The notes under the pieces are model-generated. The model ran no database searches and was not told the DNA's origin. It worked only from the letters and a program-made list of their open reading frames with translations. Below are positions 1 through 64,000 of a stretch of 64,000 nt of DNA, piece after piece. The translations under genes were made by a program, and so were the position numbers. The DNA comes from Maribacter aquimaris. Its GTDB lineage: Bacteria; Bacteroidota; Bacteroidia; Flavobacteriales; Flavobacteriaceae. The stretch spans positions 744,001-808,000 of the forward strand of contig NZ_JABTCF010000001.1 in the NCBI RefSeq assembly GCF_014596745.1, in the 5' to 3' direction. Within the stretch, counting starts at the first letter, position 1. Every line of letters starts with the position of its first letter.

Positions 1-378
1 GGCACAGGCATTGGCATCGTTTTGGATCGCTACATCTATTCCAAATTCCTTCTCAAGAATCTCTACTATTGGAATATTATCCCAGCCCGGCAAATTGGGC
101 GGCGATTTTATCAATCCCTTCTTAGAATCAAGGGGACCCCCACAACTTATTCCGATTTTCACCAGTTTTTTACGATCGTACTTTTCGAACAGCAGGTGGA
201 TATGCTGTTTAAATTCATCTAGGATAATGGTTGGGCCACGCTCCACTTTAGTTTCAAAGAACACCTTCTCGTAGATGTTGAAATCTTTATCACCTAACAC
301 GATGGCGCATTTAGTGCCGCCAATATCCAAGCCGAGGTAAAGGCCCGAAGTCTCTTTGAAATGGTTCGGTTTCATCAT
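1..378 (-). CDS. ROK-family sugar kinase, N-terminal part (cut by window edge)
   Basis: The first 126 codons are visible, starting at one of two tandem ATG codons (378 or 375). The N-terminal LDIGGTK phosphate-binding loop and the later ISCGGPLDS and QNDANA stretches are the ROK (repressor, ORF, kinase) sugar-kinase signature. No HTH domain precedes them, so this is a kinase rather than a ROK repressor. It is the last visible gene of the leftward SusC/SusD operon, 65 bp after the glycosidase-like lipoprotein gene. It probably phosphorylates a monosaccharide released by the locus; the substrate cannot be read. The divergent operon ends in a second ROK kinase at 20222-21187. Confidence 0.9.
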   Translation of the reverse strand, partial: MMKPNHFKETSGLYLGLDIGGTKCAIVLGDKDFNIYEKVFFETKVERGPTIILDEFKQHIHLLFEKYDRKKLVKIGISCGGPLDSKKGLIKSPPNLPGWDNIPIVEILEKEFGIDVAIQNDANACA

Positions 379-443
379 TTATATCGTATTGTGTTGCTTA
401 AATAACCAAGGTATGTACCCTGGATAGATCAATAAGAACATAG

Positions 444-2774
444 TTATTGTTTTAATATCCATACATCGGTAACCCTCGATTGTTTTCTCCAATTTAAATG
501 TTCCTCATCGGGCTTATCAAAGGTTATCTTCAATTTCCCTTCTTGGATCAGATCTTTTGGAAGCGGAAATTCCTTAAATTGTTCAAATCCTTTTTCGTAT
601 TTGGTAGGCTTTAATCGTTGGCCGTTAGCCCGCAAAAGCGCCTCCCCATATCCTGACACACGTATAAGGTAATTGGCCTCGGCATCAAGTCCGTCATATT
701 CCAAGGTTGGGGAAAACTGAAATAATTGGGTGGATAACCGTTTTCTGCTTACCCCGTCATTTTCCCATAAATAGTCAATAGCATCATCGGTCTCGGAAGT
801 GACGTGCTTGGCATCAGCACTTGAAATATTGTCATAAAAACTTCCTTCTCCGGGGAATTCATACGTTCTAATAAAATCAAGTCTGGCCAATTTTTCTTTT
901 TCTGTAGGAAGTTTTTTTACTTTTTCGAATTCATCCTCGAGCCACCATCGATTATTCAAAGGGTAATCTATAAAGTCTAGAATAGCACCACGTTCCGCAC
1001 TTCTGGCATTGTATTTAGACACACTGGTCTGCGCCCCAATGGAGTTAAAAAGCGCCTCGGCATAGTCAAAAACCTTTTGTTTTAAATTTTGGGCCACCAA
1101 CTCGGTATCCGCCTTTTCCAAATAAACAAGGGCATCATTGATAGCTTTCCCCGTCCCAATCGTATTCGCCTTGGCTAGAACGTCATAGGCTTTCGATTCG
1201 AGACCTTTTTCATAGGTAAGCCTTTCTTTAATATAGGCATCGTAATACGCACGCATAACCAATTGCTGCCACCTCCAATTGTCGGCCAACTCCGGGTATT
1301 GGGTTTCCATCTTTTGCCATAGGGCCAAGGTTGTCGTAATAACTTCATTATCTAAAGCCGGACCTACCCAATTCTGTTCCAAGGCAAAAATTCCTTTAGT
1401 GGCCTCTTCGGCGACTTTTGGCCCAAAGAAAAACTGGCAGTACTCAAAGATAATACCGTGTACATCTTGCTTGGAATCCCAACCCAACTGGCTCCAAACC
1501 ACTTTATTCACATCATCATGAGATCCATCGGAATAGGTGATAAAACCATCGGTATACCCAATATCCTTATGAAACAGCTTGGTATATTGAAGCGGTTGCG
1601 GATTACAGGGTTCCCGCCCCAAGGTCAATGCAAATGCTTGATCCCAGCGCTCTACAGGATAGTGGCACCGTACCGTATGGGTGATATCGGGATAAAATCG
1701 ATGTAAGTATTTTTTAGGCAAGAGCTCACGCTCAACTTCTATGGGCGGACTACTGGGTCCATAAACAAGTCCTTTCAACCAATCGGGATTATCAGTTTTC
1801 AGATACTCGAAAAAGTAAGAAACTTTCTCTTCGTTGAAACCCTGTAGGGATACCCATATTCCTGCATCGGGATGATATTTTTTTAATACTACGGATAGAT
1901 CCTTGAGGTAAGGTATCAATTGGGAAGGATGGTTTTCACCTGGATCGCCTCCAGGCACAAATACCCCATCCAATCTTGGACAACGGGCATAGAAGGCCTC
2001 TTGTTCTTTCAAACCTTCTTGATGCGCATTCGGGACGTTTAAATCATGTGGAGCAGGTGTCCAAACCCAATAATCCGCATCATATTTTTCACATATTTCA
2101 CTCAGGCGAACTTCCATTTCCTGTGGATCCACTTTAAAATGGGGACTGGACGAAGGGTCTTGAAAAGGGATATTCTCAAAACTATTGGCTCCAAAAAGCA
2201 CTTGTTCCCTAAAATGTTGATCAAATTGTTCAACGGTCCAGGCATCCCAGGAATTGGCCGTATTGCGATACCCGAATTGATGTCCGCGAAGGGGATATTC
2301 CGGAGCGGAAACGATATCCATATCATTGGCAATTTTTATTTGTCCAGATTCCGTTTCAGCGATTCGCAACAATTTACCAATGCCGTAGAGTACCCCTCGA
2401 GCGTCGGCTCCTATGATCCATAAAATATTCTTTTGTCCATCTTTTTCATGAAGGATCCTATAACCTTCCTTTTGTACAACAATGTTATCACCATCTTTCT
2501 TGGAGGGAACCTTTTTACCAAAAACATTACTATCACCCTGCAAAACCAAGGCAATTGTAGTTTGGGAACTCCAATCATCTACTTGGGAAAGCTCAATGGT
2601 AGTCCGTTTCCCTATTTCCTCAACGAGCACCTTCCCAACAGTTTCACGCATAGGTTCTTTGATCTCCGTGGAAATCAAAATTGTCGCCTCTGACAGGTCC
2701 AATCTATCTTTCCCTTGCTCAATACATGAGAAATTCAAACCCAATAGTAGTACAAATAATATCCCTTTTGTCAT
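444..2774 (-). CDS. glycoside hydrolase-like lipoprotein (GH20/GH67-type N-terminal domain)
   Basis: 776 residues with a short hydrophobic signal ending in LNFSC, a lipobox, so probably a membrane-anchored lipoprotein. Residues about 30-135 resemble the alpha/beta domain that precedes the catalytic barrel in GH20, GH67 and related hydrolases (the GVLYGIGKLLR segment is typical). Residues about 150-480 look like a TIM barrel rich in aromatic and His residues. The pair D277 and E280 in GGDPGEN is a plausible acidic catalytic or binding site. A helical domain follows, then a beta-rich C-terminus from about 700. The exact GH family is uncertain. It lies in the SusC/SusD operon 21 bp after the FGE-like gene, so a role in trimming the imported glycan is inferred. 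Confidence 0.65.
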   Translation of the reverse strand: MTKGILFVLLLGLNFSCIEQGKDRLDLSEATILISTEIKEPMRETVGKVLVEEIGKRTTIELSQVDDWSSQTTIALVLQGDSNVFGKKVPSKKDGDNIVVQKEGYRILHEKDGQKNILWIIGADARGVLYGIGKLLRIAETESGQIKIANDMDIVSAPEYPLRGHQFGYRNTANSWDAWTVEQFDQHFREQVLFGANSFENIPFQDPSSSPHFKVDPQEMEVRLSEICEKYDADYWVWTPAPHDLNVPNAHQEGLKEQEAFYARCPRLDGVFVPGGDPGENHPSQLIPYLKDLSVVLKKYHPDAGIWVSLQGFNEEKVSYFFEYLKTDNPDWLKGLVYGPSSPPIEVERELLPKKYLHRFYPDITHTVRCHYPVERWDQAFALTLGREPCNPQPLQYTKLFHKDIGYTDGFITYSDGSHDDVNKVVWSQLGWDSKQDVHGIIFEYCQFFFGPKVAEEATKGIFALEQNWVGPALDNEVITTTLALWQKMETQYPELADNWRWQQLVMRAYYDAYIKERLTYEKGLESKAYDVLAKANTIGTGKAINDALVYLEKADTELVAQNLKQKVFDYAEALFNSIGAQTSVSKYNARSAERGAILDFIDYPLNNRWWLEDEFEKVKKLPTEKEKLARLDFIRTYEFPGEGSFYDNISSADAKHVTSETDDAIDYLWENDGVSRKRLSTQLFQFSPTLEYDGLDAEANYLIRVSGYGEALLRANGQRLKPTKYEKGFEQFKEFPLPKDLIQEGKLKITFDKPDEEHLNWRKQSRVTDVWILKQ

Positions 2775-2795
2775 TTTTTTGTTTCGGAATTTTGG

Positions 2796-3500
2796 TTACT
2801 TCTTCTTTTCAATATCCAACACACATCTAAACCCTACCGGGTAATTACTGATTTTTTCGGGCAATACATAGTAGCGTTGCGAGGTACGGATAAACGAATG
2901 GTTATTAAAATTAGAGCCACCCCGCATGACTTTATATTTTTCCCCATACTGTTCCATAGGAACCTTATTACCGGGATAGGGTTTGTACCAATCGGCTGTC
3001 CATTCCCAAACACCCCCTGCCATATCATAGCACCCGTACGGACTTGCGGGTTTGGCAATCGAAGTTCCCCTCGTACTTTTTTGATCCCAAACAACATAGG
3101 TATTATCATAGGTGTTTCCCCAAGGAAATACGCGACCGTCAATTCCCCTTGCCGCCTTTTCCCACTCCTTTTCGGTGGGCAATCGCTTTCCGGCCCATTT
3201 GGCATAGGCATCGGCCTGGGACCAAGTAACGATGGCAGCATTATCCTTTTTTGAGTCTGGAAATTTGAAATGGGGATCGAATTTGGCAAACTCCGTATTG
3301 CTTATTTCATACTTGTCGATAAAGAAAGCCTTTGTATACGCTATTTGCTGGGGTTTCTCATCATGGTCACCATACTTGCTACCCATAATAAAGCCACCTT
3401 CCGCTACTAGGACCATACCTTCAGGCGGTTTATGCAAGTCCTGCGAAAAGATGATCGAAGTACCCATTAAAACAATAAGGGCGGTATAAATTATTTTCAT
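2796..3500 (-). CDS. secreted SUMF1/FGE-sulfatase-domain protein without FGE cysteines
   Basis: 234 residues: a signal peptide (about 1-19) and one formylglycine-generating-enzyme-type domain with GGFIMGS, RLPTEKEWEKAARG, FPWGN, GGVWEWTADWY, MRGGS and GFRC. True FGEs need two cysteines shortly after the GGS motif; here those positions are N199 and I204, so sulfatase maturation is not expected. The export signal also argues against a cytosolic maturase. Such domains often serve as C-type-lectin-like scaffolds or binding modules. It lies between the six-hairpin gene (15 bp away) and the glycosidase-like gene, so a glycan-binding or accessory role in the locus is the best inference. No sulfatase is visible in the window. 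Confidence 0.8.
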   Translation of the reverse strand: MKIIYTALIVLMGTSIIFSQDLHKPPEGMVLVAEGGFIMGSKYGDHDEKPQQIAYTKAFFIDKYEISNTEFAKFDPHFKFPDSKKDNAAIVTWSQADAYAKWAGKRLPTEKEWEKAARGIDGRVFPWGNTYDNTYVVWDQKSTRGTSIAKPASPYGCYDMAGGVWEWTADWYKPYPGNKVPMEQYGEKYKVMRGGSNFNNHSFIRTSQRYYVLPEKISNYPVGFRCVLDIEKKK

Positions 3501-3515
3501 ACTTCCTATTTCAAT

Positions 3516-4745
3516 TTACCATTTTTCATCTATAATGCCATAATATCTACCAAACCAATAGTTACGGATCATGGCCGCGGCCGTTCTTTCTTCCTCCGAT
3601 TTTACTTTTTTAAAGCTTCCGTCTTTTTGGGGAATATTGAACTCCTTCATACGACGTTCGAATCCCCACATATTTTTTATGGCCTGCTCTCTCTCCGCTG
3701 TCATGATATCTTCATCCGTGAGTACTTGGTAAACCATAACAAACCAAATCGTACTTTCCCATGTGAACTCGATGTCTTTCCAATCGTACCAGTGCCGATT
3801 GAGGTTCATTCTGTACTTATTCAATAGATTTGGGTCATCTTCAAAACGCATCAACATATATAAGGAACGTGCGGCATGGTAATCGTCCCCTACATTTCTC
3901 CATTCTTTAGGAAATAGAATTTTAGAATTGATTTGATGATCGTCATACTGATAGCGGTCGATAAGCATATGGTAAGCTGCGTTGAAACGCTCTTTACCGG
4001 TAATACGGTGTGTAACCTTAAGTGCCGCCAACATTTCTAGGGAATTGAGAGGTTGATGGGGAAGGTCGGGACAAAAATTGCCCCATAATGTCATTTTACC
4101 ATCCAAATCGGAAAGCTTGAAATTGTTGTCTATGACCCGCCCAATAAATCGATCCAATAGTCCGGCGGCTTTTTCTTTGTATTGGGAGTCAGCACAGATT
4201 TCCCAAAAGATGCCTACGCCGTAAAAAATAGAAGTGAATTTATCCGCACTTAAATCGCCCAACCATCGATAACCGGGCATTGATGTGGATTGATGCCACT
4301 CATGGTACCACATCACCTCTTCATGCCATAACGGCTCATCGGTTTGATTGAAACTTCGGGCAACAAGTCCACTTACCCCTGTAACTTTCTCTAGTTTTAA
4401 TATGGCTTCAAAAATCTGGTTGGCAATGTCCCTATCCTTTTCATCCTTAGTAAGTGCGTATTTATGGGAATAGGCGGCCAACATTTCGGACGTTGGATCC
4501 AAACAGTCGGCTTGGGAACCGACAATGGGTCTATCCAATCCTGCTGGGGGGAAAATAACATGTTGCATAATCGCACCCTCATTCCAGTGATTACCCAACA
4601 TCAATTTATCAAATTGGGTCACTTTTTCATGTAGGGGGTCGGTTTTGCTTGGAAATTTATTGACTTTCTGGGCCCTTGTTTGTATTGCGACAAATAAGCA
4701 ACAAAGGAATAGTAAACAAGGTCGTAATTTATTATCCATATCCAA
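3516..4745 (-). CDS. secreted (alpha/alpha)6-barrel (six-hairpin) glycosidase-like protein
   Basis: 409 residues with an N-terminal export signal (about 1-25, ending near TRAQ). The helical repeat pattern and conserved aromatic/acidic segments such as EVMWYHEWHQS, YRWLGDLSADKF and MTLWGNF match six-hairpin glycosidase-like proteins that lack an established family number. It could be a hydrolase or a lyase; specific catalytic residues cannot be assigned. It is the first gene after SusD, but a strong hairpin (4831-4856) separates the two, so it is probably made in smaller amounts than SusC/SusD. Confidence 0.6.
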   Translation of the reverse strand: MDMDNKLRPCLLFLCCLFVAIQTRAQKVNKFPSKTDPLHEKVTQFDKLMLGNHWNEGAIMQHVIFPPAGLDRPIVGSQADCLDPTSEMLAAYSHKYALTKDEKDRDIANQIFEAILKLEKVTGVSGLVARSFNQTDEPLWHEEVMWYHEWHQSTSMPGYRWLGDLSADKFTSIFYGVGIFWEICADSQYKEKAAGLLDRFIGRVIDNNFKLSDLDGKMTLWGNFCPDLPHQPLNSLEMLAALKVTHRITGKERFNAAYHMLIDRYQYDDHQINSKILFPKEWRNVGDDYHAARSLYMLMRFEDDPNLLNKYRMNLNRHWYDWKDIEFTWESTIWFVMVYQVLTDEDIMTAEREQAIKNMWGFERRMKEFNIPQKDGSFKKVKSEEERTAAAMIRNYWFGRYYGIIDEKW

Positions 4746-4830
4746 AATTTAATTCTTGACTGTCTGTTGCGATGCCCAACATACATTAACTTCCAGAGGT
4801 GTACCCCAAACCTGGGTTTATCATAAATAA

Positions 4831-4856
4831 AATTACCTGGGTTTCCCCAGGTAATT
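4831..4856 (-). terminator. hairpin between susD and the downstream enzyme genes
   Basis: A perfect 11-bp stem (AATTACCTGGG with its complement) and a 4-nt loop, followed in the leftward direction by TTTTATTT. It lies 62 bp after the SusD stop and 86 bp before the next start. A partial terminator or mRNA-stabilising hairpin would let SusC/SusD be expressed above the enzyme genes. There is no separate strong promoter visible after it, so read-through is inferred. Confidence 0.6.
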
Positions 4857-4917
4857 TAAACTAATTAACTCAAACAACTAAAATGAAAATACTCTTCATA
4901 TTTTTCAAAACAATATA

Positions 4918-6609
4918 TTACCATGGTGTGGACACACCTTGTACGATCCATGGTCTAGCGTAAGGGCTATCATTGGGATCGGTTGAACTATACGGTGTTT
5001 CTTCCAAAGAAGCAGCCGCAGCGCTGTTATTTGCACTGTTATTATTGATTTCATCATCAGGATAGATAAATCTTAGGGGCATTACGTCTTCCCTAGCAAA
5101 AGGACCAGCGCTTAAATCAGGAAGCCCGGTTCTTCTCCAATCCATATAGGCCTCATCCCCATTGAACATATTGGCAATCCATTTTTGCTCCAGAACCTGT
5201 TCCAAAGTACCAGCATAAGCAACTCCTGCATTCATAACATAATCGGAATAGGTATCACCAACACCCCACACTTCCAAGGAGGCCTTGATACCTTCCAGGT
5301 AATTCCCTTCCGCATCGGAACCCCAACCTCTTAGGGCTGCTTCCGCTTTTAGGAATGACAATTCCGCATAAGAAAACAATCTCGCTTTTAACAAGTTCCC
5401 ACCATCATCTTTCTGGTTGAATACTTCATTCATTCTTGACACATAGGAATTTGTACCCCCTCTTGAACCCTCTGAGTTCAAGTTATACTCATAAGGATCA
5501 ACAGCACTTACGGCCACAGGCAAACCAACATAAACGCTGCTGGTATCGATCAATTTTTTACCGGCTTGTAAATCCGAAGCGTAAGTTGCTTGGGCGTATA
5601 TCGCGTAATCATTAGCATCCAAGGATTCTTCGTTGATATAACGAATACCATCTTCTTCAACCATGTCAACACCGCCAGGTACTTCTGCTGCAGGCACCAC
5701 CTTCGTAGGTACTGCAACGGGTGCAAACCAAACGGCAATTCTTGGATCTTCCAACTCCTTTAACTTATCGGTTAGGGTTGTACAGGGTTTTACCCTGTAA
5801 AAATCAGAAGCAGAACCAAATTGTCCACTACTTGGCCAAGATTGACTATCAATACCACCGATATAACTTAGCACAAGTTCGTCATCAATTTCACTGATCA
5901 AAGGTTTCGCAAGTGTACTTGTAACCCCTCCCTGAGCGAAAGCAGGTAATTTTTCAGATAAACGCATATAGTAGCGTAAGGCTAAGGAATTAGCCAATTT
6001 TTGCCACTTTGATGCATCGCCACCATAAAATAGATCTTGCTTCTCTATCACTCCTTGGTAACTTGAACCGCCTAATAGACTTGATGCAGTTTCTAGATCC
6101 GCAATAATACCCCTATACACTGTTTCTTGGGTATCATATGCAGGACGTTCACCTTCTAAACCACCGCTTCCATTTAAAGCTTGAGAATAAGGAATGTCTC
6201 CGTAGTAGTCGGTTAAATTACCGAATAACATAGATTTTAATATTAAAGTAACTCCCTCATGAAATGGCAAACCAAGTTCTACCGCTCTTTCATAGGCCAC
6301 TTTGTTGGTTCTTAAAAGTTCATAATTCTTATTCCAGATGGTACCCGTTTCCCAATCGTAGCGATTGTTCGACCAAGAATCTTTCTGTATGAACTGCGAT
6401 GCAGCACCGGTATCACCAGAGTAACTCCTGGTTGTCATGCTTGTTGCCAAGCCGGTCATTACCGAGCTGATCAATAAATTGGGGTCAACCACACTGGATT
6501 CAACTCCATTAGGGTTCTCATTTACTTCAACAAGTCCATCATCACAAGAAACTATAACTAACAATGGAACAAATAGAAATAGTATTGCTATGTTTTTAAC
6601 TGATTTCAT
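4918..6609 (-). CDS. susD: SusD/RagB-family outer-membrane glycan-binding lipoprotein
   Basis: 563 residues with a signal peptide ending in VIVSC followed by DD, a lipobox with the acidic residues expected for surface export in Bacteroidota. The helical TPR-like pattern and Bacteroidota-typical features (YSGDTGAASQF, KWQKLANSLALRYYMRLS, ERRTG-like MDWRRTGLPD near the C-terminus) match the SusD-like/SusD-RagB family. These proteins cap the SusC barrel and pass oligosaccharides to it. It starts 19 bp after the SusC stop, so the two are co-transcribed. Confidence 0.95.
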   Translation of the reverse strand: MKSVKNIAILFLFVPLLVIVSCDDGLVEVNENPNGVESSVVDPNLLISSVMTGLATSMTTRSYSGDTGAASQFIQKDSWSNNRYDWETGTIWNKNYELLRTNKVAYERAVELGLPFHEGVTLILKSMLFGNLTDYYGDIPYSQALNGSGGLEGERPAYDTQETVYRGIIADLETASSLLGGSSYQGVIEKQDLFYGGDASKWQKLANSLALRYYMRLSEKLPAFAQGGVTSTLAKPLISEIDDELVLSYIGGIDSQSWPSSGQFGSASDFYRVKPCTTLTDKLKELEDPRIAVWFAPVAVPTKVVPAAEVPGGVDMVEEDGIRYINEESLDANDYAIYAQATYASDLQAGKKLIDTSSVYVGLPVAVSAVDPYEYNLNSEGSRGGTNSYVSRMNEVFNQKDDGGNLLKARLFSYAELSFLKAEAALRGWGSDAEGNYLEGIKASLEVWGVGDTYSDYVMNAGVAYAGTLEQVLEQKWIANMFNGDEAYMDWRRTGLPDLSAGPFAREDVMPLRFIYPDDEINNNSANNSAAAASLEETPYSSTDPNDSPYARPWIVQGVSTPW

Positions 6610-6628
6610 ATTATTATTTTTTATTTTA

Positions 6629-9600
6629 TTAGAAACTTGCGTTTAATTTAATACCCACAGGTATCGACCAAGGCTGAATATTATACCGTTCAACACCTTG
6701 TGAAAGGTTGCCATTAGAATATTGAAAAGCAGATTCCGGATCAATATTGATGCCCGCTTTGGTCCATAAAATGATATTACGGCTAAACAGGGAAAGCGAT
6801 AAATTGCGCATGGCGAATTTCTCGGCTATTTTACTAGAGAATGTATAGCCAATTGAAATTTGTCTAAGTTTTACATAATCGGCATCAAAAGTAGCTGCCC
6901 TGGTAAAATCCCATGCATAGTTGTCTCCATAGGTATGGTATTGCGTACCTGGTCCTCCAATATTTTCTTGATCGGCTATAAAGTTACCGTCATCATCATA
7001 AGTACCAATGACCCCTGGTAAAAACACACCATCATTCAAACCATCAATCGGAAAACCACCGTCTGCTGCTGTTGGCCCTCCAACAAGTGGATAAAAGTCT
7101 CCATCGGGTGATAAGAAAACATCTTCATTTTCCCTGATATAGGTTGGAATATCACCAACATCACTTAAATCATAAACTTTATCCAGCCATCTTGTGGTTT
7201 GCAAATCCGATTCGCCATAACGGTGTGTTTGGGAAACGAACTGACCACCTTTCCTCCAGTCGAAGTTCATTGATAAATTCCAGTTCTTATATTTAATGGA
7301 TGTCTGAAGACCCATTTTAAAATCAGGGTTATAGTTACCAATTACTGCGGCAGCCCTGTTACCATCCTCATCGGACAACGTACTGTCACTATTTTCCCAA
7401 CCTTCATCATCCAATAAAGGCCATCCAAAATAAGGTGAATTTGCGTCTTCTACCCGAACGAATTTTCTATCTACAATCTGCCCGATTTCCTCACCTACCC
7501 AAGTATATGCGCCACCTTTTGCTTGTTTCCAAAAGTTTACATAATCGGTACCTTCGGCCAATTCGGTAATGATCGTTTTATTCGTAGTGTAGGTTAGATT
7601 GACATTCCAACGTAAATCCTTACCATCAATTAAAACACCCCCCAAGCTAGCTTCATAACCTGTACTTTTTAAATTACCTGCATTAAAAAGTTTAGATGTC
7701 GCTCCTGAAGATATAGGTAGGGATTTTTGAAATATTTGATTTTCGTTATTGGACTCATAGTAAGTGAAATCCATATTCAACCGGTTTTTGAAAAGCGATA
7801 GATCAACACCGTACTCCGTTGAGGTGTTAAGTTCTGCTTTTATCTCGTCGTTTTTCAATGCTTCGTCTACAGTCAATTGGGCTGCGGAACCCCAATCCCC
7901 AGAATTCGTTAAAATAGCATACAAGTTGTGTGCACTGGTATCGTTACCGGCCTGTGCCCAACCAACACGTAGCTTAAATAAAGACACATTGGGGCCCATT
8001 TCAAATATGTTGTTCACTAGTATACTTGAAGAAACAGAAGGATACAAGAAGCTGTTTTCGCTTCCCGGCAAGGTACTTGACCAATCGTTTCTAACCGTTG
8101 CATCTACGTACACCATATCCTTATAACTAATATTACCTAAGGCATACAAGCTGTTTACACGCTCTTTTGATCGTGTTTCATCATACTCAATGTTGTCAGA
8201 AGCAATATTGGATAGGAGGAATAAGTTCGGTATGATCAAACCTGAACCACCGTTTTTTGTTTGGGTAGAAACGAAACTATTATTTACGTTTCTTACATTG
8301 CCCCCACCGGATAGACCAAAATCAAAGTTTTCACTCAATTTATCCCTATACGACAGTAAAAAATCAGCATTGCTTTCTACACCATTAAGGTTTTGTAGGC
8401 CATAGGCACCATTCATTTCCCTACTGAAACCACTTGATATCTTGGTTTCCCTTTCTTCACGGGAATCATTATAAGCATAACGCACCATTAAAGAAAGTTT
8501 GTCCGTAAACTTGTAATCTGCTTGAATATTACCCATCAGTCTTTTTCGCTCAAAGCCATTGTTTATTTCATAGGCCATGAAATAAGGGTTGTTATATTCA
8601 AAATCAGATGGATCATCACCAAAATTATAGGGTGCATTTTGGGTCTGTCCCTCTACCAACCAATAATCCCGTAAATCGCGAATATCGATATGTGGGTTGA
8701 TATCATATACGGCCTGTAAAGGATTCGCGTTTCTTTCGGTGGTTGATGGTCTATTATCCGCACCCGAAATAGAATACTTCAAACTTGTGGTAAGTTTCAA
8801 TTTATCATTAACCTCGAAACTACTATTGATACCAAAGTTGTTTCGGTGTAAATCAGAGTTCGGAATAAAACCTTCGTGTCTCATATTGGTATAAGACATA
8901 CGATAGTTCATTCGATCCGTATTATTCTCTACCGCAATCGTATTGGTTAATGTATATGCAGATTGAAAGAAATTTTTAGCATTGTCCTTACCTTTTGAAG
9001 TCAAAGGTGTGGCAGCAGCAACGCCACTGGCTATTTCTTCCGCAGTATAAGGCCATTGAACCGCACTTAAACCCTTATCCAATTCTGGACCGATCCAGCC
9101 GGATGCAGTTTCATCAATTTGGGAAATAGTAGGATCTGGCCGACTACCGTTTGCGAAACGAGTACTCTTTTCAAAAAATTTATTAGGTGTTTCAAATACA
9201 TTGCTAGAACTAAATGAGATACCTAGACCCTTGCCTTTCTTACCCGATTTTGTAGTGATCATAATAACACCATTGGCCCCTCTAGAACCATAAAGTGCTG
9301 CTGCACTAGGTCCTTTTAAAACAGATACGTTCGCAATGTCATCCGGGTTAATATCACCGATACCACCACCATAATCCACAGCAACACCACTACCCGTACT
9401 ACCAATATTGGTTAGACTACTTGTAAGCGGCACCCCATCAATCACATATAAAGGCTGGTTATCCGTTGTTAAGGAAGAGGCTCCACGAAGAATAACACTT
9501 ACGGTTGATCCAGCACCACCCGTAGAATTTATCTGTACCCCGGAAACCCTACCATTCAAGGCGTTCAAGGCGTTCTCCTGTGTTACGGTCGTAAGTTCTT

Positions 9601-9988
9601 CTCCTTGTACTTCCGAAACGGAATACCCTAAGGACTTCTTTTCCCTGGAAATACCCAGTGCCGTAACGACTACTTCATCAAGCGCTTCGGAAGACGTTTC
9701 CAAAGACACATTGATTGTCGATCGGTTACCGACAACCACCTCTTGGGTTGTCATTCCCAAATAGGAAAAAACAAGTACGGCATTACTATCCGGCACTTGG
9801 ATGGTATAATTTCCATCAAAATCAGTACTTACCCCGGTAATGGTTCCTTTTAAAACAACCGAAACCCCTGGTAATAATTCCCCATCGGTACTATTGACTA
9901 CTCCCGTAACCTCTTGTTGTGCCACTATACTCCCAGCAAACATGCTGAATATAAAGAGTAGTAACAAGTTCGTTTTTCGTTTTTTCAT
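6629..9988 (-). CDS. susC: SusC/RagA-family TonB-dependent outer-membrane transporter
   Basis: 1119 residues. A signal peptide (about 1-23) is followed by a carboxypeptidase-like beta-sandwich (GVVNSTDGELLPGVSVVLKG, about 28-110), a plug domain (about 120-240, with LNGRVSGVQI, LYVIDGVPL and GSRGANGVIMITTK), and a long beta-barrel ending in an aromatic C-terminus (KLNASF). It imports oligosaccharides with SusD, powered by TonB. It is the first gene of the leftward operon. It faces the symporter operon across a 561-bp spacer. The substrate is not evident from sequence. Confidence 0.97.
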   Translation of the reverse strand: MKKRKTNLLLLFIFSMFAGSIVAQQEVTGVVNSTDGELLPGVSVVLKGTITGVSTDFDGNYTIQVPDSNAVLVFSYLGMTTQEVVVGNRSTINVSLETSSEALDEVVVTALGISREKKSLGYSVSEVQGEELTTVTQENALNALNGRVSGVQINSTGGAGSTVSVILRGASSLTTDNQPLYVIDGVPLTSSLTNIGSTGSGVAVDYGGGIGDINPDDIANVSVLKGPSAAALYGSRGANGVIMITTKSGKKGKGLGISFSSSNVFETPNKFFEKSTRFANGSRPDPTISQIDETASGWIGPELDKGLSAVQWPYTAEEIASGVAAATPLTSKGKDNAKNFFQSAYTLTNTIAVENNTDRMNYRMSYTNMRHEGFIPNSDLHRNNFGINSSFEVNDKLKLTTSLKYSISGADNRPSTTERNANPLQAVYDINPHIDIRDLRDYWLVEGQTQNAPYNFGDDPSDFEYNNPYFMAYEINNGFERKRLMGNIQADYKFTDKLSLMVRYAYNDSREERETKISSGFSREMNGAYGLQNLNGVESNADFLLSYRDKLSENFDFGLSGGGNVRNVNNSFVSTQTKNGGSGLIIPNLFLLSNIASDNIEYDETRSKERVNSLYALGNISYKDMVYVDATVRNDWSSTLPGSENSFLYPSVSSSILVNNIFEMGPNVSLFKLRVGWAQAGNDTSAHNLYAILTNSGDWGSAAQLTVDEALKNDEIKAELNTSTEYGVDLSLFKNRLNMDFTYYESNNENQIFQKSLPISSGATSKLFNAGNLKSTGYEASLGGVLIDGKDLRWNVNLTYTTNKTIITELAEGTDYVNFWKQAKGGAYTWVGEEIGQIVDRKFVRVEDANSPYFGWPLLDDEGWENSDSTLSDEDGNRAAAVIGNYNPDFKMGLQTSIKYKNWNLSMNFDWRKGGQFVSQTHRYGESDLQTTRWLDKVYDLSDVGDIPTYIRENEDVFLSPDGDFYPLVGGPTAADGGFPIDGLNDGVFLPGVIGTYDDDGNFIADQENIGGPGTQYHTYGDNYAWDFTRAATFDADYVKLRQISIGYTFSSKIAEKFAMRNLSLSLFSRNIILWTKAGINIDPESAFQYSNGNLSQGVERYNIQPWSIPVGIKLNASF

Positions 9989-10549
9989 ATTATTTCATTT
10001 TTTTAAAAGGTTGATTATTAGGTTTTTTTGAATGTGAGTTTCACAAAACTATTTTAATTCCTTCTTATAATTACATGGTATATTATTAATTATATATGTT
10101 TTTTTAACCTATGTACCCCCTGTTTTATGATAAAATGAAATAATAGTTAAGATATCATCAATTATAAGCGAAAAACTTTAAGAAGACCTTAACGAAACAA
10201 GCCGATTCTACCCCATTGATTATGGAGGTGCCATTATGCAATAAAAGAATCACTATTATTAGAGTACATCACCTCCTTATATTATATCGCTACTTTCAAA
10301 TATTTTACCCCTTACGGAAGTCCCCTTTATGATACAGTCCCTCACATACAGTATCCTATTATATATTATACTCCTATGGCATCCTAAATATATAGACACC
10401 TGAAACTATACATATATTAACTTATTTACACCCTATGAATCATCTAAAACAACCCATAGGTTGAAATATCATGTAAATCAAACAAGATATAATAAACCAT
10501 TTGATTTCATTTAATTTTAATTTGTAGATATCATCTAACAATATTTCAT
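9989..10549. promoter_or_regulatory. divergent control region between susC and the symporter operon
   Basis: 561 bp of AT-rich DNA with no convincing ORF. For the leftward operon, TAGTTTTG (complement of 10044-10051) fits the Bacteroidota -7 element. It overlaps a short dyad, TGTGA-N3-TCACA at 10033-10045, which could be an operator. For the rightward operon only a weak TAATTTG at 10518-10524 is seen. No local transcriptional regulator of the locus lies in the window. Confidence 0.4.
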
Positions 10550-12058
10550 ATGCTTTCAGGAATCGACTATTTTATTGTAATCGCCTACATCGTAGGAATG
10601 TTATTACTAGGACTCTATTTTAAAAAATTCGTTAATAGTTCGGAAGACTACTTTCTTGGGGGCAAAAGCCTTCCTTTTTGGGCCATCGGTATGTCTATCG
10701 TTGTTTCGGATATTGGGGCCTTGGATTTTGTAGGGGTTTCAGGACAAGCCTATCGTTACGGAATTTCCGTTGGAAATTTCGATTGGGTGGGTTCTGTACC
10801 TGCCATGTTATTGGCGGCATTTATTTTTATTCCCTATTTCTGGCGGGGAGGAATGTATACCATCCCTGAATACCTGGGAAGAAGGTATAACCAAAAAGTG
10901 CGTACCATTGCATCGGTAACCTGGATTTTGTTTTTTGCCTTGGATTTGGGTGTTCTTTTTTGGGCCAGTGCAGTACTATTGAACGTTCTTATGGGTTGGC
11001 CCATATGGATTTCCATTATTTCCACTGCCGGGGTTGTTGGACTCTATACCTATTTTGGGGGGATTACCGCAGTGATCATGACCGATGTTGTGCAGTTCTT
11101 TATCATGTTCATCGGAGGATTTGCCCTGGTTTTCCTAAGTCTTTACGAAGTTGGGGGTTGGGATAACATGGTCGATAAAATCGCAACAATGGGACCTGAG
11201 TATAGGAACCATTTCGATATCATTCAACCACAGGATACAAAATCACCCTTTCCATGGACGGGAATTCTATTCGGCCTGACCTTTGTGATGGCCAATGCGT
11301 ATATGATCGGTAACCAATCTATTGTACAGCGCTGTCTTACCGCCAAAAACGAATGGCACGCAAAAGCAAGTATGATTTTTGGTTCTGCCCTTAAAATGTT
11401 CATTCCCATATTGGTCTTGTTCCCAGGTCTTATGGCCGTGGTGGTCCATCCCGGATTGGCCGATGGTGACCAGGCCTTGCCCTTGATGATCAAGTCCATT
11501 CTACCTCCTGGTTTGGTCGGCTTAATGTTTGCGGCATTTTTCGCAGGCTTAATGTCCAGTGTGGATTCGTTGTTGAATTCCACAGCTACCTTGTTTACCA
11601 AGGATATCTACGAACCGTTTATTAAAAAAGGTGCCGATGACAAGCATTATTTAAAAGTTGGGCAGATCACGACCTTGGTTTTGTTGATCATAGGAGTAGC
11701 GACTTCACCGATCAGCAGTGATTTTCCTGGTATTTACGTAGCCATTCAAACCTTTATGTCTTATTTCCAAGGACCGATATTCTCCATTCTTCTATTGGGT
11801 ATATTCTGGAAAAGGACCACGGAATGGGGAGGACTTTCGGCTTTGGTCATTGGAATTGGATTCGCCATATACCTCAATGTATTTAAAGAGCAATTCTTTA
11901 CCATAGAAGATCCTTTCCTTTATATCTCTTGGTGGTCCTTTCTACTAGGAGTTATTATAAATGTATCTGTTAGTTTGTTGACCAAAAAACATACGGCGGA
12001 GCAATTGCAAGGCTTGGTGTTTAGTTCTAAAATTTTGGTAAAAAATAAAAAACTGTAA
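10550..12058 (+). CDS. sodium:solute symporter (SSS/SLC5 family)
   Basis: 502 residues with about 13 hydrophobic segments and family features such as DYFLGGKSLPFWAIGMSI near the N-terminus, GVSGQAYRYG, and AAFFAGLMSSVDSLLNS, the usual SSS signature near TM8-9. It is an inner-membrane Na+-coupled transporter, probably for the sugar or sugar derivative released by the locus. It is the first gene of the rightward operon and is followed 1 bp later by a small membrane protein. Confidence 0.92.
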   Translation: MLSGIDYFIVIAYIVGMLLLGLYFKKFVNSSEDYFLGGKSLPFWAIGMSIVVSDIGALDFVGVSGQAYRYGISVGNFDWVGSVPAMLLAAFIFIPYFWRGGMYTIPEYLGRRYNQKVRTIASVTWILFFALDLGVLFWASAVLLNVLMGWPIWISIISTAGVVGLYTYFGGITAVIMTDVVQFFIMFIGGFALVFLSLYEVGGWDNMVDKIATMGPEYRNHFDIIQPQDTKSPFPWTGILFGLTFVMANAYMIGNQSIVQRCLTAKNEWHAKASMIFGSALKMFIPILVLFPGLMAVVVHPGLADGDQALPLMIKSILPPGLVGLMFAAFFAGLMSSVDSLLNSTATLFTKDIYEPFIKKGADDKHYLKVGQITTLVLLIIGVATSPISSDFPGIYVAIQTFMSYFQGPIFSILLLGIFWKRTTEWGGLSALVIGIGFAIYLNVFKEQFFTIEDPFLYISWWSFLLGVIINVSVSLLTKKHTAEQLQGLVFSSKILVKNKKL

Positions 12059-12059
12059 T

Positions 12060-12275
12060 ATGTTCAATTTTGACTGGCTTTCCGGTGTTTCACAAGAAAA
12101 TGCAAAAATGGTATTCCTTAGTTTGTATGCAGTAATAGGTATTTTGGTGATGTTGTTACCCACTGAATATATTTACGAGGGTATTCCCAAGGAAGACCGC
12201 CACTGGTGGAACAATTTAAAACTATGGTCCATTGCCGTCCTATGTATTTTGGCATCGATTTATAATCACTTTTAA
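12060..12275 (+). CDS. small two-helix membrane protein
   Basis: 71 residues with hydrophobic segments at about 15-34 and 51-67 and a short polar loop containing HWWNN. It starts 1 bp after the symporter stop, so translational coupling is likely. Small membrane proteins next to SSS transporters can be accessory subunits; that role is inferred from position only. I do not recognise a named family. Confidence 0.7.
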   Translation: MFNFDWLSGVSQENAKMVFLSLYAVIGILVMLLPTEYIYEGIPKEDRHWWNNLKLWSIAVLCILASIYNHF

Positions 12276-12295
12276 CCCCTTTAATCAAAAAAGTT

Positions 12296-12529
12296 ATGAA
12301 GACAAATGAAATAAATGCCGGATTAAAGGCCGCTCAAATTAACAATGCCCTTGGGTTCTTCATTCTGGCTTTTGGGGTTATTATTCTTTTTGCAATGTTC
12401 TATACCGATACTTTTATAGAACATATGACGGATATGGTTGCTGGACTGCTTCTCATCTCTATTGGAGGAGGCATGATGTGGAAAGCGAAACGTACCATAA
12501 AGAAATTGAAAGCCGAAAAAGCATCATAA
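12296..12529 (+). CDS. small two-helix membrane protein
   Basis: 77 residues with two hydrophobic segments (about 16-37 and 47-63) and a basic lysine-rich C-terminal tail, suggesting a cytoplasmic C-terminus. It lies 20 bp after the 71-residue gene and 10 bp before the GH2 gene. No family recognised. It may form a small complex with the symporter and the preceding protein. Confidence 0.65.
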   Translation: MKTNEINAGLKAAQINNALGFFILAFGVIILFAMFYTDTFIEHMTDMVAGLLLISIGGGMMWKAKRTIKKLKAEKAS

Positions 12530-12539
12530 TGTAATCCGT

Positions 12540-15158
12540 ATGACCAACAAAACCTACAAAATCATATTGACCGAAGATTGGAAAATTCAATCTTCCGAAC
12601 ATATTTCCCAATCCGGAAAGGAGATCTCTACCCAAACCCAACTTTCTGCAAACTGGCTGCCAACCCAGGTTCCTACTACCGTTTTGGGTGCCTTGGTCGC
12701 AAACAAAGTGTATGAAGATCCTTATTTCGGTGAGAATCTCAAGGCTATCCCAACCCAACAGTTTAAGACTCCTTGGTGGTTTAGCACCAATTTCACAATC
12801 CATCCCGAACAGACCGACCTTTTTGCCCATTTGAATTTTGACGGAATCAATTACAAAGCCAACATTTGGCTCAATGGCCATTTGATTGCCGATAGTGACG
12901 CTGTAGATGGGGCATATCGTCGTACTTCCTTTGATATTAGCACATATACTACGGTTGGGAACAATATTTTGGCCGTTGAGGTCATCCCTCCCAAACCTGG
13001 TGATTTCAGTACTGGATTTGTCGATTGGAATCCCGCCCCACCAGATGGGAATATGGGCATTTTTCGTCCTGTAACACTCCTTTTGCACGGTGGCGTACAT
13101 ATTGAGAATCCATTTGTACAAACAGCCCTTCATTATAACGGCAAAACCGAGGCAAAGCTTTTAATATCAACGGAACTTCATAACGATAGTGAGCTGTCCA
13201 TATCGGGAACATTGATGGGTGCGATAGGAAATATCAGATTTACATTGCCCATTACCCTACCCCCGAAAGGCAAAGAGACCATCAAAGTGGATCCCTCTGA
13301 TTTTCCCCAATTACTTTTTAAAGACCCAAAACTTTGGTGGCCCATCCACATGGGGGAACCCCATCTGTACAACCTGGATTTGACCTTCAAAATCGATGAA
13401 CACACCTCCAGTACCACAAGTACCCGTTTCGGTATTCGACAGGTCTCCGATTATTGGTTGGATGATATCCATCGCGGATTCAAGATAAACGGTAAAAAAG
13501 TATTGATCAAGGGTGCTGGTTGGACAGATGACCTTTTGTTGATGGATACCCACGAAAAAATCGAGGCTCAGGTAAACTATGTTAAACAAATGAACCTCAA
13601 CTGTATTCGCCTCGAAGGCTTTTGGGGGAATGATGAAAAACTATATGACCTCTGTGATGAACATGGCATTCTGTTAATGGTCGGATGGAGTTGCCATTGG
13701 GAGCATGAAATCCATATGGGTGTGCCCGTAAATGAACGATTCGGGGGTGTCTACAAAAAAGAGGACATTGCACACGTAGCCCAAGCTTGGGAAGATCAGG
13801 TCATTTGGTTGCGCAACCACCCCAGCATTTTTGTATGGACGGTGGCCAGTGACAAAGTTCCCATTACCGAATTGGAAGAAAAATATATAGAAACCTTCTC
13901 TGAATATGACCCTACCCGGCCCTATCTAAACTCTACGGGTGGTGTAGGCAGCGACCAACATGTCATTGGAAGTGAGGATGTTATTAGTGAAATCAGCGGT
14001 TCCTCAGGCGTTAAAATGCTCGGACCTTACGCTTATACAGCCCCTATATATTGGTTTACCGATACCCAATTCGGTGGGGCCTATGGTTTCAATACCGAAA
14101 CCGGTCCTGGTGCCCAAGTACCCCAGTTGGATAGTTTAAGGAAGTTTATTCCCGAAGACAAACTGTGGCCCATCAATGACACTTGGGACTATCATTGTGG
14201 CATGTACGAGTTTGCCGATCTAAGCCGTTTTACAAATGCTATCAATGAGCGCTATGGCACTCCTGAATCAATTGAGGAATTCGACAAAAAGGCCCAAGCC
14301 ATGAACTATGAGCTTATGCGCCCTATGTTCGAAGCCTTTCAGGTCAACAAAAAGAAGGCTACGGGTGTTGTTCAATGGATGCTCAATGCGGCATGGCCGA
14401 AAATGTACTGGCAATTATATGATTATTACCTATTGCCAACTGCCGCCTTTTATGCCGTACAAAAAGCATGTGCTCCATTGCAGCTCATCTACAATTATGG
14501 AGATCATCAGATCTATGCCGTAAACGATTACTTGCATAATGTTATGGATTTGACCGCCAAGATCCAAGTGTACGATATAAACTCGGAAATACGATTTGAA
14601 GCGGAAAAAACGTTCAATGCATCCCCGGATTCGGCAGTATCATTGCTACCCTTGGATTCTTTGGAAGATCTTTCATCAACCTATTTTGTAAACCTTCGGC
14701 TGTTCGATTCAGAAAAAAAACAAATCAGCACGAACTTTTACTGGTTGTCTACCCAAGAAGAAACGTTGGACTATGAGGCCGATCTTGGTGAATTTGCCTA
14801 CCATACCCCCAGTAAACAATATGCCAACCTAAAATCACTAAGCAAGTTGCCAAAAATCTCCTTGGACGTCTCCTATCATATCGAAAGGAAAAAAGGAGGA
14901 CAAGTGGCGGTTGTGACCCTAAAGAACAGTAACGATTGCATTGCTTTTTTGGTTCATATGAAGATAATGGACAAGAAAAGTGGGGAAGTCATAGTCCCTG
15001 TTTTATGGGATGACAATTTCATAAGCCTAATACCCCAGGAAGAACGTACCATACGGGCCACCTTCAACGTGGATACCGATGTGGAAATCAAAGTCGAAGG
15101 ATGGAATATAGACCGAACCGATTATAATGTGGGTCCATCCCATAAGGTGATCGATTAA
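12540..15158 (+). CDS. GH2-family enzyme of the exo-beta-glucosaminidase/mannosidase type
   Basis: 872 residues: sugar-binding jelly-roll domain (about 15-185), Ig-like domain (about 190-305), TIM barrel (about 310-620), and C-terminal beta domains. The segment VDWNPAPPDGNMGIFRP is typical of GH2 exo-glucosaminidases. The nucleophile is expected at E520 in NTETGPG. The acid/base position after HPSIFVWTVAS is D438 rather than the NE pair of most GH2 enzymes; Asp acid/base is known for the CsxA-type exo-glucosaminidases. No signal peptide is visible, so it may act inside the cell on imported oligosaccharides. An amino-sugar glycoside substrate is therefore plausible but not proven. Confidence 0.85.
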   Translation: MTNKTYKIILTEDWKIQSSEHISQSGKEISTQTQLSANWLPTQVPTTVLGALVANKVYEDPYFGENLKAIPTQQFKTPWWFSTNFTIHPEQTDLFAHLNFDGINYKANIWLNGHLIADSDAVDGAYRRTSFDISTYTTVGNNILAVEVIPPKPGDFSTGFVDWNPAPPDGNMGIFRPVTLLLHGGVHIENPFVQTALHYNGKTEAKLLISTELHNDSELSISGTLMGAIGNIRFTLPITLPPKGKETIKVDPSDFPQLLFKDPKLWWPIHMGEPHLYNLDLTFKIDEHTSSTTSTRFGIRQVSDYWLDDIHRGFKINGKKVLIKGAGWTDDLLLMDTHEKIEAQVNYVKQMNLNCIRLEGFWGNDEKLYDLCDEHGILLMVGWSCHWEHEIHMGVPVNERFGGVYKKEDIAHVAQAWEDQVIWLRNHPSIFVWTVASDKVPITELEEKYIETFSEYDPTRPYLNSTGGVGSDQHVIGSEDVISEISGSSGVKMLGPYAYTAPIYWFTDTQFGGAYGFNTETGPGAQVPQLDSLRKFIPEDKLWPINDTWDYHCGMYEFADLSRFTNAINERYGTPESIEEFDKKAQAMNYELMRPMFEAFQVNKKKATGVVQWMLNAAWPKMYWQLYDYYLLPTAAFYAVQKACAPLQLIYNYGDHQIYAVNDYLHNVMDLTAKIQVYDINSEIRFEAEKTFNASPDSAVSLLPLDSLEDLSSTYFVNLRLFDSEKKQISTNFYWLSTQEETLDYEADLGEFAYHTPSKQYANLKSLSKLPKISLDVSYHIERKKGGQVAVVTLKNSNDCIAFLVHMKIMDKKSGEVIVPVLWDDNFISLIPQEERTIRATFNVDTDVEIKVEGWNIDRTDYNVGPSHKVID

Positions 15159-15207
15159 ACAACTATGTGCAATAACCCAAAACGAAGCAGGTCAAAAATA
15201 TAACAGA

Positions 15208-16491
15208 ATGAAGAAATTAGCGATACAGGGAGGTACTCCGGCCCGTGACACAAAAACAAATCCATGGCCCCAATGGCCGGTTTGGGGCCAAGAAGAAGAG
15301 AAGGCCCTCATCGAGGTGCTTCATAGCGGCGTATGGTCCTATAATGGTCCAAAGGAAACCGAGTTCAACAAACTATTCGCCGAATTTACCGGCGTTAAGC
15401 ATTCGATCTGTACCGTTAACGGCACGGTTACCCTACAAATCGCTCTTGAGGCTTTGGGTGTTGGGTATGGAGACGAGGTAATCATTCCCGGACTTACTTG
15501 GCAAGCGACAGCCGCAACAGTAATTGATGTTAACGCTACCCCCATATTAGTCGATGTTCTTGAGGATACATGGTGTATTGACCCAGAGGAGATCAAAAAA
15601 GCCATCACCCCCAGAACAAAGGCGATTATTCCTGTACACCTTTATGGCGGATTTTCCGATATGGATGCGATTATGGCCATCGCCAAGGAACACAATCTCT
15701 TCGTTGTTGAAGATTGTGCCCATAAACACGGTGGTGAGTGGAATGGACAAAAAGCAGGAAGCATAGGCCATATCGGCAGTTTCAGCTTTCAGTTGTCCAA
15801 ACACCTGACCGCCGGTGAGGGAGGAGCGGTAACGACCAACGATATTGATTTGGCCGAAAAATTGGACGCCCTAAGAAATTGTGGGCGACGACCCGAGGGA
15901 GACTCCCTTATCGGGGCTGATAAAGGTATAGGTGACTATGGTGATGATGGTAATTTCATTCAATCAGGAAATCTTCGGATTACCGAATTCCAAGCTGCCA
16001 TTCTTGTTGAGGGACTCAAAAGACTGCCCGAACAGAATGCCAACAGGGATGCCAATGGGGCTTATTTGAATGAACTTTTGAACAACATTCCCGGTATTCA
16101 CCCTTTAAAAAGGGACCCTAGGGAAACTAAAAAAGCATATTTCAATTTTGCTTTTAGATATGATAGGCAAGCATTTAAGGACCTATCTGTACAGGATTTC
16201 AGAAGTGCACTTGAAGCCGAATTGAACATTGTGGTCGATGCGTGCTACGAACCTTTGAACAATTGTTCCTTATATGTACCCCACACCAAACCCGCGCGCT
16301 ATAAACTTAGTGATGCTTATTGGAAGGCCATAGATCCCAAAAGATTCACTTTGCCCATTTGTGAGCGCCTATATCATGATGAATCGGTTTGCCTGCACCA
16401 TAAAATCCTGATGGGCACCAAGGCTGATATGGAGCTGATTGCGATGGCTATTGAAAAAATATATAATAATACCCATGAAATTACTAACTAA
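15208..16491 (+). CDS. DegT/DnrJ/EryC1/StrS-family PLP aminotransferase
   Basis: 427 residues, full length for the family. The PLP-binding lysine is K198 in FQLSKHLTAGEGG, and VEDCAHKHGG is the aspartate region that contacts the pyridine nitrogen. Family members transaminate keto-sugars or inososes with Glu or Gln. A secreted phosphatase-like gene, a Gfo/Idh/MocA dehydrogenase and a ROK kinase follow in the same operon. The combination recalls the NtdA/NtdC (3-amino-sugar) and scyllo-inosose systems. In a catabolic locus the enzyme might work in the deaminating direction. Substrate unknown. Confidence 0.9.
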   Translation: MKKLAIQGGTPARDTKTNPWPQWPVWGQEEEKALIEVLHSGVWSYNGPKETEFNKLFAEFTGVKHSICTVNGTVTLQIALEALGVGYGDEVIIPGLTWQATAATVIDVNATPILVDVLEDTWCIDPEEIKKAITPRTKAIIPVHLYGGFSDMDAIMAIAKEHNLFVVEDCAHKHGGEWNGQKAGSIGHIGSFSFQLSKHLTAGEGGAVTTNDIDLAEKLDALRNCGRRPEGDSLIGADKGIGDYGDDGNFIQSGNLRITEFQAAILVEGLKRLPEQNANRDANGAYLNELLNNIPGIHPLKRDPRETKKAYFNFAFRYDRQAFKDLSVQDFRSALEAELNIVVDACYEPLNNCSLYVPHTKPARYKLSDAYWKAIDPKRFTLPICERLYHDESVCLHHKILMGTKADMELIAMAIEKIYNNTHEITN

Positions 16492-16494
16492 AGA

Positions 16495-17370
16495 ATGACG
16501 AACTATTACAAGTATCTTATTCTTATAATGATGGCCATTTTGGGCAGTTCGCCGCTTTTAGCACAAAAGGGTACGAACCGGACCGAACCTCCAAAATTAC
16601 CATCAAAAGGTATCTGTGCCCATAGGGGAGCTGTCGAAAAACATCCCGAAAACACCATTTCGGCCTTTAAGGAGGCCATTAGACTCGGTGCCCAAATGAT
16701 TGAATTCGACGTGCGCCTAACCAAGGACAAACAGCTTGTAATCATGCATGATACTTTAGTCGACCGAACAACCGATGGTTCAGGATACCTACATGAAATG
16801 ACCCTTCGGGAATTAAAAAGGCTCGATGCCGGCTCATGGAAATCGATCCAATTCAAAGGTGAAAAAATACCAACACTGCAAGAGGTGTTGGAAATTATGC
16901 CAGACAGCATTTGGCTTAACATCCACTTAAAAGGCGGTAAAAAATTAGGTAGGAAGACCGCTAAGTTGATTGTTGCCGAAAAAAGGTTGCACCAATCCAT
17001 ACTCGCCTGTGAAAAAGATGCCGCAAAGAAGGTCAGAAAGGTTAATGCCGCAATTAAAATGTGCAATATGGAACGTTCCTCCTCCAGGTCTAAATACATT
17101 GACGAAACCTTGGTAGATAAGTTTGCTTTCATTCAACTCAAGAAAAGTCGCGAAAACGATTCCCTTGCTATCGATATTGCAAGACTCAAAAAGAATGGGG
17201 TACATATAAATTATGTGCAAGCCGATACCCCGAATCATATGCACCAATTATTGGATCAAGGTATCGATTTTATCCTCACGGACCACCTGACCCTTCTATT
17301 GGAAGCTTTTTCAAATAACAATCAGTCCTATTCTTCCCAAAATAAGAATAGCACCCTTAACCAACAATGA
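16495..17370 (+). CDS. secreted glycerophosphodiester phosphodiesterase-family protein
   Basis: 291 residues with a signal peptide (about 1-23, ending LLAQ). GDPD landmarks are present: AHRGA, PENT, IEFDVRLTKDK, IMHD and the VDRTTDGSG segment. The fold is a TIM barrel that cleaves glycerophosphodiesters with a metal ion. It starts 3 bp after the aminotransferase stop, so it is in the same operon and would act in the periplasm. With the following phosphatase-like protein it suggests that the locus substrate carries phosphodiester or glycerophosphate groups. Confidence 0.88.
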   Translation: MTNYYKYLILIMMAILGSSPLLAQKGTNRTEPPKLPSKGICAHRGAVEKHPENTISAFKEAIRLGAQMIEFDVRLTKDKQLVIMHDTLVDRTTDGSGYLHEMTLRELKRLDAGSWKSIQFKGEKIPTLQEVLEIMPDSIWLNIHLKGGKKLGRKTAKLIVAEKRLHQSILACEKDAAKKVRKVNAAIKMCNMERSSSRSKYIDETLVDKFAFIQLKKSRENDSLAIDIARLKKNGVHINYVQADTPNHMHQLLDQGIDFILTDHLTLLLEAFSNNNQSYSSQNKNSTLNQQ

Positions 17371-17401
17371 ACCGATTACGGACCTTACGCAATGAATTAC
17401 C

Positions 17402-19213
17402 ATGACTAAATCCATATTTCAAGAAAGTATTGTTAAACGGGCATTATTACATGTAGCCGTCGTATTTTTTGTTGTTTCCTGTTCTGTTGACCCAAAGAAC
17501 AAACAACACTCCGGATCCACGATCAAAGAAGTGATGGATAGTGTGATCACAAGAGTGTATGCAAACGTTTCCCCCAATGAATACCCTACTATTGACGATG
17601 CCTTTATGCTCGACTTTTTGACCAAGGATGAAAAATCCGTCCTGGCGACCCAATACCAGTATTTCAAGGTCAACGTACCCGTTACAGTATCGTTGATGCG
17701 AAACATCGATCAAAAAACAATTCCATTTTGGTTGAAAGAAAGTGGTTTTCAGAAAACGAAGGACCAAGTTAAAAACGAAGTGTACACGTATGAAATATGG
17801 CAAAAGGATTTTGAACCGGGTTGGGTACATTTGGGAATCCCCGGTTTTGACAAACACCGACCCGTATATTTCATCACTGTTGGGCCAAAGAACATATCCG
17901 ACGAACTTAAAATTACAGAAGCATACCCTTCCGAATACTCTTTGGAAACCATGAAAAAAGGAGCTTTCACGTATCACGATTGGTCCGACCTAAACATTAC
18001 CGAGTTACCCGCGGAACTAGAAGGCCAAGTGTTATTTACCACCGTAAGGGGCCGGGCACGGGAAGCCCATGTAGAAGGGGCATTTAGGAAGACAAAGTTC
18101 CCGTCTTCCAACAAACCCGACCAAATTGTACTCACTTGGAGTAAGGACCCCACCAATTCCATCGATATTCAATGGAGAACCGATACCTCGGTTAAAAATG
18201 GTGATGTCGCTTACTGGAAGACAGGAACAAACGATACGGTCTTTGTACAGGCAACGACCAAATCGATGGAAGATCGTATGTTGTATAACGATCGCTATAT
18301 TCATCGCCATACCGTACATTTAAATGGACTTGATCATGGATCCTCCTACAAATACAAGGTCGGGTCAAAAGAAGACGATTCCTGGTCAAAGCCTTACAAT
18401 TTCAAAACAGAGGCCGATCAAACCACTGACTTTTCATTCATATGGTTCGGCGATACGCATAAAGACCCGAAATGGGCGGAAAACCTTCAAAAGGCCAATT
18501 TGCGCCATCCTGAAATTTCCTTTTATTCCATAGCAGGGGATGTTGTAACAACCGGATTATATCGAAATGAGTGGGATGAATTTTTCGGATACGAAAAAGA
18601 GGTGTTTTCCCAGAAACCCTTAATGCCTGTACCGGGAAACCACGACCGCCAAGACGGATTAGGGGCTTGGATGTACTACGAACTCTTCAGTTTACCCGAA
18701 AATGGGCCTAAGGAAGTACACCCTGAAAGCACATATGCCTTTGAATATGGTAACGCCTTGTTTCTTATGATTGATTCAACACACCCGAATGAAGCCCAGA
18801 CTGTATGGATTGAGGAACAGCTACGGAATTCCAAGGCTACGTGGAAATTTGCCATGTTCCATTTTCCACCATACAACTTTGAAGAACCCTATTTGGACAT
18901 TCAAGAAGCATGGTGCGGCATTTTTGACACCTACCATGTTGACATGGTAATGTCTGGTCATATACATTATTACATGCGTTCAAAACCCATGAATGATGGC
19001 AAAGTGGTCGACTCCTTTAACAAAGGAACGGTATATGCGGTTTCCATAGGCACCAATGGCAACCATGATGAGATTGGCCAAGAACCTTATGCCGAAAAAC
19101 GATTCAAGGAAGGCAGGTATTATCAGCACATGACCATAAAAAACGGCATACTTCAATATAACACTTATAATGAAGCCGGTGAGATCGTTGATTCATTTGA
19201 AATAAAAAAATAA
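17402..19213 (+). CDS. metallophosphoesterase lipoprotein (purple acid phosphatase-like)
   Basis: 603 residues. The N-terminal hydrophobic segment ends in VVSC, a lipobox. An Ig/fibronectin-like domain (about 235-340) precedes a calcineurin-type phosphoesterase domain with the metal ligands D351 (GDTH), D380 (GDVV), N413-H414 (GNHD) and H520/H522 (GHIHYY). The order of an FN3-like and a catalytic domain matches bacterial purple acid phosphatase-like proteins. It is probably anchored to the membrane and releases phosphate from products of the preceding phosphodiesterase. The stop codon overlaps the next start (TAATG). Confidence 0.85.
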   Translation: MTKSIFQESIVKRALLHVAVVFFVVSCSVDPKNKQHSGSTIKEVMDSVITRVYANVSPNEYPTIDDAFMLDFLTKDEKSVLATQYQYFKVNVPVTVSLMRNIDQKTIPFWLKESGFQKTKDQVKNEVYTYEIWQKDFEPGWVHLGIPGFDKHRPVYFITVGPKNISDELKITEAYPSEYSLETMKKGAFTYHDWSDLNITELPAELEGQVLFTTVRGRAREAHVEGAFRKTKFPSSNKPDQIVLTWSKDPTNSIDIQWRTDTSVKNGDVAYWKTGTNDTVFVQATTKSMEDRMLYNDRYIHRHTVHLNGLDHGSSYKYKVGSKEDDSWSKPYNFKTEADQTTDFSFIWFGDTHKDPKWAENLQKANLRHPEISFYSIAGDVVTTGLYRNEWDEFFGYEKEVFSQKPLMPVPGNHDRQDGLGAWMYYELFSLPENGPKEVHPESTYAFEYGNALFLMIDSTHPNEAQTVWIEEQLRNSKATWKFAMFHFPPYNFEEPYLDIQEAWCGIFDTYHVDMVMSGHIHYYMRSKPMNDGKVVDSFNKGTVYAVSIGTNGNHDEIGQEPYAEKRFKEGRYYQHMTIKNGILQYNTYNEAGEIVDSFEIKK

Positions 19214-20217
19214 TGAAAAAAATAAATATCGCCCTGATCGGGGCAGGTTATATATCGGATTACCATGCTCGTGGACTTTTGACCATGCCCCAAGTAGAAA
19301 TAGTGGCCGTTGTTTCCAAACATCTGGAGAATGCGAAAAAATTTGCATCCAAGTATGACATAAAAAATGCGTATTCCTCGATTACACCCGTAGTTGAAGA
19401 CCCAACCATAGATGCCGTAATCATCAGTACCCCCAATTCCTTCCATGCGCCCTATGCCATTGAATTCCTAAAGAACGGCAAGGATGTGTTTCTGGAAAAA
19501 CCCATGGCCATGAATGCTGGGGAAGGGGAACAAATTGCACAAGTAGCGGAAGAAAAAGACCAATTGGTAATGGTGGGCCATATGTGGCGTTTTGATACGG
19601 ACACCCAATTTATCAAGGATAGCATTGATGCCGGTAAGTTAGGAAAAGTGTTCAAAACCAAAGGATACGGTATTCATGAAAATTGGGGACCTACAGGCTG
19701 GTTTACCCAAAAAAATCTGGCAGGCGGTGGGGCTTTGGCCGATATGGGGGTCCATGCCATTGATACCCTAAGATACTTACTGGGAGACCCTAAACCCGTT
19801 CAGGTTTATGCCAAGATTGCGACGAATTTCGGGGACTATGATGTTGACGATTCCGGGATTATCGTGATTACGTGGGACAATGGAGCGGAAAGCATTATTG
19901 AAAGTGGATGGTGGCATCCACATATGGATGGACCTGAAGCCAGCAGTGGTGTATTCGGTACTGAAGGTTATGCAAGCCTGTTTCCCACATTCTTAAAATT
20001 AAAAAAAGGGGAATCCTCTGAAGAAATAGTGCCTACCCTCCCAAAAAGGGACGAACACTGCGATCAAATCATATACACCCGTCAAATGCAATATTTTATT
20101 GATTGTATCAAGACCAGAAAACACCCTATTCCAGGTTTGAAGGAAGGTCAGGTTGTACTTCGGATTGTCGATGCCGCTTATGAATCAGCAAAAAAACAAA
20201 CAGTAATAAACCTATAG
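19213..20217 (+). CDS. Gfo/Idh/MocA-family NAD(P)-dependent oxidoreductase
   Basis: 334 residues. N-terminal Rossmann fold with IALIGAGYISDYHARGL, then the EKPMA motif characteristic of the family, and a C-terminal alpha/beta substrate domain with GGGALADMGVHAIDTLRYLLG, which carries the usual Asp/His active-site pair. No signal peptide. The ATG overlaps the preceding stop by one base. Family members oxidise or reduce sugar or inositol hydroxyls. In this operon it may make or consume the keto-sugar handled by the aminotransferase. Confidence 0.93.
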   Translation: MKKINIALIGAGYISDYHARGLLTMPQVEIVAVVSKHLENAKKFASKYDIKNAYSSITPVVEDPTIDAVIISTPNSFHAPYAIEFLKNGKDVFLEKPMAMNAGEGEQIAQVAEEKDQLVMVGHMWRFDTDTQFIKDSIDAGKLGKVFKTKGYGIHENWGPTGWFTQKNLAGGGALADMGVHAIDTLRYLLGDPKPVQVYAKIATNFGDYDVDDSGIIVITWDNGAESIIESGWWHPHMDGPEASSGVFGTEGYASLFPTFLKLKKGESSEEIVPTLPKRDEHCDQIIYTRQMQYFIDCIKTRKHPIPGLKEGQVVLRIVDAAYESAKKQTVINL

Positions 20218-20221
20218 TCAC

Positions 20222-21187
20222 ATGACCCACTTGGAAAATTTAAAATATGCCATCGGAATCGATTTAGGGGGAACCTTTGTTAAAGTGGCTTTGGTCTGTG
20301 AAACAGGTGCCATTCGTTTCTCCCACAAACTCCCTATCGGGGTCGATGCCACAAAAAACGTTATTCTAGATACCATTGAACAAATTATTCAAACTGCCCT
20401 TATTGAGTCTTTCGAAAAAAAGCTCCAAGTTGTAGGAATCGGGATCGGCACCCCCGGTATTGTCTTTGATGGAGTTGTTATCGGTGCTGCGGACAACCTC
20501 GACGGATGGGAACAAATTGATCTTTCCGGTTACTTTTCAAAACGTTTTAAACTACCGGTCAGTGTCGATAATGATGCCAATTTAATGGGATATGGCGAAT
20601 TGTACTACGGGGCGGCAAGGGGCTGTACCGATGTCGTATGCCTAACTATAGGCACAGGTATTGGCGGAGCCATTATCATCAATGGATCTGTATACAGCGG
20701 TTACAAAAGCAGGGGCGGTGAATTGGGCCATATTGTTATTGAACATAACGGGGTAAATTGCAATTGTGGTGGCAGGGGCTGTCTTGAAGCCTATGCCTCT
20801 ACCTCGGCATTGATCAGGCGTTACAAGGAATTATCCGGGGATGACAATGAAAGTATCGATGGATACCATATTGTCAAAAAATTTAAACAGGACGATCCTG
20901 ATGCCATAAAATGCATCCAAGAACATACCGAATATCTCGGACACGGTATTGCTTCTTTCATAAACACCTTCGCTCCCCAAAAAATAGTTATAGGAGGGGG
21001 AATCTCGGATGCCGGTCAATTTTATATCGATATGATCCAAAATGTCGCAACACAACATATGATGCCCGATTGCGGGGGACACACTGAAATCGTAGCCGCC
21101 CAGTTAGGCAACATTGCCGGTAGCCTGGGAGCGGCAGCCATGGTTTTTGGGGAAATCAATGGAAAACACCAGTTCAGTGTTGTTTAA
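20222..21187 (+). CDS. ROK-family sugar kinase (glucokinase-like)
   Basis: 321 residues. IGIDLGGTFVKVAL at the N-terminus is the ATP phosphate loop; VDNDANLMGYGE, TIGTGIGGAIIING and the zinc motif CNCGGRGCLE (C180, C182, C187) identify a complete ROK kinase. No HTH. It is the last gene of the rightward operon, 4 bp after the dehydrogenase. Together with the kinase at the left edge it makes two ROK kinases in one locus, suggesting two different released sugars. Confidence 0.93.
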   Translation: MTHLENLKYAIGIDLGGTFVKVALVCETGAIRFSHKLPIGVDATKNVILDTIEQIIQTALIESFEKKLQVVGIGIGTPGIVFDGVVIGAADNLDGWEQIDLSGYFSKRFKLPVSVDNDANLMGYGELYYGAARGCTDVVCLTIGTGIGGAIIINGSVYSGYKSRGGELGHIVIEHNGVNCNCGGRGCLEAYASTSALIRRYKELSGDDNESIDGYHIVKKFKQDDPDAIKCIQEHTEYLGHGIASFINTFAPQKIVIGGGISDAGQFYIDMIQNVATQHMMPDCGGHTEIVAAQLGNIAGSLGAAAMVFGEINGKHQFSVV

Positions 21188-21220
21188 AACGATTTTCACA
21201 GACCCCTTATAAATAAAGCT

Positions 21221-23332
21221 TTATATTTTAGAATAGAAATCCGTAAACCAAGCACTTGAAGGTGCAATAAGAAGAACCACGGACCTAGCCTTGACCAAAT
21301 ACGAATCCCCTTCCACTATTTCCGCATTTTCAAGCAGTACGATATCTTCTGGTGACGGCAAGGAGGTATCGATAATACGAAACCAATTTTTCTTATTGAA
21401 ATCATGGGAATCCGGAATTTCAAATTCCATGTCCTCGGTATAGGCATTACAGGCAAGGAATAACACGGATTCCTTTTTAGCGGATCTTACGGTGCCTGCC
21501 AAACTATGTGAAGTTGGGCTCCAATCCGGCTGCCCCAATCGTATACCGTTCCAATCGATTTGTCGTTTGGTTTGAAGGAATTCCATCAAAGGCAATGCAT
21601 CGTCGGCTTCACTCAAATTCGTATTTAACCGAAAGCCGTTCAATACGCGAACAAAGCGATGAAGTGATGCATTCTTTTCCAGAAGGTCCCAATCGAACCA
21701 ACTGATTTCATTATCCTGGCAATAAGCGTTATTATTCCCTTGCTGTGTTCGTCGAATCTCATCCCCCATCAAGATCATGGGGGTTCCATAAGAAAGAAGG
21801 GTAACCGCCATAAAATTCTTTATCTGCTGTTCCCTTATCCGCTCTATGGCCGGGTCGGTCGACGGTCCTTCCTCCCCATAGTTGTAACTCAGACTATTGT
21901 TGGTCCCATCCCGGTTCTCCTGTCCATTGGCCCAATTGTGTTTAACATTGTAACTGACCAGATCATTTAAGGTAAATCCATCATGGCAGGTTATAAAATT
22001 GATACTCGTATCCGCCGGTTGGTTTTTATGCCCATAAAGATCCGGACTGGCCAATATCCTAGAGGCAAAATTCGATATTGAACCTTCATCACCCCTTAAA
22101 AAACGACGCACATCATCCCGAAACTTACCATTCCATTCTTTCCATTTATCCCCTATAAAGTTACCCACCTGGTAGAGCCCTGCAGCATCCCAGGCTTCGG
22201 CTATGAGTTTGGAACCGGCAAGGATTGGATCCGATTGGATATCCCAGAGTATGGGTGGATTTTGTTGGGGATTACCGAACTCATCCCTTGATAATACGGA
22301 AGCCAAATCAAAACGGAATCCGTCAACATGCATTTCAGAGACCCAAAAACGAAGACTGTCCAAAATCATTTTTCGAGCTATGGAATGGTTGGCATTGATC
22401 GTATTTCCACAGCCAGAATAATTCCCATAGGACCCATCTGCATTCAGTAGGTAATAGGCCTTGTTTTCTATTCCCTTGAAACACAAGGTAGGTCCCTCGA
22501 CCCCATTTTCGGCGGTATGGTTATAGACCACATCGAGAATCACTTCAATATCCGCCTTGTGTAAGGCTTTTACCATGTCGCGGAATTCATCCAGTGGCCC
22601 CAATATATCCTTACGGGAACTATATGCCCTATGAGGGGCGAAAAAAGATACCGGACTATATCCCCAGTAATTCTTTTTCCCTTCTGGGGCATCCTGATTA
22701 TCGAACTGAAATACAGGCAATAATTCCACGGCTGTAATCCCCAAATCCTTTAAATAGGGTATTTTTTCTATCAACCCGGCATAGGTCCCCCTTTTTCCTT
22801 CTTCCATACCTGAATTAGGATGTTTGGTAAAACCTTTTACATGCAGTTCATAAATAATGGTCTGTGCAAAGGAATGACGAAGACAGCGATCTTCTTCCCA
22901 ATCATAGGTGCTGGTATCTACCACAACACTTTTCATGGCACTGCTGACATTATTACCGGGTCTGGTCGCTAACTCACGTTGATATGTCCGTGATGTGACC
23001 ACCAATTTACTATAAGGGTCCAACAAGACTTTTTGGGAATCAAAGCGGTAACCATGTTCAGGACTGAACGGACCGTAGATGCGATAGGCATATATTTGAC
23101 CAGCCTTTATACCTGGAACGAAAACATGCCAATAGGTCTCCGTTCTATTCTGTTTATTATCAAGAATTATCGTTTCTTTAGGTTCGGAATCGTCCGGATC
23201 ATTGAAAAACAACAACTCCACAGCGGTGCTGTTCTTGGAAAAAAGACTGAAATTAACCCCATTGGCCTTAAGCGATGCTCCGATCGGGTAAGGCCAACCT
23301 TTTGTAGTTTGCCTATTTGTTTTCAAAATCAT
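21221..23332 (-). CDS. glgX: GlgX-type glycogen debranching enzyme (GH13)
   Basis: 703 residues. N-terminal CBM48 domain (about 15-110), then a GH13 barrel with DVVYNHT, GFRFDLASV (nucleophile D342), LIAEAWD (acid E379) and FITCHDGFTLNDLVSYN, ending in a beta-sandwich. The long loop and GNYSGCGNTIN segment are typical of GlgX/TreX isoamylases, which cleave alpha-1,6 branches of phosphorylase-limit glycogen in the cytoplasm. Its ATG overlaps the amylase stop by one base. It is the last gene of a three-gene leftward operon with amylase and a pyruvate kinase-like gene; the upstream control region carries a TGAC-N4-type box. Confidence 0.93.
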   Translation of the reverse strand: MILKTNRQTTKGWPYPIGASLKANGVNFSLFSKNSTAVELLFFNDPDDSEPKETIILDNKQNRTETYWHVFVPGIKAGQIYAYRIYGPFSPEHGYRFDSQKVLLDPYSKLVVTSRTYQRELATRPGNNVSSAMKSVVVDTSTYDWEEDRCLRHSFAQTIIYELHVKGFTKHPNSGMEEGKRGTYAGLIEKIPYLKDLGITAVELLPVFQFDNQDAPEGKKNYWGYSPVSFFAPHRAYSSRKDILGPLDEFRDMVKALHKADIEVILDVVYNHTAENGVEGPTLCFKGIENKAYYLLNADGSYGNYSGCGNTINANHSIARKMILDSLRFWVSEMHVDGFRFDLASVLSRDEFGNPQQNPPILWDIQSDPILAGSKLIAEAWDAAGLYQVGNFIGDKWKEWNGKFRDDVRRFLRGDEGSISNFASRILASPDLYGHKNQPADTSINFITCHDGFTLNDLVSYNVKHNWANGQENRDGTNNSLSYNYGEEGPSTDPAIERIREQQIKNFMAVTLLSYGTPMILMGDEIRRTQQGNNNAYCQDNEISWFDWDLLEKNASLHRFVRVLNGFRLNTNLSEADDALPLMEFLQTKRQIDWNGIRLGQPDWSPTSHSLAGTVRSAKKESVLFLACNAYTEDMEFEIPDSHDFNKKNWFRIIDTSLPSPEDIVLLENAEIVEGDSYLVKARSVVLLIAPSSAWFTDFYSKI

Positions 23333-24501
23333 TAATTCTCTTGATTTCTATATTTTGTTATCAAATTTTTAAATCCTTCAATAAATTGCCTATTAATAGC
23401 ATTCCAATCCATTGGTGCCCTTACGGCCAAATCGGAATGGGGGATCGAATTGTGGATAGGCACCTTGTTAAACCGACAATTTTCAGTACCGTAATAGATT
23501 ACCACAGGCTGTCCGGTTGAAAGCAATATTTCGAAGGCATTCAACATAACTTGGATGTTCCCTTTGCAATGCAAAAGAAACCGATCCATATCATGATTGT
23601 CCAAGAAAGTGACCATAATATAATCGGTGGGAACCTGTTGAAAGTGTTTCTGTATTTTGGATTTCAATTCTTTGTTGGATAGCAGATCTTCCCCATTTTT
23701 AACCGCTTCGACCAGAATATTGTTCAAGGCAAAATCCAACACCCCATCCAACTCCCCATAATACTCCAGTTGAATCCCTTCCTGTGATATTCCAAATTTC
23801 CGTTTACGTGTTTTGTCTTTTAATCCGGTGGTCTTGATCAGTTTTTTATCCAAACCATCACACCAAACCTCCCCTATGAATACGGCTTTGGGATATTTCG
23901 CCTTCATTGTCCTCTTGAATACCTTCCAAAACCTGTGTGATGGACCTATGGCATGGTCTATTCTATAACCATCGAGTCCCAATGACAACCAATAATCGGC
24001 AACCCCCAACATGTAGTTCCTGGCTTCCTTATTGTTCAGGTTTAATTTGGGCAACTCCCCAAAATCCAAGAAACAACGATATTGATCAGGCCAATTTTCG
24101 AAAATGAACCAATCGTAATATTTACTGTTCTTATTATGCTGGGCATCGAGAAAAAAGGGATGCTGATTCGAACAATGGTTGGGGACAAAATCCGCAATAA
24201 CATACAATCCTTTTGCGTGTGCTTCACGAATCAGGCTTTTTAAATCGTCCTCTGTACCAAAGTGGGGGTCGACTTTTTTAAAATCGGTGATGTGGTAGCC
24301 ATGATAATTAAGGGTTTGGTAAAACGGTGATAGCCAAAGCACATTAATACCCAAATCCACGAAGTAATCCAATTTTTGTAACACGCCGTTGATAGTCCCA
24401 CCTAGAAACCCTGGGGAATTTCTTGTTTCCTCCAAGCCATTGAACCTATCGATAAAAACTTGATAGACTACCGCTTTCCTAAACCAATCAAGGGTGCTCA
24501 T
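23332..24501 (-). CDS. cytoplasmic alpha-amylase-family glycosidase (GH13)
   Basis: 389 residues, short for the family and without signal peptide. GH13 motifs are all present: DFVPNH, GYRIDHA (nucleophile Asp), FIGEVW (acid Glu) and FLDNHDMDRF. The C-terminal beta domain is truncated or very small. It probably cuts alpha-1,4 bonds of glycogen or maltodextrin inside the cell. It overlaps both neighbours: its start overlaps the end of the pyruvate kinase-like gene by 4 bp, and its stop overlaps the GlgX start by 1 bp. This is tight translational coupling. Confidence 0.9.
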   Translation of the reverse strand: MSTLDWFRKAVVYQVFIDRFNGLEETRNSPGFLGGTINGVLQKLDYFVDLGINVLWLSPFYQTLNYHGYHITDFKKVDPHFGTEDDLKSLIREAHAKGLYVIADFVPNHCSNQHPFFLDAQHNKNSKYYDWFIFENWPDQYRCFLDFGELPKLNLNNKEARNYMLGVADYWLSLGLDGYRIDHAIGPSHRFWKVFKRTMKAKYPKAVFIGEVWCDGLDKKLIKTTGLKDKTRKRKFGISQEGIQLEYYGELDGVLDFALNNILVEAVKNGEDLLSNKELKSKIQKHFQQVPTDYIMVTFLDNHDMDRFLLHCKGNIQVMLNAFEILLSTGQPVVIYYGTENCRFNKVPIHNSIPHSDLAVRAPMDWNAINRQFIEGFKNLITKYRNQEN

Positions 24502-26318
24502 AGCTTTTCCATCTTTGGGAGCATTTTTTCATTTTTTTCATGAAATTGTTCCATACGGGAAAGGATTTTATCCAATAATTGCAATACATCATTGATATAA
24601 GGTCCTTTGTTCAACATTACGCATTCTGCCTTCAGTGAGGCTGTTGCATCGGTAATCTCTGCCCTGGAGGGCAACCCCTTTTTCGCATAGCTCTCCAGAA
24701 CCTGTGTGGCCCATACCACAGGAACATGGGCGGCCCCGCATAAGGTCAATATTTCTTCCTGAACCTTCCCAATGGCATCCCATCCCGTTTCTACGGCAAG
24801 GTCTCCCCTAGCGATCATAACGCCTATATATTCAACCTTCATAGCCGTAAGAAGAATCTCAAAAAGGTTATCAAATGCAAATCGGGTCTCTATTTTAAGA
24901 ATAATACTCAATTTATTGACAGCATCCCATTTTTCCAATTCAGCCAACAACTCCTCTACATCCTTCTTGGAATTCACAAAGGAAAAATTGACCACATCGG
25001 CATGTTTCACCACAAACTCCAGATCGATCTTATCTTTTTCAGTAAGTCCACTGATACCCAATTCGGTAGTGGGAAAGTTCATTCCCTTTTCAGCCTTCAA
25101 TTTAGACCCCTTTTCATTGGCCCGCACAATGCGTACCTCAATGCGGTCCGAAAACAGGCTTTCGATACGTCCTTCTATCTTTCCATCATCGAATAAAATC
25201 GTCTCCCCTACTTTTACGCGGTCAAATACCTCAGGAAGCTGACAGGAGATGATCGCCTGCTCATTAAGATTCCCGTCTTCATCAAATTTTGCGGGAACCC
25301 CCATCTGATTGCCTCTTGTGATCGTAAGCATGTCATTGGTCCTCAATAAAATCGACTGCTCAATCGCAGGAAGCTCCCCAACAACTACCTTTCCCAAATC
25401 CCGATTTAAACACTCCAAAGTTGTACCTGTACTTACATAACACGTTTTCCTGCAATGTAACAATACCTGCTTATCACCGACATTTATCACCTTCAGTTTT
25501 CGCTTCTTGTTTCTTGTATCGGTTAGGGTCAACATATCACCTTCCTCCAATTTCTGAAACCATTCCAAATCGACAGGTAACGTATTTGGTTCCGAAGTAT
25601 CTTTGATTTCAGGTACTAAAACCAAAAGTGTTGGACTAACGACGATGCCACTTTCATTGCGTTTGGGTGTGAACTTTCGAATCTTGGGTCCAGGCGTAAT
25701 ATAGCCTGTCCTTATCTTGGGTCCGGCCAGATCCATTGTGATCTTCACCTTTCTACCAATGGCTTTTGAGGCTTTCTGCACATTCAGAATGATATTTTCC
25801 CATATCACGGGATTATCATGGGCACAATTGATCCGCGCACAGTTCATGCCATGAAGCACCATATCATACACCATTTGATAATCATTGGCTGCTTGGGTAG
25901 GCAAGGTTACCATAATACGTACCCTTCTGCCTTTAGAGCGATTCCCCAGAAGCTCTTTTGTGTGTTTGGTCAGTAGTCTTTTTCCGTTTTTTATGGATAG
26001 TCCCGCTTTCAAGTTTTGCGCGGGATGCTCCCCTATTAGGCTATAGAGGATAAATCTGGTCTTTAACAAACTGGACATTAAATGACCTTCGGCTTTGGCC
26101 AATCTTGTTAAACCTAGATTCTGTAATTGTTTTTGTATGGTTCTTAGATCGAACTTTCTAAAAGCGTTATAATGGATTAAATTCCTAGCGCTTTTATGAT
26201 AATCTGGGTGAATCTGTTCCAAAAGTGTATCAGCTTCCTTTTCTTCCCGTTTAATGGCAACAATAATGGTTTCGATCTGTGCAATCAACTCCTTTATCTT
26301 ATCAGTCTTTATCTTCAT
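24498..26318 (-). CDS. atypical pyruvate kinase-like protein with helical N-terminal extension
   Basis: 606 residues. Residues 1 to about 130 are a charged helical extension. The pyruvate kinase barrel follows, starting at RRVRIMVTLPTQAAND, with MNCARINCAHD, KITMDLAGPKIRTG, IILKIETRFAFDNL (catalytic Lys), MIARGDLAVE and ATQVLESYAKKGLPSRAEITDAT. The B domain is modified by an extra basic segment. The usual C-terminal allosteric domain is absent, and NKGPY replaces the SGETA motif. It may be an unregulated pyruvate kinase or a relative with another enolate substrate. Being first in an operon with amylase and GlgX points to glycogen-to-pyruvate flux. Confidence 0.8.
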   Translation of the reverse strand: MKIKTDKIKELIAQIETIIVAIKREEKEADTLLEQIHPDYHKSARNLIHYNAFRKFDLRTIQKQLQNLGLTRLAKAEGHLMSSLLKTRFILYSLIGEHPAQNLKAGLSIKNGKRLLTKHTKELLGNRSKGRRVRIMVTLPTQAANDYQMVYDMVLHGMNCARINCAHDNPVIWENIILNVQKASKAIGRKVKITMDLAGPKIRTGYITPGPKIRKFTPKRNESGIVVSPTLLVLVPEIKDTSEPNTLPVDLEWFQKLEEGDMLTLTDTRNKKRKLKVINVGDKQVLLHCRKTCYVSTGTTLECLNRDLGKVVVGELPAIEQSILLRTNDMLTITRGNQMGVPAKFDEDGNLNEQAIISCQLPEVFDRVKVGETILFDDGKIEGRIESLFSDRIEVRIVRANEKGSKLKAEKGMNFPTTELGISGLTEKDKIDLEFVVKHADVVNFSFVNSKKDVEELLAELEKWDAVNKLSIILKIETRFAFDNLFEILLTAMKVEYIGVMIARGDLAVETGWDAIGKVQEEILTLCGAAHVPVVWATQVLESYAKKGLPSRAEITDATASLKAECVMLNKGPYINDVLQLLDKILSRMEQFHEKNEKMLPKMEKL

Positions 26319-26352
26319 TCGCCTCAGTTTTAAATCAGGAATCGTTAATGTA

Positions 26353-26395
26353 CAAATATACCTGAGACCTTATGACCAAATCATGACATTGATCA
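26353..26395 (-). promoter_or_regulatory. TGAC-N4-type operator with -7 element, pyruvate kinase/amylase/GlgX operon
   Basis: The palindrome-like box TGACATTGATCA (26384-26395) is one mismatch from full TGAC-N4-GTCA symmetry. TATATTTG (complement of 26353-26360) is a perfect TAnnTTTG -7 element exactly 23 bp from the box. The start codon is 35 bp further on. A second near-box (26373-26383, TGACCAAATCA) overlaps it partly. Confidence 0.65.
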
Positions 26396-26650
26396 TAATC
26401 TAATAGGATTGACCCCAATTTTTATGGTATTATTGGCAATCCCGTAAAGTCTGAGTGGAAAAAGGATTCATCAAATGATAAAAAATTCATTTTCCCTAAA
26501 AAAATGTGGGATATTAAGGTTTTCTTTTAAGGATATACGGGTCGTCAAGATGTTAAAGCTACCTTTTATTATAGGTACTGTGTCAAAAAACAAATCTTTT
26601 CTTTAAAAATTTAGGAAACAAATTGATTTATCGATCGTTCAGACTCCATC

Positions 26651-27325
26651 CTACTCCCCTTCAATACTATGGTCAAATCTTTCATTAGGCATACCAATGA
26701 CCCCCCTAATGAAACCATGGACAATAGCAATTGGCAAAAAAAGGAAGCCCAATAGTAGTGTTTTCAATTCGTAAAACAAGGAACTGTCTTTATATGGCTT
26801 TCCTTTTAGTCTGGATAGCAATGCGCTAAGGGGAATTCCGTACATATTCCCAACGATCATCATTTGACTGGCCGAAAGTATGATTTTTGCTTTTTCCCCT
26901 CCATATTCCTTGACAATGGCATCGTAAGCGTATTTCTTTGGGTACCCTCTTGAATCAGCAAAATATTGGGCAAAGAGAATCGCTTTTGCTTCTTCAGGCT
27001 TAATGAAACTACCACCGCCACCTTCGCTTAGAAAGCTGTTTATCTCTTTATTGCCCATCCCTTGACGCAATGCCATTTTAGCATGGCCGTATGAGCAGAT
27101 CGCACAACCGTTTACTTCGGTAATTGCCAAGTGGATACGTTTCACGAAATTTTGGTCCACTAATTTACTTTTTTTATTTCCAATTAATTTGGACATTGCC
27201 CTTGGGGCAAAAACAGTAGCGCGATACATTTCCCTTAAACTGAATTTACGTTTAAATTCCATTCTTGGACTTATCGTTCTCGGTAAGGTCATATCCTCTT
27301 CCATTTTCGTATTTCCATTACGCAT
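26651..27325 (-). CDS. AhpD-like/carboxymuconolactone decarboxylase-family protein
   Basis: 224 residues, all-helical. The redox motif C74-x2-C77-x3-H81, with E70 four residues before the first Cys, matches the AhpD-type proton relay and CxxC centre. A C-terminal hydrophobic segment (about 190-212) may anchor it to the membrane, which is unusual for the family. AhpD-like proteins reduce peroxiredoxins or act as thiol peroxidases; the partner is unknown. It stands alone; the 332-bp spacer on its downstream side holds the amylase-operon promoter. Confidence 0.8.
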   Translation of the reverse strand: MRNGNTKMEEDMTLPRTISPRMEFKRKFSLREMYRATVFAPRAMSKLIGNKKSKLVDQNFVKRIHLAITEVNGCAICSYGHAKMALRQGMGNKEINSFLSEGGGGSFIKPEEAKAILFAQYFADSRGYPKKYAYDAIVKEYGGEKAKIILSASQMMIVGNMYGIPLSALLSRLKGKPYKDSSLFYELKTLLLGFLFLPIAIVHGFIRGVIGMPNERFDHSIEGE

Positions 27326-28059
27326 TCGCTTCCTTATTTCTTCACATGTTACGTCCTAAAATACGGCTTCGTAATAGTATTCAAATAAGCCCGTGCCTGG
27401 CAATAAATCCTACACGGTGTGCCTGTTGCACAATTCCCTTTCCCCAAAAGATCTATAAAAATCGATTGCTGGCATCAAGTATCCTATCTGAAAAACAACT
27501 GCCTTAAAAAACGTTTATTGAAGTCCGTATTATTGTGTGGCGTAAGATTCCATTGTGCGGTTTATACCCTAAAGTTAATAAATAATATACAGATGGAATG
27601 ACCACGATCCCCATCGCTTTGCGGTTCGTAAATGGGCTTTTGCACAATTTCCGTATCCCGTAAATCAATAAAAAACAATTTAACGCAATAGTAATACCGA
27701 TTTATTCATAAATTACCTTTAAAACCTGTTATTTTTGTACGCTCCTAGCGCACCAAGGATTTTGGGAACCCGCTAAAATAGTTTGTAAGGAATCTTCCTG
27801 AATTTGGGCGATATGGGAGAAACCAAAACCGACCATCACATGGAGGCATCAGGTTTTTTTTATGGACAGAACGGACATTTGGTCCCCCAACACAACACCT
27901 TCTTGAAACTATGGGATTGTCTGTGTTTCGCCAACAAAATATAGTTTTTGGCAAGTACCGGTCCCGAACCATCCCCATGAAGGCATTTTAGGTGGTTTTT
28001 GGGGGGATTACCGATTAAATTGGAACCCTGTTTGGGTTCCCCATTAAAATATTAGATAA
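27326..28059. other. 734-bp spacer without a supported gene
   Basis: Open frames here are short and have no recognisable protein features. Two stretches that begin with TTGCACAATT (near 27425 and 27643) look loosely alike over about 45 bp. A small hairpin (GGAACCC stem, 28022-28040) lies just before the FRG-domain gene. I see no operator of the TGAC-N4-GTCA type. Confidence 0.5.
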
Positions 28060-28875
28060 ATGACAGATTTCGAGTTGTTTGAACCTAAGAATTGGATAGA
28101 ACTCCAAGAATTTTTATTCAATGAAAAGGACCATAAAATAGATAGGTTTAGATCCCCATATGCGTATAGGGGTGTTTATGATGCGGAATTTGGTTTAGAG
28201 CCCAGTCTGCAAAGAATGGGAAGGAAACCTTCGAAGGTTGAAGGTACCATGATCAGAAACTTTAAAAAGTACTCTCCGATAAACACTTTGACCGACGATT
28301 ATAACAACCTATGGAACTGGATGACGTTAGGACAACACCACGGACTCCCCACAAGGCTTATTGACTGGACCCACTCACCCAATGTTGCTTTACATTTTTT
28401 AACGGAGGACATGGACACCTATGATGTCGACGGTGCCATCTGGATGGTAAACTATGTAGCCCTTAGGGATCAATTGCCGGAAGAACTTAAAACCCCCATT
28501 TTCAACAAGGACATATTCTATTTTAGCTCAACGGAATTGCAACAGACCATAGGTAATTCCTTAGAGCAATTATATGATTTTTCAAGTAGGAATGCCAATA
28601 CCATGATATTTTTTGAGCCTCCCTCCCTTGATGATCGCATCATAAACCAATTCGCTCTTTTTTCGTTTATGCTAGATCCGGATTCCAATCCATTGGAATG
28701 GCTTAAAAAGCATCCCAAATATTTAAAAAAGGTAATTATACCTTCAGGACTAAAGTGGGAAATCAGGGATAAGCTCGACCAGGCCAATATTACGGAAAGA
28801 ATCATATATCCTGGCTTGGAGGGTATATCCAAATGGCTCAAAAGATGGTATAGCGACAAGAACAAACTTAAGTAA
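28060..28875 (+). CDS. FRG-domain protein
   Basis: 271 residues. The FRG domain occupies about 10-160, with the YRG core in SPYAYRGVYDA and the signature QHHGLPTRLIDWTHSPNVALHF. The remainder holds a conserved IIPSGLKWEIRDKLDQANITERIIYPGLEGISKWL tail, split here only for description. The domain's biochemical activity is unknown. FRG proteins are frequent in phage-defence loci and mobile regions. This one is solitary, next to tRNA-derived repeats, which fits horizontally acquired DNA. Confidence 0.8.
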   Translation: MTDFELFEPKNWIELQEFLFNEKDHKIDRFRSPYAYRGVYDAEFGLEPSLQRMGRKPSKVEGTMIRNFKKYSPINTLTDDYNNLWNWMTLGQHHGLPTRLIDWTHSPNVALHFLTEDMDTYDVDGAIWMVNYVALRDQLPEELKTPIFNKDIFYFSSTELQQTIGNSLEQLYDFSSRNANTMIFFEPPSLDDRIINQFALFSFMLDPDSNPLEWLKKHPKYLKKVIIPSGLKWEIRDKLDQANITERIIYPGLEGISKWLKRWYSDKNKLK

Positions 28876-29020
28876 TACGCCATTGCTAAAAACAGATTTC
28901 ACCAAAATAAAACCGAGGTAAGGGCCAAATGCCAAGTGATCACGGTACCCCTCTAGTGCACATGGAAAGGGAAAAGCTCCCGTCTTCAACGTTTTATGTT
29001 ACCTACGGTCCATACCAATC

Positions 29021-29179
29021 CATTTTGCTCCATACAAACAAAAAAAGTAGTTTGCTTTCACAAACCACTTTTCTACTTGGTCGGGATGACAGGATTTAAA
29101 TAATCCTAATAAACCCTCACTGAAAATAGAAAAGTGAAGGCAGGCGCCTTCCTTCTTTTCTGCTTGGTCGGGATGACAG
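29021..29179 (-). repeat. tRNA 3'-end/terminator repeat cluster, left copy
   Basis: Read leftward, 29097-29078 gives AAATCCTGTCATCCCGACCA: T-stem strand, 7-nt acceptor strand, discriminator A and CCA of a tRNA, probably tRNA-Pro because position 72 is G. Downstream of it is a terminator-like hairpin (29045-29070) with a T-run. A second partial tRNA end lies at 29165-29179. A further hairpin (29136-29151) sits between them. The stretch 29076-29159 is identical over 84 bp to 56733-56816. No tRNA body is present. Confidence 0.75.
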
Positions 29180-29362
29180 AACTAGCCATCCCACCGTATT
29201 TTATTAAATATTAAATAGTTACAAGTGTTTTTCGAAAAAATGGTAACCGAATAGGTAACCCTCGCTCTGATTTTATTCGTAAAACAATATTATTAAGTTA
29301 TAATACATCAATTGTTATTATCCATTAACATCTAAATTAAAGCATCTTTGTGAACCAATTAC

Positions 29363-29890
29363 CTATGGCCTAACTGTTTCTTCTGAATGTAAATGAACTT
29401 CCGAGGCAGATGAATCGGTCATAATTTTCTTTGCACGCTCCAAATCTTCGATTGTTCCATGGGCCATAACCAAAAATTTATCGGCCTTTAAAGCCTTCTC
29501 GTAATGTATCACACTATCTTTAGGAATTCCTATACTGAAAAGTGCCGCACCCAAAGCGGATAAACCACCAACAACAGCGGCCCCTTCAAGACCTCCAATT
29601 AATGAGGACACAATAGGTCCTGCGAACATAACAGGTCCAATTCCAGGGATAAGGAAAAAACCGGCACCGAAAATAAGACCCCATATGCCACCCCAGAAAG
29701 CACCCGCCGATCCCCAGTTTTTCATTCTATCGCCAATGTTATAGAAACCTATTACCTTATCTTCCTCGTGATAATCTTTACCCACGATAGATAGTTTCTT
29801 CATATTAAACCCAGATTCATTTAGTTCCTTGACCACTTTTTCAGCTTGATGATGCGATTCGCATATTGCCACTGTTACTCCATTTTTCAT
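29363..29890 (-). CDS. GSP17M/DUF1269-like stress membrane protein
   Basis: About 175 residues from the preferred ATG at 29890 (an upstream TTG at 29917 would add 9 residues without family similarity). It has two ferredoxin-like halves (VAICESHHQAEKVVKEL, and DKFLVMAHGTIEDLERAKKIM) that flank a glycine-rich hydrophobic segment of about 70 residues with GAGFFLIPGIGPVMFAGP. This is the arrangement of general-stress protein 17M and DUF1269 proteins. Function is not known; membrane association is likely. It has a perfect operator/-7 pair upstream. Confidence 0.8.
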   Translation of the reverse strand: MKNGVTVAICESHHQAEKVVKELNESGFNMKKLSIVGKDYHEEDKVIGFYNIGDRMKNWGSAGAFWGGIWGLIFGAGFFLIPGIGPVMFAGPIVSSLIGGLEGAAVVGGLSALGAALFSIGIPKDSVIHYEKALKADKFLVMAHGTIEDLERAKKIMTDSSASEVHLHSEETVRP

Positions 29891-29946
29891 ACTATTGTCT
29901 TTATTTGTTAAACTCAATTTTCTAAATAGTCATACGAATTAGGATT

Positions 29947-29989
29947 CAAAGCTATTGGGTTTAAATTGTCAATCTCCTGACTTAAATCA
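29947..29989 (-). promoter_or_regulatory. TGAC-N4-GTCA-type operator and -7 element of the GSP17M-like gene
   Basis: Box TGACTTAAATCA (29978-29989) lies inside the longer palindrome CCTGACTTAAATCAGG. TAGCTTTG (complement of 29947-29954) is a perfect TAnnTTTG, exactly 23 bp away. The start codon is 57 bp beyond the -7 element. Confidence 0.75.
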
Positions 29990-30198
29990 GGCCTTATAAA
30001 ATTCACATTTTTTTAACGAAATTAGCTCGTACCGGAATGGGTGAATATTGAATAATTCTTTTTGGTATCAGGGCAAGCCATTACTGTTAGGTAATTCAAA
30101 GCATTTTATATACCAATGGGTTCATTCAAATTTACTATTACATGATTAGCTATGATAAAAACCCATAAATGTGAAAAATAAAATAGTTTGATTTTCTT

Positions 30199-30570
30199 TC
30201 AATAAGACTCAATGCGGCCCATTGTACCTACTATTACAGTTAACTCAAAAGATTTTCTGGTATCCTTTCCATTAGTATAAAAGAGTGTAAGTTTATCTTC
30301 CCCAGTTCCCAAAGTTTTAAAGTTAAAGGTAAATTCCGTGGTCGTTCCATTGGGTCCCATAATTATCGGTCCTTTGAGTTCAACATGATTGTTTATTGAA
30401 TTAATATGCCACGCATACTGTGGCAGAGCTTGCTCTTTCAGATTAATTGTAAACACATCATCCTCGCTTAATTCAATAATAGAGCCATTATCTTGTTCGG
30501 AATAGGGACCTGCACAGCCGATTGCTACTAAACAAATCGAAATAAATAAAATAGCGCTTCTCTTAAACAT
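30199..30570 (-). CDS. chagasin-like (I42) peptidase inhibitor lipoprotein
   Basis: 123 residues with a signal peptide ending in VAIGC, a lipobox. The mature part is an Ig-like beta-sandwich. Its IIELSEDDVFTINL, YAWHI and TEFTFNFKTLGTGEDKLTLFY segments resemble the chagasin family of cysteine-peptidase inhibitors, although the canonical NPTTGY loop is replaced by LPQY, so inhibition is uncertain. It lies 32 bp after the helical-protein gene and probably shares its transcript. Confidence 0.6.
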   Translation of the reverse strand: MFKRSAILFISICLVAIGCAGPYSEQDNGSIIELSEDDVFTINLKEQALPQYAWHINSINNHVELKGPIIMGPNGTTTEFTFNFKTLGTGEDKLTLFYTNGKDTRKSFELTVIVGTMGRIESY

Positions 30571-30602
30571 TTTACAGTTGGGTTTAAATGGACCATTGCC
30601 CC

Positions 30603-31007
30603 TTAAATTGGAAAACCATGCCTTTGTCTGGAATTTTCTTCGAGAAGATAGCGATATACTCTTTTTTTCAATCTTCTAATACGAGTTTTCAACTGACCTA
30701 GATCTTGGGCAAGCTCCAGATGTTTTTGTTCATCAAGTTCAGCGCTGTTTGTTTTCTTCCCCTCTATAATATTGGAAAGCTTTATTTCGTGCCCCCTTAG
30801 TTTTCCAAGAAAATCCCTAATCAATTGGTTTAGGAAACTACTAATGGTACAACTGATATCATTGTGGACTTGTTTGGACAAATTACTATGGTCGGCTTTT
30901 TGGTGCACCAAATCCTCAAGTGCCTGCAATTCGTCCAAATAGAATTCCACATCCTGTATCCATTGTGTGGTATCATGACGTAAGATGCCGATTTTGCATT
31001 TATCCAT
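30603..31007 (-). CDS. small helical coiled-coil protein
   Basis: 134 residues, predicted almost entirely alpha-helical: WIQDVEFYLDELQALEDLV, then a heptad-rich region (about 40-85) and a very basic end (RIRRLKKRVYRYL). Cytoplasmic, no export signal. Its layout resembles the protein at 52885-53379, which is encoded beside the universal stress protein. No named family recognised. It is probably co-transcribed with the lipoprotein gene at 31152-31817, from the operator at 31871. Confidence 0.65.
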   Translation of the reverse strand: MDKCKIGILRHDTTQWIQDVEFYLDELQALEDLVHQKADHSNLSKQVHNDISCTISSFLNQLIRDFLGKLRGHEIKLSNIIEGKKTNSAELDEQKHLELAQDLGQLKTRIRRLKKRVYRYLLEENSRQRHGFPI

Positions 31008-31151
31008 ATTTTCTAAAATTTATTTCCATGACCGTTATTGATGCTTTAAAAAGCATACTAATGAGATCATATTAAAGTTCAAACAGCAAAACTTATATAG
31101 GTAATAAAGAAAGCAGCTCCAAAGAACACCTGGTTCTACGCCCAACAAAAA

Positions 31152-31817
31152 TTAATACACCCAATACACTCCTTCATTATAATCCGAATATTTTTTTACA
31201 AGAAGTTTGTTCGCTTTTTTATTATAATCCTGAACCCTTTTCTCCCAAGCCTTATATTCTGCATCCAATTTTTTCCCTTCATGCAGTAAGTCTACCCCTT
31301 CCTTTCCAACTTCAGGCAACAGCTTTCCTTCTTCGCTTTTTAGCTTAGAAAGTGAATGATTGAATTTACGCCTTGTTTTATGGCTTACAGCTTCGCCTGG
31401 TTCAGTTAAAAGGTACATGTTATCTGTCGAAAGATATTCATGGGCTATATTGATTTCGGCATTGGCAATAACCTCTCGCAGGGAATTCGTTGAAAATTTT
31501 TTGCCGTTCTTTAAATCGGTTTCCATCCTGTTCAGGGCATCTACCGCCTTTTCAAGGTTTATTTTATATAGTCCTGAAACGTTTTTACTTTCCTTTTGAA
31601 GTTCCAAAATGCCCTTTTCCAATTGTGCCGCCGCAGCTTCGAGATTTTCTTTGTCCAGATTGGCCAATGCCTCGGTAAAATACTTATCAGATTTGTTCTG
31701 TAACCTGCTTATTGTCGCTTCATCGACAATTCCTGAAGTATCGTCTTTATGCTCTCCCTTGCAGCCAATTATAAATGAAGCAAAAAAAAGTAATAGTACT
31801 GTTATTGTAGCTTTCAT
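31152..31817 (-). CDS. helical lipoprotein, YfdX-like, function unknown
   Basis: 221 residues with a lipobox (FIIGC) and a strongly helical mature part. Its pattern of paired helices (KYFTEALANLDKENLEAAAAQLEKGILELQ and INIAHEYLSTDNMYLLTEP) is reminiscent of YfdX-family stress proteins, but this is a weak resemblance. It would sit on the periplasmic face of a membrane. It is the first gene behind a perfect operator/-7 pair, with a predicted leader of under 20 nt. Confidence 0.6.
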   Translation of the reverse strand: MKATITVLLLFFASFIIGCKGEHKDDTSGIVDEATISRLQNKSDKYFTEALANLDKENLEAAAAQLEKGILELQKESKNVSGLYKINLEKAVDALNRMETDLKNGKKFSTNSLREVIANAEINIAHEYLSTDNMYLLTEPGEAVSHKTRRKFNHSLSKLKSEEGKLLPEVGKEGVDLLHEGKKLDAEYKAWEKRVQDYNKKANKLLVKKYSDYNEGVYWVY

Positions 31818-31839
31818 CTTTTATAATATTTGAATAAAC

Positions 31840-31882
31840 CAAAATTATGTAGATTGGATTATTCATTGCCTGACTTGGGTCA
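31840..31882 (-). promoter_or_regulatory. TGAC-N4-GTCA operator and -7 element of the YfdX-like gene
   Basis: Box TGACTTGGGTCA (31871-31882) lies within CCTGACTTGGGTCAGG. TAATTTTG (complement of 31840-31847) is a perfect TAnnTTTG exactly 23 bp away. Confidence 0.75.
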
Positions 31883-32018
31883 GGTTCGTGAAATTTTTTT
31901 CTTTTTAGAAATAGGTAATCCTATTTACAAGGAAAAAAATCATTCAACTTCCCTATTGTACATTTTAAATACAAAGCACTTAAGGCTTTATGGAATTAAA
32001 AGGAATACTAGTTTATAT

Positions 32019-33389
32019 CTAAACCCCAGAAATAATTGAAGTGTCGGATATTTTAGATTTTTCTTTATCCAGAGTACGTCTTAATAAAATAGCGTAGATT
32101 GGCTCATTACCAAGCATTGCCGTAAAAACAGATGCAGTTACTGCCGTGAAGATCAATGGAAGTATTAATTCATAATTTGCAGTCATTTCAACAGAAAGGG
32201 CCAAACCTGTTAGAGGTGCCCTGATCGTTGAGGCAAAGATACCAACCATACCTGCCACAGCGAAAATAGCTGGGTCTTGAACTTGATCAGGAAAAAGATG
32301 TGCCGCTATACCACCGAATAGCATTCCTGAAATAACCCCCAAAGTGATTAGAGGCGCAAAGATACCCCCAGGTACTCCAGAGCCGTAGCTGAAAATCGAC
32401 AATACAAAGCGTACCACAAAAAGCATCAAGAGAAATTTTAGGGAGAAAGAATTATCAACGACATTGGATATCGTTTTATACCCTGCTCCTATCATATCAG
32501 GAAAATACCTTCCTACGGCTGTAATAATAACAGCCAACAAAATGGCCATATGAACATAATTCATTTTTGAATTTTCAAAAAACACCAAAGCCCTAACAAT
32601 TAATTTATTGAAAGCGATTCCTATAAAACTTAGAAGTAATCCGAGTAAAACAAAAAGCCAAATACTCGATAAATGATCAAAGGTGAAAATCTTTATTTGT
32701 ATAATAGGACCTGCATCTACCATAAGCCTTACTACCATATCTGCAGAAGCAGTACCGATCATAAGTGCTGCTATTGAATAGAAATTGAACTTAAAATGAC
32801 CATTCATCTCTTCGATGACGAAAATTATCCCTGCAAAAGGGGCATTGAACGCACTTGCAAGTCCTGATGCAGCCCCTGTAGAAATCAAGGGGTTATTCTC
32901 TTCCGCGGGTTGCTTAAAAACATCCTTTATCATCTTACCTATATTAGCCCCCATTTGAACGGTTGGCCCCTCACGACCTAACAATAAACCACTACTAAGT
33001 GAGAATATTGACCCCAAGAACTTCACCGGCAATACTTTTTTCCAACGAATCGGCCTAAGTCCGTCTAGCGCTCCTTCGATTTCATGAATACCACTACCAG
33101 CTGTTTCAGGGGCAAACTTTTTCATTAAGAATATTGAAAACCATATCCCAATAAAGGTAAACAGGAAAGGCCATAGCCAATTCAACCCGTTCAAATCCCA
33201 TTGTTCCGGAGAAAATGCATTTTTCACCCGATTTAGGTTGGAAAGAATAAGCCTAAACAATGAACTCAAGAAGCCTGTAATCAAACCTACCAAAAGGGCA
33301 TAAAAAAGTAGCCCGCTTTTCCGCACATCGATCTTACTATCCCTATTAAATAATTTTGGGATTATATTATAATACGTCTGACTTTTCAT
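32019..33389 (-). CDS. ClC-family chloride channel/transporter
   Basis: 456 residues with about ten hydrophobic segments. The three selectivity-filter motifs are present: GSGIHEIEGAL, GREGPTVQMG with the gating Glu, and GGIFAPLITLG. There is no CBS domain. The gating Glu suggests a Cl-/H+ antiporter or gated channel, a role known in acid resistance. It faces enolase across a spacer with one operator that could serve both directions. Confidence 0.92.
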   Translation of the reverse strand: MKSQTYYNIIPKLFNRDSKIDVRKSGLLFYALLVGLITGFLSSLFRLILSNLNRVKNAFSPEQWDLNGLNWLWPFLFTFIGIWFSIFLMKKFAPETAGSGIHEIEGALDGLRPIRWKKVLPVKFLGSIFSLSSGLLLGREGPTVQMGANIGKMIKDVFKQPAEENNPLISTGAASGLASAFNAPFAGIIFVIEEMNGHFKFNFYSIAALMIGTASADMVVRLMVDAGPIIQIKIFTFDHLSSIWLFVLLGLLLSFIGIAFNKLIVRALVFFENSKMNYVHMAILLAVIITAVGRYFPDMIGAGYKTISNVVDNSFSLKFLLMLFVVRFVLSIFSYGSGVPGGIFAPLITLGVISGMLFGGIAAHLFPDQVQDPAIFAVAGMVGIFASTIRAPLTGLALSVEMTANYELILPLIFTAVTASVFTAMLGNEPIYAILLRRTLDKEKSKISDTSIISGV

Positions 33390-33482
33390 GTAAAACTCTC
33401 TTTTTATAGCCTATGGTCCTTTATCATTGAACGTAGAAATGGGTTTCTGTTAAGCCATAAGGGACAATTGCAATTAAAAAAA

Positions 33483-33556
33483 CGAAGTTAATCAGCTGCT
33501 TGGTTATTCTAGATGACCTAAGTCAGGCTTTGCCCAAGACCCCAAACATACCTTTG
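33483..33556. promoter_or_regulatory. shared TGAC-N4-GTCA operator between ClC and enolase
   Basis: Box TGACCTAAGTCA (33514-33525). Rightward, TACCTTTG (33549-33556) is a perfect -7 element at exactly 23 bp, towards enolase. Leftward, TAACTTCG (complement of 33483-33490) matches five of six fixed positions, also at exactly 23 bp, towards ClC. The palindrome could therefore activate both genes. The enolase leader would be about 160 nt. Confidence 0.7.
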
Positions 33557-33721
33557 TCCATATAAAAGGAAAAGAACAGTAGTGCAACCTGTTTAATGAA
33601 TGTATCCATTTAATGAAATGGGCTATAAAAATGACCGACTCTACTTTGTTCTCATGGTTCGAAATTCCATGGTCATAATTGACCAATATTCATAGAAGAA
33701 AACAATATAAAATCTTAAAAA

Positions 33722-34993
33722 ATGAATTCTACCATTACATCTATTTCAGCACTTGAGATTCTTGACTCAAGAGGAAACCCAACCGTAAGAACATATGTTA
33801 CCTTAGAAGATGGCACAAAAGCCTCTGCATCCGTTCCATCAGGGGCTTCAACAGGCCAGCACGAAGCCTTGGAACTTCGTGATGGCGAAAAACGGTATGC
33901 CCATAAAGGTGTAGAAAAGGCAGTCTCCCATGTTAATGTGGAAATTGCGGAAACACTGATAGGGATGAATGCCGTTGAACAAAGAAACATAGATTACACG
34001 ATGATTGAACTAGATGGTACCGAAACCAAATCCAAGCTAGGTGCAAACGCTATTTTAGGCGTATCCATGGCTGTAGCGAAAGCCGCTGCAGTTACCTCCA
34101 ACCTACCTCTATATCGCTATTTGGGAGGTTCGAATGCCACACGTATACCCGTGCCTTGTATGAATATTCTAAATGGAGGAGAGCATGCGGACAATAGTGT
34201 TGATTTTCAGGAATTCATGTTGGTCCCCAATGGTGCTCCAAATTTTAAGGAAGGACTTCGGTATGTTGCCGAAACATTTCATATCCTAAAAAAAATATTA
34301 AAGGGTAAAGGTCTTGCGACCAGCGTTGGGGATGAAGGTGGTTTTGCCCCTAATTGCTCAAGTAACGAAGCCGCTATGGAATTGATCATAACAGCTATAA
34401 ATGAAGCCGGATATGAACCGGGGAAAGACCTATCAATTGCTATTGACAGTGCTGCCAATTCCTTTTCCCAAAACCTAGATAATAAATATGACCTTTTATC
34501 TTCCGGAGCCGGTAAAATGACAACTGAGGAACTCATTGACTTATCGGGTAAATGGTTGAAAAAATATCCGATTGTCTCATGGGAAGACCCTCTTTCTGAA
34601 GGTGACTGGGACGGATTTTCAGAATTTACGAAAAAATTCGGTAGTCAAATCGAGGTGGTGGGCGATGATATTTTCGTTACCAATAAAAAGTATATCCGTA
34701 AGGGTATCGAAAATAAAACGGCCAATTCGGCCCTTATCAAATTAAATCAAATCGGCACGATCACCGAAACGATAGAGGCCATTAAAATGTGTCGTGAGGC
34801 TGGTTGGCGTTACTTTCTTTCCCATCGATCAGGGGAAACAGAAGATACATTTTTATCCGATTTTGCCGTAGCCATGGATGGTGGGCATTTAAAAGCAGGT
34901 TCTGCCTGTAGGGGCGAACGGGTCGCGAAATATAATCGATTATTGGAAATAGAACATGAATTGGGAAACCGCGCAGAATATCGTTGGAAATAA
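33722..34993 (+). CDS. eno: enolase
   Basis: 423 residues, full length. It contains SGASTGQHEALELRD, MNILNGGEHADNSVDFQEFMLVP (quoted in part), VGDEGGFAP with the catalytic Glu, VGDDIFVTN with a metal ligand, ALIKLNQIGT with the catalytic Lys, and SHRSGETEDTFLSD. It interconverts 2-phosphoglycerate and phosphoenolpyruvate. Its place in a stress regulon, downstream of an operator, and not in a housekeeping cluster, suggests it is a condition-specific enolase; whether the genome has another cannot be seen here. Confidence 0.95.
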   Translation: MNSTITSISALEILDSRGNPTVRTYVTLEDGTKASASVPSGASTGQHEALELRDGEKRYAHKGVEKAVSHVNVEIAETLIGMNAVEQRNIDYTMIELDGTETKSKLGANAILGVSMAVAKAAAVTSNLPLYRYLGGSNATRIPVPCMNILNGGEHADNSVDFQEFMLVPNGAPNFKEGLRYVAETFHILKKILKGKGLATSVGDEGGFAPNCSSNEAAMELIITAINEAGYEPGKDLSIAIDSAANSFSQNLDNKYDLLSSGAGKMTTEELIDLSGKWLKKYPIVSWEDPLSEGDWDGFSEFTKKFGSQIEVVGDDIFVTNKKYIRKGIENKTANSALIKLNQIGTITETIEAIKMCREAGWRYFLSHRSGETEDTFLSDFAVAMDGGHLKAGSACRGERVAKYNRLLEIEHELGNRAEYRWK

Positions 34994-35163
34994 AAAAGAT
35001 AAAATACGATTTTAATTAAAAGCGGGCAATACCATATGACATGTGGCGGTAAACCTCTATAAGTATTCCTTATATTTTGCAAGAATCATGGATTTTCGCA
35101 TTCTATCTTTATTGACTATCGTTATCAGCTTAATCTAATATATCCGTCAAAATTCCATTCATC

Positions 35164-35175
35164 TGACTTAGGTCA
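35164..35175. promoter_or_regulatory. orphan TGAC-N4-GTCA operator before a pseudogene
   Basis: TGACTTAGGTCA is a good copy of the box, but no TAnnTTTG lies at the expected distance on either side. The downstream DNA holds only decayed coding sequence (35275-35460 and the lactate dehydrogenase remnant), so the promoter has probably decayed as well. Confidence 0.55.
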
Positions 35176-35520
35176 TAAGTATTTGAGTGATATCACCTGA
35201 AATTTATTTCTAGAAATCATGGCTGGTCATTATCCATAAACCAATATGAAATAAAAAACCCTGACGATATTTTAATGAAACAAACAGAATCAGTGATCCA
35301 TATATTAATTTCAAATTGGGTAACGGTTTCGGTCAGTGTTGCCGCCACTTCCATTGCTTAGGTGGTAGAACTGGCGAAATGGCAATTGAGCCACGGGAAG
35401 TATTTCAAACGCATAAAGATCGGGTGGGCAAGAGCTTTCATTGAATTGGCACGAGCCTAAACCAAGTAAAATTCCAAAAAAGCTCAATTGACAATAAATT
35501 CCTTTTAAATAAAGGTAAAA

Positions 35521-36125
35521 TGAGAGTAGCGATTTTTAATGTACACAATTGGTAAAAGGAGTTTCCAGAAAGTGCCAATAACGGCAAAAACTCTCTCAGA
35601 ATGTCAGAAACTTACCTGGCTGTTGATACGGTAGAGTTGGGAAAAGATTGAGTTGCCATCTCTATTTTTATGAAGATGATGCCTCTGAACCTGTTATAGA
35701 TAGGTTGTATGATTTAGGTATTCGTTTTATAGTGTTGCGTTCGGCGGCTTTCAACAATATCGATGTCGACCATGCCCAAAAATCAGGCATCAGCATAGCG
35801 AGGGTTCCCGAATATTCAACACATGCCATTGTAGAGTTTACCATAGCGGTTATGCTAGCCCAGAACCGGAAGCTATTTCGTACTAATTACCGGGTCAAAG
35901 ACATGAATTTCCCCCTTAACGGACTTGCTATTTTTGATATGAACGGCAAAACGGTCGGTATAATAGTAACTGGGAGGTTTGGGTGGGTAGTTTACAAGAT
36001 CTTATATGGTTTTTGGCTGCAAACTTCTGGCCTATGATGTGCTTTTTACGATACCGTCATTTACCCTAAAAGAGAGCCTAAAGCATAAATTATCGCTCAT
36101 ACCCGAAAGTAAGTTTTGTTAACAG
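35521..36125 (+). pseudogene. decayed D-lactate dehydrogenase-type 2-hydroxyacid dehydrogenase
   Basis: An ATG at 35521 opens MRVAIFNVHNW then stops; the frame is broken again, and resumes at 35648-36037 with DRLYDLGIRFIVLRSAAFNNIDVDHAQ (seen in parts), ARVPEYSTHAIVEFTIAVMLAQNRK and GLAIFDMNGKTVGII, the LdhA-type substrate and hinge regions. The dinucleotide-binding motif begins but the frame shifts at about 35990, after which LLAYDV is recognisable in another frame. Catalytic Arg, Glu and His regions are gone. It would have reduced pyruvate to D-lactate. An upstream stretch, 35275-35460, is also a broken ORF of unknown origin. Confidence 0.8.
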
Positions 36126-36272
36126 AAAGCAGCTCTGAAACCTAGTGTGCAAATTCAAATAATAGTTTATATGATATTAATTTTCAATGTTTTACACCTA
36201 TTTAATTAATACCACTTATTCATAACAACTACTAAAATACCCCACCTCTAAAATGATGTTTTTTATAATTCC

Positions 36273-36315
36273 TGACCTAGGTCAGTCTTAATTCCCCCTA
36301 CTACCCATAATTTTG
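36273..36315 (+). promoter_or_regulatory. TGAC-N4-GTCA operator and -7 element, first HdeD gene
   Basis: Box TGACCTAGGTCA (36273-36284) is a perfect 12-bp palindrome. TAATTTTG (36308-36315) is a perfect TAnnTTTG exactly 23 bp downstream. The HdeD start lies 112 bp later, and the flavoprotein gene follows that. Confidence 0.78.
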
Positions 36316-36427
36316 AATATCGTATTGAAAAATATAAGTTACTGCAAAAAACTAACCCAAGTGAAACTACTTATAAAAAAAGAAAAAAATACGGGTTTTT
36401 GAACGAATACCTTAAACTATAGAAACC

Positions 36428-36982
36428 ATGGCAACAATTTTAAATTCAGCCCAAAAAGCTATAAAAAACTGGTGGATATCAATTTTAATAGGCCTACTGT
36501 ACATATTTGTAGGAGTCTGGGTAATACAAACCCCTTTGGAAAGCTACATATCCCTAAGCATTATTTTTAGTGTTTTCATTTTTGTCTCAGGAATATTCCA
36601 GATTACATTTTCCATTTCCAACAAAAACGAAATGAAAGAATGGGGTTGGTACCTGGCCGGGGGTATTTTAGACCTCATCATAGGGCTATTGCTCATAGCG
36701 CATCCTATGATGACCATGGCCATTTTACCTTTATATGTAGGTCTTTGGTTGTTATTTCAAAGCATATTGTCCATGGGTCTTTCCTTTCAACTGAAATCCG
36801 CAGGAATACCACGATGGGGCATTTTACTGTTTTGGAGCATCGTAACCCTGTTATTTTCCTTTTTGCTCTTGGCAAATCCATTCTTTGCAGGCCTTAGCAT
36901 TGTATACATGACGGCCTTTGCTTTTATAACCGCTGGGATATTCAGGTTGTTTTTGGGAATAAACCTTAAAAGATTTAGGTAA
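36428..36982 (+). CDS. HdeD-family (DUF308) membrane protein
   Basis: 184 residues with six hydrophobic segments in the paired-repeat layout of HdeD/DUF308 proteins. It starts SAQKAIKNWWISILIGLLYIFVGV and has the conserved ILDLIIGLLLIAHP between the halves. HdeD is an inner-membrane acid-stress protein of unknown mechanism. It is 47 percent or so alike in layout, by eye, to the gene at 43369-43941, which has its own operator. It precedes the flavoprotein by 105 bp. Confidence 0.88.
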   Translation: MATILNSAQKAIKNWWISILIGLLYIFVGVWVIQTPLESYISLSIIFSVFIFVSGIFQITFSISNKNEMKEWGWYLAGGILDLIIGLLLIAHPMMTMAILPLYVGLWLLFQSILSMGLSFQLKSAGIPRWGILLFWSIVTLLFSFLLLANPFFAGLSIVYMTAFAFITAGIFRLFLGINLKRFR

Positions 36983-37087
36983 AACCTTTTAAGAAAAATC
37001 AAGAAACTTTCACAAAATTGAGCCGTAAGGGACATAACAAAATGACAATAACCCGAACGGGCCACAAGCAAACGGAACAAAAGTCAT

Positions 37088-38356
37088 ATGATGAAAAATA
37101 AAAAAAGAATTTTAGTCCTTGGATGTAATTTCGCAGGACTTACAGTTGCACGTTACTTACATAAGGAAGCAGGTGACCACATAAAGATTACGGTCATTGA
37201 TCGTAAAAATTACATCAACTTTATTCCTAATATTCCTATTGAGGTTTTTAATAACAACAATCCGGCAGATACGCTAGAGTTTCAATTTAAGAAATTTTTA
37301 AATTCAGATGGAAGTGAATTCATTCAGGGAGAGGTAGAGAATATTGATGCTTCCGATAAAAAGGTATTCTATACCCCTAACGAAAGAAAAGGCGCTGCCC
37401 AAGAACATATAGAATACGATTACTTGGTCATAGCTCTAGGTTGTAAACTAGCTTACGATAAAATTGAGGGATTTGCAGAATTCGGACACACTTTTTCGGA
37501 TACTTTTTACGGTAATGAAGTTCGCAAGTATTTGCATAACGATTACAAAGGTGGACACATTGCCATTGGATCCGATCGTTTTATTCAAGGTCAAAGCCCA
37601 AAACTCCCTAAAATACCTATTGCAACAGCTGCTTGTGAAGGACCTCCGGTAGAATTGGCTTTTTCAATGGCCGATTGGTTGAAAAAACATAAAAAAGGAG
37701 ACGCAAAGAATATTTCTTTGTTTACTCCAGGTGATGTTATTGCGGAAGATGCCGGTAAAAGTATTCTTGACCAATTACTTCCAATGGTATCAGGAATGGG
37801 GTATGGTTACAAAACCAATACAGTAGGAATTAAACGAATTTATAAAGAAGGTATAGCGTTTAAAGATGGAACCAGCTTAGAGGCGGAAATGAAAATCATA
37901 TTTCCGAATTGGGAACCACATTCTTTTATGAAGGAACTTCCATTTGTGGATGATCAAGGATTTGTGATTACAGATTTATTTATGAGAAATCCTGATTATC
38001 CGGAAATTTTTGCCGTGGGTGATGCGGCAGCCGTTACCATACCTAAAATAGGTTCTTTAGGGCATATGGAATGTGACATTGCATCAAAAGTTATTGCAAA
38101 TGAGATTCTTGGAAAAGAGGAACAAATAGACCCATTACATCCTATGCTATTATGCTATGGAGACATGGGCAGCCACAAAGGATTTTATATGCATACCGAT
38201 GAATGGTGGGGCGGAAAAACAAGCATCTTAAAAATGGGATATACACCCTATATTTTAAAAATGGGTTTTAAAACGATGTATCAGACCTTAGGCGGAAAAG
38301 TACCAGGTTGGGGACTGCCTATTTCTGAAATAGTTGGTGACCATTCAATACTATAA
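37088..38356 (+). CDS. FAD-dependent oxidoreductase, sulfide:quinone reductase/NDH-2-like
   Basis: 422 residues. The N-terminal dinucleotide-binding motif LVLGCNFAGLTVARYL, the central YDYLVIALGC and the C-terminal FAD motif EIFAVGDAAAV place it in the pyridine nucleotide-disulphide oxidoreductase group. It resembles sulfide:quinone reductases: the ACEGPPVE segment corresponds to the conserved Cys-x-GP motif, and further cysteines occur in ALGC and HMECDIAS. Whether it oxidises sulfide or NADH is open. It probably works at the membrane surface with the quinone pool, next to pyruvate oxidase. Confidence 0.8.
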   Translation: MMKNKKRILVLGCNFAGLTVARYLHKEAGDHIKITVIDRKNYINFIPNIPIEVFNNNNPADTLEFQFKKFLNSDGSEFIQGEVENIDASDKKVFYTPNERKGAAQEHIEYDYLVIALGCKLAYDKIEGFAEFGHTFSDTFYGNEVRKYLHNDYKGGHIAIGSDRFIQGQSPKLPKIPIATAACEGPPVELAFSMADWLKKHKKGDAKNISLFTPGDVIAEDAGKSILDQLLPMVSGMGYGYKTNTVGIKRIYKEGIAFKDGTSLEAEMKIIFPNWEPHSFMKELPFVDDQGFVITDLFMRNPDYPEIFAVGDAAAVTIPKIGSLGHMECDIASKVIANEILGKEEQIDPLHPMLLCYGDMGSHKGFYMHTDEWWGGKTSILKMGYTPYILKMGFKTMYQTLGGKVPGWGLPISEIVGDHSIL

Positions 38357-38656
38357 GGTCTATTTATAAAACAGATAGCAAATCAACTTTTACGATAGGA
38401 ATGACAATAGTATTAATCACCCAAATGAAAGCTACCGTTGCTAGGGACAGAATACCCAGTATGATGGTATACTATTTTCATTTACTATTTAAAATAGTCT
38501 AAAATTAAGATTATTACCTATTTTTAAACAATTCCGTTCTAAGGGAAGGTTACACTCCTTCTTTTTTATAAACGGAACTAAATTTGATGGTGATGCCCCG
38601 AATTTATTGTAATTAATTCAGAAACGTGAACATAACATTTTTCAAAAATAATAATC
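38357..38656. other. spacer between flavoprotein and poxB
   Basis: 300 bp. A -7-like TAAATTTG lies at 38579-38586, about 70 bp before poxB. A short open stretch from 38401 (MTIVLITQMKAT) may be a fragment of a membrane protein but is too short to support. No TGAC-N4-GTCA box. Confidence 0.4.
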
Positions 38657-40393
38657 ATGGCGAAAAAAGTAGCAGACCAAATCGTAGAGATGCTGGTTAA
38701 TAATAATGTAAAAAGAATTTATGCCGTAACGGGTGATAGCCTAAACGAACTGAATGATGCGGTAAGAAGAAGCGGAAAAATAAAATGGATTCATGTGCGC
38801 CATGAAGAAGTGGGTGCTTACGCTGCTGCTGCTGAAGCAGAATTGGACGGCCTTGCGTGTTGTGCTGGAAGCAGCGGACCTGGCCATGTACATTTAATAA
38901 ACGGTCTTTACGATGCCAACCGTTCAGGAGTTCCTGTTATCGCCATTGCATCTACTATTAATACGCCAGAATTTGGTGTTGATTATTTTCAAGCTACAAA
39001 TACCTATAAATTATTTGATGATTGCAGTGTGTACAATGAAGTGGCCAGTACTCCCAAACAGGTACCTCGCATGCTACAAGCAGCCATTCAAAACGCAGTT
39101 CATAGAAAAGGAGTAGCCGTATTCGGTTTACCTGGTGATGTATCTGCCATGCCTGCTGAAGAAAGTGCAACATCAATGTATAATTATCATAGCGAAACCG
39201 TTTTACGACCTTCGGATAATGAGATGCGAAAATTGGCCGACTTAGTGAACAAACATCCAAAAATTTCTATTTACTGTGGTATTGGAGCAAGGGAAGCTCA
39301 TGATGATATTATAAAATTAGCCGGACTTTTAAAGGCGCCTATCGGGTATTCTTTCCGTGGGAAGATGGGTATGCAGCACAACAATCCTTATGAAGTTGGG
39401 ATGACAGGTTTACTCGGTGTTCCATCTGCTTTTCATGCCATGCATGAATCAGATGTCGTGATATTATTAGGAACTGATTTTCCTTATGAGCATTTTATGC
39501 CTTTAAAAAATAAAATTATTCAGGTTGATGAAAAACCAGAACGATTGGGAAGACGGGCAAAATTAGAAATGGGATTAACCGGAAAAATAACAGATACCGT
39601 TGCTGCACTATTGCCATTAATCAACGAAAAAGAGGACGCTAGTTTCTTAAATGCTCAATTAGAATTTTACAAAAAAGTAAAAGAAAACTTGAATGTTTAT
39701 GTAAAAGATGCGGGGACTGAAAATCATATTAGTCCGGAATATGTGGCATCTACCATTGATGAAATGGCTAATAATGACACCATTTTCACTGTTGATACAG
39801 GTATGTGTTGTGTATGGGGTGCACGATATATTCATGGTACTGGCAAACGAATCATGTTAGGTTCCTTTAATCATGGTTCTATGGCCAATGCCATGCCCAT
39901 GGCCATAGGGGCACAATTAGCCTATCCTGACAGGCAAGTTGTTGCGTTTTGTGGTGATGGTGGCCTATCAATGTTATTGGGAGATTTGGCGACCATTAAA
40001 CAATATAATCTTCCTATAAAATTAATTGTTTTCAACAACCGTTCTTTAGGAATGGTACAATTGGAAATGCAGGTACAAGGTTTGCCTAACAATGAAACCG
40101 ATATGGTAAATCCAAATTTCGAGATGATAGCGCAGGCTATGGGATTTAAAGGGATTTCGGTTACAAAACCTGCGGATGTACGACGTTCATTGGAAGAAGC
40201 ATTTGAACTCGATGGCCCTGTTTTAGTAAGTGTATTCACAAACCCTCAGGCATTGGCCATGCCACCAAAAATGGAATTCGATCAAATGAAGGGCTATACA
40301 TTATCTATAAGTAAAATGATATTGAGCGGAAGAATGGATGAAGTTTCTGAAATGGTCAAAACAAATTACAAACATATAAAAGAGGTACTGTAA
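38657..40393 (+). CDS. poxB: pyruvate oxidase / pyruvate:quinone dehydrogenase (PoxB type)
   Basis: 578 residues, the usual length. The TPP-activating Glu is in VRHEEVGAYAA, followed by CCAGSSGPGHVHLINGLYDA (in part); the FAD domain is central; the TPP motif runs from FCGDGGLSM to VFNNRSLGMVQ. The C-terminal tail resembles the membrane-binding tail of PoxB. It decarboxylates pyruvate to acetate and CO2 with electrons to quinone. The 300-bp spacer has its own TAAATTTG (38579-38586) but no operator. Read-through from the HdeD/flavoprotein unit is possible. Confidence 0.88.
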   Translation: MAKKVADQIVEMLVNNNVKRIYAVTGDSLNELNDAVRRSGKIKWIHVRHEEVGAYAAAAEAELDGLACCAGSSGPGHVHLINGLYDANRSGVPVIAIASTINTPEFGVDYFQATNTYKLFDDCSVYNEVASTPKQVPRMLQAAIQNAVHRKGVAVFGLPGDVSAMPAEESATSMYNYHSETVLRPSDNEMRKLADLVNKHPKISIYCGIGAREAHDDIIKLAGLLKAPIGYSFRGKMGMQHNNPYEVGMTGLLGVPSAFHAMHESDVVILLGTDFPYEHFMPLKNKIIQVDEKPERLGRRAKLEMGLTGKITDTVAALLPLINEKEDASFLNAQLEFYKKVKENLNVYVKDAGTENHISPEYVASTIDEMANNDTIFTVDTGMCCVWGARYIHGTGKRIMLGSFNHGSMANAMPMAIGAQLAYPDRQVVAFCGDGGLSMLLGDLATIKQYNLPIKLIVFNNRSLGMVQLEMQVQGLPNNETDMVNPNFEMIAQAMGFKGISVTKPADVRRSLEEAFELDGPVLVSVFTNPQALAMPPKMEFDQMKGYTLSISKMILSGRMDEVSEMVKTNYKHIKEVL

Positions 40394-40667
40394 TAGCTGA
40401 TTTTCAGCCCTATATTTATCGTCTATAAGTTGAATTCATTGATAGACAGCTCCGATGTGGCCAATTGGTTTCGTGAAAATACCCATGCGGCTACGGTCAT
40501 GACATGGCTTTTTCTGTTTTCATGTAATTCACAATGATCGTTGCAATAATCCTAAAGCCACCTTGTAACCGTAAGGTATATCCAAGGTTTCTACTTATCC
40601 TCTAGTAACCTTCCATTTTACGACCTATAAAAATTCAATTATTGAAACTTTTTTAAAAACCATATTA

Positions 40668-40710
40668 TGACCTAAATCAGTACAATTATTTTCAGTTCAT
40701 AATAACTTTG
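40668..40710 (+). promoter_or_regulatory. TGAC-N4-type operator and -7 element of dps
   Basis: Box TGACCTAAATCA (40668-40679) and a perfect TAACTTTG (40703-40710) exactly 23 bp downstream. The dps start is 31 bp after the -7 element. The preceding 270 bp hold nothing recognised. Confidence 0.75.
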
Positions 40711-40741
40711 AACAGTTTTAAATCAAAAAATAAGAAAAAAA

Positions 40742-41218
40742 ATGAAAACACCTAACATTGGAATTACGAAAGAAAACAGACAGGCCATTGCCGATCAATT
40801 GTCAAAGATATTAGCGGATGAATTTGTTCTTTATTCAAAAACACTGAATTTCCATTGGAACATCGAAGGTCCCGATTTTCATACCGTACACCTCTATCTT
40901 GAAACGTTGTATGAGGAGCAACAAGAAATCGTCGATACGGTAGCGGAGAAAATACGTACGATAGGTCATTATGTCCCTGCAACTTTAAAAGACTATTCAG
41001 AATTGACACATCTTACCGAAAAAACCAAAGGTAAGAATGATAGCCAAAGTATATTTTCGGAATTATTGGAAGACCACGAAAGCATAATTGTTTTTATTCG
41101 GGAAGAAATAAGGCCCATCGCTGATAAATGGGATGCCGAAGGCATCAGTGATTATATTACCGGGCTTTTGGAACAGCACGAAAAAACAGCTTGGATGTTG
41201 CGTTCACACTTAAAATAA
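40742..41218 (+). CDS. dps: Dps-family ferritin-like DNA-protection protein
   Basis: 158 residues with the four-helix Dps fold. The intersubunit ferroxidase ligands are all present at canonical spacing: H38 (FHWN), H50, D65 and E69. Dps dodecamers oxidise Fe(II) with peroxide and store iron, protecting DNA in starvation and oxidative stress. Followed by a strong terminator. Confidence 0.95.
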   Translation: MKTPNIGITKENRQAIADQLSKILADEFVLYSKTLNFHWNIEGPDFHTVHLYLETLYEEQQEIVDTVAEKIRTIGHYVPATLKDYSELTHLTEKTKGKNDSQSIFSELLEDHESIIVFIREEIRPIADKWDAEGISDYITGLLEQHEKTAWMLRSHLK

Positions 41219-41280
41219 TTTGCTCTACCAAAATTCAGCACCTATTATATCCTAAGTATTAATATTCTAGGATAAGTAAA

Positions 41281-41306
41281 AAGTTTCGCCATCAAAGGTG
41301 AAGCTT
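41281..41306 (+). terminator. rho-independent terminator of dps
   Basis: A 10-bp stem with two G-U pairs (AAGTTTCGCC / GGTGAAGCTT), a 6-nt loop and a following T-rich run, 62 bp after the dps stop. Confidence 0.8.
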
Positions 41307-41475
41307 TTTTTATTGTTTAAAGGGGAGTTTTATTTAGTCCGGCTCTTACCAGAAACTGCAAGTCCAAGAATATGAAATCCCCTAAAAATATAAATGATAG
41401 AACCCTATACTTTTTACTTATCAATTCAACGAAAAAAGGTTGCTTGTGTTAAACTTTCTTAAAAAAACTATTGCC

Positions 41476-41518
41476 TGATGTAGGTCAGTATTATCATTTT
41501 AATACCGAAATACCTTTG
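41476..41518 (+). promoter_or_regulatory. TGA-type operator and -7 element of the PepSY-like gene
   Basis: Box TGATGTAGGTCA (41476-41487) and a perfect TACCTTTG (41511-41518) exactly 23 bp downstream, 27 bp before the gene. Confidence 0.7.
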
Positions 41519-41545
41519 AGGTATTATTAATAAAATAATTTAAAA

Positions 41546-42079
41546 ATGAAAAAAATAATCGTAAGTGCAGTATTATTAGGACTCTCATTTCAGTCCTATG
41601 CACAAAAAGTAATTTACCAAGCAAAACTGAAAGCGGAAAATGTACCCAAGGTACTGGTTAGTGCCGTTGAGGAGGATTTTCCTGAATATTCAATCGTTGA
41701 ATATGATGCGATACCCATCGAATATATCGATGAAGAAGTATATCTGAACCCTGATATAAATTCTTTAAGTGATTACGATACTTTCGAAATAACATTAACG
41801 GGGAAAAAAGGGGAGCTGCTTGCTACCTATGATAGTAATGGTAATTTATTACAGATAACCGAAAAACTAAAAGATATTACGCCACCTCTAGCTGTGCGCA
41901 AAGCCATAGCAAAGGAATTTCCCGAATGGTCCCTCGTAAAAGACCATTATAGTTTGGTTCGTTATACAAACAGCAAAAAAAAGGAACGTTACAGAATGGT
42001 ACTCGAAAACCACGGTAAAAAAATCACGGTTCATACCGATGCCCGAGGCCATATCCTTAACCATCATAAAAGAACATAA
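41546..42079 (+). CDS. exported PepSY-like (BLIP-type repeat) protein
   Basis: 177 residues with a signal peptide (about 1-19, ending SYAQ). Two repeats of the form PKVLVSAVEEDFPEYSIVEY and PLAVRKAIAKEFPEWSLVKDHY (quoted in part) are typical of the putative beta-lactamase-inhibitor-like PepSY-like family of Bacteroidota. It is probably periplasmic. Function unknown. It has its own operator and ends at a terminator (42144-42177). Confidence 0.75.
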   Translation: MKKIIVSAVLLGLSFQSYAQKVIYQAKLKAENVPKVLVSAVEEDFPEYSIVEYDAIPIEYIDEEVYLNPDINSLSDYDTFEITLTGKKGELLATYDSNGNLLQITEKLKDITPPLAVRKAIAKEFPEWSLVKDHYSLVRYTNSKKKERYRMVLENHGKKITVHTDARGHILNHHKRT

Positions 42080-42143
42080 GAGTAAAACTAAATGCTCGTA
42101 TGCATAAAGCCATCGCAGTAATTTAGATGAATTGGTATTTTAA

Positions 42144-42177
42144 AAACGGGCAGCATGTTTATCCTTACTGTCTGTTT
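42144..42177 (+). terminator. terminator after the PepSY-like gene
   Basis: A 10-bp stem with two G-U pairs (AAACGGGCAG / CTGTCTGTTT), a 14-nt loop and a T-run. Confidence 0.6.
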
Positions 42178-42397
42178 TTTGAACTGCTTTGTGCAAATGT
42201 ACTCACTCTCTGTTCCTTAATTTTCTAGAGATTATTGGATACTTGCTTTTTTATGCCTTTTATAAATATTGGCATCAACTACGAGTGTTGAAAAGTATTC
42301 TTTTTTTAAAATATTTACAAAACAGAAACCTTCTAATAATGCAAACATTAATCTGCCAATACTACTATTAGTCTATAAATTCATAATACATACTATC

Positions 42398-42970
42398 ATG
42401 AAAAAGTCAATTTTCCTTTTAGTCGTGCCACTTCTTTTGACAGGGAGCCATATGTATGGCCAACAAAACAAAGACGTGGTTTCTTCCTCGAATAAGAAAT
42501 CATTATCCACGGCAACTGCAATGGTAAATGGTGAACCTACGGATGTAGTTTTCGGTGAAATTCCCGTTTTGGAACCGCATTATGCCATGTATGGTAATAT
42601 CATTTTGACCTATAATGACCAAAAATATTATTTCAATAAGGGTGATTTCTTTATATATAATGGTGGTAGATATCTTTTAATCGCACCACCTATCGGTATA
42701 AAAGTCAAAAACTTCCCAAAAGATGAAAGTCCAATGGAGCAAGTAGGCGAAAACATATTTTACAACAAAGGTATCTTTTATAAAAAAGCAGGTTCGGGTT
42801 TTGAAGTAATACAACATCCTATTGGAGCAATTATCTATAACCTGCCGCATTTTACAGATGTAGCCAAGATAGATGGTGAAGCCTATTACGAATACCTTGG
42901 TGTACTTTATAAAAAGACTTTCGTACAAGGGGAGCAAGCCTTTAAGGTTGTAGGTCAGCTTATAGAATAG
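42398..42970 (+). CDS. exported DUF6515-like protein
   Basis: 190 residues from the ATG at 42398; a longer reading from TTG at 42269 adds a stretch without signal-peptide character. The signal peptide runs about 1-21 (ends MYGQ). The mature part has repeated aromatic-rich units such as YYFNKGDFFIYNGGRYLLIAPPIG and FYKKAGSGFEVIQHPIGAIIYNLP (in part), the pattern of DUF6515-type proteins. Periplasmic or surface role unknown. No operator or clear -7 element is seen upstream. Confidence 0.7.
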   Translation: MKKSIFLLVVPLLLTGSHMYGQQNKDVVSSSNKKSLSTATAMVNGEPTDVVFGEIPVLEPHYAMYGNIILTYNDQKYYFNKGDFFIYNGGRYLLIAPPIGIKVKNFPKDESPMEQVGENIFYNKGIFYKKAGSGFEVIQHPIGAIIYNLPHFTDVAKIDGEAYYEYLGVLYKKTFVQGEQAFKVVGQLIE

Positions 42971-43302
42971 CGCTAGAACATTAGGAAAGTAATGTAGTGT
43001 CCGCTACTTCTAAAGATGGTGAAGTGTCAACAAAAGTTGTGACTCTTCCAGTTAACCCCTTATTTAACAACATAAATTTTTATTCTAATAAATTAGAAGT
43101 AATAGACAATCTTCCCAACAAGGATTTAGCAAGCTTACCCGACACCACAAGAGCTGAGGTCAACCAAAACATTCAAGAATACTAAAAAATAAAACATGCC
43201 AAAAGAATATAAATGAAGATTTAAAAATGAGAATTTCCTTAATCCATTGTAGAACCTAAAAATAGTTGATAACACAACTAGAGTATAACCTGATTGCTAC
43301 TT
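42971..43302. other. spacer before the second HdeD gene
   Basis: Only a GTG-initiated 62-codon frame (42997-43185) is open; its composition is low in recognised features, so it is not called. The rest is AT-rich and leads to the operator at 43303. Confidence 0.4.
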
Positions 43303-43346
43303 TGACAGCAGTCATGATTTTACAACTAAACTACTTTTAGCATTTG
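43303..43346 (+). promoter_or_regulatory. TGAC-N4-GTCA operator and -7-like element, second HdeD gene
   Basis: Box TGACAGCAGTCA (43303-43314). TAGCATTTG (43338-43346) starts exactly 23 bp later and resembles TAnnTTTG with one extra spacer base. The gene starts 22 bp further on. Confidence 0.65.
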
Positions 43347-43368
43347 AATTAATCCAAATACAAAATCA

Positions 43369-43941
43369 ATGATACGAACATCTACAACTTTGAACAATCA
43401 CCCTAGCTTCGACACTAAGTATTGGTGGATACAAATATTATTAGGGATTGGTTTTATTGTACTTTCCATATGGTTTTACATGACTCCAGTGGAAACCTAT
43501 GTTTCCTTGGCTATATTTTTTAGTTATGCCATGTTCGTAACGGGAGTTTTTGAGGTAATAAATGCATTAAGTCTTCGTAAAACCTTCAATGGTTGGGGAC
43601 TTTTGCTTACTGGTGCTATTATTGACCTTCTCTTGGGCGGATATCTAATCACTAACGAAATCATGACTCTTGAAATACTTCCTTTACTCTTGGGCATCTG
43701 GTTTATTTTTCGTTCGTTTTCATTCCTTGTAACATATGGCCTATTTCGCAAGAAGTCAATCAAAAATACAGGTTGGTTATTAGTAGGTGCTTTGCTGATA
43801 TTAGTTTTCGCAATAGCTATTTTGGCAATGCCCGTATTAGGAGAACTAACATTGGTATATACAGTGAGTTTTGCCTTTTTCTTTATGGGACTGTTCAGGA
43901 TTACTTTGGGTATACAATTGCTAAAGGCCCGTAAACAATAA
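43369..43941 (+). CDS. HdeD-family (DUF308) membrane protein, second copy
   Basis: 190 residues with six hydrophobic segments. It shares with the first copy the start KYWWIQILLGIGFIVLSIW, the PVETYVSLAIFFSYAMFVTGVF segment (in part) and the GIDLLLGG-type mid-loop. Predicted inner-membrane acid or general stress protein. It is followed 34 bp later by a small charged protein and then a terminator. Confidence 0.87.
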   Translation: MIRTSTTLNNHPSFDTKYWWIQILLGIGFIVLSIWFYMTPVETYVSLAIFFSYAMFVTGVFEVINALSLRKTFNGWGLLLTGAIIDLLLGGYLITNEIMTLEILPLLLGIWFIFRSFSFLVTYGLFRKKSIKNTGWLLVGALLILVFAIAILAMPVLGELTLVYTVSFAFFFMGLFRITLGIQLLKARKQ

Positions 43942-43975
43942 TTTAAATTAATTAATAATCTAAAATTGATATATT

Positions 43976-44161
43976 ATGACACATGACATTGAACATCGTG
44001 ATGAATTGATTGCATTAAACGACCGGCACAAAAGATTCTCCTTGGACGTTTACGATCATATGACCGCAGGAGAAGAGAAAAAAATGTTAGAGGCTCATAC
44101 CAAAATGAAAGAAGCTGAAAAAGAATTGAAAAACTTTAAGAAAAATTATTTTAATCTATAA
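43976..44161 (+). CDS. small charged protein, co-transcribed with HdeD
   Basis: 61 residues, helical and rich in Glu and Lys (MTHDIEHRDELIALNDRH). It lies between the second HdeD gene and a strong terminator, so it is probably expressed with HdeD. Family unknown. Small size and charge suggest a helical cytoplasmic protein. Confidence 0.6.
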   Translation: MTHDIEHRDELIALNDRHKRFSLDVYDHMTAGEEKKMLEAHTKMKEAEKELKNFKKNYFNL

Positions 44162-44193
44162 AGTTAAATGCCATAGAAAATGTTTTTAAGTAT

Positions 44194-44224
44194 AATCGGT
44201 TCTAAGTTTTACTTAGAACCGATT
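44194..44224 (+). terminator. strong terminator after the HdeD unit
   Basis: A perfect 13-bp stem (AATCGGTTCTAAG and complement), 5-nt loop, then TATGTTTTATT. Its symmetry may let it act in both directions. Confidence 0.8.
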
Positions 44225-44551
44225 TATGTTTTATTCTAATAAAATGCAGTCAATTTGATACTTCCAATTAAATAGCAGTTGATCAATGCCTATATCTTTA
44301 CGAAAAAATGTACCCCATCAATACGAAATTGTTTTAATAGGGGTATCTACTTGACAGCGTATAAAAAGTCACTTTTCTAAATAGCCTGAAGGAAAGCCAT
44401 CATGAATGTCAATTTAGTAAAAGTTATGATGTAAATTATTACCACTCTAAATGGAAGATAGTTTAAAACAGGCTGTCATAAATAGGCTATTATTCACCAA
44501 TAAAATAGAAGACAACAATAACTTTTGTTGCTATTGGTTCCGATTTATGGC
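44225..44551. other. spacer without recognised content
   Basis: 327 bp between converging units. No ORF, operator or clear RNA gene seen. Confidence 0.4.
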
Positions 44552-44914
44552 TCAGTGATGTAATACTTTAAGAAAACCCTCTAGAACACTTACCTGAAAA
44601 TCCACAACAACAGACAGTTCCAAATCCGCGTTCATCAATACCAGGCCATATCCCAAATGTGAAAGCTTACAATCTTGAACTATTTCCTTTTCAATTCCGC
44701 TGAAAACAGGCTTAAAATGTTGACGAATATCCATTCCATAAGATTCGCCCACTTTAATAGCTTTGGCAACGGCATCATTCAACTGCTTTGTCGAAAAACC
44801 CCTGTGCAAGAGATCACTTGCCAAATGATTCATATGAAGACTATAATAAAAATCCATAAAACCAGCAATGCTATCGGCCTCTCTATAGTGTCCTGTAAAA
44901 ATTGTTATTCCCAT
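44552..44914 (-). CDS. hypothetical protein
   Basis: 120 residues, no export signal and a mix of helices and strands (MGITIFTGHYREADSIAGFMDFYYS; seen in part). Tyr- and His-rich N-terminal half. I do not recognise a family. It lies in the stress island, but no operator is seen in the 117 bp upstream. Confidence 0.55.
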   Translation of the reverse strand: MGITIFTGHYREADSIAGFMDFYYSLHMNHLASDLLHRGFSTKQLNDAVAKAIKVGESYGMDIRQHFKPVFSGIEKEIVQDCKLSHLGYGLVLMNADLELSVVVDFQVSVLEGFLKVLHH

Positions 44915-45031
44915 AAGGTTTTATTTTAGAGTACTTGTGAATATAATGGTATGCTGTTTTTCAGCACTTATGGTGTACCTAAAAATTATCTTTTTAAACT
45001 CGCAATGCCTACTAGTAAAGTTTCCCTTTGG

Positions 45032-45250
45032 TTACCTTAGTTTGTAATATCTCTTCCGCTTTTCCTTATCGCTAGAAACTTCATACGCCTCGTTCATTTT
45101 TTTGAATACCTCTTCCGTAACGGTAACTTTCGCATTATAATCGCGATGGTAATTACCCCCATGGTTCCGTTAAATATTTATGAATATCTTTTCGGGAGCA
45201 TCGATGAAAACATCCAAAATTTCACAAATAATAGTTATAAAGACTATTTC
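45032..45250 (-). pseudogene. remnant of a J-domain (DnaJ/CbpA-type) gene
   Basis: Leftward from about 45148, the frame reads HRDYNAKVTVTEEVFKKM then NEAYEVSSDKEKRKRYYKL and stops at 45032. This is helix III of a J-domain; the HPD motif is HRD. Upstream, another frame gives YNYYL and RKDIHKYL, similar to the start of a J-domain, with a stop and frameshift between them. Glycine/zinc and substrate-binding domains are absent. It lies just after the sigma-factor gene, overlapping its end slightly. Confidence 0.65.
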
Positions 45251-46014
45251 TCAATTGTATACCTATTGAGGAAACTTTCTTCCAGACTTTTACGGGCATT
45301 TTTCAATAGCTGTTGTACCTCTTCGAAACTTTGGTTACGAATCTTTGCAATTTCTTCAAGGGTAAACTCAAAATCAGTAGCCAGATCAAATACGGACCGC
45401 ATAGGTAATGGCAATTGGCACAAAACCATATCTACATGTTTTTTGATGTTTTCCCCACTTAATTCCTTATCCAATTTATCTTGAATTTCCTTCTTATCAT
45501 CTTCTATAAAAACATGCTTTAATAGATAGTCGTTCTTTGGATAAGAAATATCATCGAGTTCTTCTATCATAACTAAATCACCATCACCATCAGTACTGAA
45601 TTTTTCTTCCATTTCATCCCATTCAGGTTTGGAATAGTCATCAATGTTCTTTAAGAAAAATTCATCGTATTCTTCGTTCGTAGTTGTTTCTTCTAACAAT
45701 TCCTCGGCTTTTTTAAACAACCAGACATGCAAACCATCTTTATCCTCGACCTCATCAAAATGATCATAAGTCTCTATAAAAAGTTGATCCAAAAAATCAT
45801 CTACTTTGTATTTGCCCTGGGGCAGGTTTCCTTTGGTCAAGGCCGTACTTAATCTTTTGGCGATATACCGTTTTACTTGGAACAGATCTTCCAACAACAA
45901 TTCGTTAAATGCCGTTTGGTGATTCTCTCTTTTGAATTTTACAAGATCAGAAAATGTACTTGCTACAAATACATTGAATTCCTTTTTACTTTCAAAATAT
46001 TTCAGGGCTTCCAT
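45244..46014 (-). CDS. ECF-like sigma-70-family factor with acidic insert
   Basis: 256 residues. Residues about 30-100 resemble sigma region 2 (KRYIAKRLSTALTK, FLDQLFIETYDHFDEV). A long acidic linker (about 110-185) follows. Region 4 is near the C-terminus: QLPLPMRSVFDLATDFEFT then EEIAKIRNQSFEEVQQLLKNARKSL (in part), the HTH that reads the -35 or -33 element. The linker is longer than in standard ECF factors. No anti-sigma gene is adjacent. Its operator at 46076 overlaps the stop of the gene upstream. Confidence 0.75.
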   Translation of the reverse strand: MEALKYFESKKEFNVFVASTFSDLVKFKRENHQTAFNELLLEDLFQVKRYIAKRLSTALTKGNLPQGKYKVDDFLDQLFIETYDHFDEVEDKDGLHVWLFKKAEELLEETTTNEEYDEFFLKNIDDYSKPEWDEMEEKFSTDGDGDLVMIEELDDISYPKNDYLLKHVFIEDDKKEIQDKLDKELSGENIKKHVDMVLCQLPLPMRSVFDLATDFEFTLEEIAKIRNQSFEEVQQLLKNARKSLEESFLNRYTIEK

Positions 46015-46044
46015 ATCATTTTTTTATCACTATATTATTACTAT

Positions 46045-46087
46045 CAAATTTGCGAATTTATAGGGTATGACGGTATGACCTGGGTCA
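46045..46087 (-). promoter_or_regulatory. TGAC-N4-GTCA operator and -7 element of the sigma-factor gene
   Basis: Box TGACCTGGGTCA (46076-46087). CAAATTTG (46045-46052) lies exactly 23 bp away and differs from TAnnTTTG at one fixed base. The last three bases of the box are the TGA stop codon of the neighbouring gene (46085-46645). Confidence 0.7.
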
Positions 46088-46645
46088 GTGACCAAAATCC
46101 CTCTTATCCAACAATTTAAAGGAAACATTTAAAATGCCCTTTTTCGAATGGTCAATGGGCTCCAATTTGTCAAGTACACCCTCCAACAAATGAATATCAA
46201 AATAATTTCCCCTAATCAACATTAGGTATTCACCATCATTCAATAAATCTATATATGTCCCTGCTCTTTTCTTTCTAATCCCCAGTCCTCTTAAAACCCC
46301 ATAGGGCCCTCCGGACAATTCCCCTAATGTTTTTTCATTTATCTTATCCAAAAAAATAGGTGCTAAGAATCCTGTAACGAATAATTCTCCCGATTCAGCA
46401 TTATTAAAAAATCCTAAATCGGTATCCTGGCCTAAAAGATTTTTAAAATAATTTCCCAAACAAACCTTGCTATCGGTAGGCCTTTTTGAATTTTGGGACT
46501 GTACTTTCTCAAGATTTCCGAGAATGGAAATCATAATATTTTTGATTTTGCTATTTTGAATAACCTCTATAGTCTTTTCAAGATTTGAGATTTGGTCATA
46601 AGAGCGTAAAAAAACGTGTTTTTTTTCCGCTTTTGGAGCATTCAT
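46085..46645 (-). CDS. hypothetical protein with two ferredoxin-like halves
   Basis: 186 residues, soluble. N-terminal YDQISNLEKTIEVIQNSKI and C-terminal GEYLMLIRGNYFDIHLLEGVL resemble the two flanking halves of the GSP17M-like protein at 29363-29890. The middle, LGFFNNAESGELFVTGFLAP then LSGGPYGVLRGLGI, replaces the membrane segment. It may be a soluble relative; this is by-eye similarity. It has its own operator/-7 pair. Confidence 0.55.
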   Translation of the reverse strand: MNAPKAEKKHVFLRSYDQISNLEKTIEVIQNSKIKNIMISILGNLEKVQSQNSKRPTDSKVCLGNYFKNLLGQDTDLGFFNNAESGELFVTGFLAPIFLDKINEKTLGELSGGPYGVLRGLGIRKKRAGTYIDLLNDGEYLMLIRGNYFDIHLLEGVLDKLEPIDHSKKGILNVSFKLLDKRDFGH

Positions 46646-46698
46646 ATACGTTTGAATTTAGAGTTAGAACAATCAAAGTTCGATTGGTTCTATATCGG

Positions 46699-46741
46699 CT
46701 AAATTAGTTAGGTACATGTTCCTATTACCTGACATAAGTCA
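46699..46741 (-). promoter_or_regulatory. TGAC-N4-GTCA operator and -7 element, 186-residue protein gene
   Basis: Box TGACATAAGTCA (46730-46741). TAATTTAG (complement of 46699-46706) differs from TAnnTTTG at one fixed base and lies exactly 23 bp away; the gene begins 54 bp later. Confidence 0.68.
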
Positions 46742-46919
46742 TACTGCTCCGTATTATGCCACACTAAATTTATTTGGACTATAGGCTATATGGTAAATAA
46801 CAATTGATATCTTACGGTAATTCAAAGCCTGAGAAATTTAGGATTCTATCTAGGTGCAAAAGGGCAAATCCCCTACATGAAGGGGTGAAAAAAATCAGTA
46901 TTTTAAAATTGTCCTTTCT

Positions 46920-47990
46920 TTATCCGAAATCCGCTATGTATTGTAGTTGATTTCTATTGATTACGATTATCTTATTGTTACTATCGGATCGAATTAATCC
47001 CTCCTTTTTGAAACTGGACAGTACACGAATAGCGGTTTCCGTGGCCGTGCCGATCAGCCCCGCAAAATCTTCACGGGAAACATTTGCCCCGGCAAGCTCC
47101 TCGCCACCAATCAGACCTTTATCGTACAATTCCAATAAGGTAGTGGCCGCACGTTTTCGAACCGTATCGAAAGCCATACCCATTAACTGGTCCTGTAGAT
47201 GCTGTAGATCATTCGAAATCATCCCGATAAATTTATTCGAAACATCTTTGTTGTTGAATAATAGATGGGTAAACTCATTTTTGGGAATTGCACATAATTT
47301 ACATTCATCGAGCGCAACTGCAGTTTCGGTATACATACCAGAAGGACCAAGTACAGAAAGTTGCCCTACAAAATCCCCTGTTTTGAACATCCCTGTCAAA
47401 TATTCCTTACCGTTTTCGCTGTACTTAAAGGTTTTTATTGCACCACTGTGTATAAAATAGAGATTATGGGCAGTATCGCCCTCAGAATAGATTTCCTTCT
47501 TTCGTTCATATTCCAATACCTCTCGGTCTGCAGAAAGATCTTGTAGATTTTGATATTCAGAGGCCTCCTGTATAAAAGCATTTATTCCTTCCACATTTTT
47601 GGAGAATTCCTTACGAAGGAAATCGTTCTTTTTTAGGCGTATATCAATGGCCTCTAACAGTTCATCTGCCTCAAAAGGTTTGGTCAAGTAATCATCTGCA
47701 CCCATTGTCATACCTTTTCGCAGGTCTGCACGCTCCGATTTAGCGGTTAAGAATATAAAAGGAATTCCCGCCGTTTCCGGGTTTTCTTTCAAATGTTCAA
47801 AAACCCCATAACCATCCAGTTTCGGCATCATTATATCACATACGATTAAATCTGGCAAAACTTCTTCTGCCTTTACAATTCCTTCATTCCCATCCTTCGC
47901 CGTGGTAACCAAATAGTTTTCCAATTCCAATATCTCTGCGGTCATCTCCCGCACATCTTGACTATCTTCAATGAGTAGTATTTTTTTCAT
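46920..47990 (-). CDS. response regulator with CRP/FNR DNA-binding module
   Basis: 356 residues. Receiver domain at about 1-120 with phospho-acceptor D52 in VCDIMMPKLDG, plus FLTAK and the YLTKPF Lys. A linker leads to a cyclic-nucleotide-binding-fold domain (about 160-275, SEGDTAHNLYFIHSGAIK, in part) and a CRP-type winged helix (about 275-350). The recognition helix reads TATETAIRVLSSF; the Glu and Arg align with FNR E209 and R213, which read the TGA core of a half-site. It starts 23 bp inside the end of the histidine kinase gene, so the pair is co-expressed. It is the best local candidate to bind TGAC-N4-GTCA. Confidence 0.9.
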   Translation of the reverse strand: MKKILLIEDSQDVREMTAEILELENYLVTTAKDGNEGIVKAEEVLPDLIVCDIMMPKLDGYGVFEHLKENPETAGIPFIFLTAKSERADLRKGMTMGADDYLTKPFEADELLEAIDIRLKKNDFLRKEFSKNVEGINAFIQEASEYQNLQDLSADREVLEYERKKEIYSEGDTAHNLYFIHSGAIKTFKYSENGKEYLTGMFKTGDFVGQLSVLGPSGMYTETAVALDECKLCAIPKNEFTHLLFNNKDVSNKFIGMISNDLQHLQDQLMGMAFDTVRKRAATTLLELYDKGLIGGEELAGANVSREDFAGLIGTATETAIRVLSSFKKEGLIRSDSNNKIIVINRNQLQYIADFG

Positions 47991-50900
47991 CTTCGTTTTG
48001 ATTTATGGGTAATTTGACATAAAAGATGGTGCCTTTGTCCAACTCAGTTTTAAAACTTATAGTCCCCCCCATTAATTCGGCATATTGTTTTACGATATTT
48101 AAACCCAGACCAGTACCTTGGATATTTACAGCATTCTTTGCCCGGTGAAACCTTTTAAAAAGGTGATCTTGATCTTCTTCCGGTATCCCTATACCTTGAT
48201 CTTCTACACTAAATTCTACCAAATCGTGATTGGCCCCCATTTTATAGATAATCTCTGTATTTTCTTCAGAATACTTAATGGCATTCGACAGCAAATTGTG
48301 GACAATGTGACGCAATAGATTTGAATCGAGACTTACCATTAACTTGGATGATCCGCTTACAAATTTGATTACCTGTCCTTTTTTTGCGTTCCCCTGAATC
48401 TCTTCGATAATCGTTTTTGAAAAATCGACGCTGTCAAATGTACTTGGTTGTACTTCAACCTTACCTTCCTCCAACTTACTTAGCGAAAGGAATTCATTTA
48501 AAATAATGACCAGATTTTTAACGCTGGATTTTATGCGGTCAACATAACCGATACGTTTTTCTTCCTTACCAGGGTCATTCTGTCTTTCAATAAGATTGGC
48601 AGCAGATAGAATAGTACTTAATGGGGTTCGAAATTCATGTGAGGCGGTGGACACAAACCGTGATTTTAGTTCACTCAATTCCTGTTCCCTTTTTAGGGCT
48701 TTAATAATTTCATGTTCTGCCTCTTTTTGTAAAGAAATATTGTTGTATACCAATAATACTTTTAAAATAGTATTATCTACATCAAAAAGTGGCGCAGTAT
48801 TCACCATATATGACCTGTCCTGAAATTCTACTTCAAAAGAACAATGTTCCCCATCAAATGTTCTTTCAATATTGCTTTTGAGCTTTTCCTTAATATGTTC
48901 TGGCGCTAAATCGATGGCATCAATGGCAGACTTCGATTTTTCAACATCTTTGAGCCTCAATTCATCCCATTCTTCCCCTTCTATAAAAACCACTTCATAA
49001 TTTGCATCTACCACCTCGACAAACCCCATAGGAAAATCCTTGGCAATCTTATAAAACAATTGTTGATTGGTCAGTGCTCGTTTTTCAGCTTCTTCAGTTA
49101 CTTGAATTTGATCTTCGAGGCTTAAATTAGATGCCACCAGTTTTTGTACCATTTTTTGAAGTTCTTGGGTACGTTCGTCGACCTTATCTTCAAGATTCTT
49201 TGTATAATCCGCGAGTTTATCCGTACTGTCCTTAAGGGCTAGTGAAATTTCATGCTGTTCAATGGCCATACTCGCGACTTGTACCATATCAGCCATTATT
49301 TGTTTTTCATTGTCTAATGGCAATCTTGAAACCTTATTGTAAACTGCAAAAGTTCCCAAAACCTCATCCTTGGATGATAGTATAGGAAAAGACCAACAAG
49401 ACTGTAAACCATCACCCGATGCCACTTTTCCTAGGTCTACCCAATTTGGGTCGCTGGCTATATTGGCCGTAATTACTTCTTTTTTTGTAAACGCTGCCGT
49501 ACCACATGAACCAACATTAGGCCCAATAGAGAGTCCTTCAGAAGCAGTAGCAAACTTTTCTGGAAGATTAGGTCCCGACAATTTATGTAAGGTGTTTTTA
49601 TAACGATCCAGTAATAATAAAGAAGCCATACTATTCGGGATAGTCTTTTCTATGGTATCCACGATTTTATCCCCTATGTCCTTTAAAGGTTCATTTTGGA
49701 TAATCATATCCATCACGGTATTGACACCACTTTTTACTATATCCTTTTGTTTACGTACCGTAACATCGTTTTCTATGCCTATAAAATGGGTCAGCGTCTT
49801 TTTTTCGTCGAATACAGGAGTGAGGGAAATCTCATTCCAGAACATCCGACGATCTTTCCGGTAGTTACGCAAAACCACTTGGCAACTTTTACCCTCTGCA
49901 ATGGCAGCCTCCATGATTTTGTTTTCATGTTGCTCTATATCGTCACCTTGTAAGAATTGAAAATTTTTCCCTACAATATCCTGTGCATGGTAGCCCGTAA
50001 TCGTTAAAAAAGCATCATTAGTATAGATTATAGGTATATCATGCTGTCGTGCATCTGCAATAACGATACCACTAGAGCTTGCGGCCAATGCCCTTTGTTG
50101 TAGGAATAGGGTGTCTTCCATGTCCTTCTTTTCAGTAATGTCCCTACCAATGCACATAACCTTGTTCTTATCAAAAGGAACGAAGCGTACTTCAAAAAAA
50201 AGTTGTCGCCCTCTTATCGGCAGTTCGAATTTCTCGACGATTATTTGATGATGTTTATCTGCCTCCTTTAGTGCATTTATGAAGGGCATACTTGTTTTAT
50301 CCTGTAAAAAATCGGAAACATTCTTTCCTATTAGTTCTTCCATGGCATCGAATAGCTTGGTATGCTGTTCCATATTAGCCTGTAAAAGATTTCCGTTTAT
50401 ATCATATATGGAAATCAAATCCGGATGTGCCCCAAAAATAGCCCTGTTCTTTTCCTCGCTTAGACATAAGTTTTCAAAATAGGTCTTTCTCTCGGTGATG
50501 TCACGGATAATGGCTAGAAAATCACCTTGATCCGTTTGATTAATCCGTGATTCATAATGTCTCAACTCATCTTTCACAATAAGTGAATACTCTACAAGTT
50601 GGGTCTCTTTTGTTTTATCACATAGTTTAAAACCCCGTCTAATTATTCCACAAACCTTCGAAGGAAGAATCACATCGATATTTTTACCTATATGTTCACT
50701 AAAAGGCGCTACTAGTTCAAAACTATCATGCGCATGAACTTCTAGGTGATTACCTAATTTATCGTAGACTATCACTAAATCTGGTAAGGTTTTGATTAAA
50801 TCCTTATTCTTTTCCTCACTAATACTTAGGTTTTCTATATAAGCTATCTTTTCGGTTACATCCTGTACAAAACCTTCTATGGCGAAACACCTGTTCTTAG

Positions 50901-51303
50901 CATCATAAACGCCCTGACCTTGCTCCCAAAAGTGACATATTCTTCCACTTTTGTGTTTTATTCGAAATTGGATACTAAAAGGTTCTTTTTTAGCAAGTGC
51001 TTTTTGAATATTATTCCAGACCATTTTTCGGTCTTCTTCCAAGATAAGTTGACCAAATTGAACGGTACCGTTCACGAATTCCTCAGGTGTATATCCAGTC
51101 AAAACCAAACAGCCAGCACTTTTGTACTCCGAACTATAGTTTTTATCATTTTTGGCTCGATAGGCATAACCGGGCAAGTTGTTGATTAGCGTATTTAATT
51201 TCCTATTACTTTCGTTCAAGGCGGCAATAAGCTCTAGATGCGTTTGATGCCCTACCGACAGGTTGTTGTTAGAATATTGTATATCACTTTGTAGTTCTTT
51301 CAT
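47968..51303 (-). CDS. soluble multi-PAS/GAF hybrid-sensor histidine kinase
   Basis: 1111 residues, no transmembrane segment. Order: PAS (about 30-155), PAS (about 165-275), PAS (about 285-395), LOV-like PAS (about 400-515), GAF (about 520-690), coiled coil (about 690-755), PAS (about 760-870), HisKA with H889 in ASHEFRTPLST, and HATPase with N, G1 (DQGIGIPEED) and G2 (GTGLGLNIVKQY) boxes. The LOV-like domain reads GKNFQFLQG: F448 replaces the photoactive Cys. Being soluble with flavin/PAS modules, it should sense an internal signal such as redox, oxygen or light. It is partnered with the overlapping receiver-CRP fusion. Confidence 0.93.
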   Translation of the reverse strand: MKELQSDIQYSNNNLSVGHQTHLELIAALNESNRKLNTLINNLPGYAYRAKNDKNYSSEYKSAGCLVLTGYTPEEFVNGTVQFGQLILEEDRKMVWNNIQKALAKKEPFSIQFRIKHKSGRICHFWEQGQGVYDAKNRCFAIEGFVQDVTEKIAYIENLSISEEKNKDLIKTLPDLVIVYDKLGNHLEVHAHDSFELVAPFSEHIGKNIDVILPSKVCGIIRRGFKLCDKTKETQLVEYSLIVKDELRHYESRINQTDQGDFLAIIRDITERKTYFENLCLSEEKNRAIFGAHPDLISIYDINGNLLQANMEQHTKLFDAMEELIGKNVSDFLQDKTSMPFINALKEADKHHQIIVEKFELPIRGRQLFFEVRFVPFDKNKVMCIGRDITEKKDMEDTLFLQQRALAASSSGIVIADARQHDIPIIYTNDAFLTITGYHAQDIVGKNFQFLQGDDIEQHENKIMEAAIAEGKSCQVVLRNYRKDRRMFWNEISLTPVFDEKKTLTHFIGIENDVTVRKQKDIVKSGVNTVMDMIIQNEPLKDIGDKIVDTIEKTIPNSMASLLLLDRYKNTLHKLSGPNLPEKFATASEGLSIGPNVGSCGTAAFTKKEVITANIASDPNWVDLGKVASGDGLQSCWSFPILSSKDEVLGTFAVYNKVSRLPLDNEKQIMADMVQVASMAIEQHEISLALKDSTDKLADYTKNLEDKVDERTQELQKMVQKLVASNLSLEDQIQVTEEAEKRALTNQQLFYKIAKDFPMGFVEVVDANYEVVFIEGEEWDELRLKDVEKSKSAIDAIDLAPEHIKEKLKSNIERTFDGEHCSFEVEFQDRSYMVNTAPLFDVDNTILKVLLVYNNISLQKEAEHEIIKALKREQELSELKSRFVSTASHEFRTPLSTILSAANLIERQNDPGKEEKRIGYVDRIKSSVKNLVIILNEFLSLSKLEEGKVEVQPSTFDSVDFSKTIIEEIQGNAKKGQVIKFVSGSSKLMVSLDSNLLRHIVHNLLSNAIKYSEENTEIIYKMGANHDLVEFSVEDQGIGIPEEDQDHLFKRFHRAKNAVNIQGTGLGLNIVKQYAELMGGTISFKTELDKGTIFYVKLPINQNEDEKNTTH

Positions 51304-51731
51304 CCTAAATCGTTACACTTTATTAGAGTCGGTAAAATGCGGGATTTACCTAATAACATGCTAAATCAATCAACGGCATAATCCAAAGTCTTTTCTTCTA
51401 TCTTTATAACTTTTATGCACATTATAATCCTTATTGGTTATCCAAGGAACTGTTGTTTTTTTATTATCAAAAGAATCCCCATCTCTTCATTTAAATTATT
51501 TTGTGATTCGAAAAAGGAATTATCAAAGTTGATTTATAATTAAACAGCACCAATAAATTTTTTGAACTTAAAACTTCAATTTACGAAAGTATTTTTAGTG
51601 ATATGGTTTAAGAAGCAGGAGTTATCGACACAGTTAAATAAACAAATAGGCCAAGGTCATACCCCTTCAATTCCAAATTAACCATTGACGTTTACTTTAT
51701 CTTTCTGAAATTGCTGTATGTAAACATTTTA

Positions 51732-51773
51732 CAAAGGTAATACCCCTTTTATCTAAAATCATGACCTAGGTCA
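51732..51773 (-). promoter_or_regulatory. TGAC-N4-GTCA operator and -7 element facing the histidine kinase
   Basis: Box TGACCTAGGTCA (51762-51773), a perfect palindrome within CATGACCTAGGTCATG. TACCTTTG (complement of 51732-51739) is a perfect TAnnTTTG, 22 bp away. The kinase start is 428 bp beyond the -7 element, so a long leader or an unseen RNA would be implied. The remaining 51304-51731 shows no ORF. Confidence 0.6.
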
Positions 51774-51915
51774 TGAATTATACTAAGCTTAAATATATTT
51801 AGAATCTCCAGATTAAGTAGAAACACTATCCTGTTTTTATAAAATATATGAGACAAACCTAATAATAGCCTCCGGATATAAAATAATCTCCTAATAGACG
51901 AAAAAAACAGAAAGC

Positions 51916-51958
51916 TGACCCAGGTCATGACCTGACAGTTAAAGCGAGATTAATTTTA
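51916..51958 (+). promoter_or_regulatory. TGAC-N4-GTCA operator and -7 element of the universal stress gene
   Basis: Box TGACCCAGGTCA (51916-51927), followed by an extra TGACCTGACAG. TAATTTTA (51951-51958) lies exactly 23 bp downstream and differs from TAnnTTTG only at its last base. The gene starts 17 bp later. Confidence 0.7.
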
Positions 51959-51975
51959 TCCTAAATTTTGATGTC

Positions 51976-52827
51976 ATGAAAAAAATAATCTTACCCACTG
52001 ATTTTTCAGATAATGCTTACAACGCTATTAGATATGCTGCCCAACTATTCAAAGATGAAAACACTACTTTTTATTTACTGCATACCTACACACCCCCTAT
52101 CTATGCATCGGAATTTGTATCGCAAAGTCCAATTGAATATGAGCTAGCTGATGCGTATAGGGCTAACTCGATATCCCAATTGAAAAAAACCAAAAATAGA
52201 GTTGAAAAAGAATTTAAAAACCCAAAACATTCCTTTATCACACATTCTGCTTTCAATACTTTGGTAGAAGAAGTATTGGGCACCATTGAATATGAAAAGG
52301 CCGACCTTGTTATTATGGGAACCCAAGGGGCCACAGGCGCCAATGAAATTTTGTTTGGCACAAATACGGTACATCTTATTAAAAAATCAACCTGTCCCGT
52401 TATTGCCGTACCTACAGACTTTGTTTACGAGTCTCCAAAAGAAATATTGTTCCCGACAGATTATGAAATTGATTATAGTAAGGTGCAACTGAAACAGCTG
52501 GTAATGATTGCCAAAAGCCAAAATTCATTACTGCATGTACTCCATATTTCTTCCGGCTATGAATTGACCAATGAACAAGAAGGAAATAAAAAAAGACTTG
52601 AATCCCAATTAGGTTCAAACAATACGATATCCCACGATATCCCGGATCAAGAAGTTATCGAGGCCATCAATGGTTTTCAAACAAAAAAACCGATTATGTT
52701 ATTGGTTATGGTACGTAATAAACATACATTTTTTGAACGTTTATTTATTGAGCCACTTATTAAGAAAATAGCGTTTCATGTAAAAATACCTTTCATGGTA
52801 ATGCCTTATATTTCACAAAAAGAGTAA
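51976..52827 (+). CDS. universal stress protein with two UspA-type domains
   Basis: 283 residues. The N-terminal UspA domain (about 1-148) keeps the ATP-binding motif G115-x2-G118-x9-G128-T129. The C-terminal half (about 150-283) is a second, degenerate copy without the motif. Tandem Usp proteins are typical of stress regulons. It is the first gene of a short operon with the helical-protein gene that follows by 57 bp. Confidence 0.9.
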   Translation: MKKIILPTDFSDNAYNAIRYAAQLFKDENTTFYLLHTYTPPIYASEFVSQSPIEYELADAYRANSISQLKKTKNRVEKEFKNPKHSFITHSAFNTLVEEVLGTIEYEKADLVIMGTQGATGANEILFGTNTVHLIKKSTCPVIAVPTDFVYESPKEILFPTDYEIDYSKVQLKQLVMIAKSQNSLLHVLHISSGYELTNEQEGNKKRLESQLGSNNTISHDIPDQEVIEAINGFQTKKPIMLLVMVRNKHTFFERLFIEPLIKKIAFHVKIPFMVMPYISQKE

Positions 52828-52884
52828 GGCTATTAACCCTTATTGCTTCTTGTATTGATTAAAAAAATACTAAACCATTGAACA

Positions 52885-53379
52885 ATGAGAATGGAACAAA
52901 AATTTGCCGTTAAAATACAACCAGAAAAAGTAGATGCCCTTTATGAAGAATTTCAGCAGTGGTATTCCACATTGTGTTTATTTCATGATGAAATACTATT
53001 TTTCGACCGATTGATTAATTCCTATGTGTTCGTACCCCATACCCCTGATTTTTTTGAGCGATTGGAGAATTATAGAAATCGTATTTGGAATAGTAAAAAA
53101 GAAATCATTACCCTAAAAAAAGCTCTCAAAATACATAAAAGGGGTATAGCTGGAATGCTGGAATGCGACGATGAAAGTTGTGATGTATTATTCTACCAAA
53201 AACACGAACAATTGAAAAAAACGATAGAAGCCTACACTAAAAAGTCTCGAAACTTACGAAATGAAATTTTCAACTATGCTGCAAGTATCCTGAAAAACAG
53301 AAAATCAAAGCCCTCATCACAAATTATGCATTACCCATTAAACCATCTAGAAGGAAGAGACTTTCTAACAGCCCCATAA
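52885..53379 (+). CDS. helical protein, function unknown
   Basis: 164 residues, largely helical with a basic middle and end (EIITLKKALKIHKRG and NAAS-type region). It has a similar layout to the 134-residue protein at 30603-31007: an aromatic first helix, a long charged helix and a basic C-terminal helix. Family not recognised. Follows the Usp gene by 57 bp and is probably expressed with it. Nothing is recognised in the 187 bp after it. Confidence 0.6.
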   Translation: MRMEQKFAVKIQPEKVDALYEEFQQWYSTLCLFHDEILFFDRLINSYVFVPHTPDFFERLENYRNRIWNSKKEIITLKKALKIHKRGIAGMLECDDESCDVLFYQKHEQLKKTIEAYTKKSRNLRNEIFNYAASILKNRKSKPSSQIMHYPLNHLEGRDFLTAP

Positions 53380-53566
53380 AAATTATGTTAAAATGCCCCC
53401 CAATCAATTCTTCATTCCATAGTGACGGGGTCTCCATTTTACATTCCGGAACCATTCGGTTATAGATTGATTGTATTTATATTACTCTTTGATAAGGGAA
53501 GAAACAATACATTCCACCCAAATGAATAGAAATAAAACTGTTCAAGCAAATTCGCTAATAAAACCA

Positions 53567-54331
53567 TTAAGATAAATTGTTCTTGTTGCTATCTAGTTCA
53601 GACTTAGCCTTTGAATAACCAATTTGGAAAATAGTATCGATATCCCTAACGTCAAACGTACCGAAATCACACAATTTTTCCGGAAATACAACAACATCAC
53701 AATCTGCGAATTTCACCAAGGATTCGCAACTGATCTTTATCTTATAAGCCCTATCGGCAATGTTGTATGAGTGTTTTAAATCCTCAACTTTAATCTTCTT
53801 CAAAGGGTTGACAAAACTACCGATAATTTCATCACAGGATTCTTTTAGGGGTTCCACCGGAAAATTATTGATTACACCACCATCTATATAATAAGATCCA
53901 CCGATTTTGGTAGGTGTAAAAACCCCTGGAAATGAAGCCGAGGCCAAAACGGGACGAATAACCTCTCCTGAATCAAATATTTTTAAAGAACCCTTTATAA
54001 TATCCGTGGCTGTAACGAAAAACGGCATTTTTAACGCTTTGAAATCATCTTCGGGCAACAATTTCTTGAAATCGGTATAGAACTTTGAGCTATCGATAAA
54101 TCCTGGTTTTCCTAACGCATAATTATGGGTATGGAAAATAGGGATGGTTTTGAAAAAATGTAATATTTCTTCCCAACCGATGCCCCCGGCATACAAGACC
54201 CCAACGATTGCCCCAGCACTCGTACCCGAAATGTGTGTGGGATATTTACCATTTTCCTCCAATGCCTTAATAACCCCTATATGGGCAACGCCACGCATAC
54301 CGCCCCCAGACAAAACCAATCCTGTATTCAT
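53567..54331 (-). CDS. patatin-like phospholipase
   Basis: 254 residues. LVLSGGGMRGVAHIGVI holds the oxyanion-hole glycines, GTSAG the catalytic Ser, and YIDGGVINNFPVEPL the catalytic Asp (DGG), so the Ser-Asp dyad is complete. No signal peptide is seen. Lipid acyl hydrolase activity is expected. It is last in a leftward operon, 24 bp after cardiolipin synthase, fitting phospholipid turnover. Confidence 0.92.
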   Translation of the reverse strand: MNTGLVLSGGGMRGVAHIGVIKALEENGKYPTHISGTSAGAIVGVLYAGGIGWEEILHFFKTIPIFHTHNYALGKPGFIDSSKFYTDFKKLLPEDDFKALKMPFFVTATDIIKGSLKIFDSGEVIRPVLASASFPGVFTPTKIGGSYYIDGGVINNFPVEPLKESCDEIIGSFVNPLKKIKVEDLKHSYNIADRAYKIKISCESLVKFADCDVVVFPEKLCDFGTFDVRDIDTIFQIGYSKAKSELDSNKNNLS

Positions 54332-54355
54332 ACTGTTTGTTTAAATATTGAATTT

Positions 54356-55798
54356 CTAAAGGACCGGGCTAAACACCTTAGCCATGCCCTCTTTTAATCG
54401 ATTAATTTTAGGTCTTTTCAGATAGTCTATATAGTCAAGTTGAGTACTTTTTTTACAATCACCAAGAAAATCATTACGCAATGTTTCGGCAAATTCCTTT
54501 TCATATATCAGGACATTGACTTCGTAGTTCTGCTCAAAACTTCGTATATCGAGGTTCGCCGTACCTATTGTCGTTAGTTCATCATCTGAAACAATTATTT
54601 TACTGTGTAAAAATCCATCGGAATATTGATAGATTTTTATTCCTGCCTCTAAGTAATCTTCAAAATACGAACTGACCGTCCATTTAACTAAAAAATTATC
54701 GGAATTGGCCGGCAGCAATATGCGAACATCAACACCACCAATGGCAGCATCTCGTAAAGCTTCTAATAAAACCTCTCCAGGAATAACATAAGGATTGGTA
54801 ATATAAACGTACTTTTCGGCCGCATTGATAATTGCAATATACAATTGATGTATAGACGAATAATCGGAATCGGGGCCGCTTGAAACCACTTGTGCAATCG
54901 ATTTTCCCTGAGCGGCATGTTCAACGAAATAGGGCCGTGACAATATATCGTTCTTTCCGCTGGCAAAACTCCAATCCACAGCAAAAACTGCCTGCAGACT
55001 ATTAATTACCGGGCCCTTTAATTGCAGGTGCATATCGTGCCAAACACCCAAAACGGGATCTCCTTTGATATATTTGTCCGAAACGTTAATACCGCCTGTA
55101 AAGGCCACACATCCGTCTACAATAACAATTTTTCTATGGTTACGGTAATTGACGGAAGAAAGAAGCCTGCTGAACCGAATCGGTAAGAAGCTATGGATTT
55201 CTACCCCCGTATCTCGGAGTTCCCTTATATGTTTTTTGGTCAACATTCGGCTGCCCAAGCCGTCATATAGTGCACGGATTTGGACGCCCTCCTTAGCCTT
55301 GCTTTTGAGTATAGCCATGAATCGTTGCGCCAAGTCACCTTCTTCAAAAATGTAATATTGAATATGGATATAGTATTTGGCCTCTTGCATGGCCCTAAAT
55401 ATGGCTTTGAAAGTAGCTGGTCCATCCTTTAACGGAACAAGCTCATTCCCGAAGGAAGGTGTAAACTTAGAACTCTTGGTAATCAGTTTTACCAATTTCA
55501 CATGCTTTTTCAAAAGTTTGGACATTTGGGCTTTATCGTCTTCCCCTACGGTTTGGTAGTACTTATCGACACCATCAAGATATTCGGTAACCAGCTCTGT
55601 CTTTTTTAACTTGAAGAATTTATTTTTTTTCCGATTACGCCCTAAAATAAAATAGAACAGCATACCGCCCACAGGAATTGTGAAAATAGCCAAAAGCCAT
55701 CCCAAGGTTTTGGTAGGCCGAACACCATAGAGAAAAAGCCTTATCACCATCGCGATGGCCAAAATAAAATACAAAATAAGGGCTACTGTTGCACCCAT
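54356..55798 (-). CDS. cardiolipin synthase (phospholipase D family)
   Basis: 480 residues, two N-terminal hydrophobic helices (about 1-55), then two HKD motifs: NYRNHRKIVIVDG and FLHSKIIVSDDELTTIGTANLD (seen in parts). This is the layout of bacterial Cls, which condenses phosphatidyl groups to cardiolipin in the inner membrane. Located between the DUF6134-like and patatin genes. Confidence 0.92.
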   Translation of the reverse strand: MGATVALILYFILAIAMVIRLFLYGVRPTKTLGWLLAIFTIPVGGMLFYFILGRNRKKNKFFKLKKTELVTEYLDGVDKYYQTVGEDDKAQMSKLLKKHVKLVKLITKSSKFTPSFGNELVPLKDGPATFKAIFRAMQEAKYYIHIQYYIFEEGDLAQRFMAILKSKAKEGVQIRALYDGLGSRMLTKKHIRELRDTGVEIHSFLPIRFSRLLSSVNYRNHRKIVIVDGCVAFTGGINVSDKYIKGDPVLGVWHDMHLQLKGPVINSLQAVFAVDWSFASGKNDILSRPYFVEHAAQGKSIAQVVSSGPDSDYSSIHQLYIAIINAAEKYVYITNPYVIPGEVLLEALRDAAIGGVDVRILLPANSDNFLVKWTVSSYFEDYLEAGIKIYQYSDGFLHSKIIVSDDELTTIGTANLDIRSFEQNYEVNVLIYEKEFAETLRNDFLGDCKKSTQLDYIDYLKRPKINRLKEGMAKVFSPVL

Positions 55799-55829
55799 AA
55801 TTAACTTGGCTAAAAATCAATATTTACCA

Positions 55830-56450
55830 TTACTTCCTTGCCACTATGCTTAAATGAATCAATCCACCATCAATATCTGCCTTTTCGAGACTTCCGTTTT
55901 TGTAATAATAAATATTTTCCTGCTTTTTCGCATTGATTTTTTTATAACTATGATTTCCTAAGGCAACTATGGCATTAAGGCTTCCACCCTGCTCTGAAAA
56001 GCATTCGTTTATTCCCGTGGGTTCTCGGAAAAACAACAAGACGGTAGTATAGTCGATAGCCTGGTGCAGCACTGTTTTTGGTTTCCCATTCTTTATTACA
56101 TAATAATTTTTATCCTTCAATCCCGTACGAGTCTTAACGTGGGGCTTTTGGTTTATCAGAATATCGACATTGGCCTTTTTCAATATACTTTTTTCAAAAA
56201 TCACATTATATTCATAATCTACCTCAACATCTTTGATAATCTTCGTTTTTATACTGGTTAGGCTCTTATAAATCGTTTGAGAACCATCCGTGGTTCTGGT
56301 GGCCTCTAAACTACCGATTACCTTATCATTCATAATGATATCAAATAACAAAGAAGTATTATCACCATTTGGCACATCAAATTGACCTATGAAAAAAGAA
56401 AAAAACAAGACTTGCCAGATTAGATGGGAATAGTTGAGCAATAATATCAT
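55830..56450 (-). CDS. exported DUF6134-like protein
   Basis: 206 residues with an N-terminal hydrophobic segment (about 1-22, likely signal). The mature part is beta-rich, with FDIIMNDKVIGSLEATRTTDGSQT at its start (quoted in part) and VLLFFREPTGINECFSEQGG near the middle, a layout I associate with DUF6134 proteins; the assignment is tentative. Role unknown. It is first in the operon with cardiolipin synthase and patatin, preceded by an operator. Confidence 0.65.
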   Translation of the reverse strand: MILLLNYSHLIWQVLFFSFFIGQFDVPNGDNTSLLFDIIMNDKVIGSLEATRTTDGSQTIYKSLTSIKTKIIKDVEVDYEYNVIFEKSILKKANVDILINQKPHVKTRTGLKDKNYYVIKNGKPKTVLHQAIDYTTVLLFFREPTGINECFSEQGGSLNAIVALGNHSYKKINAKKQENIYYYKNGSLEKADIDGGLIHLSIVARK

Positions 56451-56503
56451 TTAATTTTATTTAGAACTACCCATAATCAAAAAATATGAATGTAATATGA
56501 ATA

Positions 56504-56546
56504 CAAATTACCGAAAATAAAGGAATGCAAGCCCTGACTTGGGTCA
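56504..56546 (-). promoter_or_regulatory. TGAC-N4-GTCA operator and -7-like element, phospholipid operon
   Basis: Box TGACTTGGGTCA (56535-56546). TAATTTG (complement of 56504-56510) lies 24 bp away and is one base shorter than TAnnTTTG. The gene starts 53 bp later. Confidence 0.6.
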
Positions 56547-56610
56547 TACCATGTCCAAATTATCTCTAGAAATATCGACATGATAAAAAGAATGATAATT
56601 AAACCAGCCT

Positions 56611-57394
56611 CACTGAAAACGGGAAAGTGAAGACCGGTGCCTTCCTTCTTTTTTGTTTCCCTGATTCGCCCAAACTGGGTTTGGCTCTATGGAAACAAAA
56701 AAAGTGGGTTGCTTTCACAAACCACTTTTCTGCTTGGTCGGGATGACAGGATTTAAATAATCCTAATAAACCCTCACTGAAAATAGAAAAGTGAAGGCAG
56801 GCGCCTTCCTTCTTTTTTGTTTCCCTGATTCGGGGTCAATCCCAAAGGTTGGGGGTGTATTGGAAAAAGAAGGCATAAACTATCCCGCTGTTCGTGTTCT
56901 GTTCTTTTCTGCATTGCCTCAAATGCATAGCATTCATGAATACCGTTAAAAAACAATAGACATGCCGATGAATAAAAAAGAAACAGGGCCGAAAAACCAA
57001 GGTATCGCATACCTTGGTTTAGAGGAGCCAGCCGTAGCCTGGCCATTTTACTGAGATCTATATTGGGAAAAGCAAGTAAAACCCCTGGCCACACCGTCCA
57101 GGCCGCTTTCACTATAGTGAAATGCTCTATGGACGGCTTCCTCCGCCCAATGCGGAAACCACTTGATTTAAAACGAAATCGAAAATAGGCCGTTCCTTCT
57201 TTAGGATTCCGTTCAGAGGCGTTAGAAATACAGAATTCTTCCTATTTAGGTTAACTCAACCATATTCATAAATATCCAAATACCCAGAAATTGTTCTTGA
57301 TCCCTGGTTCGCCCAAACTGGGTTTGGCTCCATGGGAAACAAAAAAAGTGGGTTGCTTTCACAAACCACTTTTCTGCTTGGTCGGGATGACAGG
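56611..57394 (-). repeat. tRNA 3'-end/terminator repeat cluster, right copies
   Basis: Two further copies of the tRNA 3' end are at 56735-56754 and 57379-57394 on the minus strand. Each is followed (leftward) by the same terminator-like hairpin and T-run. The stretches 56663-56750 and 57301-57394 are nearly identical, and 56733-56816 is identical to 29076-29159. A related hairpin unit precedes at 56611-56660. A perfect 12-bp inverted repeat with 3-nt loop lies at 56994-57020. The rest of 56451-57846 has no supported gene. Confidence 0.75.
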
Positions 57395-57846
57395 GTTACA
57401 CCCCTACCCTACAAATATTTGAATATCAATCAGTTAAACTTACTAAAATTAAACTGTTAACCGAATTGTTGACGATTAAATAAATGACCTTAAAGTAAGA
57501 TGCTTTACTTTCTGATAAATCAAAGATATAATTTGTGATTAAAAAAATCGAAGAAGAAGAGCCAAATCTTCAAAAGAATTAATTCATTCTAGATTTAAGG
57601 TTAAAATTAAAAAGCTTGTTACAAGTTCTACATTAAAAACTTTATCGTCATTCTTAAGTAATAACTACTGTAGGCTTTCAATCAAACTTCATTCATCGAG
57701 ATGCAGATTTGGCCTTGGATAGTGTTTTAAACTTTTGAAAAAAGGCATACTTATTGATGTATTTGTAAGAAAAAGCTGTCTAAAGATTGTCATTCCCCCT
57801 CAAATTCTTAAAATCATCGTTATAATTGTGACCCTCCTATAAGCAG

Positions 57847-58716
57847 TTGAAGAGTACAAATCTGCAAATATGGGAAGGAATGAAGAAAAAATTACGACAA
57901 ACAAAAGACCTAAATAAGCAACTAATTGAAATCAAGAAAACCTCTACAAATGTGCTCGAACGTGCCAACCGTTCCATTATTTTATGTCGCAATCTGCTTA
58001 GAAAATTTAAAAAGGAAATTCTTATTGATGGATTTCAGTCCGAAGAAGAAGAAATCAACTTTTTCAAGCATATTAAGCAAATACCCTTGAAAGAACTAAT
58101 TTACTTTTCTGAAGTTCGTTCCTTTGAAATTCAATTTCCGAAAGCCAATAAAAATACCCAATGTAAATTCATCAAAAGGAAAATCAACAAGCTCAACCGA
58201 TTCTTTCTTTACAATATGGATTTTGGTCAATATGTTGATTCTGGTGCAGCCCATTTTGACAAAGAATATTACACAAGAGATTTTTTAGACAGCTACCAAA
58301 TTACCACTTCGAAATTTTACTTTCAAGACCCTGATTTTTTCACACCTCGTGATATGCTCCTAGGGAAATTTAAGGCATATCACCAATTTATTGTCTATTT
58401 GGATACTAGATTATTTAAGCTTGAAAATTCTTTAAATGGCAAAACAATACTTGATCCAAAAAATAAACTTCATTGGCCATTCAGTAATACGGATTATGTT
58501 GAACTGCTCTACGCATTATGTTTGAGAGGTTTAGGCAAACAGGACAAACGAAGTATTATGAAAGTATCCCAAAGTCTACAGCAAATAATTGACTTCAAAC
58601 CAAAGGATATTTATAAAACCTTTCAGGATATCAAGGGTCGAAAGAATAGCAGGACATTATTCTTGGACGAACTTGCTAAAACACTTATTGTAGAAATCGA
58701 CAAGAGCGAGGAATGA
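57847..58716 (+). CDS. rteC: RteC-family protein of conjugative/integrative elements
   Basis: 289 residues from TTG at 57847, or 278 from ATG at 57880 (MKKKLRQTKDLNKQ). Features of the RteC family: an N-terminal helical region, YYTRDFLDSYQ, FFTPRDMLLGKFKAY, KLHWPFSNTDYVELLYALCLRGLG (in part), and DIYKTFQDIKGRKNSRTLFLDEL (in part). RteC controls excision and mobilisation of the CTnDOT group of Bacteroides elements. Its presence marks the left part of an integrative element that continues past the right edge. Confidence 0.88.
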   Translation: MKSTNLQIWEGMKKKLRQTKDLNKQLIEIKKTSTNVLERANRSIILCRNLLRKFKKEILIDGFQSEEEEINFFKHIKQIPLKELIYFSEVRSFEIQFPKANKNTQCKFIKRKINKLNRFFLYNMDFGQYVDSGAAHFDKEYYTRDFLDSYQITTSKFYFQDPDFFTPRDMLLGKFKAYHQFIVYLDTRLFKLENSLNGKTILDPKNKLHWPFSNTDYVELLYALCLRGLGKQDKRSIMKVSQSLQQIIDFKPKDIYKTFQDIKGRKNSRTLFLDELAKTLIVEIDKSEE

Positions 58717-58764
58717 ACCTTACATTCCTTTCTTCAATCCCCTTTTATAAACTGTTAAAAAAAG

Positions 58765-58915
58765 ACCGTACTACGGTTGACCTCCTGTAATTTGTTTCAA
58801 GAGGTATTTCCCATTCAATTTAGGGCTGTTTAGTTGCTATTTTCCTAAATCGCACTCACAAAACACATCAAAATGTATCAAATTTAAAGATGTTAAATTT
58901 TGACCGTACTACGGT
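58765..58915. promoter_or_regulatory. paired ACCGTACTACGGT dyads upstream of the HTH gene
   Basis: The same 13-bp sequence, a 6-bp inverted repeat around one base, occurs at 58765-58777 and 58903-58915. The second copy extends to TGACCGTACTACGGTC and overlaps a -7-like TAAATTTTG. The spacer from 58717 to 59039 contains no ORF. The dyads may be operators for RteC or the HTH protein. Confidence 0.6.
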
Positions 58916-59039
58916 CGTACTGGTGAATAAAATCCATTAAACCTATTCAAATTTGTAGAACGAAAGTCAAATCAGGTTAGGGGCTATCAAATTAATTGAC
59001 AGTAATGCGATAGTCCTTTTCCATTAAAACCGTTCTATT

Positions 59040-59324
59040 ATGCCGACAAGTATTATTACAACAGACGACCTTCGAGACTTCAAACTTGAATTGCTCGATG
59101 ACATTAAAAAATTACTATCAAAAGAAGCTACTAGAAAATGCAAAAAATATCTCAAATCTTCTGAGGTTATGGATTTACTTCAGGTAAGTCCAGGCACTTT
59201 ACAAAATCTTCGCATCAATGGCACATTGCCCTATACCAAAGTAGGTGGTATCATCTATTACGATGCAGAAGAAATACAAAGTATAATGACAGCCAACCGT
59301 GTACAGCACGGTTTAAAACCTTAG
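59040..59324 (+). CDS. excisionase-like HTH_17 DNA-binding protein
   Basis: 94 residues. A charged N-terminal helix (DDLRDFKLELLDDIKKLL) precedes a MerR/excisionase-type winged HTH (KYLKSSEVMDLLQVS then TLQNLRINGTLPYTKVGG) . Such proteins are found in CTn elements beside RteC and replication genes. It ends directly before the replication-like gene (no gap), so they form an operon. Confidence 0.85.
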   Translation: MPTSIITTDDLRDFKLELLDDIKKLLSKEATRKCKKYLKSSEVMDLLQVSPGTLQNLRINGTLPYTKVGGIIYYDAEEIQSIMTANRVQHGLKP

Positions 59325-60080
59325 ATGATGAACTATATAAAGCTACTTAATGCGGCTTTTGAAAAGTTCTATTTTGATGACCGCCTTAATCCTACCCATA
59401 TTAGTTTGTATATGGCCTTGTTCCAAGAATGGAACAGCAGCCGCTTTATGGATGAATTTTATGTAAACCGCAGGGATTTAATGCGCGTAGCAAAAATCGG
59501 TTCAAAATCTACCTATCATCGTTGCATAACAGAATTAGATGCTTGGGATTATCTATCCTATTTCCCATCCAACAATCCATACAAGGGTAGTAAAATCAAG
59601 ATGTCCATTATTGGTACAAGTGATGAACCAGTTGTGGGACGGTACAATCCCACATTAGAACAGCTTGCGGAACAGTACCATCCCATACGTGAACCAGTTT
59701 TGGGACAGCACCGTCCCACAAACGGACAAGTTGTGTACCAACACCGTCCCATAGGTGGACAAGCATTGGTATCTACTATAAACAATACCAAACAAGAAAA
59801 CAATATAAAACAACCAAAGGGCTGGCAGGCCGTTTTTGATTTTTTTATTGAAAAAGGTTTTGATGCTGATGAAGCAAAAAAATTCTTTGCCCATTATGAA
59901 ACTCGTAATTGGCAAACGAGCGATGGAAAAGAAATTCGGGATTGGCGTGCTCTAGCTAAAAACTGGATGGATAGAACCGAATTGTTCAACCAAGAAACCA
60001 AACCAAACTCAAAACAAGCGTCCCAAATCAAGGACAACTTGCGAACCACTAAAAACAAAGATTATGGACAACCCCTCTAA
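59325..60080 (+). CDS. replication initiator-like protein with internal iteron repeats
   Basis: 251 residues. The N-terminal part (about 1-95) is a winged-helix region (RRDLMRVAKIGSKSTYHRCI). Residues 102-145 are four 11-residue repeats of the P-V-V-G-Q-H-R-P-T-x-x type, encoded by four 33-bp repeats. A DnaD-like helical domain (GWQAVFDFFIEKGFDADEAKKF, in part; FAHYETRNWQ, DWRALAKNW) ends the protein. The layout resembles phage O-type initiators with the origin inside the gene. It overlaps the next gene by 17 bp. Confidence 0.65.
   Translation: MMNYIKLLNAAFEKFYFDDRLNPTHISLYMALFQEWNSSRFMDEFYVNRRDLMRVAKIGSKSTYHRCITELDAWDYLSYFPSNNPYKGSKIKMSIIGTSDEPVVGRYNPTLEQLAEQYHPIREPVLGQHRPTNGQVVYQHRPIGGQALVSTINNTKQENNIKQPKGWQAVFDFFIEKGFDADEAKKFFAHYETRNWQTSDGKEIRDWRALAKNWMDRTELFNQETKPNSKQASQIKDNLRTTKNKDYGQPL
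59628..59759 (+). repeat. four 33-bp iteron-like repeats inside the initiator-like gene
   Basis: Units at 59628, 59661, 59694 and 59727. Each contains the dyad TGGGAC-N6-GTCCCA or a decayed version; unit 3 is a perfect copy. No spacer separates them. The repeats keep reading frame (11 codons each). A replication origin or autoregulatory site is a plausible role. Confidence 0.6.
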
Positions 60081-60726
60081 AATTACCGAAGGTGGCGTGG
60101 AATATTCGCTCGGAAAGTTTGATGGAAAAAGCGTTCTTTACGATTTTGACAAAATCTTAATTTATCTAAATGCAAAGGGAATGAAACTCTTTGGTCAGCA
60201 ATTTAGAATCTATGATGAAGACACCGTTATCATTCGCAAACTCTGCCATTATTTCATCAAAGACAAAGAAAATTGTGAAAAGAACGGAATTGATATCGAC
60301 AAAGGTATTTTACTTTCTGGACCAGTAGGATGCGGAAAAACGACCTTGATGAAACTACTGCGCCATATCGTACCAATGCAAAGACCTTATGAAATGATTC
60401 CGTGTAGAAACGTTGCTTTCAGTTTTAACCACCTTGGTTTTAAAACTATTGAAGACTATGGCAATACCAGATTTTATTGCTTTGATGATTTAGGCATTGA
60501 ACCTGCTGGGCGATTTTATGGCAAAGACCTAAACGTAATGGGCGAAGTCCTCTTGTCTCGATATGAATTGTACCTACAGACCAAACACAAAGTAAAAACA
60601 CACGCTACCACCAACCTGAATGCTGAAGAATTGGAAGAGCGCTATGGAAATCGGGTTCGTAGCCGAATGCGCGAACTGTTTAATTTGATTGCTTTTGATA
60701 AAGGTGCTGGCGATAAGCGAAAGTAG
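60064..60726 (+). CDS. DnaC-like ATPase (helicase loader type)
   Basis: 220 residues. Walker A LLSGPVGCGKTTLMK, Walker B FYCFDDLG, and sensor-like residues in THATTNLNAEEL and RVRSRMRELF identify an AAA+ ATPase of the DnaC/IstB-type. The arginine-rich RSRMRE segment is typical of loaders. Its start overlaps the initiator-like gene, as in phage initiator-loader pairs. The assignment to helicase loading is by context. Confidence 0.75.
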   Translation: MDNPSKITEGGVEYSLGKFDGKSVLYDFDKILIYLNAKGMKLFGQQFRIYDEDTVIIRKLCHYFIKDKENCEKNGIDIDKGILLSGPVGCGKTTLMKLLRHIVPMQRPYEMIPCRNVAFSFNHLGFKTIEDYGNTRFYCFDDLGIEPAGRFYGKDLNVMGEVLLSRYELYLQTKHKVKTHATTNLNAEELEERYGNRVRSRMRELFNLIAFDKGAGDKRK

Positions 60727-60764
60727 ATAATTTTAAGTATTTTGCATTTTTAACATTTAGTACA

Positions 60765-61535
60765 TTGAGTAAAAAGAAGAGAAGAATACCAATTCCACAA
60801 AAAAATAAGATTAAAGCAGAACTCCAAAAGGAAATAGGCTCGATATGTCCATTTTGTCCTAATGAAGACGTTGGTGTATTTCAAATTCATCATATCGATG
60901 AAGACCCATCTAATAATGAATTTATCAATCTATTACTGTTATGTCCTACCTGTCATTCAAAAATAACCAAAGAATATATTTCCAAACAGGATGTAATTGA
61001 CAAAAAATTAAACTTAAGGAATAGGGAATCAAAAGTACAATTTATATCCGTATCCATAGATGAAGAAAATTGCGGATGGACGCCAATTAGAGAGGCTAAG
61101 AATGCTTTTAAAGCAGAAAAGCTAAAGTCATTATTTCCGATATTCAATTTTAGTTTAATCAATAATTCGAATAAAACTTTACTTCTAACAAGCGTTAGAA
61201 TTAAGACAAAGAGATTACCAATAGGCTTGTCTGGTCCACATAATCCATTACCCAATATTTTAAGGCCATCTATTACCTACAAAATTAAAATGCCTTTGGA
61301 AGGAAAGATAGAAGAAACAATATTAAAGGATGAATTAGAAGTTCCGACTACGCGAGCGTTCAAATTCAAAATTGAACTTTATGACGAATCAATGGAAACT
61401 TTTAATCCTCAATTTGGAAAATTTGCTCTTTTCTTTGAATTTGGTTTTAATAATGAGTTTTATTCTGAAATACCTATGATTCTTCTCAATAGTAGTGAAT
61501 ACTATGAAGAATTGAAGCATTATGGTTTAGCCTAA
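60765..61535 (+). CDS. HNH-domain protein with beta-rich C-terminal half
   Basis: 256 residues from TTG at 60765; no ATG lies suitably upstream. The HNH finger is at about 28-64, with C28, C31, H42-H43 (IHHID), N50/N51 and C60-x2-C63-H64. The basic N-terminus and metal-binding Cys pairs support nuclease activity. The C-terminal half (about 85-256) is a beta-sandwich-like region without known name. It may be a restriction or defence nuclease or part of the element. It ends 3 bp before the converging STAND-like gene. Confidence 0.7.
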   Translation: MSKKKRRIPIPQKNKIKAELQKEIGSICPFCPNEDVGVFQIHHIDEDPSNNEFINLLLLCPTCHSKITKEYISKQDVIDKKLNLRNRESKVQFISVSIDEENCGWTPIREAKNAFKAEKLKSLFPIFNFSLINNSNKTLLLTSVRIKTKRLPIGLSGPHNPLPNILRPSITYKIKMPLEGKIEETILKDELEVPTTRAFKFKIELYDESMETFNPQFGKFALFFEFGFNNEFYSEIPMILLNSSEYYEELKHYGLA

Positions 61536-61538
61536 AAG

Positions 61539-64000
61539 TTAAGTAATTAAGTCCATTGCTTCATTTAAGGTGCTTCTTAAATGATTATGCTTTAACATAT
61601 CGTCAAAAATGTCAAGGGACTTTTTAATGAACTTTCTATTGTTTTCAAGGTCCATATTTAGCTTAGAGTATATTGCCAAAATTAATTGTACAGGCTCTTT
61701 ATCATAATACCCTCTTCTTTGTACGTTAGGAATTCTATGATAGTTTAGGTTTTGAATTAAATTAAGGCACTTTACTGGATGCTCATTGACACAAGTTAAA
61801 AGTAATTGCAGAAAATAACTAGGTTGAGCCAAACATAACTTGCTCTTCGAATACTTCAATAAAAACTTATAGGATTCTTCGAAGTTATGTTTTTTAAACT
61901 TTCTTAAAATGATTCCTGAATAGGCTGTCGCAAAATCTTCATTATTTTTATTTAAAAATTCAAATAAGATTTTAAATGCCCGTTTAGATGTTGTCTCATT
62001 GTCGTTATGAAGATTTGCTTCAGCAATATTCAAAGCACAGAGCTTAGCCTCTTTACTTGATTTTGTAAATTTTTTATAAAGTTTTTTATCAGACATTTTT
62101 TCATTTAGCCAACTCAAAACTATAATGTGTCCATCCTTATGTAATTCTTTATTCTGAATAATTTTTTCAAAATAGGGATACATTTCTTTATGAAATTTAA
62201 CATTGAAATATTGAGATGTTCTGAAAGAGTTTTTTAACAATTCAATATCATCAGTTTCAGTTAGCAGTTCAAAAATTTTAAAACTTCTTACTAAATCTAA
62301 ATGGTTTAGATAACCTAATTCTTGTAAAACTGCAACTCTTACGGATGTTTGAGGGTCAAAAGCCGCCTTTTCCGCAATCTGAAAAATAGTTTCCTCAAAC
62401 TGTTTTTGTTCATAGCATTGCATTATTCTATGAATAGCAGAACCTCTTACACTATTTAAGCTATCTGATGAAGCATCATTTATTGGTTTTTCAGGGTGGG
62501 GATGATTCAATGCATTTGTGCTCAAAAAGGCTATAATTTCATCATCAACTAATTTGTTATCTATTAGGTAATCACATTGACGAATGGCATATAAAGTATT
62601 TACTAGGTCTAAATTTAATTTGATAAATTTCTTATATATTATTTTAACTTTTTCTGGTTCACATTTCGCTTGAATTAATCCATCAACCCCTGATGATATA
62701 TAATCATTAGAAACATTCTCATTTTCTAATAAACTTAAGATAAAGTCATTGAACTTATTTGGGTTACTTCTCACACTATCTCCAAATGCTCTTGAGTGTT
62801 CAAGCTTTCCTCCTTTTGGACCACGCTCTCCACGATAATCATCGTTAAACTTTGACATACTATTTTGCCAATTCTCTAAATCCATTTCTTTGTACGCTTT
62901 TTGGGGTAACGGTGCACCCACTCTATAAGTGCTACCGGAAGAAACGTTCAAGGCTTTATTACTGTCCACATCACCAAACTTTCTATAATATTCTTGATAG
63001 GCTTTTTTTAAAGTAGGAATTTGCCATATTTCAACTGTTGGAATTTGCTTAATAAACAAAAACTGTTTTTCACTAATACCGTAGAAGTTTACTTTTTCTC
63101 GGCCTTCATCATTTTCGTACTTATAATATTTAAAATCGTAAGGACTCTTTACAGAAAGAAGTATTTCCGTTACTTTTTCTTTTTGCTCTAAGGAAAAACG
63201 GGAAAAATATTGGCCAATTACCTGCCTGAAATACAATTGAAATTTATCATCATAACCGTTAAATCCATTTTTAGCGTTTACAATACCAATCAACTCATAT
63301 ACAATGTCAATATATCTGACTTTTTCATTTTTAAAAGTCAGAAGAATTAAGCAGATAATATCAATAGAGTTTGAATTTTTGTGCTCATCAAAAAATTGTA
63401 ATATGTAATTACTATTTTGAAATTCTGATTTTAGATGCTTTACAAGTAAGTCTTCAACTACAATATGGGCATCCTCTTTAGAACTGAAACCATCAATAAA
63501 CTTGGAACATTTATAAAGTGGACTTTTAATTTCCTCCAGATGCGATTCATCTTTGTTTTCATCTATTACTGTCTTATAGATGTCTAAAATAAAACTGAAA
63601 CCCACTTCAGGGCTTTTGGCAATTATAGCCTTTAATAATTCTTCTTGTTCATGAAGAAATTTGTTACTATGCCAGGAATCTCCAGAGCTAAAAACGTCAA
63701 TTAAAATAGGTTTTAACAAATCAATTACGTACAACTCATGATGTTCAAATATCTTTTTTAAAATTTCATAATACCAAAAGTTATCTCTGCCTTTGGACTC
63801 CTCGTTAAACGTTATATATTTTTCAAAAAATGGAAGTAACTTTTCATGCTCCCATTCATTAAGCCCCGAAAGAACCCTTTCATTAAAATTTGGTTTATCA
63901 TCAAAATCTTCTAATTCATCTAAATATTTCATTATTGAGAGAGGAACAATATTAATATTATTCCTAAAAAATCGCCAAGCCAGATTTCTTTGATACTCAA
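61539..64000 (-). CDS. C-terminal part of a large helical-repeat (STAND/NACHT-like?) protein, open at window edge
   Basis: The frame is open from the right edge to 61539. An ATG at 63932 gives 797 residues, but upstream of it the frame stays open to the edge (EYQRNLAWRFFR visible), so the start is probably beyond the window. The visible part is almost all helical and resembles the C-terminal regions of large defence-type STAND proteins: GGKLEHSRAFGDSVRSNPNKFNDFI (in part) and DSLNSVRGSAIHRIMQ. HEAT-like pairs follow. No P-loop is visible here. It is converging with the HNH gene in an integrative element, fitting anti-phage cargo. Confidence 0.55.
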   Translation of the reverse strand, partial: EYQRNLAWRFFRNNINIVPLSIMKYLDELEDFDDKPNFNERVLSGLNEWEHEKLLPFFEKYITFNEESKGRDNFWYYEILKKIFEHHELYVIDLLKPILIDVFSSGDSWHSNKFLHEQEELLKAIIAKSPEVGFSFILDIYKTVIDENKDESHLEEIKSPLYKCSKFIDGFSSKEDAHIVVEDLLVKHLKSEFQNSNYILQFFDEHKNSNSIDIICLILLTFKNEKVRYIDIVYELIGIVNAKNGFNGYDDKFQLYFRQVIGQYFSRFSLEQKEKVTEILLSVKSPYDFKYYKYENDEGREKVNFYGISEKQFLFIKQIPTVEIWQIPTLKKAYQEYYRKFGDVDSNKALNVSSGSTYRVGAPLPQKAYKEMDLENWQNSMSKFNDDYRGERGPKGGKLEHSRAFGDSVRSNPNKFNDFILSLLENENVSNDYISSGVDGLIQAKCEPEKVKIIYKKFIKLNLDLVNTLYAIRQCDYLIDNKLVDDEIIAFLSTNALNHPHPEKPINDASSDSLNSVRGSAIHRIMQCYEQKQFEETIFQIAEKAAFDPQTSVRVAVLQELGYLNHLDLVRSFKIFELLTETDDIELLKNSFRTSQYFNVKFHKEMYPYFEKIIQNKELHKDGHIIVLSWLNEKMSDKKLYKKFTKSSKEAKLCALNIAEANLHNDNETTSKRAFKILFEFLNKNNEDFATAYSGIILRKFKKHNFEESYKFLLKYSKSKLCLAQPSYFLQLLLTCVNEHPVKCLNLIQNLNYHRIPNVQRRGYYDKEPVQLILAIYSKLNMDLENNRKFIKKSLDIFDDMLKHNHLRSTLNEAMDLIT

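Follow-up and report, generated by a model that had tools for sequence, protein, structure and literature searches.

The window analysed here, a stretch of 64,000 nucleotides from the genome of Maribacter aquimaris, in all likelihood a marine bacterium, contains between positions 26353 and 56546 a gene cluster whose intergenic regions carry copies of the palindromic box TGAC-N4-GTCA. All 14 copies listed by a first-pass annotation are present at the positions it gave, ten of them exact and four (26384, 29978, 40668 and 41476) one base off. Most are followed at a fixed distance by a -7 element (consensus TAnnTTTG). In what follows, genes are assigned to boxes by position only.

On the minus strand, box 26384 is paired with TATATTTG at 23 bp (26353-26395) in front of the pyruvate kinase, alpha-amylase and isoamylase (glycogen-type) genes, the row earlier labelled a glycogen operon. 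Box 29978 with TAGCTTTG at 23 bp (29947-29989, minus) precedes a YflT-domain stress protein (29363-29917), and box 31871 with TAATTTTG at 23 bp (31840-31882, minus) a putative lipoprotein (31152-31817; the label is our own, as this frame has no Pfam match). Box 33514 (33483-33556) is flanked on either side by a -7 element at 23 bp: TACCTTTG is directed to enolase on the plus strand and TAACTTCG to ClcA on the minus strand. No -7 element accompanies box 35164 (35164-35175), which precedes the decayed frame of a D-2-hydroxyacid dehydrogenase (35648-36037). Three plus-strand promoters follow, each with its -7 element at 23 bp: box 36273 with TAATTTTG (36273-36315) before genes for HdeD, a pyridine-nucleotide-disulphide oxidoreductase and a PoxB-like protein (36428-40393), box 40668 with TAACTTTG (40668-40710) before a Dps-like ferritin (40742-41218), and box 41476 with TACCTTTG (41476-41518) before a protein of unknown family (41546-42079). 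Box 43303 and TAGCATTTG, with one extra base (43303-43346, plus), precede a second HdeD (43369-43941).

Further along, box 46076 with CAAATTTG at 23 bp (46045-46087, minus) stands before a weakly sigma-like protein (45244-46014); the sigma factor proposed here does give sigma-factor matches, but they are weak and all below cut-offs. Box 46730 (46699-46772) has a one-off -7 element at 23 bp on both sides and faces the minus-strand gene 46085-46645; a double-sided box before a related gene also occurs in five other loci (L046, L047, L048, L050 and L112). Box 51762 with TACCTTTG at 22 bp (51732-51773, minus) lies upstream of a kinase-regulator operon, 470 bp from the kinase ATG, and box 51916 with TAATTTTA at 23 bp (51916-51958, plus) precedes a universal stress protein (51976-52827). 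Lastly, box 56535, with TTTG in register (GTAATTTG; 56504-56546, minus), stands before the DUF6134, cardiolipin synthase and patatin genes (53567-56450). The remaining gene labels of the first-pass annotation (Dps-like ferritin, Usp, two DUF308/HdeD proteins, ClcA, enolase and cardiolipin synthase/patatin) hold. A search of the window for structured RNA gave no Rfam match at gathering score.

Box number, placement and promoter geometry

The window holds ten exact TGACN4GTCA boxes, against a mean of 0.48 and a maximum of 3 over 100 shuffles. The relaxed core taken alone is weak: with one mismatch allowed there are 25 sites against 15.7 expected, a number reached in 3 of 100 shuffles. When the whole window is scanned with TGAYN4RTCA, exactly these 14 sites are returned from 26 kb onward, and the only other site (3934) is intragenic and has no -7 element. 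All 14 boxes lie between genes, as had been claimed, with box 46076 sharing three bases with a stop codon. Intergenic DNA makes up 26.0% of the part from 26 kb onward on a hand-made gene list, which gives p ~6e-9 for this placement at random.

The distance to the -7 element is constrained as well. The 23-bp rule of the first-pass annotation applies to 10 of the 14 boxes (exactly 23 bp to a TAnnTTTG that may differ at one base), while the other four deviate. Two further promoters had been placed at 22 or 24 bp. Box 51762 is at 22 bp; at box 56535 the TTTG is in register and the TA is not (two mismatches). The extra base reported at 43303 was found, inside the -7 element. Since 33514 and 46730 have the element on both sides, 12 of 28 box sides carry it at 23 bp, compared to a background of 0.29 box sides per other offset (binomial p ~1e-14, corrected for 61 offsets). 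Genome-wide, 32 of 35 box/-7 pairs with a 22-24 bp spacing are at exactly 23 bp (reversed control, 1), which excludes a spacing no tighter than random; when spacings of 5 to 35 bp are allowed, 17 of 25 are at 23 bp (control, 2). By shuffles, binomial and genome-wide counts, spacing and placement are thus far beyond chance, as had been suspected.

In the accessible part of a study of Flavobacterium psychrophilum start sites, TAnnTTTG sits at -12 to -5 (PMC9723704). Because of this position and the 23-bp spacer, the box would be centred at -41.5, in agreement with the earlier estimate of about -40 and, by analogy with those start sites, at the class II position. The interpretation of the boxes as a regulon with class II geometry is supported. 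For the Bacteroidota, whose promoters are unlike those of E. coli, this provides a precise class II rule, a 12-bp palindrome at 23 bp from a TAnnTTTG, with which any genome of the phylum can be searched. TTG is absent from spacer positions 1-4 of the 12 window promoters; two other promoter sets have more of it at spacer position 1 than expected (4 vs 0.8 and 6 vs 0.9). Selection for a symmetric divergent promoter was considered for the double-sided boxes and is not supported: the window has 2 against 2.6 expected if sides are independent, and other sets have 3 vs 5.2, 7 vs 9.7 and 1 vs 6.2.

A receiver-CRP protein and its kinase

The likely regulator, missed in the first-pass annotation, is a fusion of 356 amino acids encoded within the cluster (46920-47990, minus). 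It joins a receiver domain to a cNMP-binding fold and a Crp helix-turn-helix (Pfam Response_reg 7.8e-28, cNMP_binding 2.6e-20 and HTH_Crp_2 6.2e-13), the last two of which, both above cut-off, place it in the CRP/FNR superfamily. We refer to this proposed DNA-binding activator as REC-CRP. In an alignment of 70 REC-CRP proteins, all keep the receiver residues Asp52 and Lys104. TGA is read by a Glu and an Arg of the CRP/FNR recognition helix; both are found in 69 of the 70, the remaining protein having a gap there. The adjacent gene (47968-51303, minus), which overlaps that of the regulator, encodes a multi-PAS/GAF histidine kinase of 1111 amino acids (Pfam PAS, GAF_2, HisKA and HATPase_c). Judged by the receiver residues and this HisKA/HATPase_c neighbour, REC-CRP would be a two-component response regulator.

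Control by cAMP, as in CRP proper, was considered and rejected. The cAMP pocket of CRP (the phosphate-binding cassette) contains Glu72 and Arg82. The position of the first is Glu in 0 of 70 REC-CRP proteins (Y 51, Q 12, F 4, H 2, I 1). At that of the second, where the column is uncertain by one, the window protein has Tyr/Thr, and Arg is found in the neighbouring column in 5 of 70. FNR proper, an Fe-S protein, has an N-terminal cysteine cluster; the N-terminus of REC-CRP is the receiver domain, so it does not belong to this class. No description of the receiver-CRP fusion as a regulator type was found among the open-licence papers listed, which for one of the searches were 20 of 2,203; a paper on CRP/FNR DNA-binding domains held nothing pertinent (PMC12531629), and the accessible part of one on an anammox meta-regulon does not mention 'receiver' or 'TGAC' (PMC8510549). 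We put the fusion forward here as such a type.

One PAS domain of the kinase is LOV-like, and its PDB matches include blue-light photoreceptors and LOV domains. The photoactive Cys of LOV domains lies in a GxNCRFLQ motif. The window kinase reads GKNFQFLQ, with Phe in place of this Cys, and so falls outside the LOV blue-light kinases. The Cys is present in a paralogous kinase of the same genome (L150) and in seven kinases of the A/B type (loci L047-L052 and L112). In 7 of 7 relatives of the A/B type, the kinase ORF is preceded, 55-1120 bp upstream, by a box that is directed towards it and has its -7 element at 23 bp. We propose that box 51762 serves autoregulation of the kinase-regulator operon.

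Boxes beyond the window

Over its 4.86 Mb, the genome has 61 exact cores, compared to 31 for the reversed pattern, and the bare core is therefore not sufficient. Copies away from promoters, which had been named as a possible refutation, were partly seen: among 40 of the 51 exact boxes outside the window (11 were left out), 24 lie in open frames, whereas 16 are non-coding. A -7 element at 23 bp accompanies 6 of these 16 and 3 of the 24 coding copies. Near A/B-type REC-CRP genes, exact boxes are dense, with 25 in 137 kb of seven loci, compared to the 61 of the entire window genome. Synteny extends to Zobellia, Kriegella and Pseudozobellia, which keep boxes at related promoters with regulators only 55-71% identical. 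A much closer regulator, at 98% identity, is that of M. polysiphoniae DSM 23514. The 23-bp peak recurs at loci of groups A, B, C and Dyadobacter-like, in profiles that cover 16 Dyadobacter-like loci (L046 and several others were left out). L130, a locus from the genome of the window, is part of their C set. A clear peak at 23 bp is lacking in five C-related loci (6 of 66).

The reversed-pattern control is lenient, because TGA..TCA sites also exceed it at 13 loci with distant receiver relatives only (32 vs 6 reversed; 0.17 per kb, compared to 0.29 per kb in 67 REC-CRP loci). Elsewhere in the phylum, in families other than that of the window, spacings of 20-26 bp give 73 hits against 37 controls, and hence only the surplus at 23 bp is signal: 40 of 70 are at this distance once one duplicate row of G169 and two of G174 are removed. 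For the family itself, our sample comprises 149 genomes of 148 genera, the window's own included, in which exact box-23-(-7) pairs occur 276 times, compared to 5 for the reversed control.

Regulators that may act at the boxes

We think it probable that REC-CRP and the adjacent kinase form a phosphorylation-controlled class II activator for genes of glycogen use, fermentation and stress. The boxes would be operators for dimers of the cluster-encoded REC-CRP. The PAS/LOV-like/GAF kinase would phosphorylate Asp52 of the receiver, and the phosphorylated dimer would bind TGAC(C)NN(G)GTCA at -47 to -36. In the style of class II CRP/FNR proteins, it would then activate promoters with a good -7 element which, in the window, have no TTG at -33. 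Predicted targets are glycogen mobilisation, lower glycolysis and pyruvate-to-acetate conversion, together with the protective functions Dps, Usp, HdeD, ClcA and cardiolipin synthase. Low oxygen or energy stress may be the occasion, and oxygen, flavin redox or blue light may be the signal for the kinase. Related gene islands of the genome would be served, with this same geometry, by two further kinase/REC-CRP pairs, paralogs of the one described, and by an FNR-like protein.

This FNR-like CRP protein, encoded beside cbb3 oxidase genes, might instead be the main activator at the window boxes (TGACCTAGGTCA), with the REC-CRP pair as just one of its targets or acting elsewhere, a reading that we consider unlikely. 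The two recognition helices are nearly the same (TATESAIR in the FNR-like protein, TATETAIR in REC-CRP), and the 12 kb that surround the FNR-like gene and its cbb3-type neighbours (labelled cbb3 by us, from sequence) contain three box/-7 pairs. Box/-7 promoters average 3.64 per genome with both REC-CRP and the cbb3-linked FNR-like protein, 2.07 with REC-CRP only, 1.41 with the FNR-like protein only and 0.24 with neither, kinship in this comparison being handled by sampling about one genome per genus, with no further phylogenetic correction. Given the similar helix, the protein's own three pairs and the 1.41 promoters in its company alone, the core by itself does not tell which protein acts on it, and the FNR-like protein appears to share the box/-7 architecture with REC-CRP. 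However, genomes with REC-CRP alone keep their 2.07 promoters, and within FNR-like strata none of 5000 permutations matched the REC-CRP effect (genomes of at least 2.5 Mb). Moreover, the three boxes around the FNR-like gene are A/T-centred, whereas the GG/CC variant of the window tracks REC-CRP: its promoter pattern is present in 9 of 11 genomes with a fusion of the A/B type, the type closest to that of the window (8 of 10 if the window's genome is set aside; missing from 2 of 11; reversed control, 2 hits), in 14 of 55 genomes with another REC-CRP only and in 3 of 83 without REC-CRP (9/11 vs 3/83, Fisher 1e-8).

Either REC-CRP paralog might bind the window boxes as well. In another reading, one pool of boxes would be contested by four related proteins of CRP type (the three REC-CRP and the one FNR-like), making the window a node for several signals and not the regulon of a single regulator. 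This seems to us quite improbable: similar helices, the 23-bp geometry common to islands on contigs C1, C22 and C24 and the roughly additive 2x2 counts agree with it, but consensus flanks and centres differ by set, the base after the box being often G in the window and T in the C22 and C24 islands. That the boxes are repressor operators at the same position is very hard to credit, even if activation and repression are not separable by computation alone; repressors tolerate varied operator positions, while an activator that touches RNA polymerase requires just such a fixed centre at -41.5 and promoters that, like those of the window, have no TTG at -33. We give a practically negligible probability to chance, or to a single repeat unit having been copied throughout the cluster. 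Direct repeats do flank the cluster, but the 23-bp spacers look unrelated by eye, and a simple repeat family was rejected as they do not look alike; no shuffle reached ten exact boxes, and the spacing statistics in effect refute chance.

The proposed REC-CRP activator resembles E. coli CRP and FNR at class II promoters in its palindrome of two TGA half-sites, the Glu and Arg of its helix and the -41.5 centre (with the F. psychrophilum -7 position). Here, however, a receiver is fused to the CRP part, the cAMP-pocket Glu is absent, and the Bacteroidota -7 element TAnnTTTG takes the place of a -10 TATAAT. HcpR is also an FNR-type protein, and its operator, TTGACnnnnGTCAA in the accessible part of the source (PMC1274295), contains the inner core TGAC-N4-GTCA. 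Membership of the window in an HcpR regulon was rejected: the outer T of TTGAC-N4-GTCAA is found in 0 of 12 oriented window promoters, the base before the core being C in eight and A in four. Nor is HcpR known to have a receiver domain. The DevR/DosR dormancy regulon and the low-oxygen-activated locus of Burkholderia cenocepacia reportedly share with our case the hypoxia-linked control of sets that include universal stress proteins, but output domain and phylum differ. The output domain of DevR is of the NarL/LuxR type.

As a tentative extension, about which we have considerable doubt, the REC-CRP family may comprise light- and oxygen-gated CRP activators. Kinases with a canonical LOV motif (those of the A/B type in Zobellia, Kriegella, Cyclobacterium and Muricauda and the genome's paralog) or with a FixL-like PAS (the C type of this genome) would phosphorylate FNR-like activators that have a common promoter geometry, and the Cys-to-Phe change in the window's Maribacter would have left a sensor that either responds to redox or is fixed in its dark state. 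One class II promoter set would then report on blue light, flavin redox and oxygen alike and, if true, LOV and FixL-like sensors of flavobacteria would be linked to genes of stress and fermentation. FixL-FixJ-FixK is the oxygen cascade of rhizobia; here, by contrast, the roles of FixJ and FixK would be merged, the phosphorylated protein itself being the CRP-type activator. The likeness to this cascade lies in the third kinase/REC-CRP pair of the genome (C type), whose kinase has a FixL-like PAS domain that matches FixL structures at E 1.1e-16.

Box and promoter geometry in the window

The palindrome TGAC-N4-GTCA (the box) occurs ten times in exact form in the window against 0.48 expected, a number reached in none of 100 shuffles; with one mismatch allowed, there are 25 sites against 15.7 expected. 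A TGAYN4RTCA scan recovers all 14 boxes of the first-pass annotation at the positions reported there, plus one at 3934 within a gene. As claimed, all 14 are intergenic; by our own gene list, intergenic DNA makes up 26.0% of the stretch that holds them. With at most one mismatch, the -7 promoter element TAnnTTTG sits at offset 23 on 12 of 28 box sides (mean 0.29 at other offsets), and its exact form on seven (0.02 elsewhere). This gives the 23-bp spacing for 10 of the 14 boxes, the number first proposed, two of which carry the element on both sides. Departures are the boxes at 51762 (spacing 22 bp), 43303 (one extra base, an exception already noticed), 56535 (TTTG in register, TA out of register) and 35164 (no -7 element whatsoever). 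Behind this last box, the sole one without any -7, lies a decayed D-2-hydroxyacid dehydrogenase frame (region 35164-36273).

Class II activation by CRP/FNR proteins, with the site centred at -41.5, is textbook knowledge. A study of Flavobacterium psychrophilum places the sigma-A -7 box at -12 to -5 (PMC9723704). By analogy, a 23-bp spacer would put the palindrome at -47 to -36, centred at -41.5, which agrees with the earlier proposal of a class II position near -40. TTG is absent from spacer positions 1-4 (-35 to -32) of all 12 window promoters. It is overrepresented at position 1 in two other sets (4/32 vs 0.8 expected; 6/38 vs 0.9), and in the promoters of the A/B group (see below) it peaks elsewhere in the spacer, so loss of the -33 element is clear in the window promoters only. 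The operator of HcpR (PMC1274295) has the same inner core as the box and, in addition, an outer T and an outer A, both missing from the window boxes. A search of the open-licence literature turned up no account of a receiver-CRP fusion associated with this box.

Spread through the genome and its relatives

In the 4.86 Mb genome, the bare core is unspecific (61 exact copies vs 31 reversed). Coupled to the element (box-N22-24-TAnnTTTG), it gives 35 matches vs 1 for the reversed pattern, 32 at exactly 23 bp and 3 at 22 bp, with 8 of the 35 in the window. When spacing was left free from 5 to 35 bp, 17 of 25 TGACN4RTCA matches fell at 23, one at 22 and seven elsewhere (control 2); the spacing is thus tighter than random. 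The first-pass annotation had held that copies away from promoters would count against a regulon. Such copies exist: of 40 exact copies examined among the 51 outside the window, 24 lie in open frames of at least 150 codons. The -7 is present at 23 bp in 6/16 non-coding vs 3/24 coding copies.

A GTDB genome scan returned 80 loci, and a tree of the proposed activator REC-CRP from 67 of them (L046-L112) shows three groups: A/B (including the window), Dyadobacter-like and C. Exact boxes number 99 vs 14 reversed in these 67 loci (1,324 kb) and 25 vs 0 in the seven A/B-type loci (137 kb). The reversed control is lenient, since a surplus (exact 7 vs 2, relaxed 32 vs 6) is seen as well in 13 loci where just distant receiver relatives are present; the 23-bp peak is independent of it. 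With at most one mismatch, the -7 lies at 23 bp on 22/56 box sides in A, 25/58 in B, 41/126 in C (one C locus belongs to the window's genome) and 22/158 in 16 Dyadobacter-like loci, over a background per offset of 0.45 to 1.62. Five C-related loci have just 6/66 sides in this class, with the element altered; in L099 and L104-L107, GAnATTTG replaces TAnnTTTG 23 bp after six boxes, within long common flanks. Outside the family, other families of the phylum gave 73 matches vs 37 reversed controls (spacing 20-26, summed over the table); 40 of 70 non-duplicate matches fell at 23 and 12 at 24, so this surplus is essentially a 23-24 bp class.

In Dyadobacter-like loci (among L053-L096), the distance between box and -7 peaks again at 45-46 bp, about two helical turns farther upstream; class I or tandem sites may account for this. 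In Zobellia, Kriegella and Pseudozobellia, genes near the regulator are partly conserved and boxes are retained at related promoters, including the double-sided one before the relative of 46085-46645. The A-type REC-CRP of Cyclobacterium qasimii (L052), a species of another family than the window host, shares 70% identity with that of the window, which suggests horizontal transfer or contamination of the assembly. On both sides of the box cluster lie direct copies of a repeat of about 100-236 bp (29023-29165, 56600-56835 and 57301-57397; 94-96% identical), separated by 27.6 kb, and a genome search found no copies beyond these three places. GC, at about 0.38-0.45 up to 26 kb, drops to 0.34-0.40 within the cluster and remains low as far as 64 kb; repeat and GC drop together possibly mark an island boundary.

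The candidate regulators

REC-CRP (46920-47990, minus strand), the likely regulator, joins a receiver to a cNMP-binding fold and a Crp helix-turn-helix; its gene is overlapped by that of a PAS/GAF histidine kinase (47968-51303, minus strand). Its nearest named match is from Maribacter polysiphoniae DSM 23514 (98% identical), which makes a Maribacter the probable host and Flavobacteriaceae the probable family of the comparisons. Receiver Asp52 and Lys104 are invariant among 70 aligned proteins; 69 of them also have the helix Glu and Arg (a gap in the other). At the cAMP-pocket positions, Glu occurs in 0/70 and Arg, in a column uncertain by one, in at most five, the window protein not among them. 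Judging from these residues, REC-CRP would be controlled by phosphorylation rather than cAMP. The kinase/REC-CRP operon is itself preceded by a box, 470 bp from the kinase ATG, whose -7 is at 22 bp, and in 7/7 A/B-type loci a box with the -7 at 23 bp faces the kinase gene from 55-1120 bp ahead of its ORF. Two more kinase/REC-CRP pairs of the same genome (L150, 4544-9049; L151, 7451-9754) each lie near other box-bearing islands.

The rival candidate is an FNR-like protein, which adjoins cbb3-type genes in the window's genome. Across 149 family genomes (148 genera, the window's genome included), REC-CRP is present in 66 (E 1e-40 or better) and the FNR-like protein in 90 (E 1e-50 or better), and exact box-23-(-7) promoters number 276 vs 5 controls. 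Promoters per genome average 3.64 with both proteins (n=36), 2.07 with REC-CRP only (n=30), 1.41 with FNR-like only (n=54) and 0.24 with neither (n=29); per Mb, in genomes of at least 2.5 Mb, the values are 0.95 (n=36), 0.64 (n=28), 0.42 (n=47) and 0.14 (n=11). None of 5000 permutations equalled the REC-CRP effect seen within the FNR-like strata of these larger genomes. The stricter GG/CC pattern, TGAYCNNGRTCA-N23-TAnnTTTR, is present in 9/11 genomes with an A/B-type REC-CRP, 14/55 with another type only and 3/83 without (2 control matches; classes sorted by hand, Fisher tests applied). From the counts and this pattern, one architecture appears to be common to two kinds of CRP-family proteins, and the GG/CC box tracks REC-CRP. 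The case for REC-CRP as the likely regulator is based on spacing and co-occurrence.

Genes assigned to the boxes, and sensor domains

Assigned by position, the window's box genes include pyruvate kinase/alpha-amylase/isoamylase, enolase, a PoxB-like pyruvate dehydrogenase (below NCBIfam cut-offs), a Dps-like ferritin, Usp, two HdeD, ClcA and YflT, besides cardiolipin synthase with patatin. The gene list first drawn up largely holds, except that its sigma factor is just weakly sigma-like. Other box islands of the genome carry universal stress proteins, acetate kinase, phosphotransacetylase, DeoC, FtsH, a dehydrogenase E1, a nos-propeller protein, a ScdA-domain protein and a radical SAM protein that we read as HemN-like. 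Glycogen use, acetate fermentation, nitrous oxide respiration and protection would suggest oxygen or energy limitation as the occasion for these genes.

The genome's C-type kinase has a FixL-like PAS domain (best PDB matches FixL, E 1.1e-16). The heme-ligand His and two of the heme-pocket Arg of FixL align with the same residues, and the second His is unmatched. GKNCRFLQ, the canonical LOV motif, occurs in the paralogous A/B-type kinase of L150 and likewise in the A/B-type kinases of L047-L052 and L112; five more loci of the same genus (L155-L159) vary its first residues. The window kinase reads GKNFQFLQ and that of M. polysiphoniae GKNFHFLQ. Structures of LOV domains and other blue-light receptors are still among the matches of the window domain, which may sense light, flavin redox or nothing. 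The photoactive Cys is replaced by Phe in the LOV-like domains of the kinases of the window genome and M. polysiphoniae (47968-51303; L046; L154), and is retained in the other A/B-type kinases examined.
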